Shown here piece after piece: positions 1 through 64,000 of a stretch of DNA of 64,000 nt. The notes under the pieces were generated by a model that did not search any database, had not been told where the DNA came from, and saw only the letters and a program-made list of their open reading frames with translations. The first letter of the stretch is position 1, and every line of letters starts with the position of its first letter. Origin of the DNA: Xiphydria camelus (Eukaryota > Arthropoda > Insecta > Hymenoptera > Xiphydriidae); contig OY783191.1 in NCBI GenBank assembly GCA_963678675.1, forward strand, positions 25,192,955 to 25,256,954, written 5' to 3'. The position numbers and the translations under genes are program-made.

Positions 1-224
1 CGATTAGTCACAATCATTGATTGCTGCCCCCTACGATCAACAATTCGTACAAGGTAAATACTTTGAAAGAAGTGAAAGTTATTTAAAGCGGGAATAGTTG
101 AAACGAAAAGCGTATATTGCAATGAAAGTACCATGGGTGAAAGGCGCTCGGTGACAAGCCTGACATTCTCCGATGTCCATTGAGTCATCTTTTTATGGAC
201 AGGACACGAGCTAGATCCTCTTCG

Positions 225-530
225 GTTGCACCTGTACGAGATGACATGTCAGAAAATCGTTAGTCTTCATGAAAATCTTATCACTCCTACACATTATTCA
301 TCATCATTTACAAATTACCGATTTCGAGGTTAGATGCTTCGATTTCCCGAATTGACAGCTACCGGGAGATGAGACGTTTGACACTTTTCGCTCGACTCGA
401 AGACCGCAGCGCACTCTCCCGAAACCAATTCTAACTATTTAATGACTAGAGCACCGACCCAACTACTTCCGGCCAAATGTCAGGGAAATTCAAAAAGTGG
501 GACTTCTCGGCGGACACTCGGTATAAGCTA
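225..530. repeat. Partial copy of foldback family F1
   Basis: This stretch shares recognisable blocks with the complete foldback elements at 5378-5773 and 51314-52133: a block like ATTTCGAGGTTAGATGCTTC, a GAATTGACAGCT block, GCAGCGCACTC and AAATGTCAGGGAAATTCAAA. Only part of the hairpin is left. The 3' part (about 430-525) is closest to 50790-50880. No coding potential is seen in 1-717. Confidence 0.55.
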
Positions 531-755
531 ATTTAACATTTGCGACTCCCCATTAGGTTCATATTTTTAGCATATTTGCTTCTCGTCGAATTGCTTAGGA
601 TTGTTTGTATCGTTTATAATTAATCATCGAAAAAAAAGATAATAAAATTAAGTATTACTGTTGATCATACACGTGGGCATTTGTATTATTAGCAAAATTT
701 GAGGAAACAAAGTAGAAATGGTTTTCAGGTAAGTTACATTTGATTTTTATTGTAG

Positions 756-3317
756 ATTGGAGCAAACTCAACAGCAGAAGAAGAAGAAGAAAGCGGCTGC
801 TTTTCGAAGGCGAACTCAGAATGGGAGCACTTACACTGCAACTGATAACGATACTGATATCGATGCGTTTTCAACAGCTGGGACAGATTTCGACGATGAC
901 GAATTCTTTGATTTCTCTGACAACGAAGCAGGCGCCGGTGACAGTGAAAACGTGTACGTAAATCTTCAATTTCTTGTACGTTCATCTACAAAGTCTAATT
1001 CGATATTTTTAAGAGCGTATAATTTTTTAAGAATTGCTTCTCACGAAGGTATGATATAGCAATTACTGTTATACGCTTTGCTAATGTATAGGTCATTTCT
1101 TACAAAGAATATTATTTTATCAGTCATTCTCCTATATAATTCTTAATTTTTAAATGTCATGCAATCAGTTATGACCTATTTTTCTGAGTTAATATGTTTT
1201 TGAATCGTAATAGCAAGTCGTTGCTGCGTTTGAGGATATTCTTATAGAATCGCCATTTCGAAAATGTCGTTTCTAAGTGAAGATCATAATTTATCGTTTA
1301 TTTTGTTTGTATTTCAATAAAAGGCATTTTTTTTCTATTAAGGTAAAATTAAAACGTTAAGAAGATCGTATATTTGGCGATTTGAAAACAAAAAGATTCT
1401 ATTCGTATTCCTGAACCCTTATGTTAATGACCGGGTACCTGTCCGCTTCAATATTCAAAATAATACGATTCCCATGTCAGATTTTTGTTATGCTTCATGT
1501 GTTGAACAAAATTTTCTAGATTTGTTATCCCCCTTCTCCATCTACATAACATCATTTGTGACTAGCCCCTAGTAACTCGGCAAGAGTACAAAATAAAAAG
1601 CAAGGATACTTTTCATTATTTTATAAAATTGTTTAAACTTACCTGGAAGATTCAAAATTAACCATTATTTCATTAGCTTACAGACGTATGTATTATACTC
1701 CATTAAGACATTAATTTACCATCAAGACTGTAGTTGTAATCTTTTTTTTGCTCGTGAATTTTAATAAGAGTGTTTGAAAGAAAATGACGTCATGTCATCA
1801 TGATGTCTCGAAATTCAGGAGCATGGAACGACTGATATAGGATATTTCGCTTTGTCTGCTACTTATACTGAGTTAACACAAATTTATTAAAGGAATAGTT
1901 TTTTTTAATTTAAAAAAGACTTGTTGGAAAATAATATTTTCTTTATTTATCATGGTAAATAAACTATGAAGAAAGACATTATACATTTAGTGATGCAGGA
2001 CATCAGATCGAGTAAGTGAGTTGGATTCGGTACTCGCGGAAGTGGACAGACACATCGAAGAGAACAGTAATCGCCTGAAAGTTATTCCCGATAAACTGCA
2101 GACCTTAGCTAAATCTCATTTGAATGACGTAGAAGTCGTATGGAGGGTGGCCAGAGCTCATTTTCACTGTTCCGAAAATGCGGACGAGTCTGATAATAAA
2201 AAAACATTTATCCTGGAAGGTAAGAAGTAATATAGCTTCTCGTTACGTTATCCGGGGAGCCTTCTTTTTACCGTAAAATCCGAGTAAACTATTCTGAAGT
2301 TCGTGATAATTACGAAGTTGATAATTTGATTGTATATCTGCTATCCAGGGGCTTCATATTAATAGTAATACTCCGTTATATGGGTTATATTCGTTTATAA
2401 CGGTTAGAAAAGCATTGCCTAAAGTTCTGAATATTATACGCTATCGCTCACATGAGTTTGCTAAGTATTTTTCTCAAAATAGGAGGAAGTATGGAGAAAC
2501 ATTTGTACTGTTTCCTGGTATTTATAAATTCACGTACTACGTTTTTACAACTGGTAAATACCTATTTTTCAACAATAACCATACATGAATACATTTCAGA
2601 AATGCAATGAAAAAATTCCATTAAAAATCTTTCATATTCGGAGTTACACATATAACGGAGAATTGGCGCTTTCACATAAGCGAAGCCCTTTATGATCTCT
2701 TCTTGGTTTACTTACTATTCATATTGCAATCACAGGACTTAAAACGTGCGAGACAGTGATTCACTTGGAAAACGCCGATCTTCACAAGTGGTATGCCATA
2801 CTCGTAGGCAAGCACACGGATTATCTCTCGACTCAGGATAAGATTAAAAATGGCTTTCTGTTCAAGAAGCATCTAACGAAAGCTTTGGAATTGAGGCCTA
2901 CTGAAGCTATACTGCATTATCTTCTCGGTAGATTTAAATTCGAAGTTTCCAGCTTAACGTGGTTCGAAAGAAAGGTGTGGAACGATGATGTTATATTACT
3001 TTGCCCTATCGCTTTATTATTTAATTTAGATTTTAAATTAATTTTTACACTCGTAGGTGGCCTCAAGTTTTTTCGGTGAACCTCTCAACGCCACGTACGA
3101 AGAAGCCTTAACCGATTTCAAGCAGGCCGAAAAACTAGCGACGAAACCGAACTTGGAAAATAAGCTATACCTCGCTAAAACATACCTAAAATTGGCTGAT
3201 TATCAAGAAGCTACTCTCTGGTTAGAAACAATCAAAAGCGTTCCGGACATTACGAAAGAAGATCGTCAGATAAGAGCGGAAGCCGAAAAATTACTCGCGC
3301 AATATTCAAGATATTGA
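756..3317 (+). CDS. RMDN3: Regulator of microtubule dynamics protein (RMDN/PTPIP51 family), 3' exons
   Basis: RMDN proteins are TPR-like proteins; RMDN3/PTPIP51 tethers mitochondria to the ER through VAP proteins and handles lipid transfer and calcium exchange. Four exons with matching phases are seen: 756-953 (donor GTACGT), 1999-2219, 2736-2974 and 3057-3317 (TGA stop). Exon 756-953 encodes a Lys-rich start (QQQKKKKKAAA), then an acidic stretch with the FFAT-like core EFFDFSD at 901-921. Later exons carry family landmarks: LHKWYAILVGKHTDYLS, the KALELRPTEAILHYLLGR repeat, LTWFERKVASSFFG and the C-terminal TYEEALTDFKQAEKL helix pair. The initiating exon is not convincing in the window: the frame upstream of 756 meets a stop at 730-732, so the start probably lies before position 1 or in an exon I cannot recognise. 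The acidic FFAT region favours RMDN3 over RMDN1, but insect members are not cleanly one-to-one with vertebrate paralogues. Confidence 0.9.
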
Positions 3318-3817
3318 TCGTAATTGTCTCGAAATCTTATGCGAAATTTCTCGTTTGCGCGTCGGGTTTCGCAAGTGTGCCGTTATAAATCGTATCACTG
3401 CGGAATCTTTGGAAAACGTTGATGCGGAGTTTTGGAAGATATTTTAGTATTTTACTGCCCGGACGGAAGCGCGATTGTATAAATCGAATAAGCTTGTAAA
3501 TTTAACGAAGGGGATGTACAATAAGGAGAATGGTTGAACTTTTCTATGGAACTAAGACACATGTTAGCGAAAAGCGAACAGTAGTGCAGGAATTTTTCAA
3601 GGTAGGCAGCTTCTTTCGAATATATTATCTTATGGTACAAATCAGTTTAATTTAACGTTTTTAATGTTATTAGACTATACAAATGCAGTTTCGGGTGGCC
3701 CTTATTCTTAAACGTCGGCATTTTTTATCAGACACCAGATTTGTTAAGATATTCAAAATTCCAAAATTGTAATAAATCTGAGAAATATTGTCATATGCAG
3801 CATCAAGTATGAAGCCT

Positions 3818-3823
3818 AATAAA
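3818..3823 (+). promoter_or_regulatory. Candidate poly(A) signal of the RMDN gene
   Basis: AATAAA lies about 500 bases after the RMDN stop codon, in AT-rich sequence with no repeat recognised. It would give a 3' UTR of roughly 0.5 kb. This is a motif match only. Confidence 0.4.
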
Positions 3824-3829
3824 CGAATT

Positions 3830-5370
3830 ATAAATAATTTTTTTTCCAATACAGTGGAGCTTTAAGCACTCCACACGCTCAAGGTTTCGATACTCATTCT
3901 CGTAGTGATTCTATAGAACTTACCTTCGTAATATATTAATGCCGCATAACCTTCTTTTTCTAAACCTTCCCATAACTAAAATGTCTTTATTAACTAAATT
4001 TCTCTACTTCGTTAAACTATTTTCCTTTCGAGCTTCCTCCATTTCAATATTCGAAAGTAATACAAACCTAATAACAATGTATTCATCCGACATGCGTGCA
4101 TCATTTGTCAAAGGGTAAATATGGTGTATAGCGGTTATAGAAAATTCTGGAAAATCCGAAATTGTCAAGGAATTATGTGAGTCAGAGAAATGTCAGGGAA
4201 GAGTCATGAAAAGTAAAGAAATTTCTGGATTTTTTTCAAAAATACTTCAACTATAAATTTTGGAAGTGGGAGTTTCCTGTGAAACAGTTCTCTGTTTTTA
4301 CCGATTCTCAATTGACATACCCATGTTATAATAATATATTCATTTGATGGAATGATTGATACATAATACTTCATACTGAATCTATGTCCTAAATAGTCAG
4401 GGAAAATTTATTATTTTAGATTGGAAGTCCTGAGAAGTAAGGGAACTTTTTTATCATATTTCGCTAGATTAGATATAAGTCGGCGTTGGGAAAAGGAGGT
4501 TCTGCCATATTTACTTATAACGTTGAGTCTTCAAAAGTTTTGAATTGCTGAATACATTTCGATTCAATTCAAGTTAAAATTTTCATTGAAAAAATTCGAA
4601 TTTGATGTAATAGTTCCTCCTTTTTGTAATTCATTGTTAAAACGTTGCTCTCTGTGTAGTACAGGTTCAGATTATTCAATTGACTAAATGGTTTGAACAA
4701 TTATATCTTCATTATGAAGGAGAATGGTACTAAGGGGTGATTATTAAAAAGGTTGAGAGTTTTTGTCACTTTCGTAAATAAGGATCATCCTAAAAATGTA
4801 TACCACGATGTTGATGCAACAATTTATTACTCTTTTATCATTGAATCATTTTATCGTCATTTATTGGAAGTATAAAGAAGGAATTAAACGCGGTTGTAAA
4901 TTAATTCCCGAACCGTTGAAGGGAAGGACGAGTAGAAATAACATCGGGATGTTTTTCATTAACGTATTTGTAAATATTTAATGCGGAATGTACGCTGTAC
5001 TATGTGCATACAGGATGGACGAGACTTCATGCGAACCATATAAACTATAATGTGTAAACTTTTGGAAAGTAATTTAATTAAATCAAATTTTGCACATCCG
5101 AGTTCCCTCCTCTTCAATATTTAAAAGTAATACAAATCTAATAATAATGCGTGCATTCAATATGCGGATCTCATTTGTCAAAGTATGGTTGTCGAAGGAG
5201 ACATTTACTCACTGGAAAGTGTTTTTAAAAAAGAAATTTAGAAAGGGAAAGATCTACTGTATTATAATTAGGCATACTTAACTCAATTAAAAATCTTCAT
5301 TGCCGAGGGATGCTAGATTTCCTTAGTCTCCTCCAACTGCCAGGACTAATTAAGCTTTGCGCTCGTCATC
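3830..5370. other. Intergenic AT-rich DNA, no gene recognised
   Basis: No protein with recognisable similarity is seen on either strand. Scattered phrases such as GTCAGGGAA with AAAATTCTGGAAAATCC around 4140-4440 resemble MITE ends elsewhere in the window (25410 and 36020 regions), so part of this is probably decayed MITE sequence. Confidence 0.5.
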
Positions 5371-5377
5371 TATACAG

Positions 5378-5773
5378 TATGTCCCGTGGATAAAACGCAA
5401 GTATTTGAATTTCCCTGACATTTGACTTTGGTTAGCGCTTGGAACGGTGCTGTAGTTAGAGTTGGCATCAGACGAGTGCGCTGCGTTCTTACGAGATGTG
5501 TTTCCACAAAACCTGTATGATTATTTCTCATCACTTCTACACATTATTTACCATTATTTACAAATTCAGTTAATTTCGAGGATAGACGCTTCGATCTCCC
5601 GAATTGACAGTTCCCGGGAAATCAGACGTTTTACACTTTTCGCTCTCGAAACACGGCTCGTAAGAACGCAGCGCACTCTTTTGAAGCCAACTCTAACTAC
5701 AGCGCCGTTCCAAGCACTACAAAAGTCAAATGTCAGGGAAATTCAAATACTTGCGTTATCCACGGGACATACT
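5378..5773. mobile_element. Foldback element, family F1, complete copy
   Basis: The ends are long inverted repeats: CAGTATGTCCCGTGGATAAA at the left and its complement at the right, continuing through a CAAGTATTTGAATTTCCCTG block and then imperfectly inward around a centre near 5575. The flanks read TA on both sides, consistent with a TA target duplication. It has no coding capacity. The internal block with GAATTGACAG and TTTACACTTTTCGCTC is shared with 225-530 and 51314-52133. Confidence 0.8.
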
Positions 5774-6286
5774 GTATATGTACTTCTCAGAAGTTCTACA
5801 CATCATAATTCCTATGGTCCGTGAATTCAGACCTACCCTGTATACCAGGTCTGCTATAGGTATACAGTATTATAGTGAGGAAGAGTCGAAACACCTCTAT
5901 TTGTTCTTTCTTTTATTTTAAAACGTACTTTTTCCACTTCAGAAAGCAAATACCTCAAACTAACTTTCTCTTATTTAGCCAATTGTACGCAGCGAATTCC
6001 TTAACTAGTAACGGAGAGGTAAATTCCCCTCGAATTAGGTAAACTCTAGCCTATCCTTTGAGAATTCATGTTGAAATATTTTACAAGCAGGACTCTATTA
6101 AACGTTAGAAAAAAGAGGACATCTCAATCTACATGTAGGAAATTGCATGTAATGATACGAATGTCTGTTAAATCAGTAAGTCGTCTTAACCGTGAACGAA
6201 AAGTGCGTTGAAATTCTTTGAAACGTTTACAGATCGCCGAGAATGAGAAGAATAGTTTATAAATCTCAAGAAATCGAGCGATATCG

Positions 6287-6517
6287 CTAATTATAATTAG
6301 TTAGTTCTACTTTAAAGTAGGAAACAAAAGTTCGAGATTGAAGTCTATCTACATATCTACAAAATACGGCATCAATTGTTGTTCCAGATCGTGTCGTTGG
6401 TATTCTTTTATCGTTATTTAGCTTCAAGTTGAATGTATGTTGTAGAAAGTCGATCAGTGGTTGTGCTTCTGGTGTAGCGAAGTTAACGTTAAAATAACCA
6501 CTCAATATCATCGGCAT
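6287..6517 (-). pseudogene. Fragment of transposon-type endonuclease/exonuclease/phosphatase domain
   Basis: The minus-strand frame contains ILSGYFNVNFATPEAQPLID, TTRSGTTIDAVFCRYVDRLQ and FVSYFKVELT. The order GDFNVNF ... TTIDAVF ... SYF is the C-terminal half of an EEP (AP-endonuclease-like) fold as found in insect non-LTR and Helitron/Helentron-type elements. The expected G-D-F-N catalytic stretch reads G-Y-F-N here, so the aspartate has been lost. It is a short relic with no ends found; 5774-6286 beside it shows nothing else recognisable. Confidence 0.6.
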
Positions 6518-7303
6518 TTCACCCCAATTTTTGTTTAATACAAGTTTTTGGAAGGCTAGCCTTGTCGAAAACCACTACAGCGGACTGAACACTACAGTGG
6601 TCAGTAGTGGTTTCTACAATAGTGGTCAGTAGTGGTATACAGTGGTGAGAGAATAGTGGTCAGTAGTGGTATACAGTGGCGAATAGTGGCATGCAGTGGT
6701 ACGTAGTGGTAAGAAGTGGTAAGTAGTGCACATGTAATGGTTATACTATTTTTTTATTGAATCATATAAAAAGGGTACAAAATTTAAATTATACGATGGA
6801 TGTATCACTTCTGCTCCCGAAAACTCTGCAATCACGCGAATTGAAGAAAGGTATAATACCTACCTAGATAAATTTAAATGTTACTTATAGAAGACAATGC
6901 AATGGTAGATGACCTCTTTGGTTGATATTATTGGATACCGTTGAGATTCTCGTGATTGTAGACCCGCGTGCTTAAATTTTAAATTTAAACTTGCATTTTC
7001 TAGTAAAAGAGCGAAGGGAGAACAAAATTTTTCCGACGTTTCTATGAGCTTCTATCCTCCTATTAAAAAAGCACTATAATCTAAAATGTGTCGTGCGAAA
7101 TTACCTAGCAGGGAAAGACTCACTTATAAAAAAAGAAGAGAGATCTATTAATTTTGATTCTCTCCAGAGCTCTGACTCAGATAAAATTATAATCATGATT
7201 CAATCTCACGCGTGGAAAGCAAGGCTACAATAGCCGTTCCTCGGAGCACCGTCTGACGCGAATGCTGCGACCCAGAGAAATTGAGCATCATCGAGTTCTT
7301 AAT

Positions 7304-7746
7304 CTAGAACGAATCATCGAGCGTCAACGTCGCGGTGGAATGTCTACTGTCCGGCGATTGCATTGCAATATATCGTTTCCGTAAGATCTCTTGAAGGTCG
7401 TTCCAAGGGCTGTTTTCGCGTTTGGCTCGCAAAGGTCTCTCACCCGGCCATCTGAAAAACACGTTTAAAAGCCCACTGTGAACAAAATCAATCCTTCGCA
7501 GCCACGACATTCTGACAATGCGAAACTCCTCTTTGTTCCTGGCGAATTAAAAGTTTACCGCGATAAAATTGTTTAATCATACCTTGCGACGAGTTTCAAT
7601 TTCACTTTGTCGATGTCTTTCAGTATATCGCCCATTAATTTCTGGGAGATCAGTGGCGGTTTATGCCGATCGACGAACTTGTAATCTTGTATATTAGCTC
7701 TCTTTGCGATGTGAGGAGTCGTCGGAGGTGGCAGAGGTGGCCGCAT
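7304..7746 (-). CDS. Captured mitochondrial fission regulator-like gene fragment, copy 1 (open frame)
   Basis: Two exons on the minus strand, 7746-7583 and 7451-7304, join at phase 2 through a 131-bp GT-AG intron to give an uninterrupted 103-codon frame. It begins with a proline run (MRPPLPPPTTPH), continues with RHKPPLISQKLMGDILKDID and KVKLKLVAR, then WPGERPLRAKREN and LQEILRKRY, and ends LTLDDSF. The order poly-Pro, L-K-D-x-x-K-V-K-L, R-x-P-G-x-R-P, K-R, then an amphipathic helix matches the C-terminal part of the mitochondrial fission regulator family (MTFR1/MTFR2); this is from recall of the family, not a search. Copies 2 and 4 read RSPGE at the exon join, closer to the family RSPGG, so W here is probably derived. 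Whether it is transcribed is unknown. Confidence 0.65.
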
Positions 7747-7798
7747 ATAATAATAACTAATTAAAAGTTTTAACATTACGATCAAAACGATTACTTAC

Positions 7799-8160
7799 AG
7801 TAATTAGCATTGATCCCAAAGCAAGAAATCTTAAAGTTGGCAATAATTTCGTTGCTGGCTGAATTGCTGCATTTCTTTGCGACCTCGGTGCAATGCGATA
7901 TCGTATTTGTCCCAATAATCTCTGGCCGGTTTTGTTTTTCCAAACGAAATCGAGTGAAGAATTCTACATCATTGTAAGTATTCTGCGAAATAGTCAACTC
8001 TGGAATAGTTTTGTATTAGATATTGTTTATAAATTAATAGGTATAGGTATCTTTTATTTGCTTACCGGACACGTATTTTCTTCGGATGTCTCATTCTTGG
8101 TAATACGTCAATGTCTTCTTCAGATGATGATTGAAAAACTGGTATATCAAACAACTCCAT
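7799..8160 (-). pseudogene. Harbinger transposase N-terminal fragment (HARBI1-like), copy 1
   Basis: Exon 1 (8160-8066) starts at an ATG and encodes MELFDIPVFQSSSEEDIDVL; after a donor GTAAG, exon 2 (7999-7799) begins RVDYF. The block YNDVEFFTRFRLEKQ is the conserved opening of HARBI1-type nucleases. The two halves of exon 2 are in different frames because a short insertion separates RVDYF from YNDVEFF. The catalytic DDE part is absent: the sequence runs directly into the captured MTFR-like piece. Confidence 0.75.
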
Positions 8161-8496
8161 TTCAAAATTAATAACAATTTACCACAACGATCAGGTTATG
8201 ACTATGTCAAGGAAGAATATAGACACAAACAAAAAGTTAGGTTATACAGAGGATAGATAGCTTATCCCAAGATGAAACTGCCAGATAAGTTATGTCTGCA
8301 TTTATTCCAAAGTTTATGCTATTCCAGACTTATATCATACTTGTAAAACGCTTGCGTACTGCAGGTTATTCTCAGTATAGCGCTATACCGCGTTTATACC
8401 GTGTTGGTAAAACCGGCCCTAAATATCACTTTTGGATCACTGCTCACCACCATTGAACCACTACTGACCATCATTGAACCACTGCTCAGCACTATA

Positions 8497-8834
8497 GGGC
8501 GATTGGGTAACTGCACAAAACAGATAGAGTGCCATCTGTGGCACGCACCAAGCATTAAGTAGATGCCCGTGGTATAAGCGCTGTTTACACGTTATTTTGG
8601 ATAATAATTGAAGTGTTTTACCCATGAGATTTAATCAACATGGCCTCAATTATAATAGAATGTGGATTTCAAAGCATTCAAATAAATTCTTTCCGTGGAA
8701 AATCGTTATCAAAAGGTAAATACAAGCAGCGCCACCAAGCTGGGTTTCTTGGCGAAACTTGGATGTACATTCTCTATATGTACACGTGTAACACAAACAA
8801 AAGCTACGTTTGTAGAAGTACGCTAGAGCCCTAT
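8497..8834. mobile_element. MITE inserted in capture element copy 1
   Basis: Copy 2 of the host element reads CACCACTATTGTGCC (around 15853) where copy 1 is split as CACTAT plus about 340 bases plus TATTGTGCC. The insert begins AGGGCGATTGG and ends CTAGAGCCC. Its last 100 bases (TTTCTTGGCGAAACTTGG, ACAAACAAAAGCTACGTTTG) recur inverted at 23861-24036, so it belongs to a repeat family. Confidence 0.7.
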
Positions 8835-8902
8835 TGTGCCACTACTCAGGTTTTCAGTAGTGGTTGAAAATATTCTGTAGTGTTCTGTAGTGGTTTTCGA
8901 CA

Positions 8903-10014
8903 TTATAGCTATAATATTGTATTTGTTGTAATATTTGTAAAGATTGTTATTGTATTCATTGTTTTATAATCAAGTTTTTTTACATCTCCAATTTGTTAAT
9001 GATTTTTTATCGCTTCTAAAAAATGTAATTTTTCTGTTTGTTTGCTGTGGTATTTTTATAGAATAGATAAAATTTATCGAATAATTATAAATATTTTAAA
9101 AATCTCACATTTTAATATTTTATATTTAATTTAAAGTAATTAAAAGTTTACTGCCAGTACCAACTCCATCGTAGTCGCTTTTTCTCGGCATTTTTTAGTA
9201 GTGTTATCTTTTTCAATCGTACGAGGAAGCAGCATGTACGCACTCTCTCTCATCTAACCGTCGCGTCGCGCCTACTTCCTACGTTGCGTCCTATAGCAAA
9301 TTTGCCTGTAGTACGCGCATCTTGACTAGCTCCGATAAATTTCAAAGCCTTACAACCGTGATTCATGACCGATTTTTTGCAGGTAGGATTATACCATCGT
9401 GTTTGCAATAAAATTATCTTTATTTTCATATATAGTTTAATTGGTAAGCAGATCGGTGCAAATTGCTCATATCAGCTCACCTGTTTATATAGTTTTAAGA
9501 GTAGTCTTGAGCATATTTTATTAGCCTACCCACATTCGCGATATATTCATTGACGTATTATGTTTGATAAAAAATACTTTTCATCCGGTAAGCAGATCGG
9601 TGAAGAACGTCTCTCTAGTTCGGATCTTAGACTATGAGGCATCGATATTCCCTTTCTTCTCTGTCCGTCTTCTGAGGCTGTTCACCTCCGTTTCACGTTT
9701 ACGTTAACAGCCGCATTCGCCAAGAGAGGAACTTACTCCACCGAGCGTAAAGAAATTTCACTTCAAAAAAAAATTCGACGATGAGGTCCACCTACGTCTG
9801 TTCCTAAACGAATTTTTCAAGTCAAAACCAAAACAATTCTACGCAGACGGTATTCATTCGTTGCCAGATAGGTGGCGGCGTGTTGTTGATTCCGATAGTG
9901 CTTATGTTGTTGACAAATAAATATTATAAATTTAAAAAATATATTTTGTCATAATCGCTCATTATTTATCTGCAAACCTAATAGATACAAGTCGACAACT
10001 AAATATAAGTAAAA
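8903..10014. other. Intergenic DNA, no gene recognised
   Basis: AT-rich sequence without a credible protein. GGTAAGCAGATCGGTG occurs twice (9443 and 9587), and otherwise nothing structured is seen. Confidence 0.5.
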
Positions 10015-10018
10015 TCGA

Positions 10019-10753
10019 GGGGCTATTCACTCAGGAAATCTCGCTTGAAATCAGAAAAATTATGTAGGAAATCTTTTGAGATCTCTTATAAAATCTCTGA
10101 AAATCTCTTGAAATTTCTTGAAATCTTTTTAAATCTTTTGAAATCACTTCTGAAGTCAGAGGAGATTTTGGCGACTGCTAAATATTCATGAACACGTTGG
10201 AAGTAATTTGAAATCGCCCGAAATCTTCGGAAATCTCACAATCAGTGAAATCTTGGTGAACTCTCGTGAAATTTCTGGAAATCTTCGTGAACTCTCGTGA
10301 AATCTCTGGAAATTTCTTGCAAACTCTTAAAATCAGCGGTTGCCGTGTGACGTCAGAAATCACATGAAATCCCTGCACGGAGAAAAAGGATTAGTAAATT
10401 TTACAGTAAATCCTAGTAGTAGGGCTCCTCGGGAGGTGAAACGGCGTACTTTTTACAGTTCGTAACAGTATAAACATTAGTTTATACAGTAAAATTTGTT
10501 ATGCACCCGACACATATTAACAGGAGATTGGTAAATTTTACCGTGTAAACTAATGTTTATACTGTTACGAACTGCAAAATGTACGCTGTTTTACTTCCCG
10601 AGGAGCCCTGTTACTGGGATTTATTGTAAAAATTACTAATCCTTTTTTTCTATGTGGTGAACTCACACGAAATCTTTTGAAATCTCTGGAAATTTCTGAA
10701 AATCTTTGGAAATCACAGAAAGATTTCCTTCAGTTTCCTGAGCGAATAGCCCC
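10019..10753. mobile_element. TIR element with GAAATCT-rich arms, TSD TCGA
   Basis: The ends are GGGGCTATTCACTCAGGAAA and the complement of GGGGCTATTCGCTCAGGAAA, flanked on both sides by TCGA (10015-10018 and 10754-10757), a 4-bp TSD. The arms consist of degenerate repeats of GAAATCTCTTGAAATCT. A second element (10381-10651) sits in the middle. It has no coding capacity. Confidence 0.85.
10381..10651. mobile_element. Foldback element nested in the 10019-10753 element
   Basis: The left arm AGAAAAAGGATTAGTAAATT and the right arm are imperfect complements over about 125 bases, including GGGCTCCTCGGGAGGTGAAA and TTCGTAACAGTATAAACATT with their inverted partners. The centre is near 10515. It is non-coding. 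Confidence 0.8.
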
Positions 10754-10759
10754 TCGAGT

Positions 10760-13150
10760 AAAATAATAGATAGATTCATAACGTTTCCCATGGTAAGATG
10801 AATTTCTTCTCGTTCCATTGAATATTTAACTAGAGTTGAACCTCGCGTATCTTACAATCTAATATTTTATTCCATGATATATATTACCAAATCCTCCACC
10901 GCTTGTTTTATTTTAGTTAACCTTCCGATCCCTTATTCTAGCTTTACACACCATACTATACCTATAGCATAACAGAGGTTTGCGCGCGCAAAAGTTAGAG
11001 GAGGATCTTTCGTGTAAGATATAATAATTGAGAAAATTCGATGTAAAAATTGAGGGGTGAAGGGGGCAGACATTTTTCCTGTAAAGATACACGGGTGCCC
11101 GCGGCTACAGCACTATCGTTTCTGACGAAACTAATGAACGAACATGCCGCCGTGCACTACCGTGTCTCTTGATATGATGGTGGGGGGGGGGGGGGGGGGG
11201 GGGGGGGACGTTGGAGTGGAAAATACGCGATGTTCGATGGTTATTCGTTATTTTTCAGAGAATTTGATTTCTTTCCACTGAGAGAAACTTAATGGAAAAC
11301 CATCGTTTCTCAAAATTGATTTAGTCTACGTAGCTCTTGGAGGAATGTATAATAGTATATGCCTGTATACTCTACAGCGCGATATAATGAAAAGTCGATT
11401 AAAATTGACCAGGCTTTTTTATTTTTAATAATTGATATACATGTGTCGCATGCGTACACGTCGGTTTGTCCCGTAATATCGAAAAGGCGCGCGTGCACTC
11501 CTTTTACCGCCCCGCAGATCAATAATGGTCCAACACAGCATCCCAGAAGCCCCTAGTATGCCGCCCGAGCGGCAGTATACTACAGAGGAATCAGTTCGAC
11601 AGGGGTGTGGGCGTAGGGAAGCCCTTCTGACAAACTAAAGAGGGAAACCGAAGTAGGACTTCACTTTGCGATTCAGTGGCGAAGCTCTGATGTCTGTGAA
11701 AAGTACTGGGATTCCACGGAGTGCACGTACGAGCAGACCAGTCGAAAGATGGAATGAATACTGCCCCTGATGTAAATATTTATTTATTTTATACAATTTG
11801 CGCGCGCTGGCGAATGCATCGAACGATTTGAAGTTCTTTCGCTGGTACGCAAATCGACGTAGAAATCGATAGTTCATAAATTAGTCGCGCGCGACCGTAC
11901 CCCGAAGTTTGCGTTAAAGATTTTCTGATTTCATTTTCTCTTCAAAGGCGCTGGTACTTAACAATTACGTAAAATGGGAAATTGTACGAATTTTTCTATT
12001 CGGGTTCATTACGAGATTATTAATAGCACGCGAGAAATTGAATGATAAATGTCTTTGCCAGCTCAGCAATTGTATTTGTATTAGCGGTATTCGATAGTAT
12101 TATTAATCAGCATGATTTGATAGCGATATCCGATTATTCGAAATGCAGAATTTTGTTAATTTCTAACGAAATATACGGAGGTTTCCCGTGCGAAGCGGAA
12201 GAGTGATTGAAAATCTAACGAAAGGCTCGATCGCTTTTGTGCGGCGTACTTTTTTCACTCAACGCGCTTATATATCATTGGTAAACTGACAAAATTTTAT
12301 TATTTACTACTAAAAAGTACCGAGGGATCTAAATGGTAAATATCGATGTAAGTGTGGCACTTTACACGTATTATTTATACTAACAAATAGCAGAAATCAA
12401 TCGTGTTTTCTACACACCACGTGTATATCCGAAGCAAATGTTATATAGATTACTGACAATAAAATATTGAGCTTTGCTAATAGAGTGAGATACGTACAAA
12501 TTTTCAAAGATGACATACCTACAAAGATTATATTCAAAGTTCTGGCATATCATTGTAATAAGCGATGCAACACATTCTTAGAAAGCGGTAAAAGGTAAGG
12601 GTCATTGGGTATAACTTTTACTGAGCAGTAGGTAAATATAAGATTTCCGGATCTTATTCTTACCGCTTACTGGAAATTTAAGGTAGTAGTCTCGCGACAT
12701 TAACAGCTAAAAGTTTATAGGGGACGCATTGCTAGGGGACTCGGCTATTAGCCGGATTGTACTCGAAAACTTTTCATTAGGTACAGGCTAAGTACACCTG
12801 TGCGCCTGCACAGCTATACACTCAAAAAAATTTGGCCATAACTAGAAAATTATAGTAATTGCAGTGATAATTTTCTTCGCAATAGCAAGAATTCTTGCTA
12901 CGCTAGAAATATTTTTCTAGTTGTGTCTGAGGTAGCCAGAAATATAGCTGGATTAGCTAAATACCTTTTTCACACGGTGTGTAGCCAAATATTCCCGTTA
13001 CTCGTCGAACTGTCGATCGTGGCACCTTTCATTGTGTATCATATGCGTAAATCCGACATAGCCACAGTATTATGGCCCATCACGTGTTACGAGAACGAAA
13101 AAAGTCCTCACACAGATTGCCACATTCTTCAAAACGGACCAATGACTAAT
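10760..13150. other. Intergenic DNA with a 26-base G run, no gene recognised
   Basis: No convincing protein is seen. Features are an uninterrupted run of 26 G (11182-11207), possibly an assembly or sequencing artefact, and a small hairpin AGTATGCCGC/GCGGCAGTATACT near 11556. Confidence 0.5.
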
Positions 13151-13213
13151 CCCTTGTCGAAAACCACTACAGCGGACTGAACACTACAGTGGTCAGTAGT
13201 GGTTTCTACAATA

Positions 13214-14030
13214 CCCAGGTAACAAACTAACGTGAAATTAACGTCATTTTTTGGTCAGATCTGGTCATAGACGACGTCAGTAAAAGATGTATAAATGACG
13301 TTAAAAGTACGTTCGAAAGTCACATCCCACTGACGTCATTTAATGACGTCTTTCTAACGTTCTTTATGACGTGAAATATGACGTTTAATTTTAGCGATTT
13401 TTTTAGTGATTGTGTAAAAAATGACGGCTCTGAAAGGTTCTCATCTGCTGCACGCTCCTGTGGTATTAAGCATTACTATTGGTGTTCATATGAAGTTTGA
13501 TGAATAAATATATGTTGCTTTTCCAGTCAATAAGAAAGAGCTTAAATAAATAAGATTTTATAATTGTATTATTCTTTTCTCAACATTTTTCTAAATTTAT
13601 GATTGCATCTTTTGATAAATATTCTTGCATAGACGCAAATTGATATTAATAAATAAATAATTATATGAATGTTTATAGAAACGACCGCAATATAAAAAAT
13701 CTTACTTTTATTTATTACAAAAAAAACGTACTGGTAAAATGGTACAGAGATATAAGAATCGCGAGAATTAAAGTAGACCACACTATACAAATATTTTTAT
13801 ATTATACATTATAAAAAAATATAAAAATATTCAATGTATATTGTATAATAAGTAGTTATTTTTAAATTTTATTACGACGTAAAAATAACGTCTTTTTAAC
13901 GTCATATTTAAGGCGTCTTAAAGACGTTTCTTGAATGACGACATTAAAACGTCATTTTTTGGTAGAATGACGTCGTCGACGAAATATGCCCTAAAAGTGA
14001 CGTCAAGTTTACGTCAGCTTGCTACCTGGG
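13214..14030. mobile_element. TA-inserting MITE, CCCAGGTAGC family, copy A
   Basis: It begins CCCAGGTAACAAACTAACGT and ends GACGTCAGCTTGCTACCTGGG-like (short TIR CCCAGGTA). The TSD is TA (13212-13213 and 14031-14032). The uninterrupted target TTTCTACAATAGTGGTCAG survives in capture copy 1 near 6602. The outer arms are packed with TGACGT/ACGTCA words on both sides; the middle is AT-rich and non-coding. Other copies: 41260-42237 and 52938-53341. Confidence 0.9.
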
Positions 14031-14671
14031 TAGTGGTCAGTAGTGGTATACAGTGGTGAGAATAGTGGTCAGTAGTGGTATACAGTGGTGAATAGTGGCA
14101 TGCAGTGGTACGTAGTGGTAAGGAGTGGTAAGTAGTGCACATGTAGTGGTTATACTATTTTTTTTATTGAATCATATAAAAAAGGTACAAAATTTAAATT
14201 ATACGACGGATGTATCACTTCTGCTCCCGAAACTTTGCAATAAATGTTACTTATAGAAGACAATGCAATGGTAGATGACTTCTTTGGTTGATATTATTAG
14301 ATACCGTTGAGATTCTCGCGATTGTAGACCCACGTGCGTAATTTTAAATTTAAACTTGAATTTTCTAGTAAAAAAGCGAAGGGAGAAAACAAAATTTTTT
14401 CGACGTTTCTATGAGCTTCTATCCTCCTATTAAAAAAGAACTATAATCTAAAATGTGTCGCGCGAAATTACCTAGCAGGGAAAAACACATTTATAAAAAA
14501 AAGAAGAGAGATCTATTAATTTTTTGATTCTCCAGAGCTCTGACTCAGATAAAATTATAATCATGATTTAATCTCACGCGTGGAAAGGAAGGCTACAATA
14601 ACCGTTCCTCGGAGCACCATCCGACGCGAATGCTGCGACCCAGAGAAACTGAGCATCATCGAGTTCTTAAT

Positions 14672-15114
14672 CTAGAACGAATCATCGAGCGTCAACGTCG
14701 CGGTGGAACTTCTACTGTCCGGCGATTGCATTGCGATATATCGTTTCCGTAAGATCTCTTGAAGGTCGTTGCAAGGGCTATTTTCGCGTTTGACTCACAA
14801 AGGTCTCTCACCCGGCGATCTGAAAAACACATTTAAAAGCCCACTGTGAACAAAATCAATCCTTCGTAACCACGACATTCTGACAATGTGAAACTCCTCT
14901 TTGTTCCTGGCGAATTAAAAGTTTACCGCGATAAAATTGTCTAATCATACCTTGCGACGAGTTTCAATTTGACTTAGTCGATGTCTTTCTGTATATCGCC
15001 CATTAATTTCTGGGAGATCAGTGGCGGTTTATGCCGATCGACGAACTTGTAGTCTTGTAAATTAGCTCTCTTTGCGATGTGAGGAGTCGTCGGAGGTGGC
15101 AGAGGTGGCGGCAT
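14672..15114 (-). pseudogene. Captured MTFR-like gene fragment, copy 2 (one nonsense codon)
   Basis: Same two-exon arrangement and same exon lengths as copy 1 (164 and 148 bases; 15114-14951 and 14819-14672). The exon join gives RSPGE, the family-like form. Exon A has TAA in place of the Lys codon in KDIDKVK, so the frame is closed. Confidence 0.65.
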
Positions 15115-15166
15115 ATAATAATAACTAATTAAAAGTTTTAACATTACGATCAAAACGATTACCTAC

Positions 15167-15528
15167 AGTAATTAGCATTGATCCCAAAGCAAGAAATCTT
15201 AAAGTTGGCAATAATTTCGTTGCTGACTGAATTGCTGCATTTCTTTGCGACCTCGAAGCAATGCGATGTCGTATTTGTCCCAATAATCTCTGGCCGGTTT
15301 TGTTTTTCCAAACGAAATCGAGTGAAGAATTCTACATCATTGTAAGTATTCTTCGAAATAGTCAACTCTGGAATAGTTTTGTATTAGATATTGTTTATAA
15401 ATTAATAGGTATAGGTATCTTTTATTTGCTTACCGGACACGTATTTTCTTCGGATGTCTCATTCTTGGTAATACGTCAAAGTCTTCATCAGATGATGATT
15501 GAAAAACTGGTATATCAAACAACTCCAT
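15167..15528 (-). pseudogene. Harbinger transposase N-terminal fragment, copy 2
   Basis: Same two partial exons as at 7799-8160, with YNDVEFFTRFRLEKQ readable near 15340-15296. The catalytic domain is missing and exon 2 is frame-disrupted before that block. Confidence 0.7.
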
Positions 15529-16215
15529 TTCAAAATTAATAACAATTTACCACAACGATCAGGTTATGACTATGTCAAGGAAGAATATAGACACAAACAA
15601 AAAGTTAGGTTATACTGAGAATAGCTAGCTTACCCCCCAATGAAACTACCGGATAAGCTGTGCCTGCATTTATTTCAAAGTTTATCCTATTCCAGAATTA
15701 TACCATACTTGTAAAACGCTTGCGTACTGGTTATTCTCAGTATAGTGCTATACCACGTTTATACCGTGTTGGTAAATCCGGCCCTAAATATCACTTTTGG
15801 ATCACTGCTCACCACCATTGAACCACTACTGACCATCATTGAACCACTGCTCACCACTATTGTGCCACTACTCAGGTTTTCAGTAGTGGTTGAAAATATT
15901 CTGTAGTGTTCTGTAGTGGTTTTCGACACGGGATATATATATATAGCTTAAGCTTTTAGAATCTTTTAAAGGTGTCTGATCTTGAAAAAAGTTAGTTCCA
16001 TATTTTTTATTATACCAATTATACCGGATTGTTATTAATGATACCGTAATTTTATGTCGCATAGTTCTGATTAAAAATCTCTAGGAATATTTGCATTGGG
16101 ATAACATAGCTAATATAAATATTATGAATATAACGATTTTTATAAATAAATGTAATCATAAATTCTATTCTAATATAGGGACAGTACTGGTTACTAACTT
16201 TTCACAAAAATTGTA

Positions 16216-17299
16216 AAGGGCATAACCGGGTTTCCATTTGAGGTCGGCTCCAAAGCCGATTAAAATTTCTAATCAACTTTTCAAAAGTACTCGCCCTAAG
16301 TATATTTTTGCCAAAGTTTCGGACCATTATCCGCCATATTGAATTCGTAATGGCGGATTTTGCAATTTTCGTTTTTTTTCTTTTTCACCAAAACTAATCA
16401 TCAGAAAAATCTGAAAAAATTCACAGTATTTTTCATCATCATGATACACATTCTGAATTTTTTTGCAATTTTTCCGAATCAAAATTCGCGAAAGAAAATT
16501 GCGAAAATTTTTGCACGCTATTTTTTTTGGTTCCCTTCGCGACGCCAACCCACATTTTTCACCAATGCATAGCTCATCCCGAAATACACTATAGAATTTT
16601 TGCAGATTTTTGTAAGGGGTGCGCGGGGGTTAAAATAATCGAAAAATCCCTCATAATGAGTATTTGCGTCTATTTTACTCGCGGAGTACAATATAAAAAT
16701 ATTTGACTTGCAAAAATTATGTTTATCGGGAGTTTCAGTTAATCCAAAACCAATCACGTGGCATTGCAAAAATTTTCGCAAAAATTCTTGCGAATAACTA
16801 TCAATTGGGTCATTCCATACCAAATCGAACACTTTTTGGAGTAACATTTCGGATTTTGCTCAAATTTGGATATATTGTAGTCTTCGTCGATGTTTAAGCG
16901 CATCTCGAAGGATTTTTCAAAATTTTGAAAATTGTTGATTTTACAGTCACTTGAAAAATAACGCTGCTTTCTATTCATTAAATTACAACTGTCAAACCGG
17001 TTGTCGGCTGAGAATGATCTTTTGGGTACTAAAAGTGAAAGAGTTGAAAAATTAGAGAAAATTTGCATTGATAAAAAAAAAAATTTGTAGTAATTTTATT
17101 TGCACTTGATTTAAACAAATGTCGTATTTTCATAGCCGGCCACTTTTTAAGAATCTGAAAAAAAGGAAGCATATAATTCGATATCCTCTCTTTCATGACA
17201 AATAAACAAAAATACTGACACTTTAAAATTGACGACATAAAAATTAATTGAAGTTGACGCCGCGTCGGCCTCGCCACGTCGCACAGTGCTTCATCCAGT
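16216..17299. repeat. Dispersed repeat R, copy 1
   Basis: About 1.1 kb matching, in reverse orientation, the two pieces 22259-22812 and 19455-19795. Landmarks are GGGCATAACCGGGTTTCC at one end, CCGCCATATTGAATTCG in the middle, and GCACAGTGCTTCA at the other end. Short frames exist but are AT-rich and not recognisable. This copy holds the intact target site (about 16807-16827) of capture element copy 3. Confidence 0.75.
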
Positions 17300-17494
17300 G
17301 GACAAAAATCAGATTGTTACTTACGCGATATAGAAAAACTAATTCGTTGAAATCATAAAGTAATGTCCCTTATACCCACACCTATCCGTTTTTGATCAAC
17401 TGAACTACCGTTGCCATGCAAATAAATAAAGAAAGACGCGTCACAGCGTAAACATTCTCGTCTCAACAGAATTACGAACTTCTTTTTAGACATT

Positions 17495-18988
17495 ATTTAA
17501 ATGTGTATGTAATCTACAAGATAAGGGGATTTTTATTCACTTTATATAAATAAGAAAAGGGTTGACATATCGAAAAAAATATTCGTAAAACTTATATTTC
17601 TTGTTTTTACAAAAATGATTGCGGAGACTAATTCTCAAAAAGTTCCAAAAACCTCCTTTTAAGCTTAGCATTTTATTAAAGCTTGTACATTCCTCTTAAT
17701 ACCTACGTATCGTTTTATTTGCTCAGGGCTGCTCAAACCAAACTATAAATATTTTCGTTATGAGGGAGCGAAACGCCCGAATGACGAATTCTATTTGTTG
17801 TCACTAAGTCTCAAATACGAGGTTGACGGGGTTCGAGGCTGGGTGTTGGGGGGATCGAGCTCCCAACACTTTGCCTCTCGAACCTCGTCAACCTCGTATT
17901 TGACACTTAGGGCCGGTTTTACCAACAGGTATAAACGCGGTATAGCGCTATACTGAGAATACCCATAAGGCTTATTGCTGGTTATTCTCAGTATAGCGCT
18001 ATACCGCGTTTATACCGTGTTGGTAAAACCGGCCCTTAGTGACAAAAAATAGAATTCGTCATTCGGGCGTTCATAACGAAAATATCTATAGTTTGGTTTG
18101 AGCAGCCCTAAGCAAATAAAACGATATATAGTTATTAAGAGGAATGTACAAGCTTTAATAAAATACTAAACTGAAAAGGAGGTTTTTGGAATTTTTTGAG
18201 AAATAGCCTCCTCAATCATATGTGTAAAAACATAAGAAATATATAAGTTTTACAAATATTTTTTTTCGGTATGTCAACCTTTTCCTTATTTATATAAAGT
18301 GAGCCCCCAAACACCCCGCCTCGAACCCCGTCAACCTCATATTTGAAACTTAGTGACAAAAAATAGAATTCGTCATTCGGGCGTTTCGCGCCCTCATAAC
18401 GAAATTATCTATAGTTTGTGGTTTGAGCAGCCCTGAGCAAATAAAACGATATATAGGTATTAAGAGAAATGTACAAGCTTTAATAAAATACTAAACTGAA
18501 AAGGAGGTTTTTGGAATTTTTTGAGAAATAGCCTCCGCAATCATATGTGTAAAAACATAAGAAATATAAGTTTTACGAATATTTTTTCGGTATATGTCAA
18601 CCCTTTTCTTATTTATATAAAGTGAGCCCCCAAACACCCCACCTCGAACCCCGTCAACCTCGTATTTGACACTTAGTGACGAAAAATAGAATTCGTCATT
18701 CGGGCGTTTCGCGCTCTCATAACGAAAATATCTATAGTTTGGTTTGAGCAGCCCTGTGCAAATAAAACGATATATAGGTATTAAGAGGAATGTACAAGCT
18801 TTAATATAATACTAAACTGAAAAGGAGGTTTTTGGAATTTTTTGAGAAATAGCCTCCGCAATCATATATGTAAAAACATAAGAAATATAAGTTTTACGAA
18901 TATTTCTTTCGGTATGTCAACCTTTTTCTTATTTATATAAAGTTAATAAAAATACACTTACCTTGTAGATTATATACACATTTAAAGT
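17495..18988. mobile_element. Foldback element with one arm tandemly amplified
   Basis: The outer ends are inverted: AAATGTGTATGTAATCTACA at the left and its near-complement TGTAGATTATATACACATTT at the right. The left arm (to about 17845) pairs with the right arm after a centre at about 17850. The right arm consists of nearly three head-to-tail copies of a unit of about 322 bases (same phrase GAGCCCCCAAACACCCC at 18301 and 18624; unit ends near 18298, 18621 and 18941). A 126-bp MITE lies in the first right-arm unit. It is non-coding. Confidence 0.85.
17910..18035. mobile_element. Harbinger-type MITE with TTA target duplication
   Basis: A 126-bp palindromic element with ends GGGCCGGTTTTACCAACA and their complement, flanked by TTA (17907-17909 and 18036-18038). 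Neighbouring tandem units at about 18348 and 18670 keep the empty site CACTTAGTGAC. The terminal sequence continues GGTATAAACGCGGTATAGCG and is the same as the Harbinger end inside the capture elements (for example 19945), so this is an internally deleted derivative of that Harbinger. Confidence 0.9.
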
Positions 18989-19094
18989 CCCCCCCCCTCC
19001 ATTACAAAAAAAATCATAAGCATTTTTTAAAGTAAAAAGAAATAAATAAACAAACAAACAAAGAACTTTAGAACAAAATTTAAATGTTTATTAT

Positions 19095-19395
19095 TTTGAA
19101 TTTTGTCAAATATAACTTCATATTCGTAATCAACGACCCAACAAATCCCCCTATACCAAATTTGGCATCTATCCGTTGATTTTCGAAAATCTCGTCCGCC
19201 ATATTGGATCCGTCATCTTGAATTTTTGAAATCTGACTTCAGATTCGTGATCAGCGACCCAAAAAAAACCCCTATACCAAATTTAGCATGAATTCGTCGA
19301 TTTTCGAAAATCTCGTCCGCCATATTGGATCCGCCATCTTGAATTTTTGAAATCTGACTTCAGATTCGTGATGAGCGATCCAAAAAACCTCCTTA
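19095..19395 (+). repeat. Tandem repeat, unit about 121 bases
   Basis: Two close copies and one diverged copy of a unit containing AATTTTTGAAATCTGACTTC, GATTCGTGATCAGCGACCC and CTCGTCCGCCATATTGGATC. It abuts repeat R copy 2. Confidence 0.7.
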
Positions 19396-20190
19396 ACAAT
19401 CATTTATTTACTGTTTCATTAACCGTCAAGAGAAATTTCTATTTTTGTCCACTCTCCCATATAACTGAAGCACTGTGCGTCGGCCCTGCCGCCAGTATAT
19501 CGCTAAGCCAGTCGAACCCACCAGTCGGTCGCACAGTGGGACGAAATCCCAAAAAGCTGGCCAAAAGTCGAAAACGCGTATAATCGAGGTTAAATTGAGT
19601 ACTCTGAGGTTTTTGGGGTCGGGTTTTGGATGAATCAAAAGCAGCGTTATTTTTCAAGTGGCTGTAAAATCAACAATTTTCAAAATGTTAAAAAGTCCTT
19701 CGAAATACGCTTAAACATCGACAAAGACTACAATATATCCAAATTTGAGCAAAATCTGAAATGTTACTCCAAAAAGTGTTCGATTTGGTATGGAACCCGT
19801 GTCGAAAACCACTACAGAATACTACAGAATATTTTCAACCACTACTGAAAACTTGAGTAGTGGCACAATAGTGGTGAGCAGTGGTTCAATGATGGTCAGT
19901 AGTGGTTCAATGGTGGTGAGCAGTGATCCAAAAAGTGATATTTAGGGCCGGTTTTACCAACACGGTATAAACGCGGTATAGCGCTATACTGAGAATAACC
20001 AGTACGCAAGCGTTTTACAAGTATGATATAAGTCTGGAATAGGATAAACTTTGGAATAAATGCAGACATAACTTAAGTTATCCGGCAGTTTCATCGTGGG
20101 ATAAGCTAGCTATCCTCAGTATAACCTAACTTTTTGTTTGCGTCTTTATTCTTCCGTGACAGAATCATAATAACTGTTATTAGTTGTGAA

Positions 20191-20546
20191 ATGGAGTTGA
20201 TTGATGTGCCAGTTTTCGAATCATCATCTGATGATGAAATTGACGTCTTACAAAGAATGAGAAATCCTAGGAAAATACGTGCCCGGTAAGTAAATAAAGG
20301 ATACCTATACCTACTAATTTATAACCAAATCTAATACAAAACTATTCCAGAGTTGACTATTTCGAAGAATACAATGATGTAGAATTCTTCACTTGATTTC
20401 GTCTGGAAAAACAAACCTGTCAGAGATTATTGGGACAAATACGACATCGCATTGCACCGAGGTCGCAAAGAAATGCAGCAATTCAGCCAGCAACGAAATT
20501 ATTGCCAACTTTAAGATTTCTTGCTTTGGGATCAATGCTAATTACT
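20191..20546 (+). pseudogene. Harbinger transposase N-terminal fragment, copy 3
   Basis: Exon 1 (20191-20285) encodes MELIDVPVFESSSDDEIDVL; donor GTAAGT; exon 2 (20351-20546) encodes RVDYFEEYNDVEFFT, an in-frame TGA, then FRLEKQTCQRLLGQIRHRI and later LRFLALGSMLITV. This is the standard N-terminal region of HARBI1-type transposases. Here exon 2 keeps one frame apart from the stop, making it the best-preserved copy. The catalytic DDE region is absent. Confidence 0.8.
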
Positions 20547-20606
20547 GTAAGTAATCGTTTTGATCGTAATGTTCAAACTTGTAATTAGTTATTATTATAT
20601 GCCGCC

Positions 20607-21056
20607 GTCTAATCTAGGAATGGGCAGACAGGCGAGGAATCTAATGCCTCGCCTAGCACAAAAGAGAGCCAGGTTACTAGTGAACATGAACAGGATAAGC
20701 CTGAGCATTACAATCAGACTATTAACTGGTCACGGAAAATTCAACTCACACTGCAGGAGACTAGGTCTATCGGAAACGGATAGATGTCGATACTGCAAAG
20801 TGGAGAGGGAAGATGCCCAGCACCTGCTGCTGGAATGTCCAGCACTAGGGGCTTATAGACACCGTCTGATAGGCGAGGCTTTTCCTAGCCTGGAAAGGGC
20901 TAGAGAGCTAGGGGTGGAATGGATATGTGGACTGGCCAAAAAGGCCAAGATGCAAATCTAAGGTACACCCCTAATCACAGCGGGGCTACAATAAAACTAT
21001 TAAGTTTTCGGTGGCGTTCAGGGATGATTAGCGTCCTAACCGCTTTTATTATTATT
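20607..21056 (+). mobile_element. 5'-truncated LINE 3' end inserted in capture copy 3
   Basis: A 450-base insert flanked by a 16-base duplication, ATTATTATATGCCGCC, at 20591-20606 and 21057-21072; copies 1, 2 and 4 lack it. It encodes the C-terminal tail of a non-LTR retrotransposon polyprotein: LSITIRLLTGHGKFNSH, then CRYCKVEREDAQHLLLEC (a C-x2-C-x8-H-x4-C knuckle) and CPALGAYRHRLIG, ending at TAA near 20961. The 3' end is an ATT-rich tail rather than poly(A). Confidence 0.85.
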
Positions 21057-21064
21057 ATTATTAT

Positions 21065-21507
21065 ATGCCGCCACCTCTGCCACCTCCGACGACTCCTCAC
21101 ATCGCGAGGAGAGCTAGTTTACAAGACTACAAGTTCGTCGAACGGCATAAACCGCCACTGATCTCCCAGAAATTAATGGGCGATATACTGAAAGACATCG
21201 ACAAAGTCAAATTGAAACTCGTCGCAAGGTATGATTAAACAATTTTATCGCGGTAAACTTTTAATTCGCCAGGAACAAAGAGGAGTTTCGCATTGTTAGA
21301 ATGTCGTGGCTGCGAAGGATTGATTTTGTTTACAGTGGGCTTTTAAACGTGTTTTTCAGATGGCCGGGTGAGAGACCTTTGCGAGCCAAACGCGAAAATA
21401 GCCCTTGCAACGACCTTCAAGAGATCTTACGGAAACGATATATCGCAATGCAATCGCCGGACAGTAGAAATTCCACCGCGACGTTGACGCTCGATGATTC
21501 GTTCTAG
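21065..21507 (+). CDS. Captured MTFR-like gene fragment, copy 3 (open frame)
   Basis: Exons 21065-21228 and 21360-21507 (164 and 148 bases, as in copies 1 and 2) join through a GT-AG intron into an open 103-codon frame: MPPPLPPPTTPHIARRASLQ, KPPLISQKLMGDILKDIDKV, then WPGERPLRAKRENSP and LTLDDSF. Similarity to mitochondrial fission regulators rests on the proline run, the L-K-D-x-x-K-V-K-L block and R-x-P-G-x-R-P. Downstream 21508-22061 looks like the captured 3' UTR and ends with AATAAA (22056-22061), just before the terminal array. Expression is unknown; the 5' half of the gene is missing from the element. Confidence 0.65.
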
Positions 21508-22812
21508 ATTAAGAACTCGATGATGCTCAATTTCTCTAGGTCGCAGCATTCGCGTCGGACGGTGCTCCGAGGAACGGCTATTGTAGCCTTGCTTTCCACG
21601 CGTGAGATTGAATCATGATTATAATTTTATCTGAGTCAGAGCTCTGGAGAGAATCAAAATTAATAGATCTCTCTTCTTTTTTTAATAAGTGAGTCTTTCC
21701 TTGCTAGGTAATTTCGCGCGACACATTTTAGATTATAGTTCTTTTTTAATAGGAGGATAGAAGCTCATAGAAACGTCGGAAAAATTTTGTTCTCCCTTCG
21801 CTCTTTTACTAGAAAATGCAAGTTTAAATTTAAAATTTAAGCACACGGGTCTACAATCGCGAGAACCTCAACGGTATCCAATAATATCAACCAAAGAAGT
21901 CATTTACCATTGCATTGTCTTCTATAAGTAACATTTAAATTTATCTAGGTAGGTATTATACCTTTCTTCTCAATTCGCGTGATTGCAGAGTTTTCGGGAG
22001 CAGAAGTGATACATCCGTCGTATAATTTAAATTTTGTACCCTTTTTATATGATTCAATAAAAAAAATAGTATAACGATTACATGTGCACTACTTAGCACT
22101 TCTTACCATTACGTACCACTGCATGCCACTATTCTCTCTCACCACTGTATACCACTACTGACCACTATTCACCACTGTATACCACTACTGACTACTATTG
22201 TAGAAACCACTACTGACCACTGTAGTGTTCAATCCGCTGTAGTGGTTTTCGACAAGGGAATGACCCAATTGATAGTTATTCGCAAGAATTTTTGCGAAAA
22301 ATTTTTGCAATGCCGCGTGATTGGTGAATTAACTAAAACTCCCGATAAACATAATTTTTGCGAGTCAAATATTTTTATAATTGTACTTCGCGAGTAAAAT
22401 AGACGGAAATACTCATTATGAGGGATTTTTCGATTATTTTAACCCCCGCGCACCCCTTGCAAAAATATGCAAAAATTCTATAAAGTGTATTTCGGAATGG
22501 GCTATGCATTGGTGAAAATTGTGGGTTTTCGCAATTTTTTTTCGCGAATTTTGATTCGGAAAAATTGCAGAAAAATTCAGAATGTGTATCATGATGAAAA
22601 ATACTGTGAATTTTTTCAGATTTTTCTGAGGATTAGTTTTGGTGAAAAAGCGAAAAAACGAAAATTGCAACATTCGCCATTACGAATTCAATATGGCGGA
22701 TAATGGTCCGAAACTTTGACAAAAATATACTTAGGCCGAGTACTTTTGAAAAGTGATTAGAAATTTAAATCGGCTCTGGGGCCGAACTCAAATGGAAACC
22801 CGGCTATGCCCT

Positions 22813-23860
22813 TTCTGAAAATTGTAATAATTTTTTGGAGGTATTTTCTTTTTAAATTAACGCATCAGAGAATAAGTATTTATATTTACCATTTAAAATT
22901 CGCACGATTAAATTTTGTTATCGCCACTTTTATTTATCCACAAATAATTTCTATTTGGATTAATCTAAAAAGCAATAATAATAACATTCGATCATGTCGG
23001 ATTTAAATAGCGTAGAAATATTCCACAATTTGTAAACAAATTTTACTTAAATACTAGTAACTGATCATCTGAGCAGATTTCTTAATATTTATAAAATGTT
23101 TTTCAAAATTTCTTGAAGAAAGTTAAGTAGTCAGTTCTATGGAAGTAGACTACAGTAAAAAAAAAAGTCCTGATTTAACTCCTTATATTTCTAATGAAGC
23201 TAATCTTAAACTAACTTTAGGTCACCTCGATTCAACTATTTATAGAAGTTATTTTCCAAGTTTTCCCTGAATTCTTCGTAACTTTAAAATTTTTTAGAAA
23301 TGTATATGTTTACCAATATTTCATTCTTTCTTAGAGATTTTGAGAATTGTTTCCACCGGAAAGAAACAAAGCAACATTGAAATTGATAAGAGGTTTACCA
23401 GTTGATACGTAGGTAGAAATTTTAACTGCCGTCAAAAAGTCCGACATAATATTTCTTTATGTCAAGGGGTTGATATCCTGTCCTCCGAAATATTTAACAT
23501 CCTCGACGATTTTTAGAATGGGATAAAGTAAAAATTCTATTAGAAAAATCATTTATTTTCTAAAACCGAACACCTTTTATCTGAAACTTTTTACCACATC
23601 TCGCTTTATTTCTGCCTTTATATTCGTGAGCTTAGTTTAATGCCTTTTAAGATTTCTAAACTGAAGTAAAGCAATGCTGAACACAAGTATTCCTTTAAAA
23701 AATGGTTACCAGATAGCACGGGAGATGCACTATAAATAACCTTTAGAATATTCTCAGAATACCTCAATACCCGTAGAATATTCGCAAGATATCGTAGATT
23801 TCTGCTATTAGAATTGAATTAATTATACGAAACAATGAAATAAAATCTCAGCTAATAATT
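22813..23860. other. Intergenic AT-rich DNA, no gene recognised
   Basis: No credible protein, TIR or tandem repeat is seen on either strand. Confidence 0.5.
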
Positions 23861-24036
23861 ATAGGCCTGTTGCGTACTTTCACAAGCGTAGCTTTTGTTT
23901 GTGTTACACATGTACGTATAGAGAATTTACACCCCAGTTTCGCCAAGAAACCCAGTTTGGCGGCGCTGTTTTCCGTATACATACAATACACATTCATACT
24001 TGTGATAGTGTGCATGGGCTCTACGCAATAGGCCTA
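23861..24036. mobile_element. Short MITE, ATAGGCCTGTTGCG family
   Basis: The ends ATAGGCCTGTTGCGTA and TACGCAATAGGCCTAT are inverted with one or two changes. The body shares AGCTTTTGTTTGTGTTACAC and CGCCAAGAAACCCAGTTT with the insert at 8497-8834 (reverse orientation there). It lies 340 bases upstream of the LCLAT1 start codon. Confidence 0.75.
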
Positions 24037-24374
24037 TATAGCTATGGAATCCACAAATGTAATTAAGGGGATTATAGATATGTAAACAAATTCATTTTTA
24101 GTGGTATTAGAATATTGTAGCGGAAACCTTAGAATATTTTTCTCTGTGCATTCGCTGATAAAGTTTAGAGATGATAATTCTTAGAAGGTTTTCTACGAGT
24201 ATCAAAATGCGCGAGCTTCCGTTCGTTCGGAAGAACAATATCGAGACTATTTGGCAGCTCTATATGTGTCTGATGCGACAGTATAAATAATAAAAATGTT
24301 ACGTAGCGTCAATACGGAGGAAAAAATTAACACGATAATCACTTTTAACTATTTACAGCTGCACGTAAACTGCG

Positions 24375-27300
24375 ATGCGTGCCCTAATACGTGGAATGGT
24401 GTACTGTGCTCTATGGTACGGTAGCATAGTAGCGGGTTTCCTTTTCATCGCTTGCCCGTTGTTGCCGTTGCTATTACTTAGTCCTCCAAGGTTCAGGAAA
24501 TGCGGGGATTTGCTCTTTTCCTGCTGGGAACTTTATCCCACGGTAAGCGTCTCGCATTCGGTTTTCCACACACACACACACACACACAAAAGTCCGAATC
24601 TTGTTCTCGTGGGGAATGGGATTCGTTTTCCTTGCATTAACCGTTGTTCCTTTTATTTCCAGGCACTTTTGGAATTGTTCGGCGTAAAGGTGGTGGTTTC
24701 TGGCGATCACATTTCTCCCGACGAGTCTGCCATTCTCGTGATGAACCATCGTACCAGGGTAGACTGGAATTTCTTGTGGGCGGCGATGTATCAGGCTTGC
24801 ATGCCGGGAGTCGCTGCTCATAAACTGAAATTCATTTTGAAGGACCCGATTCGGCACATACCGGGTCCAGGTCGGTTATAAGTATCACTGAGGCAATTAT
24901 TTGTACCATATGAAACGGAACTTTTTAACCTAATGCTAGAACTCCACTGATGGCAGACCATTCCAAGAATATAAGATTTAACTCATTCATTTCGTTGAGT
25001 TCGATATTCGAGGAGGATCTTAGTGAATTTGGTTTTTCATACTAATTTCATACTGTTTATTTGTAGATATTTTATAAAGTGAGGTAAATTAACTCACAGG
25101 TCGAGATCATTTTGTTCTACAATATACCATAAGTATTGGAAAAATAAGGATAAGACATCTAACGTATTGCCTATCGTGATCAAAATAACATAAAAATTCC
25201 ATACTTATACAGTATGCCAAATATTGTTACATATTATGCTTTTTTCTCATTTTTGCACAAAAAACAGGTATTATAGATACAAAGTATTTTCACTTTGCGA
25301 TTCTAACATTACGTTGCATCGGTCAAAAGTTTCAGAATTCGTAGATCGCTTATTATCGCGATGAACTCGAGAAAGTTGCGACGTCGATATAAATTCACCA
25401 GAGTGTCTAGCGGTCAGGGAAATCTGGAAAACCTGGAATTGTGAGGGAATTTGATATTTGTGGAGGTGTTTTTCAAAAAGCGTTATTTCCAAAAACTTCG
25501 TCTACTGAGGTACAGGTGGCATCACGTTCTACATGACGTAGTGCTACAGTTTTCTTGCTTTCCTGCAAAAATATGCCAAATGGAAATAACGCTTTTTGAA
25601 AAACACCTCCACATGTCTGGAAAAATCAAGAAATTGTCAGGAAATCCTGAAATTTTTCTGGATTTTTTCCTCGAAGTTTTTAGAACGGCTTTTACGGAAA
25701 TCGGGTTTTTGCGAACTGCAAATCCGTTATATCGCGTTGCTACACTACTATAGTTCTAAACGTTTGGAAAGTGTAGGTTCTTATTGAGCTCTGGTCAGCT
25801 ATTATGCAAAATTGCTCCAAACAACTCACTTGAAGGGTCCGCGGTCAAAACCTGTTAACTGACATTTTTTTTCGAAATTGACTTTTTTGTATTTTCTGGA
25901 ACATTTTTTTTTATGCAGTCAATATGCCACCAACGAAACTGCGAAATTCCTTTTAGTTTTTTTTAAATTGATTTTTGAAAATCACATTTCGGTATCTACA
26001 GCCTAGTCCGCGGTCAAAACCTGTTAAGGTATTTCAATGGTGACAATCGTATTCAAATTTTTTGCTTCAGGACTTAGTACAACTGATCACAAACTGTATT
26101 AGGCACGAACGAAACTTTTGAGTAACTCTGTACTCTGAGCTCCTTGCTACACAGAGACCTCCTGTGTACAAATGTACCTCACACATATATACTGCCTGAC
26201 CTGATAATCGTGGCAACAGTGCTTCTCTCTCCTTAGAATACCGCTATGTGCCTGCCACTACGTGCCGTAGTGGGGGCTGCCGCGCCATGCCACTGGCTAT
26301 CCCCTCTCCGGTAGCAAAAGTACCAGTTACAGGAGAGGGCTAAATCAGCTGTGCGCACTGTTGCCACATCATCGTTACTCGTCCCCCACCACTTTGCAGT
26401 TTCTAGAAAAATCTCAGTTTTTAAGTTATAATTCCTCTGAAACTATATGGCTCAGCACTTCCAGTTTTTGTGAACATAATCCTACAATATCATTTTATTC
26501 GCCGTTAGTTTTTCTTTAACATTGTAAGATTGGTTCTGTAGTTATAGCTCAAAACGTCACTGAGGTACCGTCTTTCTACATGTTAGCCATTGAAAGTCAG
26601 TGTAGAAAATGCTACTTTGAATTAACATTTTCTTTTAAACTACATGGCTCAGCCTTTTGAAATTTTGGGAATCGATGGGTAATATTTCAGTCTTTTGATT
26701 GGCAAAATTTCATGAGATTCGTAAGAAAAACGCAAAACCATGGAAATACCTTAACTACTTATGGCGTTTTATGAGAAATTCGCGCTTTTTTTCAAATCGG
26801 CTCAGTTCACTCGTAAAATAAGAGAGGGAGACACGTGTCAGTGTCTCTGCAGTGAAGTGTATCTGTGTGTCAGAAGTTTTTTGAGGTTAATTTCACAGAT
26901 TCCTCCAGATTGTTACCTACAGATCGCGAAAAGGACGAAGGTGAGTAACGTGTCTTAGTTATTAATACTCAGGAAACTTTTACAATAATCAATTTAAAAT
27001 TTTTACAAGCACATCAATTTTCGGCATGTCATTCCAAATATTTTGATATATAAAACTTGTCCGTAGCTTCAAAATCATAGGAGAAAAATGCGAGCCCGAG
27101 ACAAAAATCGGCAGCGTCGTTCGAAAGGCGAGGAATACATGACGACAAAGGGCAAAAAAAAGCTCGCAGTAAAACAGCCTTCCTTTAGGGTAAGTGTTGG
27201 GTTTTGGTTATTCAAATAACGATTGCAGTGGTTAAATGATACTTAACAACGGATTTATTACAAGAGTAGAAAAGTATGGTGACCGCATGGCAGCGCGAGC

Positions 27301-30300
27301 TCGGGCAAACAGAAGGAAGTCTGCGAGTACAAAATGCTTATATAGAAACGCACACTCAACCGCTAGAGACGCACTCTGCTGCATGTCCACCCAACTAACG
27401 AGGCTTAAGGCCTATTTACAACACTCCCACTTTGGGTTGACATGCTGTTCGCTTCATTCACACTCAATACATTTACTTTCTTCCGCAGATACTCAAAAGT
27501 TGATTTACATAGTGGTTTCGTAAATATATCTGCCTTTTGTTCGCTCGTACATATATATTGAAGCTCAAAATCTTTGCTCTCAAAATGTTGCCTTATAAAA
27601 TGATACCTTACATCTATATGCTTTGTACGTTTATGAAACTCTGGATTCTTAACTAACTTAATTGTACTCTGGTTATCGATATACATAGTTGGAATATCCA
27701 GTTCATGTTTCACTAAGTCTTTTATCAGTCTCGTTATCCAAATCAGCTCTTTTGCTGTTTGACTAGCCGCGATATATTCGGACTCGGTTGTTGACAATGC
27801 TACGGATTTTTGTTTTTGCGAACCCCAAATGACCGGCGCGTTTGAAATCTGAATTACGTAACCAGTTGTACTTTTTCTCGAAATTTTATCCCCAGCAAAA
27901 TCCGCATCGCTATACGCGTACAAGTTCGATACTCCGTTTTGTTTAGGAAAGAAAATACCATGGGTGATTGTACCCTTAACATACTTCAGAATCCGTTTAA
28001 TCGCGTTCCAATGAATACTCTTTGGTGACTCTGCGTACTGACTCACTGCGTTGACTGCGTAGGCAATGTCTGGTCGTGTGACCATGGCCAGGTACAGAAG
28101 ACTGCCGACCGCCTCCTTGTAGGGCACGTTTACCTCCTTGGCCATGTCCCCTGATGTTTGCAGACTCAGATCTGTGTGTTGATCTGCTGGTATGGTGACT
28201 GGATTCGCCTCACTCATTCGGAAACGATCGAGTACCCGTTGAGCATACGCCGCCTGGTTTGCGAAGATTGAACCATCTGCGTATTGTTTTATCTCCATAC
28301 CTAGAAACTGATTTAATGGAGATATAGTTATTTCGACCACGGTCGCCAAGTACTTCAAGAGCTTGTCGATTCTCTTCTCGCTCGTGGAAGCAACAAGACC
28401 GTCGTCGATGTAGATCGCGAGGATTAGCGATTCACCACCCTCGTGGGATGTGAAAACACATGAATCCGCCGATGTCGCCTTTAAATTGAACTTCAACAAG
28501 CAGTCTGTGAATTTCTGATTCCAGCATCTAGCGGCCTGTTTTAAACCATACAGGGACTTTTTCAATTTACAGACTCTGTTGGTTTCATCCTCGTATCCCT
28601 CGGGTTGAGCAATATAAATTTCGCTGTCTATTTCTCCGTGCAGAAATGCTGTCTTGACATCGAACTGCTGCAACTGCATTTTTGATGAAGCAGCCACCGC
28701 CAGAATTGATCTAATCGATCCATGCTGTACGACAGGGCTGAATGTCTCTTGGAAGTCCAAACCTGGCCTTTGAGAGAAACCCTTCACGACTAACCTGGCT
28801 TTGTATCGTGCTGCACGATCGCCTATTGCTGGTTTCAGTTTGTAGACCCAGCGATTCGGAAGGATTTTTGCATCCGCCGGAGGCTTCACCAAAGTCCATG
28901 TTTCGTTTTTAACTAATGAATCCATTTCCTCGGACATTGCATCCATCCAAGCGTCTCGCTCGGCACTTTTTATGGCTTCTTCGAAAGAGCTCGGGTCCGG
29001 CCCTGCTGCTAGGAGCGATTCTTCATCCTCGAGCTGATAGCCCTCGAGTCGTTTCGGTTTCCTCAAACTCTCCCTGGGTCGGAGTCGGCTTGTTTCCGGA
29101 GGTTGCACGATGACGTCTTCGTCAAGATTGTTCTGATTAGGTACTGGAGGTCGAGCGTTCCTATGATCCTCTTGAAGTTCCTGTATCTCTTGAGAATCCT
29201 CTTCATCGCTGCTCTCCTTTTCCGATTCAGTCCGATCCTCTAAACTGTCCTCTTCTACGCTGTCGGTGACTGTATTTTCTTGTGGGTTTTCTTCTCTTTC
29301 CTCCGGCAAGAAAATAACGTCCCGATAGGTATCGATTTTTGCTTCTCGCGGAAACCAGATCCTGTAGCCCTTTGTGCAGTCATCGTATCCAACGAAGACA
29401 CCTTTTTTGGCTTTCGGGCTCCATTTTGTCCTTTTTTGCTTTGGGATGTGAGTATAAACTTCCGTGCCGAAAACTCTGAAATGAAGATTCCTCGGTTTCT
29501 CACCAAACCATAACTCGTACGGCGTCTTTCCTTTTACGCTGCTTGTGCCAGTCCTGTTGAGTACGTAGCAAGCCGTATGAACTGCCTCGGCCCACAGTTC
29601 GAGATTCATTTTCTTTGCATGCAGCATACTCCGTGCTGCTTCAATGACTGTTCGGTTCTCACGTTCAATGGCTCCATTTTGTTCCGGTGTGTATGGAGTA
29701 CTTGTCTCGTGCTTTATTCCGTTCCTGGTCGTAAGGCTTCGCATTTCCTCGTTGACGAATTCCAGCCCATTATCCGTCCTTAGAGCTTTAATTTTCCTTC
29801 CCAGCTGATTCTCCGATGTCCTCAGAAAATCTTGAAAGTATCCTTTAACCTCAAACTTTTGGCTTAGAAAGAACACGAATTTGTAGTGCGAAAAGTCATC
29901 CTTTAGGAGGAAAAAATATCTAGATTTTCCAAACGAAAGATGCTCCATGGGTCCACACAAGTCTGCATGGATCAGGTCCCCAGGCTTCTTCGATGAAGTC
30001 TGGCTTTTCGGGAACGGCATCCGGGTCATCTTTCCTAGCGAGCACCCATCGCAGTGCCATTTTTTCACTGGCTTGGTTTCGATGTTCCAACTCCTCAGGA
30101 TTTCCGAAACATGGTGGGTGTTTTGATGAGCGAGGCGCTCGTGCCAAATTTTCAGCGAATTCTCACTCTGGCTGACGTGGGCCTCCATCGATTCGGAGTT
30201 TCCTCTGCGATCCTGATTGTAGAATTTGAAGCGCATCTTGTAGAGATCTCCGGACCTATCTCCCACTGCAACGATCTTCCCCTTTTTTAGTAATTTACAT

Positions 30301-33300
30301 TTCAAGTTGTCGGATGAGAGCTCGAGTCCTTTGTCGAGAGCTGATGACATGGAAAATAAATTGTACTTCAGTTTGGGCACATACAGTACAGGAACGAGGT
30401 GATTTCGATCCCATTTAGAGTCGTTCGAAGAGAGAATGTCAATTTCTCCCACTCCTTCTCCCTGGATGATTTCGCCGTTGCCAACTTTCACCGATACTGG
30501 AGAGGCTAATTTTCGGTACTTGACGAAAGCGCTGTACACTGGAGACATATGCTGACTGGCGCCAGAATCGAGATACCAATCCTCCGGAGCCTTTTCGGAG
30601 CTCAGCGCCCGTGCTGAAATAATCCCGCCGACAAAAGCACTTCCTCTTGATTCGAAAAAACCATTAGACCTCGCTTGACCCTTCGAGCGACAGTCTCTTT
30701 TCCAGTGTCCTACTTTCCCGCACTTGAAACACTTTCCAGATTTTTGATCCTTCTTGGCCTTTGCACCAAGGTTCTTCTCTGCTTTCATCGAGAAAGCGCT
30801 GCTGTGCTTACCCTCATCCGAGTCCATACGAAGTTCTTCGAGGGTAAGCCTAGAAACTAGATTTGGGAGAGTGCGCTGATCCAAAGGCGTCGACTCCCAC
30901 GCTGTGGCAAAATACTTATAGGAAGCCGGAAGAGTCATCAAAATTTTAGTCATCGTCATACTATCTGACACTGGCTCTCCAAGCACACTCAGTCTACAGG
31001 CGAGATCTTTTATTTTTGCGATATGCAAAGAAATATCATCCTCAGCGTCCTTGGTCATCGAATACCATTTTTGTTGTAAAATATGCTTGGATGTCTCGTT
31101 TTTGCTTTCGTAGATCTCGTGCAGTGTATCCCACATTTCTTTTGCGGATTGACAGTTCATTATGTGAATTAGAGGTTGTTGACTCACCGTAGTCACAATT
31201 GTCTTTTGTGCCAAGCTATCAAGCTTCTTCCACTCCTTGAGTACTTTTTGCTGCTCCCCGGTTGCTGCCGCGCCTTGGTTTTCCAATGCCGGTTTCCTTG
31301 ACTCGCCGGTCATAACCTCCATTGCTCCATGCGCGTTGACGAGGACTCTCACCTGGAATTTCCACGTTCCCCAGTTCTCGAGCCCATCCAATTTCTTGAT
31401 CCTCAAAATCTCGTTGTCCATCTCGATCCTTATTGCACTATTGCACGTGGCGGGCTAGATCGACACTTTACTTCGCGAATTTGTTTCCCGAAGAAAAGAA
31501 AACGAAAGAACGCGTTAAAACTCAAAAATATAACTTCACTCGTATATCTGGGCCCATAACCTGTTGGGTTTTGGTTATTCAAATAACGATTGCAGTGGTT
31601 AAATGATACTTAACAACGGATTTATTACAAGAGTAGAAAAGTATGGTGACCGCATGGCAGCGCGAGCTCGGGCAAACAGAAGGAAGTCTGCGAGTACAAA
31701 ATGCTTATATAGAGACGCACACTCAACCGCTAGAGACGCACTCTGCTGCATGTCCACCCAACTAACGAGGCTTAAGGCCTATTTACAACAGTAAGTTTTT
31801 CAATTAGAGCTTTTTCTGATAATGTGACTGATATATCCGAATCGTTTTTGACAACTTGACCTCAAGATGTTTGCATTTTCTTACGGCAAGAAACGAAAAT
31901 ATTCAAATCATTTTGGCTATTTAACCTCAAAATCTTTGTATTTTCTTCTTTTTAAATATTAATAATACATGAAATGTGTATGAATAATTTTTCATACAAA
32001 TTATCGATCGGGTTGATATATTTGAAAAAATAATTTTCATGTAAATGGAATAAAATTCTTATAATTTATTCTTCTCAGAAATATATTTAAAAATGTACAG
32101 AATAAATCGACGTTGATATATTTATCTTCTAATTCGATTTTCTTTTTTAGTTGATATGCAAATGTAAATTGAAGTGCTCGATTCTTTCGCACCGCCATCG
32201 TTCAATACTCTTCAATCAGTACCGATCACTTGACAGAAATGCACAGCGAGCCTATCTTGCCAATCTCGTCAATATTATTCCTGTTCAAAGGGCAACAACG
32301 TCGCAGCCAAGCCGTCGCCAAGTCACCACTATTTATCGACTTCGCTATGAAGAGGGGCTTTCAGTTCCGGTGTGCAAATCGACGTTTCAGGACACTTTTG
32401 GACTCGGCAGAGGAGAATTGGACGTGTTACGAGAAAAATCGAAATCACGAGCGCTCAACGTGACCTGATCATAAAATTCATCGAATTGTTGCCAAGAGAC
32501 ATAAGTCATTACGTCCGGAAAGACTCGGACAAGGAATAGGTATTTAAGCTGCGATCTTAATTATCAAAAATTGCATCAGGAATTCTCTCGACAGAATCCC
32601 AGAGTGTCCGTAACAATCGATTTCTTCATTCGTATTTTCAAATCTCAGTTTCCTAACTTAAGTTTCCACAAGCCTCGAGTGGATACATGTAGCACGTGTG
32701 ACAAATTGGCCGCGCAATTAAAAGGATCTAAGACTGGGAGCAAAGACGAATTGCTGGCACAAAAAAACCTGATGGCTCATCACGGAGAAGCCGATGTGGC
32801 GAGATCAGCAATGAAAGTCGATAGTCTTTTGCCAGACCCAAACTTCACTTGCCTTTCCATCGATCTTCAACAGGTCATTCCTCTACCGACTTTAACGCAC
32901 GGGGAGATGTATTATCTTCGCGAATTATCCTGTTTTAATCTTGAGATTCATGTAAACAACGATGACCGCGCATTTATGTGCATTTGGCACGAGTTAATCG
33001 CTTCTCGAGGGGCATCGGAAATAGCCAGCTGCTTATCCTACCTTTATAATCAGGAACAACGACTCCCATTAAAGAAAAATCTCATCGTGTGGAGCGATAA
33101 TTGCCCAGGACAGAACAAAAATAAAATTTTGATTATGGCATACATGTTTATGATCCATTTTGGATTGATCGAAAGTGTCGAGCACAAATTTCTCGTATCA
33201 GGTCACAGCTTTCTGAGCTGTGACAGGGATTTCGCACTTATTGAAAAGAAGAAAAGGAAAAGAATTCTCTACGATCTTAACGATGTTGATCAATTGATAA

Positions 33301-36300
33301 GAGGCTCTAGAAGCAATCCATTCGAAGTAATCAAAATGACGAAGTTCTACGATTTTAAAAACGCAGCAGATTGGTTTCTGAATACGACAAAGATAGCGCT
33401 GAGCAGCGTTTGTTGGTTTCGAATCACAAGCGTAGGAAAAATTGAAATAAAAAGAAATTTCAATCAGAACAATTTTGAAAAATTCACCATTTGGAAACGC
33501 GGTTAGTATAGCAAAAAATAAAAAAAATATAATCATAAATGAAATATGTAAAATAATAAGTATTAATTTGTTGCAGGGAGGAACTCAGACGATTTGAACC
33601 AATTCGAATTCGACAAAATAAACGCCAAAGAATGGTCAGCGGAAAAGCAAAAAGATCTCAGGAAAATGATGACAGTAATCCCTCAAGAAAAACAAGAATT
33701 TTTCGAAGAATTACTATAAAGTCATTTTCAGCAATAATAAAAAAGATTGAAAATTAAAAAATTAATTAAAAAAATACTTTAGCATGTTTATTTCTACAAA
33801 ATGCCATGATTTTACTCCATATAAAGTGACAGATATTCTCTATCAAGCCACTTTGAAGAACGGAAAGCGGTAAAATACTGCAGATATAACAGGTTTTGAC
33901 CGCGAGACCCCCTGTAGATAACATATGTATAGGTTCAACTCTTCATATATCATCCAATTTTGATTTAAATATTATGAAACTAACGTTTATTACTTTCCTT
34001 TAGTTAATGAATAAAAAAGATTTGACGGTTTAAAAAAATATTGAAAATTCCATAAATAATAACAATTTAACAATAAGGTATTTCAATGGTGACAGTCGTA
34101 TTAAAATTTTTTACTTCAGGACTTAGTACAACTGATCACAAACTGTATTACGCACGAACGAAACTTTTGAGTAACTCTGTACTCTGAGCTCCTTGCTACA
34201 CAGAGACCTCCTGTGTACAAATGTATCTCACACATATACACTGCCTGGCCCGATAATCGTGGCAACAGTGCTTCTCTAGAATACCGCTATGTGCCTGCCA
34301 CTAAGTACGTGCCGTGTAGTGGGGGCTGCCGCGCCATGCCACTGGCTATCCCCTCTCCGATAGCAAAAGTACTACTGACAAAGGGACCCTTCGAAAGTCG
34401 GAGCACCGATTGTAATGAATTTTTTTTTATAAATAAAGGGAAGTCCCCTGAGTAACGCTCATACTTTACTTTTGTCCAATGCGCCTTTGTTTATCTAAAA
34501 AAAAAGAAATTGTTTTGACGCGTAAAGTGTGTACTGTAATATAATACTCGGTATCCAAGATAACGGCGTGGCGCAGTCGGCTAAGGCATAGACTTACCAC
34601 GCGGGCGTCCCGCGTTCGATTCCCGTGCATGCACTACCTTTTTTTTTTTTTGCCAATTTCGAACTTTTTCACTTTTTTTATTATTCAAACTATTGCTACT
34701 AATCTTTAGAAGTAAAATAAATCTAGGTAACGTAAATAAAAAATTTTTTGCATTTAAAACTATATTTTGAACGTTTGTTACTAATCATTCGAAGGCAAAT
34801 TAGTGAAGTTTTGGTGACAATTTCTATGCTTCACATTAAATGACGTCAATGCCGGGTAAGTGCAAATTACTCATTTTCCTACGAAATATTCATTAAATTT
34901 GGTGGTAATTCACTCGTGACGTCAACACCAGGTAAGTGTCATTCGAAGGCAATTAGTGAAATTTTGGTAACAGTTTTTTCGCCTTACCTAGATTTATTTT
35001 ACTTCTAAAGATTAGTAGCAATAGTTTGAATAATAAAAAAAGTGAAAAAGTTCGAAATTGGCAAAAAAAAAGATAGTGCATGCACGGGAATCGAACGCGG
35101 GACGCTCGCGTGGTAAGTCTATGCCTTAGCCGACTGCACCACGCCGTTATCTTGGATACCGAGTATTACATTACAGTACACACTTTACGCGTCAAAACAA
35201 TTTCTTTTTTTTTTAAATAAACAAAGGCGCATTGGACAAAAGTAAAGTATGAGCGTTACTCAGGGGACTTCCCTTTATTTATAAAAAAAAATTCATTACA
35301 ATCGGTGCTCCGACTTTCGAAGGGTCCCCTTGTGAGTCCCATAGTCACAGGAGAGGGCTAAATCAGCTGTACGCACTGTTGCCACATCATCGTTACTCGT
35401 CTCCACCACTTTGCAGTTTCAAGAAAAATCTTAGTTTTTAAGTTATAATTTCTCTGAAACTATATGGCTCAGCACTTCCAGTTTTTGTGAACATAATCCT
35501 ACAATATCATTTTATTTGCCGTTAGTTTTTCTTTAATATTGTAAGAGTGGTTCTGTAGTTATAGCTCAAAACGTCACTGAGGTACCGTCTTTCTACATGT
35601 TAGCCATTGAAAGTCAGTGTAGAAAATGCTACTTTGAATTAACATTTTCTTTTAAACTACATGGCTCAGCCTTTTGAAATTTTGGGAATCGATGGGTAAT
35701 ATTTCAGTCTTTTGATTGGCAAAATTTCATGAGATTCGTAAGAAAAACGCAAAACCATGGAAATACTTTAACAGGTTTTGACCGCGGACCCTTCACTTCT
35801 ACCCAGGGCGCATAATATACCTCATCGACTTATCGGAAGAGACGTTGAGAGTGCAACCCACGTTCCCAAATCCGTCTTGTTTTACACTGTAAACTATTTT
35901 CAAATTATCATAATGAATCAATTATTGAGTTTAGAATCTGAACTCAATGATTGCTTTGGTAATATAAAAGAATAACTTTAGATTAGCCAGGGAAAAATAC
36001 ATACGTATATATTGGGCCTGGAAATCCTGGAAAAGTCAGGGAATTTCAAATTCTGATTCTCTGCTAGACACCCTGCTCACGCTTCTCAATTACGTAAGCT
36101 CGTTTTACTAAACTGTTCATTCCACGATCCTAACAGGATGGATAATGCAAATGAACGGCTTCCTTTACATAACTCGCCGTTGGGAAGAGGATCAAGGACG
36201 GCTCGCTCGTTCCCTCGATTATTTGGTGGCCCTTCGTCGGCGAACCCAATTGTTAATATTCCCGGAAGGAACGGACTTGACACCTACGAGTAAAGATAAG

Positions 36301-39300
36301 TCCGACAAGTACGCGGTGCAGCACGGACTGTCCCAATTCTCTCACACTCTTCACCCAAAAACGACGGGGTTCAGCTACCTGACACGCCACCTCCAGCGGG
36401 CCAGCTACTTGGACGCCGTTTACGATTTGACCATCGCGTATCCCGATTATGTACCGCAATCCGAGATTGACTTGGCGAGGGGCAAATTTCCAAAAGAGGT
36501 GCATTTTCATATAAAGCGTATTCCTTCCAAAGACGTACCGAGCGACGAAGCGACATTAAGACATTGGCTGGAAGACAGGTGGTATCTGAAGGAGGAAACG
36601 CTCAAGGAATTTTATCGGAGGAAGTCCTTCCTCGCCGAAGCTTGGCCCATGGCGACAGTTACACCGTTGCGGGCCGCTTTTGGTTTTTGGAGTTTGTTAA
36701 CAGGTGAAGCGTCTATGTATATTGTATTTTCTATTTGTTGTCCTTGTGCTGAAATCCCTATTGACAACGTTACACCTCGGTCTATTCTATTATAAAAATT
36801 AATAGAGAATAGAAACTATAATAGAAAGCTTTGCAGGTTCGGTGCAAGTTTTTATGATGTTTAATGCGACAATAACAGGGGATGAAAAACGATAGTTTCA
36901 CATACTACGATTTACTCAGATAACAATTTGACGCATGATAACAAGTCCTCAAGTAGATAACTCCTCATTTGCGACTTTATTTATACGGAAATCATGAGTT
37001 TGCAAAATTTGATCAAATTGGCTTGTCTTCTTGCAGCAACTTTTGCAAATTCGTGATTTCAGTCCAGAACAAATCGTAAATAAGGAGGCACCTGCACGAG
37101 GATTTACCATTATGTTTTCTATTGTTATCCGGGTAGATTCAAATTATTTTCAGTTTCCTATCATTTTTTACCGGAAGTTTTAAGTAAAAAATTACTGCGC
37201 CGAATTGTAGTTCGAATTAAGGAGGCAGCTCGTGGCAATAAAGTTTTATTGTGAAACTAATACAATAATTTGTTTGGTACTTTGTCATATGTTTTTAGTA
37301 GTGGAAAAGAAAACTAAAAATATGAAAATAATAAGTAATGAAACTTGGAGATCGATAGGAAAGAATATTAAATTTTCGATAATATTCCAATTTTGCCTCA
37401 TATCACATACATCATTTTGGCATATCGATGTATTAATGTCACGAGATTAATTCTTGCTTTTTGTAGCAACGCGTAAGGCCTGGGCAGACAGAAAGCGGAC
37501 TGTCCGCGCGGACTGTATTCGAGGATAGGGCGCGGACAGTCCGCGTGGACATGCGTCCTCAGCGAGAGCGAACTAGGTGTAAATTTTCACAGAGTCCGCG
37601 TGGTCAGTCCGTTTTCTGTCTGCTCAGGCCTTTATAGTCCAGGGAAATAAGACTTCCTCTGCGGAATGAGAGAAAGCAAGCTGGATTTTTGCAGAGATCT
37701 TCGTTTTGATGTTCTAATGAAGCACCAAAAAGTCTCATATGCTCACCCTTGTGCGTCTCGAGATATCAAAGGTCAAAGGTCATGAAAATCAGTTTTTTGC
37801 GAAAATCTCGCTTCCGGTTAGTCTGATGTCTTAAGAAGTTTTAACAAAATTTACGTAAAACAGCATTCTCTACAAGTTTGATTCTATACATTTTTTTGTA
37901 ATATCAACCGTTTTCGAGATATAGCGTGAAGGAGCGGGAGCACGCATTTTTGAATAGGTCATAGTGTATATACTACCCAATTATGGAGAAAGACAGTAAT
38001 TAGCAAAACAAATCGAAGTGCGTTTCTTGGTACCATTGAATATCTTCAATTACTTTGTAACCAAATTTTGTACCCTTTCGTAGTGTTAAAGGTAGGTTTT
38101 ATTAGTAATCTGTCTTGGAAACCCTTCGGCAAAAGGCATCGAAGTTAAAGTTGATTTTCCACAAATTTGTTGGTTAGCAGTTACTGCCTTTCTCCATAGT
38201 TGGGCAGTATACTGCTTAGCTATAACTATAAATGCACTTTTCTTAGTAGTTATACTAAAAAATTGAATTCCTATTATTATTTCAGTTAAAAGCTTGTTCA
38301 TTTATAAAAAAGAATATAATAAATAATTAATAACAAAAAATGCATCCTTTTCCGCACCACTTTTGAAGTAGAATGCAAGGCGCGTTTTTTTAGACATGGC
38401 TTCTGAACAGTAACCGATTCACGTCTTTCGCAATTGCCAGCGTGCTTTATGTTTCCTCTTCTTCGTCCCCGTCTTCTTCAGGTTCCTCAAGTAGTTCTAC
38501 CACAATATTGTTTTCATCATCACACGCTTCCGCTGTATCTAATTGCAAAATCTCTTCAGGTTCATGGCCACTGAAGTCTTCAATCTAAGTTCTAACATAT
38601 TTGTTATATTTGATGGTTAGTCAGACAATTTTAAAAATATAAAAGCAATGGAGCAATTAAGACGAACTACTGCACTGTCTACATCTTATGAAGTTCGCTT
38701 TGATGCAACAATGCATGTGCCAATCAGCCAAGAAAAGTTCTTATCAAACCGATGCAACAAAAACATTTTTATTGAAATGCTTATTGAACAACTACAAGCT
38801 GCTAACATCGCTACAATATAAGCCAAGGATGATGCGGATGTCCTAATCATCGAAACAGCCATCGAAGTATCGGAAAGAGAAAGAACCGCCGTCATCATTA
38901 GAGAAGACATTGATTTGCTTGTTCTTTTAGGGGGGGGGGGGGGAGGATGGGGTCTAAAAATCAATTTCTTAAATTGCCTTTTCTTATAGTAAAACATTTA
39001 AAGAATGTTGCTTCCAAATTTCAAGTCAATCGGAGCAAAACTCTCAGTCATAGATCTTTAAAAAACGAGATGCTAGAGCCGAAAACAACACTATTGCCAC
39101 CTGCCCCAGACGAACTATTAAACACAATCTTCTGCAATTGTAAAAAAGGATGTGGTGCGCAGTGTGGACGTAGAAAAGTAGGACTACCATGCTCTACAGC
39201 TTGTGGTTAGTGTCACGGACAGGCATGCCTGAATCCTTCCTCAGAATTGCAAGACATTGAAAACTTCAGTGGCCATGAGCCTGAAGAGATTTTGCAATTA

Positions 39301-40461
39301 GATACAGCGGAACCGTATGATGATGAAGACAAAACTACTTGAGGAACCTGAAGAAGACGAGGACGAAGAAGAGGAAACATAAAGCACGCCGGCAACTGCG
39401 GAAGACGTGAATCGGATACTGTTCAGAAACTTTGGTTAATATCGAAAACATGGATTAGACCAGTAGGGTAAACATGGATTAGGATAGTAGGTACATGTGT
39501 GGTTGTAGTAACATATCTTAAAAAAACGCGCCATTCTACTTCAAAAGTAGTGCGGAAAAGGATGCATTATTTGTTATGAATTATTTATTATATTCTTTTA
39601 TAAATGAACAAACTTTTAATTGAAACAATAATAGGAATTCAATTTTTTAGTAACTACTAAGAAAAGTGCATTTATAGTTATAGCTAAGCAGTATATACAG
39701 TATTACCTATTCAAAAATGCGCGCTCCCGCTTCTTCACGGTATATCTCGAAGACGGTTGATCGTACAAAAAAATGTATATAATCAAACTTGTAGAGAATA
39801 CTGTTTTACGTAAATTTTGTTAAAACTTCTTAAGACATCAGACTAGCCGAAAGCGAGATTTTCGCAAAAAACTGATTTTCATGACTTTTGACCTTCGATA
39901 TCTCGAGACGCATATGAGACTTTTTGATGCTTCATTAGAACATCAAAACGAAGATCTCTGCAAAAATCTAGCTTGCTTTCTCTCATTCCGCAGATGGGGT
40001 TTTTATATGCCTTATTTCCCTGGACTATTAGGGCTTTGGCAAGTCTCTAATACAGTACCAAGAACACAGATTTTTTTAACGAAGCATAAATTACGTAGAG
40101 TAGATCAGAGGCGAAAGAGTAAAATAACTTCCTTTCGACATTTGCATAGCGGATGGGACATTCGAAGTTTTATCTTTAACTTCATACACGAAAAAGCAAC
40201 AATTGACAATACATACAGTCTTTCGTTTACACGAGTATAAATATTACTAATCTTTCGATAACTGGAAGTTCCACGTCGAATTCTTATTTTGCAGGAGTCA
40301 CTCTATTATTACTCATCGTATCTCCGATTTTTCAACTGTGGGCATTCATACATTCAGTTCTCTTCGTCGGATTGTCCCTTCTTAGCACCGGCTTCAATCA
40401 ACTTGAAATGGGATGGTATTGGCGTTGGAGGACTCGCTCTTTCAAAGCGAAGCTCGGTTAA
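24375..40461 (+). CDS. LCLAT1: LCLAT1-type lysocardiolipin/lysophospholipid acyltransferase
   Basis: Transfers an acyl chain from acyl-CoA to lysocardiolipin, lysophosphatidylinositol and related lysolipids at ER/mitochondria-associated membranes. Coding exons: 24375-24542, 24663-24870, 36137-36703, 40295-40461 (TAA). All junctions are in phase (0, 1, 1), giving 369 aa, close to human LCLAT1. The N-terminal membrane segment contains WYGSIVAGFLFIACPLLPLL. Catalytic motif I is NHRTRVDW (residues 84-91, NHx4D). After HIPGPGWIMQMNGFLYI comes LLIFPEGTDLT (EGT at 169-171), then LHPKTTGFSYL and DLTIAYPDYVPQSE, all LCLAT1 hallmarks. The last exon encodes a second hydrophobic pair ending FNQLEMGWYWRWR. 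The ATG is the first after an in-frame TAA (24366-24368); an acceptor AG at 24357-24358 suggests an upstream 5' UTR exon. Intron 2 (11.3 kb) and intron 3 (3.6 kb) are largely transposons; intron 1 is 120 bases with a CA repeat. Confidence 0.95.
24566..24588. repeat. CA microsatellite in LCLAT1 intron 1
   Basis: About eleven CA units directly downstream of the first coding exon donor. Likely length-polymorphic. Confidence 0.9.
26024..26754. mobile_element. MITE-like unit with TTAAGGTATTTC ends, copy 1
   Basis: The ends TTAAGGTATTTCAATGG and CCATGGAAATACCTTAA are inverted with one mismatch. A second copy in the same orientation is at 34074-35771. The body includes CTATGTGCCTGCCACTACGT and TCAGTTTTTAAGTTATAATT. 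It is non-coding. Confidence 0.8.
27195..27423 (-). repeat. Copia 3' LTR
   Basis: 229 bases, TG...CA ends, identical to the other LTR except one base. The polyprotein stop codon (27405-27407) lies inside it. Confidence 0.95.
27405..31421 (-). CDS. Copia Gag-Pol polyprotein
   Basis: A single uninterrupted frame of 1338 aa. In order: Gag region (KMWDTLHEIYESKNETSK-like helix bundle), zinc knuckle CFKCGKVGHWKRDC (about 230-243), protease WYLDSGASQHMS (about 280), pre-integrase zinc region (HERLAH ... CDGC), integrase with ADLCGPME, RTDNGLEF and the E near ENRTVIEAA, reverse transcriptase from WVYKLKP with the YIDDGLVA active site, and RNase H with STTESEYIAAS and KHIDVRYHFIR. The order integrase before reverse transcriptase defines Ty1/Copia. 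No frameshift between Gag and Pol is visible, as in Drosophila copia. All catalytic residues I can place are present. Confidence 0.97.
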   Translation of the reverse strand: MDNEILRIKKLDGLENWGTWKFQVRVLVNAHGAMEVMTGESRKPALENQGAAATGEQQKVLKEWKKLDSLAQKTIVTTVSQQPLIHIMNCQSAKEMWDTLHEIYESKNETSKHILQQKWYSMTKDAEDDISLHIAKIKDLACRLSVLGEPVSDSMTMTKILMTLPASYKYFATAWESTPLDQRTLPNLVSRLTLEELRMDSDEGKHSSAFSMKAEKNLGAKAKKDQKSGKCFKCGKVGHWKRDCRSKGQARSNGFFESRGSAFVGGIISARALSSEKAPEDWYLDSGASQHMSPVYSAFVKYRKLASPVSVKVGNGEIIQGEGVGEIDILSSNDSKWDRNHLVPVLYVPKLKYNLFSMSSALDKGLELSSDNLKCKLLKKGKIVAVGDRSGDLYKMRFKFYNQDRRGNSESMEAHVSQSENSLKIWHERLAHQNTHHVSEILRSWNIETKPVKKWHCDGCSLGKMTRMPFPKSQTSSKKPGDLIHADLCGPMEHLSFGKSRYFFLLKDDFSHYKFVFFLSQKFEVKGYFQDFLRTSENQLGRKIKALRTDNGLEFVNEEMRSLTTRNGIKHETSTPYTPEQNGAIERENRTVIEAARSMLHAKKMNLELWAEAVHTACYVLNRTGTSSVKGKTPYELWFGEKPRNLHFRVFGTEVYTHIPKQKRTKWSPKAKKGVFVGYDDCTKGYRIWFPREAKIDTYRDVIFLPEEREENPQENTVTDSVEEDSLEDRTESEKESSDEEDSQEIQELQEDHRNARPPVPNQNNLDEDVIVQPPETSRLRPRESLRKPKRLEGYQLEDEESLLAAGPDPSSFEEAIKSAERDAWMDAMSEEMDSLVKNETWTLVKPPADAKILPNRWVYKLKPAIGDRAARYKARLVVKGFSQRPGLDFQETFSPVVQHGSIRSILAVAASSKMQLQQFDVKTAFLHGEIDSEIYIAQPEGYEDETNRVCKLKKSLYGLKQAARCWNQKFTDCLLKFNLKATSADSCVFTSHEGGESLILAIYIDDGLVASTSEKRIDKLLKYLATVVEITISPLNQFLGMEIKQYADGSIFANQAAYAQRVLDRFRMSEANPVTIPADQHTDLSLQTSGDMAKEVNVPYKEAVGSLLYLAMVTRPDIAYAVNAVSQYAESPKSIHWNAIKRILKYVKGTITHGIFFPKQNGVSNLYAYSDADFAGDKISRKSTTGYVIQISNAPVIWGSQKQKSVALSTTESEYIAASQTAKELIWITRLIKDLVKHELDIPTMYIDNQSTIKLVKNPEFHKRTKHIDVRYHFIRQHFESKDFELQYICTSEQKADIFTKPLCKSTFEYLRKKVNVLSVNEANSMSTQSGSVVNRP
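31562..31790 (-). repeat. Copia 5' LTR
   Basis: 229 bases; carries a TATATA word (rev. strand of CTTATATAG) as a plausible promoter. Directly followed (minus strand) by the copia-type primer site. Confidence 0.95.
34074..35771. mobile_element. MITE-like unit with TTAAGGTATTTC ends, copy 2 (interrupted)
   Basis: Same unit and orientation as 26024-26754, split near 34375 and 35335 by the tRNA-armed foldback. The two units flank the transposase gene as direct repeats. Confidence 0.8.
34378..35332. mobile_element. Foldback element whose arms carry tRNA-like sequences
   Basis: Ends ACAAAGGGACCCTTCGAAAG and, complemented, ACAAGGGGACCCTTCGAAAG. The arms (about 410 and 390 bases) are near-perfect complements. 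Each arm holds a tRNA-like segment (34564-34631 plus strand, 35087-35153 minus strand) with an A-box-like TGGCGCAGTCGGC and a B-box-like CGTTCGATTCCC, followed by a T run that would terminate Pol III. I cannot fold either into a standard cloverleaf with confidence, so I regard them as tRNA-derived promoters rather than tRNA genes. Confidence 0.8.
37475..37632. mobile_element. Short GC-rich MITE in LCLAT1 intron 3
   Basis: Ends AAGGCCTGGGCAGACAGAAA and, complemented, AAGGCCTGAGCAGACAGAAA. The interior repeats GGACTGTCCGCG/CGCGGACAGTCCGCG palindromes. It directly abuts the element at 37635. Confidence 0.85.
37635..40027. mobile_element. Transposon with inverted repeats of about 0.65 kb, TSD TTA
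   Basis: Outer ends TAGTCCAGGGAAATAAG and their complement, flanked by TTA (37632-37634 and 40028-40030). The inverted arms span about 37635-38400 and 39385-40027 with some indels (shared CTTAAGAAGTTTTAACAAAA, CTCGAGATATC and others). The arms even include the coding-like acidic stretch near 38460 and 39350. The centre (38650-39340) holds a decayed open frame. Confidence 0.85.
38650..39340 (+). pseudogene. Decayed transposon protein with cysteine-rich C-terminus
   Basis: Readable pieces are MHVPISQEKFLSNRCNKNIF and ADVLIIETAIEVSERERTAV then EDIDLLVLL, interrupted by a run of 14 G (38930-38943) and stops, followed by IFCNCKKGCGAQCGRRKVGL with PCSTACG and CHGQACLNP. The cysteine spacing resembles CXC/tesmin-like tails that I associate with transposon-derived insect proteins. 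I cannot name the superfamily. Several stops and a frame change make it inactive. Confidence 0.55.
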
Positions 40462-40581
40462 TGCGCCGACCAAGTGGAATAGGGAACTTGCACATATTTT
40501 TTTTACATCATAAATGGATTGACAACGTAAAAAAATTGGGACGTGTTTTTTTTCTGACGCGAAATTAAGCCGTAAAAGATT

Positions 40582-40587
40582 AATAAA
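40582..40587 (+). promoter_or_regulatory. Candidate poly(A) signal of LCLAT1
   Basis: AATAAA, 121 bases after the stop codon and before the foldback at 40642. A short 3' UTR is plausible. Confidence 0.55.
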
Positions 40588-40641
40588 GTTTGCGATAAAC
40601 TCCGGCCACTTCAAACAGCCAGTCGAGCAGCACGCCGCGCC

Positions 40642-41016
40642 GTGACGTCACTAGCCGGTAACGGTTCGCCTGCGCTAGGTATATCTAGAGTTAAATATCT
40701 CGAAAACTATTGAGAAGTTATCGAGACATACTGAGGACAAAATTTAGAAAATTTCAAGACGAAACGATTGGTTTTTATCTCATTTTATTACGATGAATAG
40801 TTCTCGAGATATCGCATTTTGTAAATAAATTTTATGTACAAAATGCGATATCTCGAGAACTATTCATCGTAACAAAATGAGATAAAAACCAATCGTTTCG
40901 TCTTGAAATTCTCTAAATTTTTTCCACAGTATGTCTCAATAACTTCTCAATAGTTTTCGAGATATTTAACCCTAGATATCTAGCGCAGGCGAACTGTTAC
41001 CGGCTAGTGACGTCAC
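40642..41016. mobile_element. Foldback element downstream of LCLAT1
   Basis: Two arms of about 185 bases, beginning GTGACGTCACTAGCCGGTAA, are near-perfect complements around a centre at about 40828; TATCTCGAGAACTATTCATC and its complement lie near the centre. It has no coding capacity. Confidence 0.9.
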
Positions 41017-41259
41017 GATAGGGCCGCCCATAACGCGGCGTTTCACTGGGGAGACGTGGCCATGCTACTTTTAAAGTAATGTTGTTGGGGTAGAAGTTTT
41101 TTTATCAAGTTTTTACTATTGGTACTATGTTTTGAATAACTTTAACTATTATGTTTGCTGTGTTTCATGCATAATACAATTGTATGAAAGTTCCCTATTA
41201 TGCGAGTATATTGAGTATGAAGTACCTAGCACTGTACATTACTGTGATATCGGTATGTA

Positions 41260-42237
41260 CCCAGGTAGCACATCAACGTCGAAATGACGTTTTTTGAAGG
41301 TCAGTTCTGACGTCAGACGACGAAAAATATGACGTCATTTTAACGTCGCAAAGACGGCTTAATTGCACATCCACACGACGTCAGAAAAATCACGTCATAA
41401 TGACGTTCTACCGGACGTTGTGATGACGTAAAAAATAACGGTTCTAAAAGGTTAGGTTTGACGTATATCTTTTCATCGTGAGCGGTCACCCATCCAACTA
41501 GTGTCCGCACATTTCGCTGCTTAACTTCGTTGATCGGTCGGTGTCCTCGAGTCCTCATCTGCTGCACGCTCTTGTGGTTAAGAATATTATTACTATTGGT
41601 GATATGAAGTTTGATGAATAAATGTATATTGCTTTTCCTGTCAATAAGAAAGAGCTTGAATAAATAAGATTTTATAATTGTATTATTCTTTTCTCAACAT
41701 TTTTCTAAATTTATGATTGTGTCTTTTGATAAATATTCTTGCATAGACGCAAATTGATATTAATATCAATTTGCGTTTATGCAAGATATAAATAATAAAT
41801 AAATATAAATAAATAAATAAATAATTATATGAATATTTATTCATCCTACATTAATTGATTGTCTTTCATTTACTTTAATAATCTGTGCTTTTTAATAAAC
41901 AGTATAGTTTATAACTTGCTCAACATACTCTGGAGACTCGAAATGAAATAATTTATTGATTTAATAATTGAACAAATTACAATTTTTGTCCATTTATTCA
42001 CAAATAAATTTTCAAGTCCCTATACCTATATGCAGGAGATCGAAATTTTTCTGTCTCGTTCGTCATTAAAAATGACAGAAAAGTTCCGTCAAAAAGACGT
42101 TGAATTTTGACGTCCAAGGTACGTCGTAAATATGACGTCTCTGTGACGTTAATATTACGACAATTAACGTCTGAAACCCTATACTGACCAAAAAATGACG
42201 TCTGAGACGTTATTCTAACGTCAGTGTGCTACCTGGG
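41260..42237. mobile_element. TA-inserting MITE, CCCAGGTAGC family, copy B
   Basis: Ends CCCAGGTAGCACATCAACGT and GTCAGTGTGCTACCTGGG; TSD TA (41258-41259 and 42238-42239). Arms dense in TGACGT/ACGTCA words, AT-rich centre. The segment TTTGCGTTTATGCAAG near 41770 shows an internal inverted patch absent from copy A. Confidence 0.9.
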
Positions 42238-42239
42238 TA

Positions 42240-43368
42240 TGTATGTATGTAAGCATATATACATTAGAAATTGATACTTCTTTCGAGAGAAAGATACATA
42301 ATTCGAACGATCTCGCGTAACGATCTATTTGTGAATATTATATTTTCATGAAATTGGCAAAAACGTTTCTCTCCGCAATTTTTGAGAAGGAAAAGTGTAG
42401 TAAGAAGTCGTTCTTTAAAGTAGAGATTGCCAAACTGAGAAGTTAAGGTATTCCTAGCGCGAGATGAAAAATTTCAGAGAATGCTAATTTTTTTTATAGA
42501 ATGGAAATTAATATCGTAAGATTACTTTTGAAAAGTTTCAGGTTCGGTTACCGGGCATTTAAGAAAGAATTTTGATTTTGAAATTAGAAAATTTAACATG
42601 TAACCTTATGGAAGACTCCACTTTTCTACATTTTAATGCCGAAATCTACGTGTTTAAAATTTATACACATTAAATAAAACCATTTCCATATCTTTAGAAA
42701 ATTGCATAGAATCTTTTGAGTTCATAAAAATATAAGGTCACCGAATGTTTGACAAAGATATTGATGTTCGCAAACAGCAAAACGTAGTGTTTTGACGATA
42801 GAATATAACCTGAAATAGAATTGGCAACGTTCATCATAGGGTTCGTGCATGGCCGGGTGATGGCGCGACAGTAAGCAACGTTTAACGCCACCGATGGCCA
42901 TCTGAGCAGTATTGTCGTTATGAATTATAGGTACTGGCACTAATGGTACAGAAGTGAATTTTATTATATTTTTAAAAAATGGGAGAAATTTCGATATTCA
43001 AATTCTTTTCGATGAGTAAAGATTTAGATGAGTATGAGTTGGCGGCAATATTTGGCCGCAGTACACTGAATTCGGTGATTTATAGAGGTTATGTTTCAGA
43101 GCTGTACGGATATACGATTATTCTACTCAGGGCCGTACTCCTGTCATTTCATAAACCATGTGATGCAACGTTGCCAGATTTCAAATTTGAATATTGTTCA
43201 AAAATTTGAAAATGTAAATAATAAACTTGAATACTTATTGGCCTTATCTTATTTATTCATTATCAGTGTTATAGGGAATATGAGTATATTATATAACGTA
43301 GAATTACTGATTTATGAGGGGCCCGCCTGTGGCACCTTTAAATATCGTTCCTATGCGCTAGGAATACC
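42240..43368. other. Intergenic DNA, no gene recognised
   Basis: Short frames only; none shows a recognisable motif or plausible splice structure. Confidence 0.5.
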
Positions 43369-43372
43369 TTAA

Positions 43373-44101
43373 GGGGGAACGCCACTGTGACGGCCCGAAA
43401 AATGACCGTTTTTCGTGAATTTTTTTGAAAGGGTTAATAAATAGTTAAAGCTATGCAGTTTGTTGCATGCTATTAAGTAAACTTTCAACTTCATTTATAT
43501 ACATTTTTATTTAAAAATATTCAAAATTGACAATGTTATTAACATGAATGTAACCCTCGGAAAAATGAACCACCCTCCATTGTCCCACGTGTTTCGGTAT
43601 GAAGGATTATCTGAAAAAAAATAATTTAAAAAAAAATATCTATAAGAATGTGGCTATCGTTGTACGTATTGAATTTATTATATATAATAACGTATTATAC
43701 GTTGTATAACGTGCCGAACGATTGAAATTTTTCTTCGTTATTTTTGCAGTTTTTGTTGTATTCTAGCAGCTTGAAAAAATAGTAAAAATCAAAATTTCAA
43801 AAAACCCCTACGTACAACGATAGCCACATTCTTATAGATATTTAAAAAAAAAAATTTTTTTTTTTCAGATAATCCATACCGAAACACGGGACAATGGAGG
43901 GCGGTTTATTTTTCCGAGGGTTACATTTATCTTAATAACATTGTCAATTTTAAATATTTTTAAATAAAAATGTATATAAATTAAGTTGAAAGTTTACTTA
44001 ATAGCATGCAACAAACCGCATCCCTTTAACTATTTATTAACCCTTTCAAGAAAATTCACGAAAAACTGTCATTTTTCGGGCCGTCACAGTGGCGTTCCCC
44101 C
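43373..44101. mobile_element. Foldback element with TTAA target duplication
   Basis: Ends GGGGGAACGCCACTGTGACG and complement, flanked by TTAA (43369-43372 and 44102-44105). Arms of about 320 bases are near-perfect complements; the loop (about 43690-43790) is AT-rich. The TTAA target suggests mobilisation by a piggyBac-type enzyme, though piggyBac ends normally begin CCC. Confidence 0.9.
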
Positions 44102-44106
44102 TTAAT

Positions 44107-44908
44107 AAGGAGGATCGTCAGAGAAATGACTTCTCAGAAACCGTAGTTGAAAATTTTTAAAAATACTTGTGAACTCATTTTAATAAGAGAAAAAAAATCA
44201 AACAATTTCACTCTACAGTTTTCTCGTAATTAATTTTTAAAACTTACGAGATTAGCATTGAGTCTTATGGGGAGCATATTTCAAATCCACAGAACTTGCG
44301 ATTTTCAACCGAAAAAAATTCTGAAAATTATGAAATAAGTTTCAACGCCACACGAACTTGTTTTTCCTAAATTATAAAGAATTTTCACTCTACAGTTTTT
44401 TTAATATAAAGGAGAAACTGTCGAAAAATTCAAAAATTTTCATGTACTCGTCCGCCATATGCAAAAATGTGGCAACATCTCACTACGTGACGTCACAAGC
44501 TATTGGCACGAAGCGTGCTCTTTCTCACTAACCAGTTTTCCAACTTGAGATTGAGGTTATAAACAGACGTCATGAACCGCTTCAACGCATTGTCCGTCGA
44601 TAAGAATTCTGTTTAACCTACCGATTTACTACCAACTTATGAATGTTGAAATGCTATGTTGCCACGTTTTGCACACATTTTACATATTTAAAATAAATTA
44701 AGTTTGAAGTTATAAAATAGTTTTCAAATATTTATCTTATTTTTTTAGGTTGAAAGTATCAAAAAGAAAAAAGAATTCAGCACCTATACTTATTATTGCA
44801 GTTTTTATAAAACTTGAAATTTTACTATTTGAAGTTGGCAACGCACGTCGATTTCTTTGTTCTTTTTCCCCTTCTACCTCACCCCGAAGAGCACTGACGA
44901 TCCTCCTT
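44107..44908. mobile_element. TIR element abutting the TTAA foldback
   Basis: Terminal inverted repeats AAGGAGGATCGTCAG at 44107-44121 and 44894-44908. It starts two bases after the TTAA of the previous element and ends in a TTAA. The interior is AT-rich with no open frame of note. Confidence 0.7.
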
Positions 44909-44914
44909 AAAGGA

Positions 44915-46749
44915 CGGAGAAAGTAAAAAAAGGATATATACGTAATTATTTTTAAATAAACATTAGAAGTTTAAGTATTGTTGGCTTTTTATATCATATA
45001 AAAAATTAAAAATTGGATTTTTCTTAAACTGGGAATTAGTTAAAATAGGAAAGCGTGATAGTTATTAAAAGAAATAAAATATAGGAAGATGCGATACCGA
45101 GAAGTTTGGCAATTCCTACATTTCAAGACACGATAAAGCAGGGGCGTAGTTGAATTGTTTCTTGCTCGATATTCGTTAACAATTTTCAAAAGAATTCGTT
45201 CCTTTTGTTGAAACGTATTAGTCTTGGCTTGACGCAGCATAAACTGTATTTAAACGTGTAATTACTTGTAAAGTATTCTATTTCGTTGTTACATTTGACT
45301 ACCTAATTTTGTCAGTCCTGTTAAATCGCCAGACGGGCCGTTATTTAAACTCATTACGAAACCTTGATTCCCCTTTGTATAGAAAGTAATGTTTTGTAGA
45401 CACCTTTCATTCAGCAATCAATCTGAATCATACTGGTTTATTGAATTAACGAACCAGTACCTCGATGTAATGCAATTTTTAATTATTTGACATTCTTTCG
45501 TTTAGCTGTCTAAAATCTATGTAGGTATGCAATTTTATACTGTCATCTTAGATCTTACATATATCATTGCCGCATCAACTACTTGAGTGAAAAAGTATCA
45601 TAAAACACAGGTAGTGTGTAGGTACATTGTGTACTCCAAAATTGCGAAAAATGGATAGCTTCACTGCGATTTTCTTTTTATCCAGACTGCCACGTTACAA
45701 GTCGTTTCTAACTACTGTATATACCTATTTTATAGTTATGTCTTTCATTGCATAACTATGATGTCTTCTTTATTCGACGCAAGTCTCTTTAGACATAATT
45801 TTGCGCAAGTTCCTGACCTATAGATTGCTTAGAAATCGATGAATCGAGCGAAGCGCGCGACATCCTAAAATTAGAAAAGCAATCGACTCACGTTACTACC
45901 ATTGTTTTTGTAACGACAAAGATATTCGATAAATATCATCCAAAAATAGTACTAAAGTTATTATCTATTGTACTATTTTCGTAATATAGTCGTGTCCCTC
46001 AGAAATTAGCTTTCGCAACTTGGAGAAACAGCATCTCACAAGTAAGAAACTTCCACTTTCCGCTTCTTTCACTTTTATTCAGGTCTATTTTAATGCACAT
46101 GTAAATATTTCGCAAAGTAGTAATGTATAGAGAAGAATTGCATAAGCGCAATTATTTTCGGTAGCCCTTAGCTACTATGGTTTACTGTAACCAGATCTTA
46201 ACTCAAGCTTTTCAGTTAAGCAAACTTCTTCCTAAATGCTCACGCGAGAGAGAACCTCGCTAAAGCGAAATTGTCAGAGAGTCGCAAAATGAAGTCTCTT
46301 CATCGAAGCTGCGACTTTAAATGAACATTCCATAACGTACGTTTGTTCCACTTAAAAAGCGGTTGTTACTCTGTACAAAATGATAAATTTTTCATAATCA
46401 CCTGTCCTGAAAACATCAAGTTAAATCATATCTGGTAGATGTTCGTTACAAAATTTTTTGTTGATGGTCGAATTATCTAGGCGATACCTTGTTGTACAAT
46501 CCCCAATTATTTGACATTCGTCCATTTACTCATAATAGTCTATAAACTTTTTATACCGCTGACGCAAATGTCGCGTACTCCGTCGCTGCGTCGACTATGA
46601 AGAAAAGAATGTAACGTAGTCGAGATACATCGTATATCGACAAACGATCGTAATTAGAGATAACTACATTATTTTTGTTATACGTTGCTTCGAACGTCCT
46701 GTAACATACTAAAGTAAAGCCGTTACAAGTTTCTTGGAGACAGCTCCGA
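44915..46749. other. Intergenic AT-rich DNA, no gene recognised
   Basis: No recognisable protein, long repeat or tandem array on either strand. This is the start of the longest stretch in the window with few transposons (to 48840). Confidence 0.5.
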
Positions 46750-46947
46750 CCCTTACGAAAAAAATGCAGTACGAAAATGCCGCCCGTGTAATTAGTATAA
46801 TCTTCTGTAGTTGACTACGGAAGATTACTGTAACCCACATACGCATTATACCTATATAGTTCACTGTGATATTCTTTAGTTAATCACAAAAGATTGCAGT
46901 AAATTACACGTATGGTATTTTCGCACTGTAGTTCTTTTTCGTTAGGG
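46750..46947. mobile_element. 198-bp MITE, copy 1
   Basis: Ends CCCTTACGAAAAAAATGCAG and, complemented, CCCTAACGAAAAAGAACTAC; inside are paired AGATTACTGTAACCCAC and GATTGCAGTAAATTACAC blocks. A second copy is at 48841-49039. Confidence 0.85.
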
Positions 46948-48840
46948 GAGACGTCTTAGTCGTAGGTTTCTATATGTATACTTAGAAGTATCGTACTCGA
47001 ATTCGTGTATTCTAACTTTTGGCATTGAGATCCTAACAGTATGTACGATATATCATCGGTAATGTCAATCGGATCGGATGATCGAGTAGAAATGCTCGTT
47101 CGACGAAAGGTATTCTTACAAATTACGAATGAACTCGGTGTTGATATATACCATAGCGTTCGAAACGTTTTAATGTTTTGAAGAGTATCTTAAAGAAATA
47201 TAAAAAGGTAAAAAGTAATGTAGCGAGAAGCGTCTTCTTCGAGAATGCCTATATCTCGAAATTATACAGGGGAGGTCGTCAATGTTGCATATGAAACGGC
47301 CGATGCGATTATTCATGAAGAACTAGACCTAGAATTTGGAATTTGCAACATAAATCAAATGTGCTTACGATCTATCAGTTTGAAATGAAAGAAAGAAATA
47401 ACTGCGCAGCTATGGTATGAATCGACAGAAAAGTATCCCTGAGGATCAGTTATCTCTCTCGATCAAGAGCCTTATGAGTACTCGTAAATTGCATTGTTCT
47501 CTTACTTGATGACTCGGATTGTGCTTTGATTATTTCTCGTCTAATGTTATCTTTATTCTTTCATGATGCTGTCAACAATGCGACTGCTATTTCCTATTTC
47601 CAATTTAGATTGGTATCGCACTTTCTAAGTCTAGTTTTCTACGAAAAATCGCTCCACACGCTCCGTACCTATACGTTATTTGTGACTCGCCCTGTATAAT
47701 ACAACTTTGTGTGTACAGGCTACTGTATATTTCGCAGCTCATAAAGAGAAGAATCTATTTTTCTGCAGATATAGGTAGCGAAAGTCGAAGCATAAGCAAG
47801 ATGTGAATTCACGTGCCAAAGAAGTGATCAAAGCTAACGACACTTGTAGCATTGTCGAGAGAATTGAATCGCTGGTAGTTAGCATCGAATTAAAATATTG
47901 AAAATGTCATATTCGTCGATCACTGTAGATGCCGCGTAACACGACTGATTTTGCAATTGAATTCGTCGATTAACGCGAAAACGAAGTGTCATTGCTCGAT
48001 ATGTTGTACTATAAGTAATGAAGAAATGTTCTCCTCGAACGTTTTACGGATTAGTAATTCTCGTTATGCTATAAGTAATTAGTGTATCGACACCCAATTG
48101 CGTTGATTATTTCCAAGTGTACATTATACTGTAATTCAAAGTATGTATTCTACCATGCAAATAGTTTGTTCGTCTCGTTAAGTTTTCTGTCGGTTACGAT
48201 AGAGTAGCGATTCACGAGCTGGATTAGCTTATAGAAAACGTGGAGCATGAAGAAGTTAAGTTAGGTAGTAAAAGAAACTAATTATTCTCCTCCTTCTCGG
48301 TATAATCCCTCTTTCGTTTGATAATATACGAAGGCGGATACTAAAGAGGATGAACAAAATTGTGCGTTAAATATTTTGCTGCGGGGGAAAGAGATTCATA
48401 GAATAATGTTTGCTCGGTGTTGGTCTTGCAGTTGAACTGCAATGGTAAGGCTTTTTAAAAAGGCCAGCACCACGCTTAATTCTTTTAAGATTCGTCCATA
48501 AGTACATATATAGTGCAAGGCTTAAATAGATTTCGATGTCGCTATTCAGGAGTTCGGATAGGTACCGATAATGTTGTGCAATGCCATTTATTTGCATTAT
48601 GCAATTGCACTAGTCTTCGATGCTTTTATTTTTCCAACTTTAGACATGAATTGTCTCGAATCTAAACGTTGTAGCAAAGTGCATTCGTTTTTCCTTCATT
48701 AATATTTTGAGGGTTTAATTTTAACGTCAAAAAAGAAATTTCTTTTTCGATATTTGGCGATTATTAGTTTTGCTTCTCTTAAAAAAAGTTCGAAAAGATT
48801 GAACCATTACTATTTTCGAAATTTACATAATCAGAGTAAG
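46948..48840. other. Intergenic DNA, no gene recognised
   Basis: Between the two MITE copies I see no protein with recognisable motifs and no repeat shared with the rest of the window. Confidence 0.5.
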
Positions 48841-49039
48841 CCCTTATGAAAAAAAAACTGCAGTGCGAAAATACCACACGTGTAGTTAGTGTAATCTTTT
48901 GTAGTTAACCACAGAAGATTACTGTAACCCACGTACGCATTACACCTGTAGTTCACTGTAATATTCTGTAGTTAACCATACAAGATTACAGTAAACTACA
49001 CGTGTGGTATTTTCGCACTGTAGTTCTTTTTCGTTAAGG
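48841..49039. mobile_element. 199-bp MITE, copy 2
   Basis: CCCTTATGAAAAAAAAACTG at the left and TTCTTTTTCGTTAAGG at the right, palindromic body with TACCACACGTGTAGTTAGTG and its complement. Same family as 46750-46947. Confidence 0.85.
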
Positions 49040-49053
49040 TTTCTCGAGCGTTA

Positions 49054-50486
49054 CCCTGGTGAAAATTTTCTCTATATTTCTCTGCAGATCTCTACAAAAC
49101 TCTGCAATTCTCTGAAATTCTCTCAAATTTTCTGCAAATCTCTACAAATCTATGCAGGTAATTTTCTTTACGTTTCTCTGTAAAACTCTGCACTTTTCTA
49201 CATTTCTCTACATTACTCTGCAAATTGCTCAAATTTTTTCTACACAATTAAACATGGACAATGAAAATTTCTTGTTTTGTTAAGTATGAAACATATGTGC
49301 GGTAGAGTCTCCAATAAAGACTGATATAAGGCTTTTAAAAAATACAAAAACATGTATAAATTAAATTATTTTTTATTGCACTAAAATCGAATAACATTAG
49401 TGTCATATATCTAATCTCCTAAACATCCTCTTGGAATTACATTTAAAAAATACTTATGATCTACATTTATCAAAATACATGGCTGACGCACGTTATTCGG
49501 GGGGTGCAGATTCTTATATCTTCGTGATGAACTCGGCATTCGTTCATATGTTTAAAAGTCTTGTCTATTCCTTTCAGAGGAATAAACAGAATATGTATAT
49601 AAGTAGTCGTAAAAAGTTAAACTTAAATTGCTATAGAACCAACTAGACATCATCACTACGACATCATTGTTATGTCATCTTGATGTTAGTTACATCACAA
49701 TGGAGTCAATTCTAAGTCATATCCCGAGTCGTTGTTAAGCAATACAAATTGTACCGAATTATTCCATAAATAACGAATTATTAATTATCATAATCGCTAC
49801 TGTTTTGAAATATAAAATATTAAATTATTGTATAAAATTTAATGAGAAGAACTTTCGAGAGTAGTCACTGTCATGTCCGGTTTTTATATATGACTGGAAT
49901 CGACCAACATCACTCGAAAAGTCAATGGCTCAATTGGTAGAGTGCGAGAGCATTCCCAGTTTCGAAGCAGCTCCTCCCGAAAATCGCAGGTTCAAGTCCG
50001 GTAGGGTACGAAAAAAAAACCGACACCACTAAGCGGGTTGGCACGCACGCACGCACACGGGCAGCACATCATCATACGCACGCGGCACTCTCGACCTACC
50101 ATAGCCCCGCCCACAATAATTTTGAATTCGCCCCGTCAATTGGGCCTGTGCGTCTTCATCTCTGTACGTTTCTGAACGAAAAGAGGCCAAAATCGTACAG
50201 AAACGTTCACAGCGTGTACGTACAGGTTCTATACGTTTCTGACCGTTTTTTCAGCAGGGAATATCAGGAAGAAATAGGTAGAGAGTTTGCAGAGAAATGC
50301 AGAAAAATGTAGAGAAAATTCTGCATTTCTCTGTACTTCTCCGCCGTCTTTGACCAATTCACAGAGTTTTGCAGAGAAATGCAGAATTTTACAGAGTTTT
50401 GCATAGAAATGCAGAATTGTACAGAGATATCTGCAGAGAAATGCAGAGAAATCTGCAGAGAAATATAGAGAAAATTTTCACCAGGG
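49054..50486. mobile_element. TA-inserting element with TCTCTGCA-rich arms
   Basis: Ends CCCTGGTGAAAATTTTCTCT and complement, TSD TA (49052-49053 and 50487-50488). Both arms are arrays of degenerate TTTCTCTGCAAATCTCTAC units in opposite orientation. Its centre contains a tRNA-like repeat (49730-50035). Non-coding. Confidence 0.85.
49730..50035 (+). repeat. Repeat ending in a tRNA-like segment, copy 1
   Basis: The segment TTAATTATCATAATCGCTAC and following TTTTGAAA recur at 62590-62630. Its 3' part (49921-50010) has an A-box-like TGGCTCAATTGGT and a B-box-like GGTTCAAGTCC, then a poly(A) run and CCGACACC. Same 3' part at 62854-62952. A tRNA-derived SINE is likely; acceptor-stem pairing for a real tRNA is not seen. 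Confidence 0.7.
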
Positions 50487-50769
50487 TATACTAAAAATAG
50501 TGAGAAATGCTTGAAAATGATTGCATTCGGTAGATTGAAGTAAAAAAAATTCAGTTAAATATTAAAGTCTTTTAAGAAGCTCGTTGCAAAGATTGTTGAA
50601 TAACAAAATAACATGTGTTCTTATGGGTTATAACCAACAAACCGCGATATTTCTGAGAAAAATTGTGAAAAAATTCTGAAATTTTTTGAACAGCAAGTTT
50701 AATGAACTAAATCTCTCTATGCCAATGTTCACGTTCATTAAGAAGCCCGTTATTTGTTTATTAATTGCT

Positions 50770-50886
50770 CTCGCGGTAGCTGTCAATTCTAATTATTTAA
50801 TGATTAGAGCACCGACCCAACCACTTACGGCCAAATGTCAGGGAAATTCAAAAAATGGGGCTTCTCCGCGAACATACGGTATATAA
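50770..50886. repeat. Partial copy of foldback family F1
   Basis: AGCTGTCAATTCTAATTATT through AAATGTCAGGGAAATTCAAA matches the 3' part of 225-530. Confidence 0.65.
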
Positions 50887-50889
50887 CTT

Positions 50890-51310
50890 TACCTTATAGA
50901 TGGAAATGTGATCTTCAAAATAGTATTATACTAACTTAAGCCAATGTAAAGATAATTTCCTTCCTATTTTTTGTTTTAAGATCACCCTGTATTATAATTA
51001 CTTAAGGAATTAACATCGTGCAGTGCACTTTAAAACGTCTTTACAAGAAAGGACACTTGGTTATCCATATCCTCTTGCATTACACTACGTAGTATTATAC
51101 ATGGGTATACTATAGCAGTTAAGGCGTTGTGTAACAGTCCTTCTTGCGATGCGAGTCTAGTATTTATAAAAATTGTGTAACTATAGCGCATTGCGCTTTA
51201 AACTTAATTTAAACACAAAACGTTTAGGTATGTAACACGCTATGCGGATATCAGATTTTCATCTGTTTGGATTTCAAGATATTTGACGCTGAACCGATTG
51301 TATCGCATTA
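50890..51310. other. Intergenic DNA, nothing recognised
   Basis: No gene, repeat or structured element is seen in this stretch. Confidence 0.4.
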
Positions 51311-51313
51311 TTT

Positions 51314-52133
51314 ATACCGCATATCCTATGGCCAACCGCGCAGGTGAGCTGCGACCTGAATTCTTGACTTTGGCAGTATTTATGGTACAGTTAGAGTGGG
51401 CTTCAGACGAGTGCGCTGCATAAGAACGAAAAGTGTCGACTGCTCTTCTAATAGCTGTCAATTCGGGAGATCGAAGCATTTCGTGTAACCTCAAAATCGT
51501 AAAGTTTTGAATTAGTAGTGAATAATTTGTAGAAGTGATGAGAAATAATCATAAATAATCTTCCGAATGGACACCTTAGGTATCGCTCACGCCACTTCGT
51601 AAAACTACTTCCTAGACACGCGCGGTGCTAGCGCGGAAATAATTTCTGAAACAAATAGGCATGAGGCGTGTAATTCGGTTGGACATCGAAAAAACCCGAA
51701 TGATTGTTAACTCTCACTTCTGAACATTACTTACCATTTATTCAAAGATTCACGATTTCGAGCTTAGACTTCGATTTCCCGAATTGATAGCCATCGGGAG
51801 ATCAGACGTTTCACACTTTTCGTAAGAACGCAGCGTAAGAGCGAAAAGCGTCGTCTGATTTCCCGATGGCTGTGAATTCGGAAGATTATTTATGATTATT
51901 TCTCATCACTTTTCTACAAATTATTCACTACTAATTCAAAACTTTACGATTTTGAGGTTACACGAAACGCTTCGATCTCCCGAATTGACAGCTATTAGAA
52001 GAGCAGTCGGCTCTTTTCGTTCTTATGCAGCGTACTCGTCTGAAGCCCACTCTAACTGTACCATAAATACTGCCGAAGTCAAGAATTCAGGTCGCAGCTC
52101 ACCTGCGCGGTTGGCCATAGGACATGCGGTATA
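51314..52133. mobile_element. Foldback element, family F1, complete copy
   Basis: Outer ends ATACCGCATATCCTATGGCC and complement; arms of about 265 bases pair over GGTGAGCTGCGACCTGAATT, GCGCTGCATAAGAACG and GATCGAAGCATTTCGTGTAA. The central loop (about 51580-51870) repeats fragments of the same arm (GAATTGATAGCCATCGGGAG twice), as if rearranged between copies. Non-coding. Confidence 0.85.
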
Positions 52134-52139
52134 TTGTGT

Positions 52140-52935
52140 ATGTATGTACAATATCATATATGGTTGCAGATAATTATTGAATGTACTAAATGTGTGTTAC
52201 ATTGTGCGACTTGTCGATATATAGTATACTAGCCCTCAGCTGAAGCAGTGGGTTACGTACATCCAGATTGTATATAACAGTCTTAGGCATTCGTAAACTA
52301 TAAGGGAGGGAAGGACTGGAGCAGGGGGTAAATAAACTTTCACATCCCCACTAGCAGGCTTTAAAAGTTGAAGGGAAATTTCTCGCAACTATGATTGGTC
52401 ATGATTCTTCAGTCTATGGGTGCACTACACTCAGTGCTCCAGAATCGCACCAAACATCGAAAACTTCATTGTAATAAATGAAGAATTTGTGTGTATAGTA
52501 CATTTTGATTTATCCTTAACAAGTGAAAATAAGTCGATTTGTAGTATTAGTTATAATTTATTACGTTATTTTCAGAAATTCGAAGCAATTGAATTGAATA
52601 CAGATATAAGTGTCCTGATAGCAAAATTTCGGCATTTTCTAACAGCAAGTTGTTGGCATGTCGTGCAGTTATTCCGCACGCTTTGCCGTTAGAATTGTAA
52701 CAATTGCGTCCCCTGTTGCAGACTGTTTGCTGCAAGGGCGTGCATATTTCATGCAGACTGCGATAACGCTATATTTACAGTAGCGATTGCACAAACTCTC
52801 TCAAGCCCGGAAGACCTCAGGCGAAGAGTATTCAATAAATGACGCTGTTGATTTTTTGTTTGTTTGAAGGGACGAGGAGGGGAATCTTCCTAAGACACCC
52901 AAGGGAGGGTAGTGTTGGATTCGCTAACCAGCGCC
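52140..52935. other. Intergenic DNA, no gene recognised
   Basis: Short frames without motifs; nothing repeated elsewhere in the window. Confidence 0.45.
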
Positions 52936-52937
52936 TA

Positions 52938-53341
52938 CCCAGGTAGCACACTGACGTTAGAATAACGTCTCAGACGTCATTTTTTGGTCGTCAGGGGGTT
53001 TCAGACGTCAGTTGTCGTAATATTAACGTCACAGGGGCGTCATATTTATCACGTTCCTTGGACGTCAAAATTCAACGTCTTTTATTTAGAAAAATGTCGG
53101 TCTCCTGCATATATAGGGACTTGAAAATTTATTTGTGAATAAATGGACAAAAATTGTAATTTGTTCAATTATTAAATCAATAAATTATTTGATTTCGAGT
53201 CTTCAGAATATGTTGAACAACTTATAAACTATACTGTTTATTAAAAAGCACAGATTATTAAAGTAAATGAAAGACAATCAATTAATGTAGGATGAATAAA
53301 CATTCATATAATTATTTATTTATTTATATCAATTTGCGTCT
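52938..53341. mobile_element. TA-inserting MITE, CCCAGGTAGC family, copy C (truncated)
   Basis: Begins CCCAGGTAGCACACTGACGT and follows the family through GTTTATTAAAAAGCACAGAT to TATCAATTTGCGTCTA, where it is cut by the element at 53343. The distal arm is missing. Confidence 0.85.
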
Positions 53342-53342
53342 A

Positions 53343-53495
53343 GCCAGATAGAAAAGTTCCTCCAGAATTTCGGTACAATGCCACGGTAGGAATATCAGGT
53401 TGTACCGACACGACGTGCTTCGACAAGGTCTGCATCAACTTTGGCGGTATATTGGCGGCACTGCATTAATCCTGTGGCAGACTTTTCTATCTGGG
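53343..53495. mobile_element. 153-bp MITE
   Basis: Ends CCAGATAGAAAAGTTCCTCC and complement of CCCAGATAGAAAAGTCTGCC. Contains palindromic TGGCGGTATATTGGCGG. It joins a truncated MITE on the left and LINE sequence on the right. Confidence 0.75.
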
Positions 53496-53500
53496 TTTGT

Positions 53501-54288
53501 TTATTGTAAGGTTCTTGGAGATGAAGATATCGAGTATATCGGGCTTTTTATTGAGGTCTGATAGGAAGTTGGTGTAACATGATGAAGCGTCAATGGAGAA
53601 CTTGTGTGTTTATAAGAGATTAAGAGGTGTATTATATTTTGAGTTCTTGGCGCGACACGCCAAGAATCATGTTTGGCATTGAGATCCCCTGCCAAAAGCG
53701 TAGGTACGTTGTGGTCAAAGAGGGTATTTCGGAAAGGTTGTTAGTGGACGGGGGGAGGGGAGGGGGGATTAACAGGCTACGATTTTTAATGGGTTACCGT
53801 TATGAATGATTATGATCCCGCATGACTCGAGCGATGGCTTAGTCGAGGATAATGTTACGGACGATCGTCGCTACACCACCGTGGCTAGAGTTCGGGCGGT
53901 CCAGCCTATAGGTAGTGAAGTTAGGGATGTACAATTTCTGATGAGCTTTAACGTGGGTCTCTGTTATGCAGGCCATATCAACAGCGGTCTCTTCGAGAAG
54001 TTGGGTTAGAAGGAGAGTTTTATGCATGCCGGATAGGACGCTAGGATACCGTTAGCGTTCCAGTTAAGGATGGTGAGTTGGCCTTTATTGGAGTTGCGGG
54101 GCGTTTGGTTGTTGGAGTGCCCATACGAGTTGGGTGGCGAAGTCGCGAAAAAGCTGTAAGACAGCTTGGTTTTGGAGCTGAACGGCTGGGGCCGGGAATT
54201 GTTGTGCGGGTTGACGCTTGGGGAGAGGAGGGGCCACTGGCAGCTTGCGCTTTAAGGAGGTCCATCGGCTAATCAAGTTTCTATACAT
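53501..54288 (-). pseudogene. Fragment of a Jockey-type LINE (ORF1 end and endonuclease)
   Basis: Read on the minus strand: the tail of ORF1 (54288-54085, SRWTSLKRKLPVAPPLPKRQ), then an endonuclease start (54027-53839, MACITETHVKAHQKLYIPNF, YRLDR, SHGGVATIVR) and, in a shifted frame, MAGDLNAKHDSWRV (53695-53650). ETH, R-x-D-R, GG-x-A and GDLNAKH are the expected EEP endonuclease motifs in order. Frameshifts and loss of reverse transcriptase make it a relic. Confidence 0.8.
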
Positions 54289-54289
54289 T

Positions 54290-54985
54290 TGCTTGAAATT
54301 TGGACCATATGTTGTTATAGTTCTATCCTATACATTCATCAAATTATTAGAACTGTGCCCATACCAAAGTGCAGATATTCACTTTCAATGTTGGGAGTTT
54401 TAACATGCAAGGTATAGGCAAAACATAAGCTAGAGGGCCGTTTTCATTTATAGCAGCAGAAATTGTCTATATATTTTGTTAAAAAACTAATATATGATGT
54501 ATGATGATGTTAGGAATGACATATTACAAGATAGGGATACCCACCCATACCGTTTTTACGTAATTGTAATTCAAAGTACTTAACTTGACAGCATCGCTCT
54601 ATGGAAAGGAGAGCAGCAATCTTCGCTTCTTTCAACGTGCGCAAGTATGAGTGTATACATATAGGACGCAGGCTACCACCCTAGTGTTAGTATGTACTGT
54701 CTACGTTAAAAGTTGTAAAGTATGAAGAGGGGCGCGCTATAGGGAAAGAGTATAGAACAAGCGACTAAGCTTTTGGTTACGATTACAGCCCTTGAACGTC
54801 CTTAAGGAGGTTCGACTATCAGACGAAAATCAACTTACAGCCCTAATTTTTTTATATGATATACACGAATACTTTACACAACTAATACGAAAATTTGAGC
54901 AATATAGACCGTCTAGTTTCTTCGTTATTTTATTATAAAGTTGACCACTTTTAACATATCGCCTTATGGCAGACGATTGTACTAA
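54290..54985. other. Intergenic DNA, no gene recognised
   Basis: No recognisable coding or repeat content before the next capture element. Confidence 0.45.
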
Positions 54986-56204
54986 CCCTTGTCGAAAACC
55001 ACTACAGCGGACTGAACACTACAGTGGTCAGTAGTGGTTTCTACAATAGTGGTCAGTAGTGGTATACAGTGGTGAATAGTGGTCAGTAGTGGTACACAGT
55101 GGTGAATAGTGGTCAGTAGTGGTATAAAGTGGTGAATAGTGGCATGCAGTGGTACGTAGTGGTAAGAAGTGGTAAGTAGTGCACATGTAATGGTTATACT
55201 ATTTTTTTTATTGAATCGTACAAAAAGGGTACAAAATTTAAATTATACGATGGATGTATCACGTCTGCTCCCGAAAATTCTGCAATCACGCGAATTGAAG
55301 AAAGGTATAATACCTACCTAGATAAATTTAAATGTTACTTATAGAAGACAATGCAATGGCAGATGACTTCTTTGGTTGATATTATTGGAAACCGTTGAGA
55401 TTCTCGCGATTGTAGACCCGCGTGTTTAAATTTTAAATTGAAACTTGCATTTTCTAGTAAAAGAGCGAAGGGAGAACAAAATTTTTCCGACGTTTCTATG
55501 AGCTTCTATCCTCCTATTAAAAAAGAACTATAATCTAAAATGTGTCGTGCGAAATTACCTAGCAGGGAAAGACTCACTTATAAAAAAAGAAGAGAGATCT
55601 ATTAATTTTGATTCTCCAGAGCTTTGACTCAGATAAAATTATAATCATATGATTCAATCTCACGCGTGGAAAGCAAGGCTACAATAGCCGTTCCTCGGAG
55701 CACCGTCTGACGCGAATGCTGCGACCCAGAGAAATTGAGCATCATCGAGTTCTTAATCTAGAACGAATCATCGAGCGTCAACGTCGCGGTGGAATGTCTA
55801 CTGTCCGGCGATTGCATTGCAATATATCGTTTCCGTAAGATCTCTTGAAGGTCGTTCCAAGGGCTGTTTTCGCGTTTGGCTCGCAAAGGTCTCTCACCCG
55901 GCGATCTGAAAAACACGTTTAAAAGCCCACTGTGAACAAAATCAATCCTTCGCAGCCACGACATTCTGACAATGCGAAACTCCTCTTTGTTCCTGGCGAA
56001 TTAAAAGTTTATCGCGATAAAATTGTTTAATCATACCTTGCAACGAGTTTCAATTATTTGACTTTGTCGATGTCTTTCAGTATATCGCCCATTAATTTCT
56101 GGGAGATCAGTGGCGGTTTATGCCGATCGATGAACTTGTAGTCTTGTAAACTAGCTCTCCTTGCGATGTGAGGAGTCGTCGGAGGTGGCAGAGGTGGCGG
56201 CATA
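54986..56204 (-). mobile_element. Gene-capturing TIR transposon, copy 4 (truncated)
   Basis: Left end CCCTTGTCGAAAACCACTAC, the longest AGTGGT array of the four copies (55007-55190), captured 3' region and both MTFR-like exons. It stops at the ATG of the captured exon (56201-56204), where the CAGGGTGTCCG sequence begins; Harbinger exons and right end are missing. Confidence 0.85.
55758..56203 (-). pseudogene. Captured MTFR-like gene fragment, copy 4
   Basis: Exons 56203-56037 and 55905-55758. The join reads RSPGE. Exon A has a 3-base insertion making TAA between KVK and LKL, so the frame is closed; exon B is intact. Confidence 0.65.
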
Positions 56205-57025
56205 CAGGGTGTCCGTAAAGTATGGAAACGGTTGAATATCTCGAAAAGTACGCTTCAGAACGGGAAACGAAAAAATACATATCCGATATTTTTTTTAAAA
56301 CTATTAAATGATATCAAGATTGATCCCACACCCCAACCCCTGTGGGTGGGGCAGGGGGAAGCTTCAAAATCTTAAATAGGAACCCCCACTTTTGATTGCA
56401 TAATCGCATTCTACATTAAAAAAAACTAAAAACGAGTTAGTCATTCTAACTTGCAATAGATGTGTAAACATATGGCAGAACAATGTTACGTGGAAGTCAT
56501 GTGGGTGTATTCGGTTACAGACAATTATTAAAATATTAAAAAAACAATGCTGCGTGTAAGTCGTGTGGGTGTATTCGGGTTACAGACAATTATTAAAAAA
56601 ATGATCGTCTTTTTCTAATAACTTCATTTGACCGAATATACCCACATCACTTCCACGCAACATTGTTCTGCCAGATGTTAACACATCAATTAGATATCTC
56701 TTCCTTGCAATCACATACTGTTTCACATGGTTCGAAGGAAGAGATATCTAATTGATGTGTTAACATCTGGCAGAACAATGTTGCGTGGAAGTGATGTGGG
56801 TATATTCGGTTAAATGAAGTTATTAGAAAAAGACGATCATTTTTTAAATAATTGTCTGTAACCCGAATACACCCACACGACTTCCACGCAGCATTGTTTT
56901 TTTAATTTTTTAATAATTGTCTGTAACCGAATACACCCACATGACTTCCACGTAACATTGTTCTGCCATATGTTTACACATCTATTGCAAGTTAGAATGA
57001 CTAACTCGTTTTTAGTTTTTTTCTG
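56205..57025. mobile_element. Foldback-like element with triplicated arm units
   Basis: Starts CAGGGTGTCCGTAAAGTATG. From 56411 to 57022 the sequence is a near-perfect palindrome of two arms of about 300 bases (centre near 56716). Each arm has three head-to-tail variants of a unit with GCAGAACAATGTTACGTGGA, TGTGGGTGTATTCGGTTACA and GACAATTATTAAA. No right terminal copy of CAGGGTGTCCG is found, so its true end is unclear. Confidence 0.8.
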
Positions 57026-57530
57026 TAGTTCGACATATAGTTTGCCTTCCTCTTCCTCGCAATGTCTGTAAAATATTAATCAGTAAGTAATTGAAACAGT
57101 TAAAACTACAAATTAGTAAATAAATGATTGTCGTGTACTAATGAAATATGTATACAGAAGGATAAAAGTATTCCGTATTTTTACACTTACCAGCGGCATT
57201 TGACTCCATTGTAGGTATAGGTTATGGAAGTCACGAATTGGTATCTCGTTTTTTTAGAAATCGTAGTGCAACTGTTGTTATACATTGAAAACAGTATAAA
57301 GATGTATGTTCTGGAGATAGAAGCGTCTATCATGGGAATAGTGATGTTGTGAATAATGGAAAGTACTCACCGTTATTCTGAAATTCACGATTTCGAGGTT
57401 AGACGCTCTGATCTCTCGAATTGATACCGACTCTAATTACCGACTCGACTTGTACCGGTATACCTACCCCGATAGCAAAGTGGCGCCACCGTGACTGCAC
57501 ACTGCTTTCACGCGGTGTATTCGAGTGCTT

Positions 57531-57760
57531 TGGCGAAAAGAGCGATCGCCATGTTATCGGCGGAGCGTTTCGTCCCGGAGTCGGCCTGTGGACTCGTCAG
57601 TAAGGCTAGGCCGACTCCTGCCTTAGACGCTCTGTGTGCTCTGTCCTCCGTGGTTGTCGAACAGCTTCGGTCTTATGTAGAAACGTACTCGTGTTCGACC
57701 ACTAGTGAGAAAGGCAGCGCCATCTGGTGGCGGGCCGCCACAGTACTCCCCCCAGTGACG
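57531..57760 (-). repeat. Diverged LTR of the miniature LTR element family
   Basis: On the minus strand it matches the LTRs at 60957 and 61609 (ATGTTATCGGCGGAGCG, GTCCCGGAGTCGGCCTGTGG, ACTCGTCAGTAAGGCTAGGC) with several changes, and its 5' side continues into CAGTACTCCCCCCAGTGACG, the complement of the family's polypurine tract region. So it is an LTR plus a bit of internal sequence. The flank at 57450-57510 (CCCCGATAGCAAAGTGGCGC) resembles the foldback at 60793-62170. Confidence 0.75.
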
Positions 57761-58146
57761 GCTGCTGGAGGCAAAATTGCACTTACGAGGTTTTCAAAGT
57801 AAGGTATCGATATGTAATTCAAATTGGCTTAAATCGATCAGCTGATCGTTACGCGACGCTCCTTTATTACGCGTGCAACTAACGGAGGAAAGCGCGTTCC
57901 GCAATCTATTCAAATTTATACTCTTTTTCCTGGGCATCCTAGATTTACTCGATCAAAAAAATGAAGCTACCAATTTGTAGCGGGGAAAGTTTACTATGAA
58001 ATTGATGCAAGAACCTACTTGACGAAATGCACGGTTAATTTATAATAATTTTTTGAAAGTCCCGGTGTACGAAAGTACAATAAGCTGCGCATGGCGCGTT
58101 TTACGTGGTCGCCATGAGAACAGCTGATTGCTTGGCGAAACATGCT

Positions 58147-58986
58147 CAGGGGTGCTATTCTCGACGCGTAGGAAATGCTTTTCGTGGACGAAATATTTTT
58201 CGTTAACGGACGTAAAATTTCGTCGATCACTTTCGTTAACGATTCGAATATCCCTTCCAAGATAGATCTCGTCAACGAAATTAATTTTCTCACACGAAAA
58301 ATGTGTTTACATCCCTTAGCGACGTCTTCTTTTTAGAATCTCGTTTAATCACTTAGCAACGACACGTCGCATCGGCCCACCACCTCGTCATGCAACTCTC
58401 CGGCATACAAATACCAAACAATATTCGTTGACGAAAACAGCGAGAACGACGAATGACAATTTCGTCAACGAAAAAAGTAATTTCGTTAACGAAGGAGTTT
58501 CGCATGGGAAAAAGTTCCGTGTACAAAATTTCTCAAACGAAATAATAATTCCGTTCACGAAATCGTTTCTGACGTGTCGAGAATTGCCCCCCAGGGGCAA
58601 TTGCGTTTTGGTTGAGAAATTTTGTACGCGAAATTTTTTCCCATACGCGCGAAACTCCTTCGTTAACGAAATTACTTTTTTCGTTGACGAAAGTGTCATT
58701 CGTCGTTCTCGCTGTTTTCGTCAACGAATGGGTTTGGTATTTGTCCGAGGCGGTGGGCCGATGCGACGGGTCGTTGCTAAGTGATTAAACGAGATTCTAA
58801 AAAGAAGACGTCGCTAAGGGATGTAAACACATTTTTCGTGTGAGAAAATTAATTTCATTGACGAGATCTATCTTGGAAGGAATTTTCGAATCGTTAACGA
58901 AAGTGATCGACGAAACTTTAAATCCGTTAACGAAAAATATCTCGTCCACGAAAAGCATTTCCCACGCGTCGAGAATAGCTCCCCTG
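58147..58986. mobile_element. Foldback element filled with TTCGTTAACGAA palindromes
   Basis: Ends CAGGGGTGCTATTCTCGACG and complement of CAGGGGAGCTATTCTCGACG. Two arms of about 420 bases pair almost perfectly around 58595 (GCCCCCCAGGGGC). The arms contain numerous short palindromes such as TTCGTTAACGAA and TTCGTCAACGAA. The frames on both strands are by-products of these repeats. It lies at the break of the PRKD kinase exon; the phrase GGTGTACGAAAGTA occurs in inverted orientation outside each end (58064 and about 59005). Confidence 0.85.
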
Positions 58987-59010
58987 AAATTACTTTCGTA
59001 CACCGTGTTC

Positions 59011-60170
59011 ATTTCCCGCATGTCTCCCTTGAGCTTCTCCATCACCACGAATATCCTCTCCGGCGTCTCGAACATCCTCTCGAGATTGACGACTCCGCTG
59101 TGGGAGAGATTCTGCAGGATGGCTACTTCGTTCTTGAGCTGGGCCTTTTGCTCGGTGGGAAAACGCAGCTTGTCGATCACCTTTATCGCCATCGCGCGGC
59201 CGGTCTTGCGATGAACTCCGCCGTAGATGATACCAAATTAACCCGAGCCAAGAATTTCGTCCGGGAAGATGTGATAGAGCTGGCGACATGTCGGTTACGC
59301 GTTCCTCTGGCTCGGTTGTCGACTGCTCCTACCGACCTGTGGAAAACGACGCGTGTTTTTCGGTATAGCGTCGGTACGCGTTCGCGCGCACACTCGCGAG
59401 CTCTGAACGTACTTGCCGATCCGGAGGTGACGGGCATCAATGCCTGCCTGATATTCGTTTTCCAGGTCCTCGCCAAGTGAGCGCCAACGCCACTTTCCGG
59501 CGGTGGAAGCTGACCGCTAGCATCTCCGTAGAGGGGATCTTCGCCGACGTAGTAATCGACGTTGGCCGTTCTCAATTCGAAACAATGCATCGTGCCTGGA
59601 AGGAGAGAACGCGCGCGTTGTACATCGACTAAACGCGCACAGACAATTTCTGATGATATACATATGTACTCACGAGAATGTTGTTCCCTGGCGGCGGCGA
59701 CGACTAGAATTTCAGCCAACGGAATCTCTTTGAAGTACTTGGAACTGCTGTCGCTTTGGAACAGAATTATGGCCTTTGTGTCCAATCGCCAGTAGTGTCT
59801 CTTCCTCTGAAAACACGCGCGCCTTAATGATGGGGGAAGCGAAACCGAATCAGCGCCACGTCGTCAACCTACCATCGGATCGCGATTCGTCGAGTGCACC
59901 ATCCATCCTTCTTTCAGGATCTTGGAGCCGCGTCGTTTCATGTGCTTGGCGCTTTGAACTATTCACATCAGCGGTATATTGTTACTCGGCGATGAGCTGC
60001 ACCTGTGTTATCGCGTACGAGGTACCAAGTGTGACGGAGGGAGTGATGGAGAAGAAAAAAAGATAAAGTATCGCAAGTGTCGAGATACGACGTTGATTGA
60101 ATAATTACCTCGATGGTCTGGAATTTTGAAATTCGTCGGAAGATGCGTCGTCATGGCACGGAACGAGGTC
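59011..60170 (-). pseudogene. PRKD: Protein kinase D (PRKD) duplicate: PH domain and kinase N-lobe, broken
   Basis: Minus-strand exons: 60170-60109 (probable; CHDDASSDEFQNSRPS), 59996-59873 (NNIPLM, stop, IVQSAKHMKRRGSKILKEGW then MVHSTNRDPM), 59806-59674 (RKRHYWRLDTKAIILFQSDS, KYFKEIPLAEILVV), 59595-59413 (HCFELRTANVDYYVGEDPLY, SGVGAHLARTWK, RQALMPVTSGS) and 59336 to about 59011 (YHIFPDEILGSG, stop, [65 protein letters not shown]). This is the PKD PH domain followed by the glycine-rich loop and the AIK lysine. Lesions: TGA in IPLM(R), TAG early in the last exon, a one-base insertion before QLYHIF, and TAA at the Gln of GSGQFG. Introns are kept with phases intact, so it arose by DNA duplication, not retroposition. 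The rest of the kinase is absent. Confidence 0.9.
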
Positions 60171-60792
60171 CTACGGAAATATCACACGCCTAAAACGATT
60201 CTTAGTGCGCTTTCCTTGTGTTTATGCGATTAGAGGGGGGATGATGACAGGTTGGCTTATTGTCACTTCGCTGTAGACTCCCAGCATAGCTCGGTCGTTC
60301 GCAAGGGCCTCTTCGGTGTCCCGGAGCTCCCGAGGCGGTTTCTCGCGAGGGTCGCTCGTCCGGTGTCTCTCTGCTGGCCTTTGCGGTCTTTCGTCAACCG
60401 ACGCTATGTAGCGGCGGCCATGATGGCGTTCGTGCCACGAGGGAACTCGATACGACAGACTTCGTAATCGTCGAATACTGCCTAAACGCCGGCCTCGCCG
60501 CACTTCCATTTAACTCAGTGAGCTTCGCACTGCTCCGCGAACACCACCATGCACTTTTTATCGCACTCACTCGCGAAAAACCCGACTAAAGTTCCGAATT
60601 TCGTAGGAGCGATCCGCCACACGTCCGCACTGCTCGACCACCGAACCTTTAAATTTAATTACGAACACGTTCCCTGCGTATTAAAATTATTGAGTTAACC
60701 CCCGTACTAAAATCTTGAAATTTGCGTAAAACTATGTTGGCGTGCCGCGGGAGCTGCGTGTCCCGCAGCGAATTCATTAATTCGTTAACAAT
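60171..60792. other. Sequence upstream of the PRKD fragment, nothing assigned
   Basis: GC content rises here and minus-strand frames exist (60222-60509), one piece reading YEVCRIEFPRGTNAIMAAAT, but I do not recognise them as PRKD C1 domains or anything else. It could be further intron or upstream exon of the same duplicate. Confidence 0.4.
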
Positions 60793-60956
60793 TTTGTGAA
60801 GACAGTGAATTTACCGACATTCATGGTCGGTAAATTTACGAAGTGTGCACGTCGAAAAGGCACCGTGACTGCACTGAGTGGAACCACTGCCCCGATAGCC
60901 AAGCGTGACTTTCACCCGAGCGTCACGCGGTGGCAGCACGCCGTGTTGGCACGGGA

Positions 60957-61206
60957 TGTAGCGGCCCGTTGCGCTACGGCGCCTTGCCGCCAGGTGGCGC
61001 CGACCTTCGACTCCACGGCTTTCGGCTTCTCGTTAGTGGTCCATCAACGGGCAAGTTTCTATATAAGACCGCAACTGCCCGTCTATCACCGAGGACCACA
61101 GAGCGTCTAAGGCAGGAGTCGGCCTAGCCTTACTGACGAGTCCACAGGCCGACTCCGGGACGAAACGCTCCGCCGATAAGATGGCGACCACATCCTTTTC
61201 GCCACA
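60957..61206 (+). repeat. LTR 1 of miniature LTR element
   Basis: 250 bases; TATATAAGA at 61060 is a good TATA box, about 25-30 bases upstream of a likely start in CTGCCCGTC. Confidence 0.92.
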
Positions 61207-61608
61207 TTGGTGACCCCGACGTGATCCAGCGGAGAAGATCATCATCCTGCAGCATACCTTCTGGACCAAGGGAACTCCCATGACAAGGACACCTTGATCT
61301 CTGGAAGCAGAACCGACGTCACGCTGACGGCACGGCACGCGTACACGCCCCGGCACGGCACACTCACGCCCCGGCACGGCACACTCACGCCCCGGCACGG
61401 CACATGTGTACACGCCCCGTCATGACGTCACGGCTCACACACTCAGGATCGATCTCTCACACGCTGCGACGAACATACCGGCGGAGTCTCCAACCCGCGA
61501 CGTTCCAGCCACACGCAGACACGCTCACAGCCAAGCCGTTGCCACACACACCAACTTCTTCCGTCTCGTTCCGTCTGCATACATCAGACGTCACTAGGGA
61601 GGGAGTAC

Positions 61609-61858
61609 TGTAGCGGCCCGTTGCGCTACGGCGCCTTGCCGCCAGGTGGCGCCGACCTTCGACTCCACGGCTTTCGGCTTCTCGTTAGTGGTCCATCAAC
61701 GGGCAAGTTTCTATATAAGACCGCAACTGCCCGTCTATCACCGAGGACCACAGAGCGTCTAAGGCAGGAGTCGGCCTAGCCTTACTGACGAGTCCACAGG
61801 CCGACTCCGGGACGAAACGCTCCGCCGATAAGATGGCGACCACATCTTTTTCGCCACA
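61609..61858 (+). repeat. LTR 2 of miniature LTR element
   Basis: 250 bases, one difference from LTR 1 (CATCTTTTTC versus CATCCTTTTC). Confidence 0.92.
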
Positions 61859-62539
61859 GGGAGCTGCACTGTGCCGCCACCGCGTGATTGTCACCGAGTG
61901 ACGTTACTCATACCCCCGACAGCAAAGCGTGGGTTTACACGCTAGCCGCACGCAGTGCTGCCACGTAGTGGCACCACTGTGGTCTCACCGTGGCGTGATC
62001 GCGTGGCGTACACAAACTAAAAGCACTGTGGCTACACAGTGAACACACTGAGTGGTTCACAGCGTAAAAACACAGTAGTTACACTCAGTGCAGTCAAGGT
62101 GCCTTTTCGACGTGCACACTTCGTAAATTTACCGACCATGAATGTCGGTAACTTCATTGTCTTCACAACATTTTTAACACGTTTGCTGCCGCCGGCTCCG
62201 ATCGGAGCCAGTCGACACTTCGCGCCTGTGCCGCCGGCTCCGATCGGAGACACATTGACGTGCACATTACATATAATTATTCAGTCTGTTACCGGCACTG
62301 AGCGCGATGCAATCAATCGATTTAGATCTAAATAGATAGATTTAGATCTAAAAGTGGCAGCGAATGTGTTAAATTAGAAAATAACAAAATTGATATAATA
62401 ATAGGTTTGTTCCCAGAAAGCAATTTGTGACTAGTTACAAATTTTGATCTGCGGATGTGTGCGGTTGTAAATTTACAATTAATTGATTTCACACCCCGAT
62501 AGAAGAATTTTTAAATTAGAAAATAACAAAATTGATATT

Positions 62540-62960
62540 ATAATAATGTTTCAAACAGTGCAAATTGTACTGAATTATTTCATAAATAATGAATAATTAA
62601 TTATCATAATCGCTACTGTTTTGAAAACGAAAGTATCAAATTATTTTTAAAAATTTAATGAGATTATATATATATATATATAAACCGGCCTTTACACAAT
62701 GCAACACTGAGATATCTCGGCAAAAATATTTAAAATTTAGTTTACGTTTGACATAGCTCGAAATCGGCTTTCGGCTTTATCTCACTAGTCACAGTACTGT
62801 TGCTTTCAGGTATCGATATTATATGTATAACTTAGTCGACCTCCACCACAAAGAGTCGATGGCACAATTGGTAGAATGCGAGAAGCGTTCCCAGTCTTCT
62901 AAAGATCGCAGGTTCGAGTCCTGGCCGGGTCGGGTTTGAGAAAAAAAAACCGACACTCTC
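62540..62960 (+). repeat. Repeat ending in a tRNA-like segment, copy 2
   Basis: Matches 49730-50035. Contains a TA microsatellite (62664-62682). The tRNA-like part (62854-62952) has TGGCACAATTGGT and GGTTCGAGTCC boxes, then a nine-A run, CCGACAC and a TC microsatellite. The frame on the minus strand over it is not a gene. Confidence 0.7.
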
Positions 62961-63046
62961 TCTCTCTCTAGTAGGCGGATAAGGCAGGCGGGAAATCCTA
63001 CTTTATCGCCCCCTTTTTGCAAAATTCTACTTTTACCATCGTACTT

Positions 63047-63235
63047 ACACTGCGTGACTGCAGTGTGGCTTCACGGTGCACAGACAGATGGACACCCCAG
63101 TGCATGCACTCGAATGCACCGCGTGAAAGCAGGGTGCAGTCACTGTGGTGCCACTTTGCTATCGGGGTACGTTACTGGGATGCCACGGAGTGATTGTCAC
63201 TGGGTGATGTAACTGTGACGCCACTGTGACTTAAT
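63047..63235. repeat. CACTGTGGTGCC-type repeat fragment
   Basis: GTGCAGTCACTGTGGTGCCA and TTGCTATCGGGGTACGTTAC resemble the interior of 60793-62170 and the 57450-57510 stretch in the opposite orientation. Several CACTGTG/CACAGTG palindromic words. Confidence 0.6.
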
Positions 63236-63280
63236 CTTTTAAAAAATCCAAATTGTTCAATAAAAATTAAAAATTATATA

Positions 63281-63817
63281 TTAGGTGTTGGAATTAATTC
63301 GTAGCGTTTTTTAATGAAAAAATATGATCATGCCCAAACTTTTAAGACGTTTTCCTACTGGTGATAAGTCAACTCCCAACTTGGTTGGTACATAACCTTT
63401 TTTCAAATCATAAATAACAACATTTTATAATAATTTATTGAATATATCAAAATTTGTGCCGAATAACGTGTTCTTGCGGGGAGTTTTGCTTCATTATTTT
63501 AATATGAACAAAAGTGCAGCTACGTATTTAGTGGAAGTGTACATGCTCTAGCTGCGAGCAAACGCGTCGGAAGTGGTTTGCACGTTTTAAAGCTGGTGAT
63601 TTCGACTTGGATGACAAGGAGCCGAATAAATTTGAAGATAATGATTTGGAGGCATTAGTCCATCAAGACTCATGTCAAACACTTATGTATAAAGAATTCT
63701 TACAATTAAATTGTGATGTTTACGATATTACATTACTGTCGGTAACAACGAAATACTGTACTACCTGCGTGCCATTTATTGTTAAGATCGACGCTACAAA
63801 TTAATTCCAACACCTAA
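63281..63817 (+). mobile_element. Internally deleted mariner
   Basis: Terminal inverted repeats TTAGGTGTTGGAATTAATTC and complement of TTAGGTGTTGGAATTAATTT, TSD TA (63279-63280 and 63818-63819). At 537 bp it is under half a normal mariner (about 1.3 kb). The transposase remnant (about 63440-63700) reads KFVPNNVFLRGVLLHYFN, NKSAATYLVEVY, a frame change, then WFARFKAGDFDLDDKE and KFEDNDLEALVHQDSCQT, i.e. the N-terminal helix-turn-helix region. The catalytic DD34D half is gone. Confidence 0.92.
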
Positions 63818-63819
63818 TA

Positions 63820-64000
63820 ATACAAAAATTCCATCGTGAACTTAACCCATTAAAGCCCAAATTAATTTCTGGTGGATTTTCTTTACGAAAATTGCATGAT
63901 TTGTTACTCAGAGGTTATGAGAAAAAAATTCCAAATGGCCGTCCTATACATAAGACGCTTGGAGCTAATGGTTAACTTTAACATGATTCTTGACGAATAT
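63820..64000. other. Window end, nothing recognised
   Basis: No gene or repeat identified in the last 180 bases. Confidence 0.4.

Follow-up and report, generated by a model that had tools for sequence, protein, structure and literature searches.

Four copies of a composite element in the stretch of DNA analysed here belong to a dispersed family that carries the 3′ end of a host gene. We consider it probable that this is a composite ('Russian-doll') non-autonomous Pack-TIR family, in which a PIF/Harbinger element captured a piece of a mitochondrial fission regulator (MTFR) gene, came to lie within a second TIR transposon and spread with it, the captured frame being likely functionless. The whole stretch, hereafter the window, comprises 64,000 nucleotides and contains the following features:

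6560..8902, minus strand: copy 1 of the composite element (the captured gene reads in sense on this strand)
6560..6791, minus strand: copy 1, outer right end with TIR and ACCACT/AGTGGT array
6792..7756, minus strand: copy 1, captured MTFR 3′ end, with 3′ UTR after exon B (exon A 7583-7746; intron 7452-7582; exon B 7304-7451; stop 7304-7306)
7757..8419, minus strand: copy 1, putative Harbinger 5′ block with TIR GGGCCGGTTTTACC at its outer edge and a broken transposase gene fragment
about 8496-8830: copy 1, foreign insertion of ~330 nt within the outer left end
13151..15932, minus strand: copy 2 of the composite element, two ends present, flanks AT/AT
about 13214-14030: copy 2, foreign insertion within the outer right end
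about 14202-15124, minus strand: copy 2, MTFR part with two stop codons
17910..18036, no strand assigned: separate short Harbinger-type element with TIR GGGCCGGTTTTACC at each end and TTA flanks
19796..22258, plus strand: copy 3 of the composite element, two ends present, flanks AA/AA
19796..19944, plus strand: copy 3, outer left end with TIR CCCGTGTCGAAAACCACTACAG and ACCACT/AGTGGT array, its final ..TTTA adjoining the Harbinger TIR
19945..20588, plus strand: copy 3, putative Harbinger 5′ block
about 20612-21054, plus strand: copy 3, retrotransposon-like 3′ fragment, a post-capture insertion (edges approximate, labelled by eye)
21055..22022, plus strand: copy 3, captured MTFR 3′ end, with 3′ UTR up to 22022 (exon A 21065-21228; intron 21229-21359; exon B 21360-21507; stop 21505-21507)
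22023..22258, plus strand: copy 3, outer right end with AATAAA at 22056-22061 (non-parental), ACCACT array and TIR
54986..56204, minus strand: copy 4, consisting of the MTFR part (about 55246-56204) and the outer right end only

The 18-base terminus occurred exactly at seven places in the window and nowhere else in it at up to three mismatches, and a window scan found AGTGGT/ACCACT hexamers concentrated at the element ends. A sequence-only reading had described four copies with common ends. The four related copies are real, but copy 4 has a single end; it lacks the outer left end and the Harbinger part, the latter because another sequence abuts at 56205. Block comparison of the window copies bore out a Harbinger-like 5′ block in copies 1–3, as well as the two exons and the shared intron reported for all four: exon A measures 164 nt, or 167 in copy 4 with its in-frame insertion; the GT-AG intron, 131 nt long in copy 3, separates it from exon B, which measures 148 nt and ends at the same stop in all four. 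As that reading had also noted, copies 1 and 3 have equal exon lengths and an open frame, which encodes 103 aa; the frame is broken by two stops in copy 2 and by a stop within the insertion in copy 4. The retrotransposon-like fragment separating the Harbinger and MTFR parts of copy 3 was absent from copies 1 and 2 and from the two-part genome matches (among the best 40 of 1366).

The MTFR-like identity proposed for the captured piece was substantiated by a parental gene in the same genome. The 103-aa frame matched 19 database proteins, two of which (P0010 and P0011) contain PF05308 above the Pfam cut-off, while a Pfam search with the frame alone gave no match. An intron-bearing MTFR gene was located at about 5.087 Mb of G000:C29 (locus L059; MTFR exons at 7013-7768), and the exons and the intron of the captured piece align to it. 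Between family copies and this gene, the exons are 88–95% identical. Three joined parental exons, which do not include the N-terminal part, matched PF05308 with 25.7 bits (E 1.5e-5; whole-protein cut-off 26.3). Judged from these alignments, what was captured is the 3′ portion of an MTFR (PF05308) gene. Retention of the intron, aligned to its parental counterpart, agrees with the earlier view that genomic DNA was captured, and retroduplication is thereby ruled out. The frame is likewise no ordinary transposon protein, because the parental gene in this genome has a further upstream MTFR exon, beyond the captured piece. One part of the earlier description had to be abandoned: the AATAAA attributed to the captured piece lies 34 bases past the end of parental homology (22022), and the piece therefore lacks a poly(A) signal of its own.

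The family extends far beyond the window. An exon search revealed at least 138 genome places carrying the captured exon among the best 150 of 1104 candidates, two of them being last-exon matches, and the terminal sequence gave 347 matches genome-wide with both ends counted (control, 0). The four window copies thus represent a family of well over a hundred members dispersed over many contigs. Tandem or nested copies were observed at L022, L030/L044, L054, L075 and L101. We aligned 58 rows, i.e., 56 composite copies, locus L060 and the parent, with row L030 re-reading part of the L044 copy. In 36 of 57 rows, the outer left, Harbinger, MTFR and outer right blocks were all present on the same strand; apart from L060, the remaining 20 were without one or two blocks, in some cases owing to the end of the fetched stretch or an intervening insert. 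Most complete copies measured 1.9–2.0 kb. Furthermore, we read 20 stretches at termini for which no MTFR exon had been listed, covering 21 of the 30 such termini; in 18 of these stretches the outer left end was joined to the Harbinger block.

Equal 2-bp flanks were present at 24 of 33 end pairs (chance expectation 0.098; up to four mismatches per end accepted; L022 supplies two of the pairs) and comprised 13 different dinucleotides, while none of the 33 pairs showed matching 3-bp flanks. The captured piece is thus indeed, as had been claimed, part of a multicopy TIR element with common termini and 2-bp target duplications. Its exact 18-base termini and 2-bp flanks surround captured DNA, the parental host gene sharing the intron is identifiable (L059) and no complete transposase is enclosed, the copies being short and the Harbinger frame broken, all of which is the pattern of Pack-TIRs. 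CACTA/EnSpm (CMC) transposons have TIRs starting with CACTA or CACTG, short (2–3 bp) target duplications and subterminal repeat arrays. An affiliation with this superfamily would fit the 2-bp duplications and ACCACT arrays of the outer element, but not its TIR, which starts with CCCGTGTCG. Neither an outer element without Harbinger/MTFR cargo, among the termini read, nor an autonomous partner or transposase, among the family copies read, was found; the outer transposon is therefore known from the composite only.

As the element at 17910-18036 has GGGCCGGTTTTACC TIRs at each end, the inner TIR also exists as an independent element. In the composite, TTA adjoins this TIR, on one side only; its presence there suggests an ordinary nested insertion. 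The inner transposase is an N-terminal fragment, with a weak match to the unnamed protein P0020 (E 3.1e-8, 45% over 64% of the query); Pfam searches with the Harbinger piece, two rough Harbinger pieces and P0020 gave no match. The name Harbinger is a putative one, given on the basis of the TIR, the TTA flanks, this protein match and a presumed similarity. Of the 52 rows that cover Harbinger exons 1 and 2, L060 included, 50 had a broken frame across them and two were open only via a shifted frame, with L060 among the broken ones, which rules out a Harbinger–MTFR fusion protein as the likely product. A 4-nt insertion in Harbinger exon 2 was seen in 36 of 57 rows, was absent from 19 and fell in uncovered sequence in two.

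The order of events is suggested by locus L060, which has the same Harbinger-to-MTFR join as the composite without the outer ends. Its MTFR part is ~410 bases longer, reaching parental position 8944 close to the parental AATAAA, and is followed by a Harbinger arm in inverted orientation, with a Harbinger-like TIR at its end. L060 retains its right end only, so that the Pack-Harbinger stage is represented by a single damaged copy. Two intron deletions relative to the parent (12 and 25 nt) are common to L060 and the copies. Median noncoding distances were 7.4% between parent and L060, 6.8% between parent and copies, 4.7% between L060 and copies and 3.2% among copies, an order that would be expected under stepwise capture and subsequent spread. 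Rather than a single capture event, we propose three steps. A PIF/Harbinger element would first have taken up a genomic segment of the host MTFR gene that starts within the poly-proline exon, spans the final intron and exon at the 3′ end and extends into the DNA beyond. This Pack-Harbinger would then have ended up within the second TIR transposon, defined by TIR CCCGTGTCGAAAACCACTACAG, ACCACT arrays and 2-bp target duplications, and a later deletion would have removed the Harbinger right arm together with the distal MTFR 3′ flank. Finally, well over a hundred copies of the composite may have been generated by a transposase working on the outer ends.

Alternatively, the outer transposon could have acquired the Harbinger and MTFR fragments in one step, independently or by one template-switching event. 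In favour of this, no terminus among the 20 stretches lacked the Harbinger block unless interrupted, and template switching is a model put forward for multicopy Pack-TIRs in the survey of Tan et al. (PMC8277862). However, L060 joins Harbinger and MTFR without outer ends, with the additional parental bases past the composite's 3′ breakpoint and with an inverted Harbinger arm, and we regard one-step capture as unlikely. It also appears improbable that the donor was the MTFR orthologue of a related species, introduced by horizontal transfer. Parent and copies differ by ~7% at noncoding sites, and a 222-nt insert in the parental 3′ UTR is absent from the copies compared, but both are also expected if the capture occurred in this lineage some time ago, before the insert arose.

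The captured frame was open in 33 of 56 composite rows, a tally in which copy 4 was entered as an in-frame indel although its insertion contains a stop. Because 32 of the 56 rows came from a protein search, which favours open frames, results were also split by how copies were chosen; among those chosen by DNA similarity, 16 of 20 were open. The junction codon was ATG in 54 of 57 rows and ATT in L060, two rows not being covered. Comparison of dN/dS between copies, suggested in the sequence-only reading, gave no more than weak signs of constraint. With rows L029, L030, L041, L044 and L049 dropped for length, omega was 0.40 on internal branches (p 0.007; 0.05 without CpG) and 0.70 on terminal branches. 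The DNA-chosen set gave corresponding values of 0.39 and 0.58, but the protein-chosen half gave 0.77 and 0.75, not significant, and p ranged from 0.03 to 0.06 without CpG sites. The stem between parent and copies, which includes the parental gene's own evolution, had an omega of 0.12 (4 N, 14 S, p 3.5e-5), and the L060 branch carried 8 N and 4 S. Some of the low omega values speak against strictly neutral passengers. We nevertheless find it most likely that the frame is without function and has stayed open chiefly owing to the young age of the copies.

That the frame is expressed and selected as a short protein from the junction ATG, aiding the element or affecting the host MTFR pathway, seems quite doubtful. 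The intact frames, the ATG at the junction and the omega values below 1 would fit such a role, but among copies the exon diverged as much as the 3′ UTR (medians 3.3% and 3.4%) and more than the intron (2.3%), terminal branches showed 6 stop gains against 9.2 expected, the protein-chosen half and the CpG-free test weakened the signal, and nonsynonymous changes outnumbered synonymous ones on the L060 branch. There is a slim chance that an MTFR fragment passed between transposon superfamilies with its open frame translated from the junction ATG and maintained for transposon benefit, e.g., by interfering with host MTFR in germ cells; this would make it a host-derived cargo gene of an animal transposon. 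Segmental or satellite-like duplication in place of transposition is scarcely conceivable, since the equal 2-bp flanks, common termini and many contigs rule it out as the main route despite the tandem or nested copies at the loci named above.

Capture of genes at high copy number by TIR transposons is a theme of plant genomes, and animal examples had been presumed to be few. Across 100 animal genomes, the survey of Tan et al. 2021 (PMC8277862) counted 370 Pack-TIRs, but only four were multicopy and none of these was in an insect reference genome; Ssk-FB4, from fly populations, is additional to these four. Like our family, the animal Pack-TIRs of that text are TIR elements with a piece of a host gene, a parental copy and, when multicopy, target duplications, whereas ours numbers well over a hundred copies and involves one transposon family nested in another. 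Ssk-FB4, a Drosophila Pack-MULE, similarly combines an insect host, a host gene in a TIR element and repeated transposition, but is described there as MULE-like, with four polymorphic copies, a nearly whole gene and 9–10 bp target duplications. Plant Pack-MULE/Pack-TYPE elements (PMC8903248) resemble the family as non-autonomous TIR elements with coding DNA and differ in their hosts. Turmoil-1 of C. elegans is an animal Harbinger that took up two rsp-2 exons, with their intron, and part of cpg-3; unlike in our family, the capture is into long ITRs, the element is reported as a single complete copy plus eight fragments, and the excerpted account describes no transfer onward to a second transposon (PMC2572040). 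A literature search combining mitochondrial fission regulator, transposable element and capture returned no paper. Because the parental gene is identified, the steps can be put in order and an intermediate survives, the sequence allows the passage from gene to first transposon and on to a second to be followed. Host exons that retain splice and stop signals are scattered over the genome in well over a hundred copies, which form a natural setting for exon shuffling and are a possible source of small RNAs that might target the parental gene. The known class is Pack-TIR/transduplication, to which the present family adds a probable nested two-transposon route at high copy in an insect.

The sequence-only reading had described four transposon copies that share the 3' end of a gene resembling the mitochondrial fission regulator (MTFR), and all four were present in the window with a common exon A, GT–AG intron, exon B and stop codon:

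6560-8902, minus strand: copy 1
13151-15932, minus strand: copy 2
19796-22258, plus strand: copy 3
54986-56204, minus strand: copy 4, without the Harbinger half

The 18-base terminus TGTCGAAAACCACTACAG or its complement occurred seven times exactly in the window, at both ends of copies 1–3 and at one end of copy 4, and no further terminus of this type was detected there with up to three mismatches allowed. In copy 3, a retrotransposon-like fragment separated the Harbinger and MTFR parts; this fragment was absent from copies 1 and 2 and from the two-part genome matches to copy 3.

Nineteen database proteins showed similarity to the 103-aa frame, and PF05308 (Mito_fiss_reg) was present in two of them; a parental gene was also found in the same genome, bearing out the assignment of the captured gene as MTFR-like:

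G000:C29, about 5087012-5087767 (7013-7768 of the fetched stretch L059): parental MTFR gene

The parental exons comprised an upstream exon (LSRSKPDLLEPISFG...), a poly-proline exon and a last exon ending in TLTLDDSF; joined, they yielded PF05308 at E 1.5e-5, slightly below the whole-protein cut-off. In the composites, i.e., outer TIR elements holding a Harbinger 5' block and the captured MTFR 3' end, the MTFR part begins within the poly-proline codons, retains the intron and the last exon and reaches its 3' limit at L059:8520 in the parental 3' UTR. Since the intron was kept, genomic DNA was the source of the capture, as had been proposed. The accompanying argument that a poly(A) signal belonged to the captured DNA fails, because the AATAAA at window position 22056 lies past the end of parental homology. 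The junction coincides with the ATG of the 103-aa frame, which was found in 54 of 57 aligned rows (56 composites plus L060, a Harbinger–MTFR join without outer ends); L060 has ATT, and two rows did not cover the site. The parental 3' UTR also contains a 222-nt insert (L059 7785-8006) with inverted ends (ACTGAGA..TCTCAGTG) and TGA at its flanks. None of the captured copies set against the parent has this insert, which may therefore have arrived after the capture.

Outer left, Harbinger, MTFR and outer right blocks (reference lengths 149, 663, 965 and 229 nt) all lay on one strand in 36 of the 57 rows, while one or two blocks were missing in the other 20 copies and both outer blocks were absent from L060. 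Composite copies in tandem or self-nested were seen in five places (L022, L030/L044, L054, L075 and L101). The 2-bp flanks were equal in 24 of 33 left–right end pairs (chance expectation 0.098) and comprised 13 different dinucleotides, and no pair (0/33) matched over 3 bp. Short duplications and subterminal arrays liken the outer element to CACTA-like elements, but its terminus does not start with CACTA. No transposase for it was found in the sequences of this genome examined.

Two features bear on the order of events:

G000:C10:32381500-32387500, minus strand as read: L060, with the same Harbinger-to-MTFR join as the composites
window 17910-18036: independent short Harbinger-type element with TTA flanks

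The MTFR part of L060 extends to parental position 8944, close to a parental AATAAA, and is directly followed by an inverted Harbinger 5' region ending in a Harbinger-like TIR; the left end of the locus has given way to other repeats. Two intron deletions relative to the parent are common to L060 and the composites. Noncoding distances (parent–L060 7.4%, parent–copies 6.8%, L060–copies 4.7%, copies among themselves 3.2%) followed the order expected for a Harbinger join preceding the composite. Based on the structure of L060, the common deletions and this order, the Harbinger–MTFR join probably came first, and the composite lost the distal part. The Pack-Harbinger produced by that join, a PIF/Harbinger element with the captured piece, would have entered the outer element by ordinary insertion. 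TTA precedes the Harbinger TIR in the composite, as around the short element; this fits such an insertion as judged from the left side, which alone is readable, the right-hand side being deleted.

Of the 52 rows that cover the Harbinger frame, 50 had it disrupted; one type carries a frameshift and the other a stop. Over positions ~160-400 of the block, window copies 1–3 and fetched copies among L009-L078 fell mainly into two types, with a few mixed; the types were ~85-89% alike there and 95-100% alike on either side. The MTFR parts, in contrast, are uniform. Such a mosaic of types suggests that the Harbinger block has recombined, or undergone gene conversion, with a different Harbinger lineage.

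The genome searched comprised 357 Mb in 38 contigs. Copy 3 as query returned at least 40 matching places (40 scored of 1366 candidates) and the 103-aa protein at least 167 exon matches (150 scored of 1104 candidates); 138 places from the latter list (150 of 1104 candidates scored) entered a later tally. The outer terminus occurred 180 + 167 times with up to two mismatches (reversed control 0 + 0), a count that covers both ends, since the right end is only one base off the search pattern. An MTFR exon among the listed matches lay within 4 kb of 70 of the first 100 exact left ends, and in 53 of these cases the distance was 800-1000 bases. Twenty short stretches, representing 21 of the 30 left ends without a listed exon, were read: the outer left end was joined to the Harbinger block in 18, one (L100) was broken shortly after the start of the Harbinger TIR and one (L085) within the outer end. 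No cargo-free outer element was present among these 20 stretches (21 termini).

The MTFR frame was open in 33 of 56 rows (16/20 DNA-chosen, 15/32 protein-chosen, 2/4 window). Median among-copy divergence in exons (3.3%) resembled that of the 3' UTR (3.4%) and exceeded that of the intron (2.3%). Substitutions counted by parsimony and set against a CpG-aware spectrum from noncoding sites gave an omega of 0.40 for internal branches (16 N, 17 S; p 0.007, or 0.05 without CpG) and of 0.70 for terminal ones (109 N, 66 S; p 0.014, or 0.034 without CpG). On terminal branches, six stop gains were observed vs 9.2 expected. The DNA-chosen set plus window copies gave 0.39 and 0.58; the protein-chosen set gave 0.77 and 0.75, not significant. 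The parent–copies stem, which takes in the parental gene's own evolution, showed omega 0.12 (4 N, 14 S), and the L060 branch carried 8 N and 4 S. We read the captured frame as belonging to young copies in mostly neutral decay, with a weak sign of constraint.

Elsewhere in the window, an LTR retrotransposon, Copia-like by eye (27195-31790), has a minus-strand frame of 1349 aa, stop to stop (27405-31454), flanked by two identical (100%) 229-nt repeats. It lies between exon-like frames at 24369-24881 and 36112-36795 (NHRTRVDWNF, FPEGTDLTP), which may resemble a lysophospholipid acyltransferase gene. A frame with MHCFELRTANVDYYVGEDPLYG (59183-59863, minus strand) is putatively protein kinase D-like. 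Two 295-nt arms close to the truncated copy 4 (56419-57022) are 98% complementary around a 14-nt loop. Identical (100%) 250-nt direct repeats (60957-61206 and 61609-61858; 652 nt start to start) perhaps represent a very young small LTR-type element.

Excerpts of Tan et al. 2021 (PMC8277862) report that 100 animal genomes contained 370 Pack-TIRs, i.e., TIR transposons carrying a host gene piece, of which four were multicopy; for insect reference genomes they give no multicopy case, with fly Ssk-FB4 as an additional one. In C. elegans, the Harbinger Turmoil-1 carries host exons together with their intron; part of PMC2572040 describes it as one complete copy and eight fragments. At the level of listings and abstracts, the open-licence literature searched yielded no animal case of a captured gene piece passing between transposon superfamilies. 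The family is of a known kind; its novelty lies in the probable two-stage origin and in the copy number.
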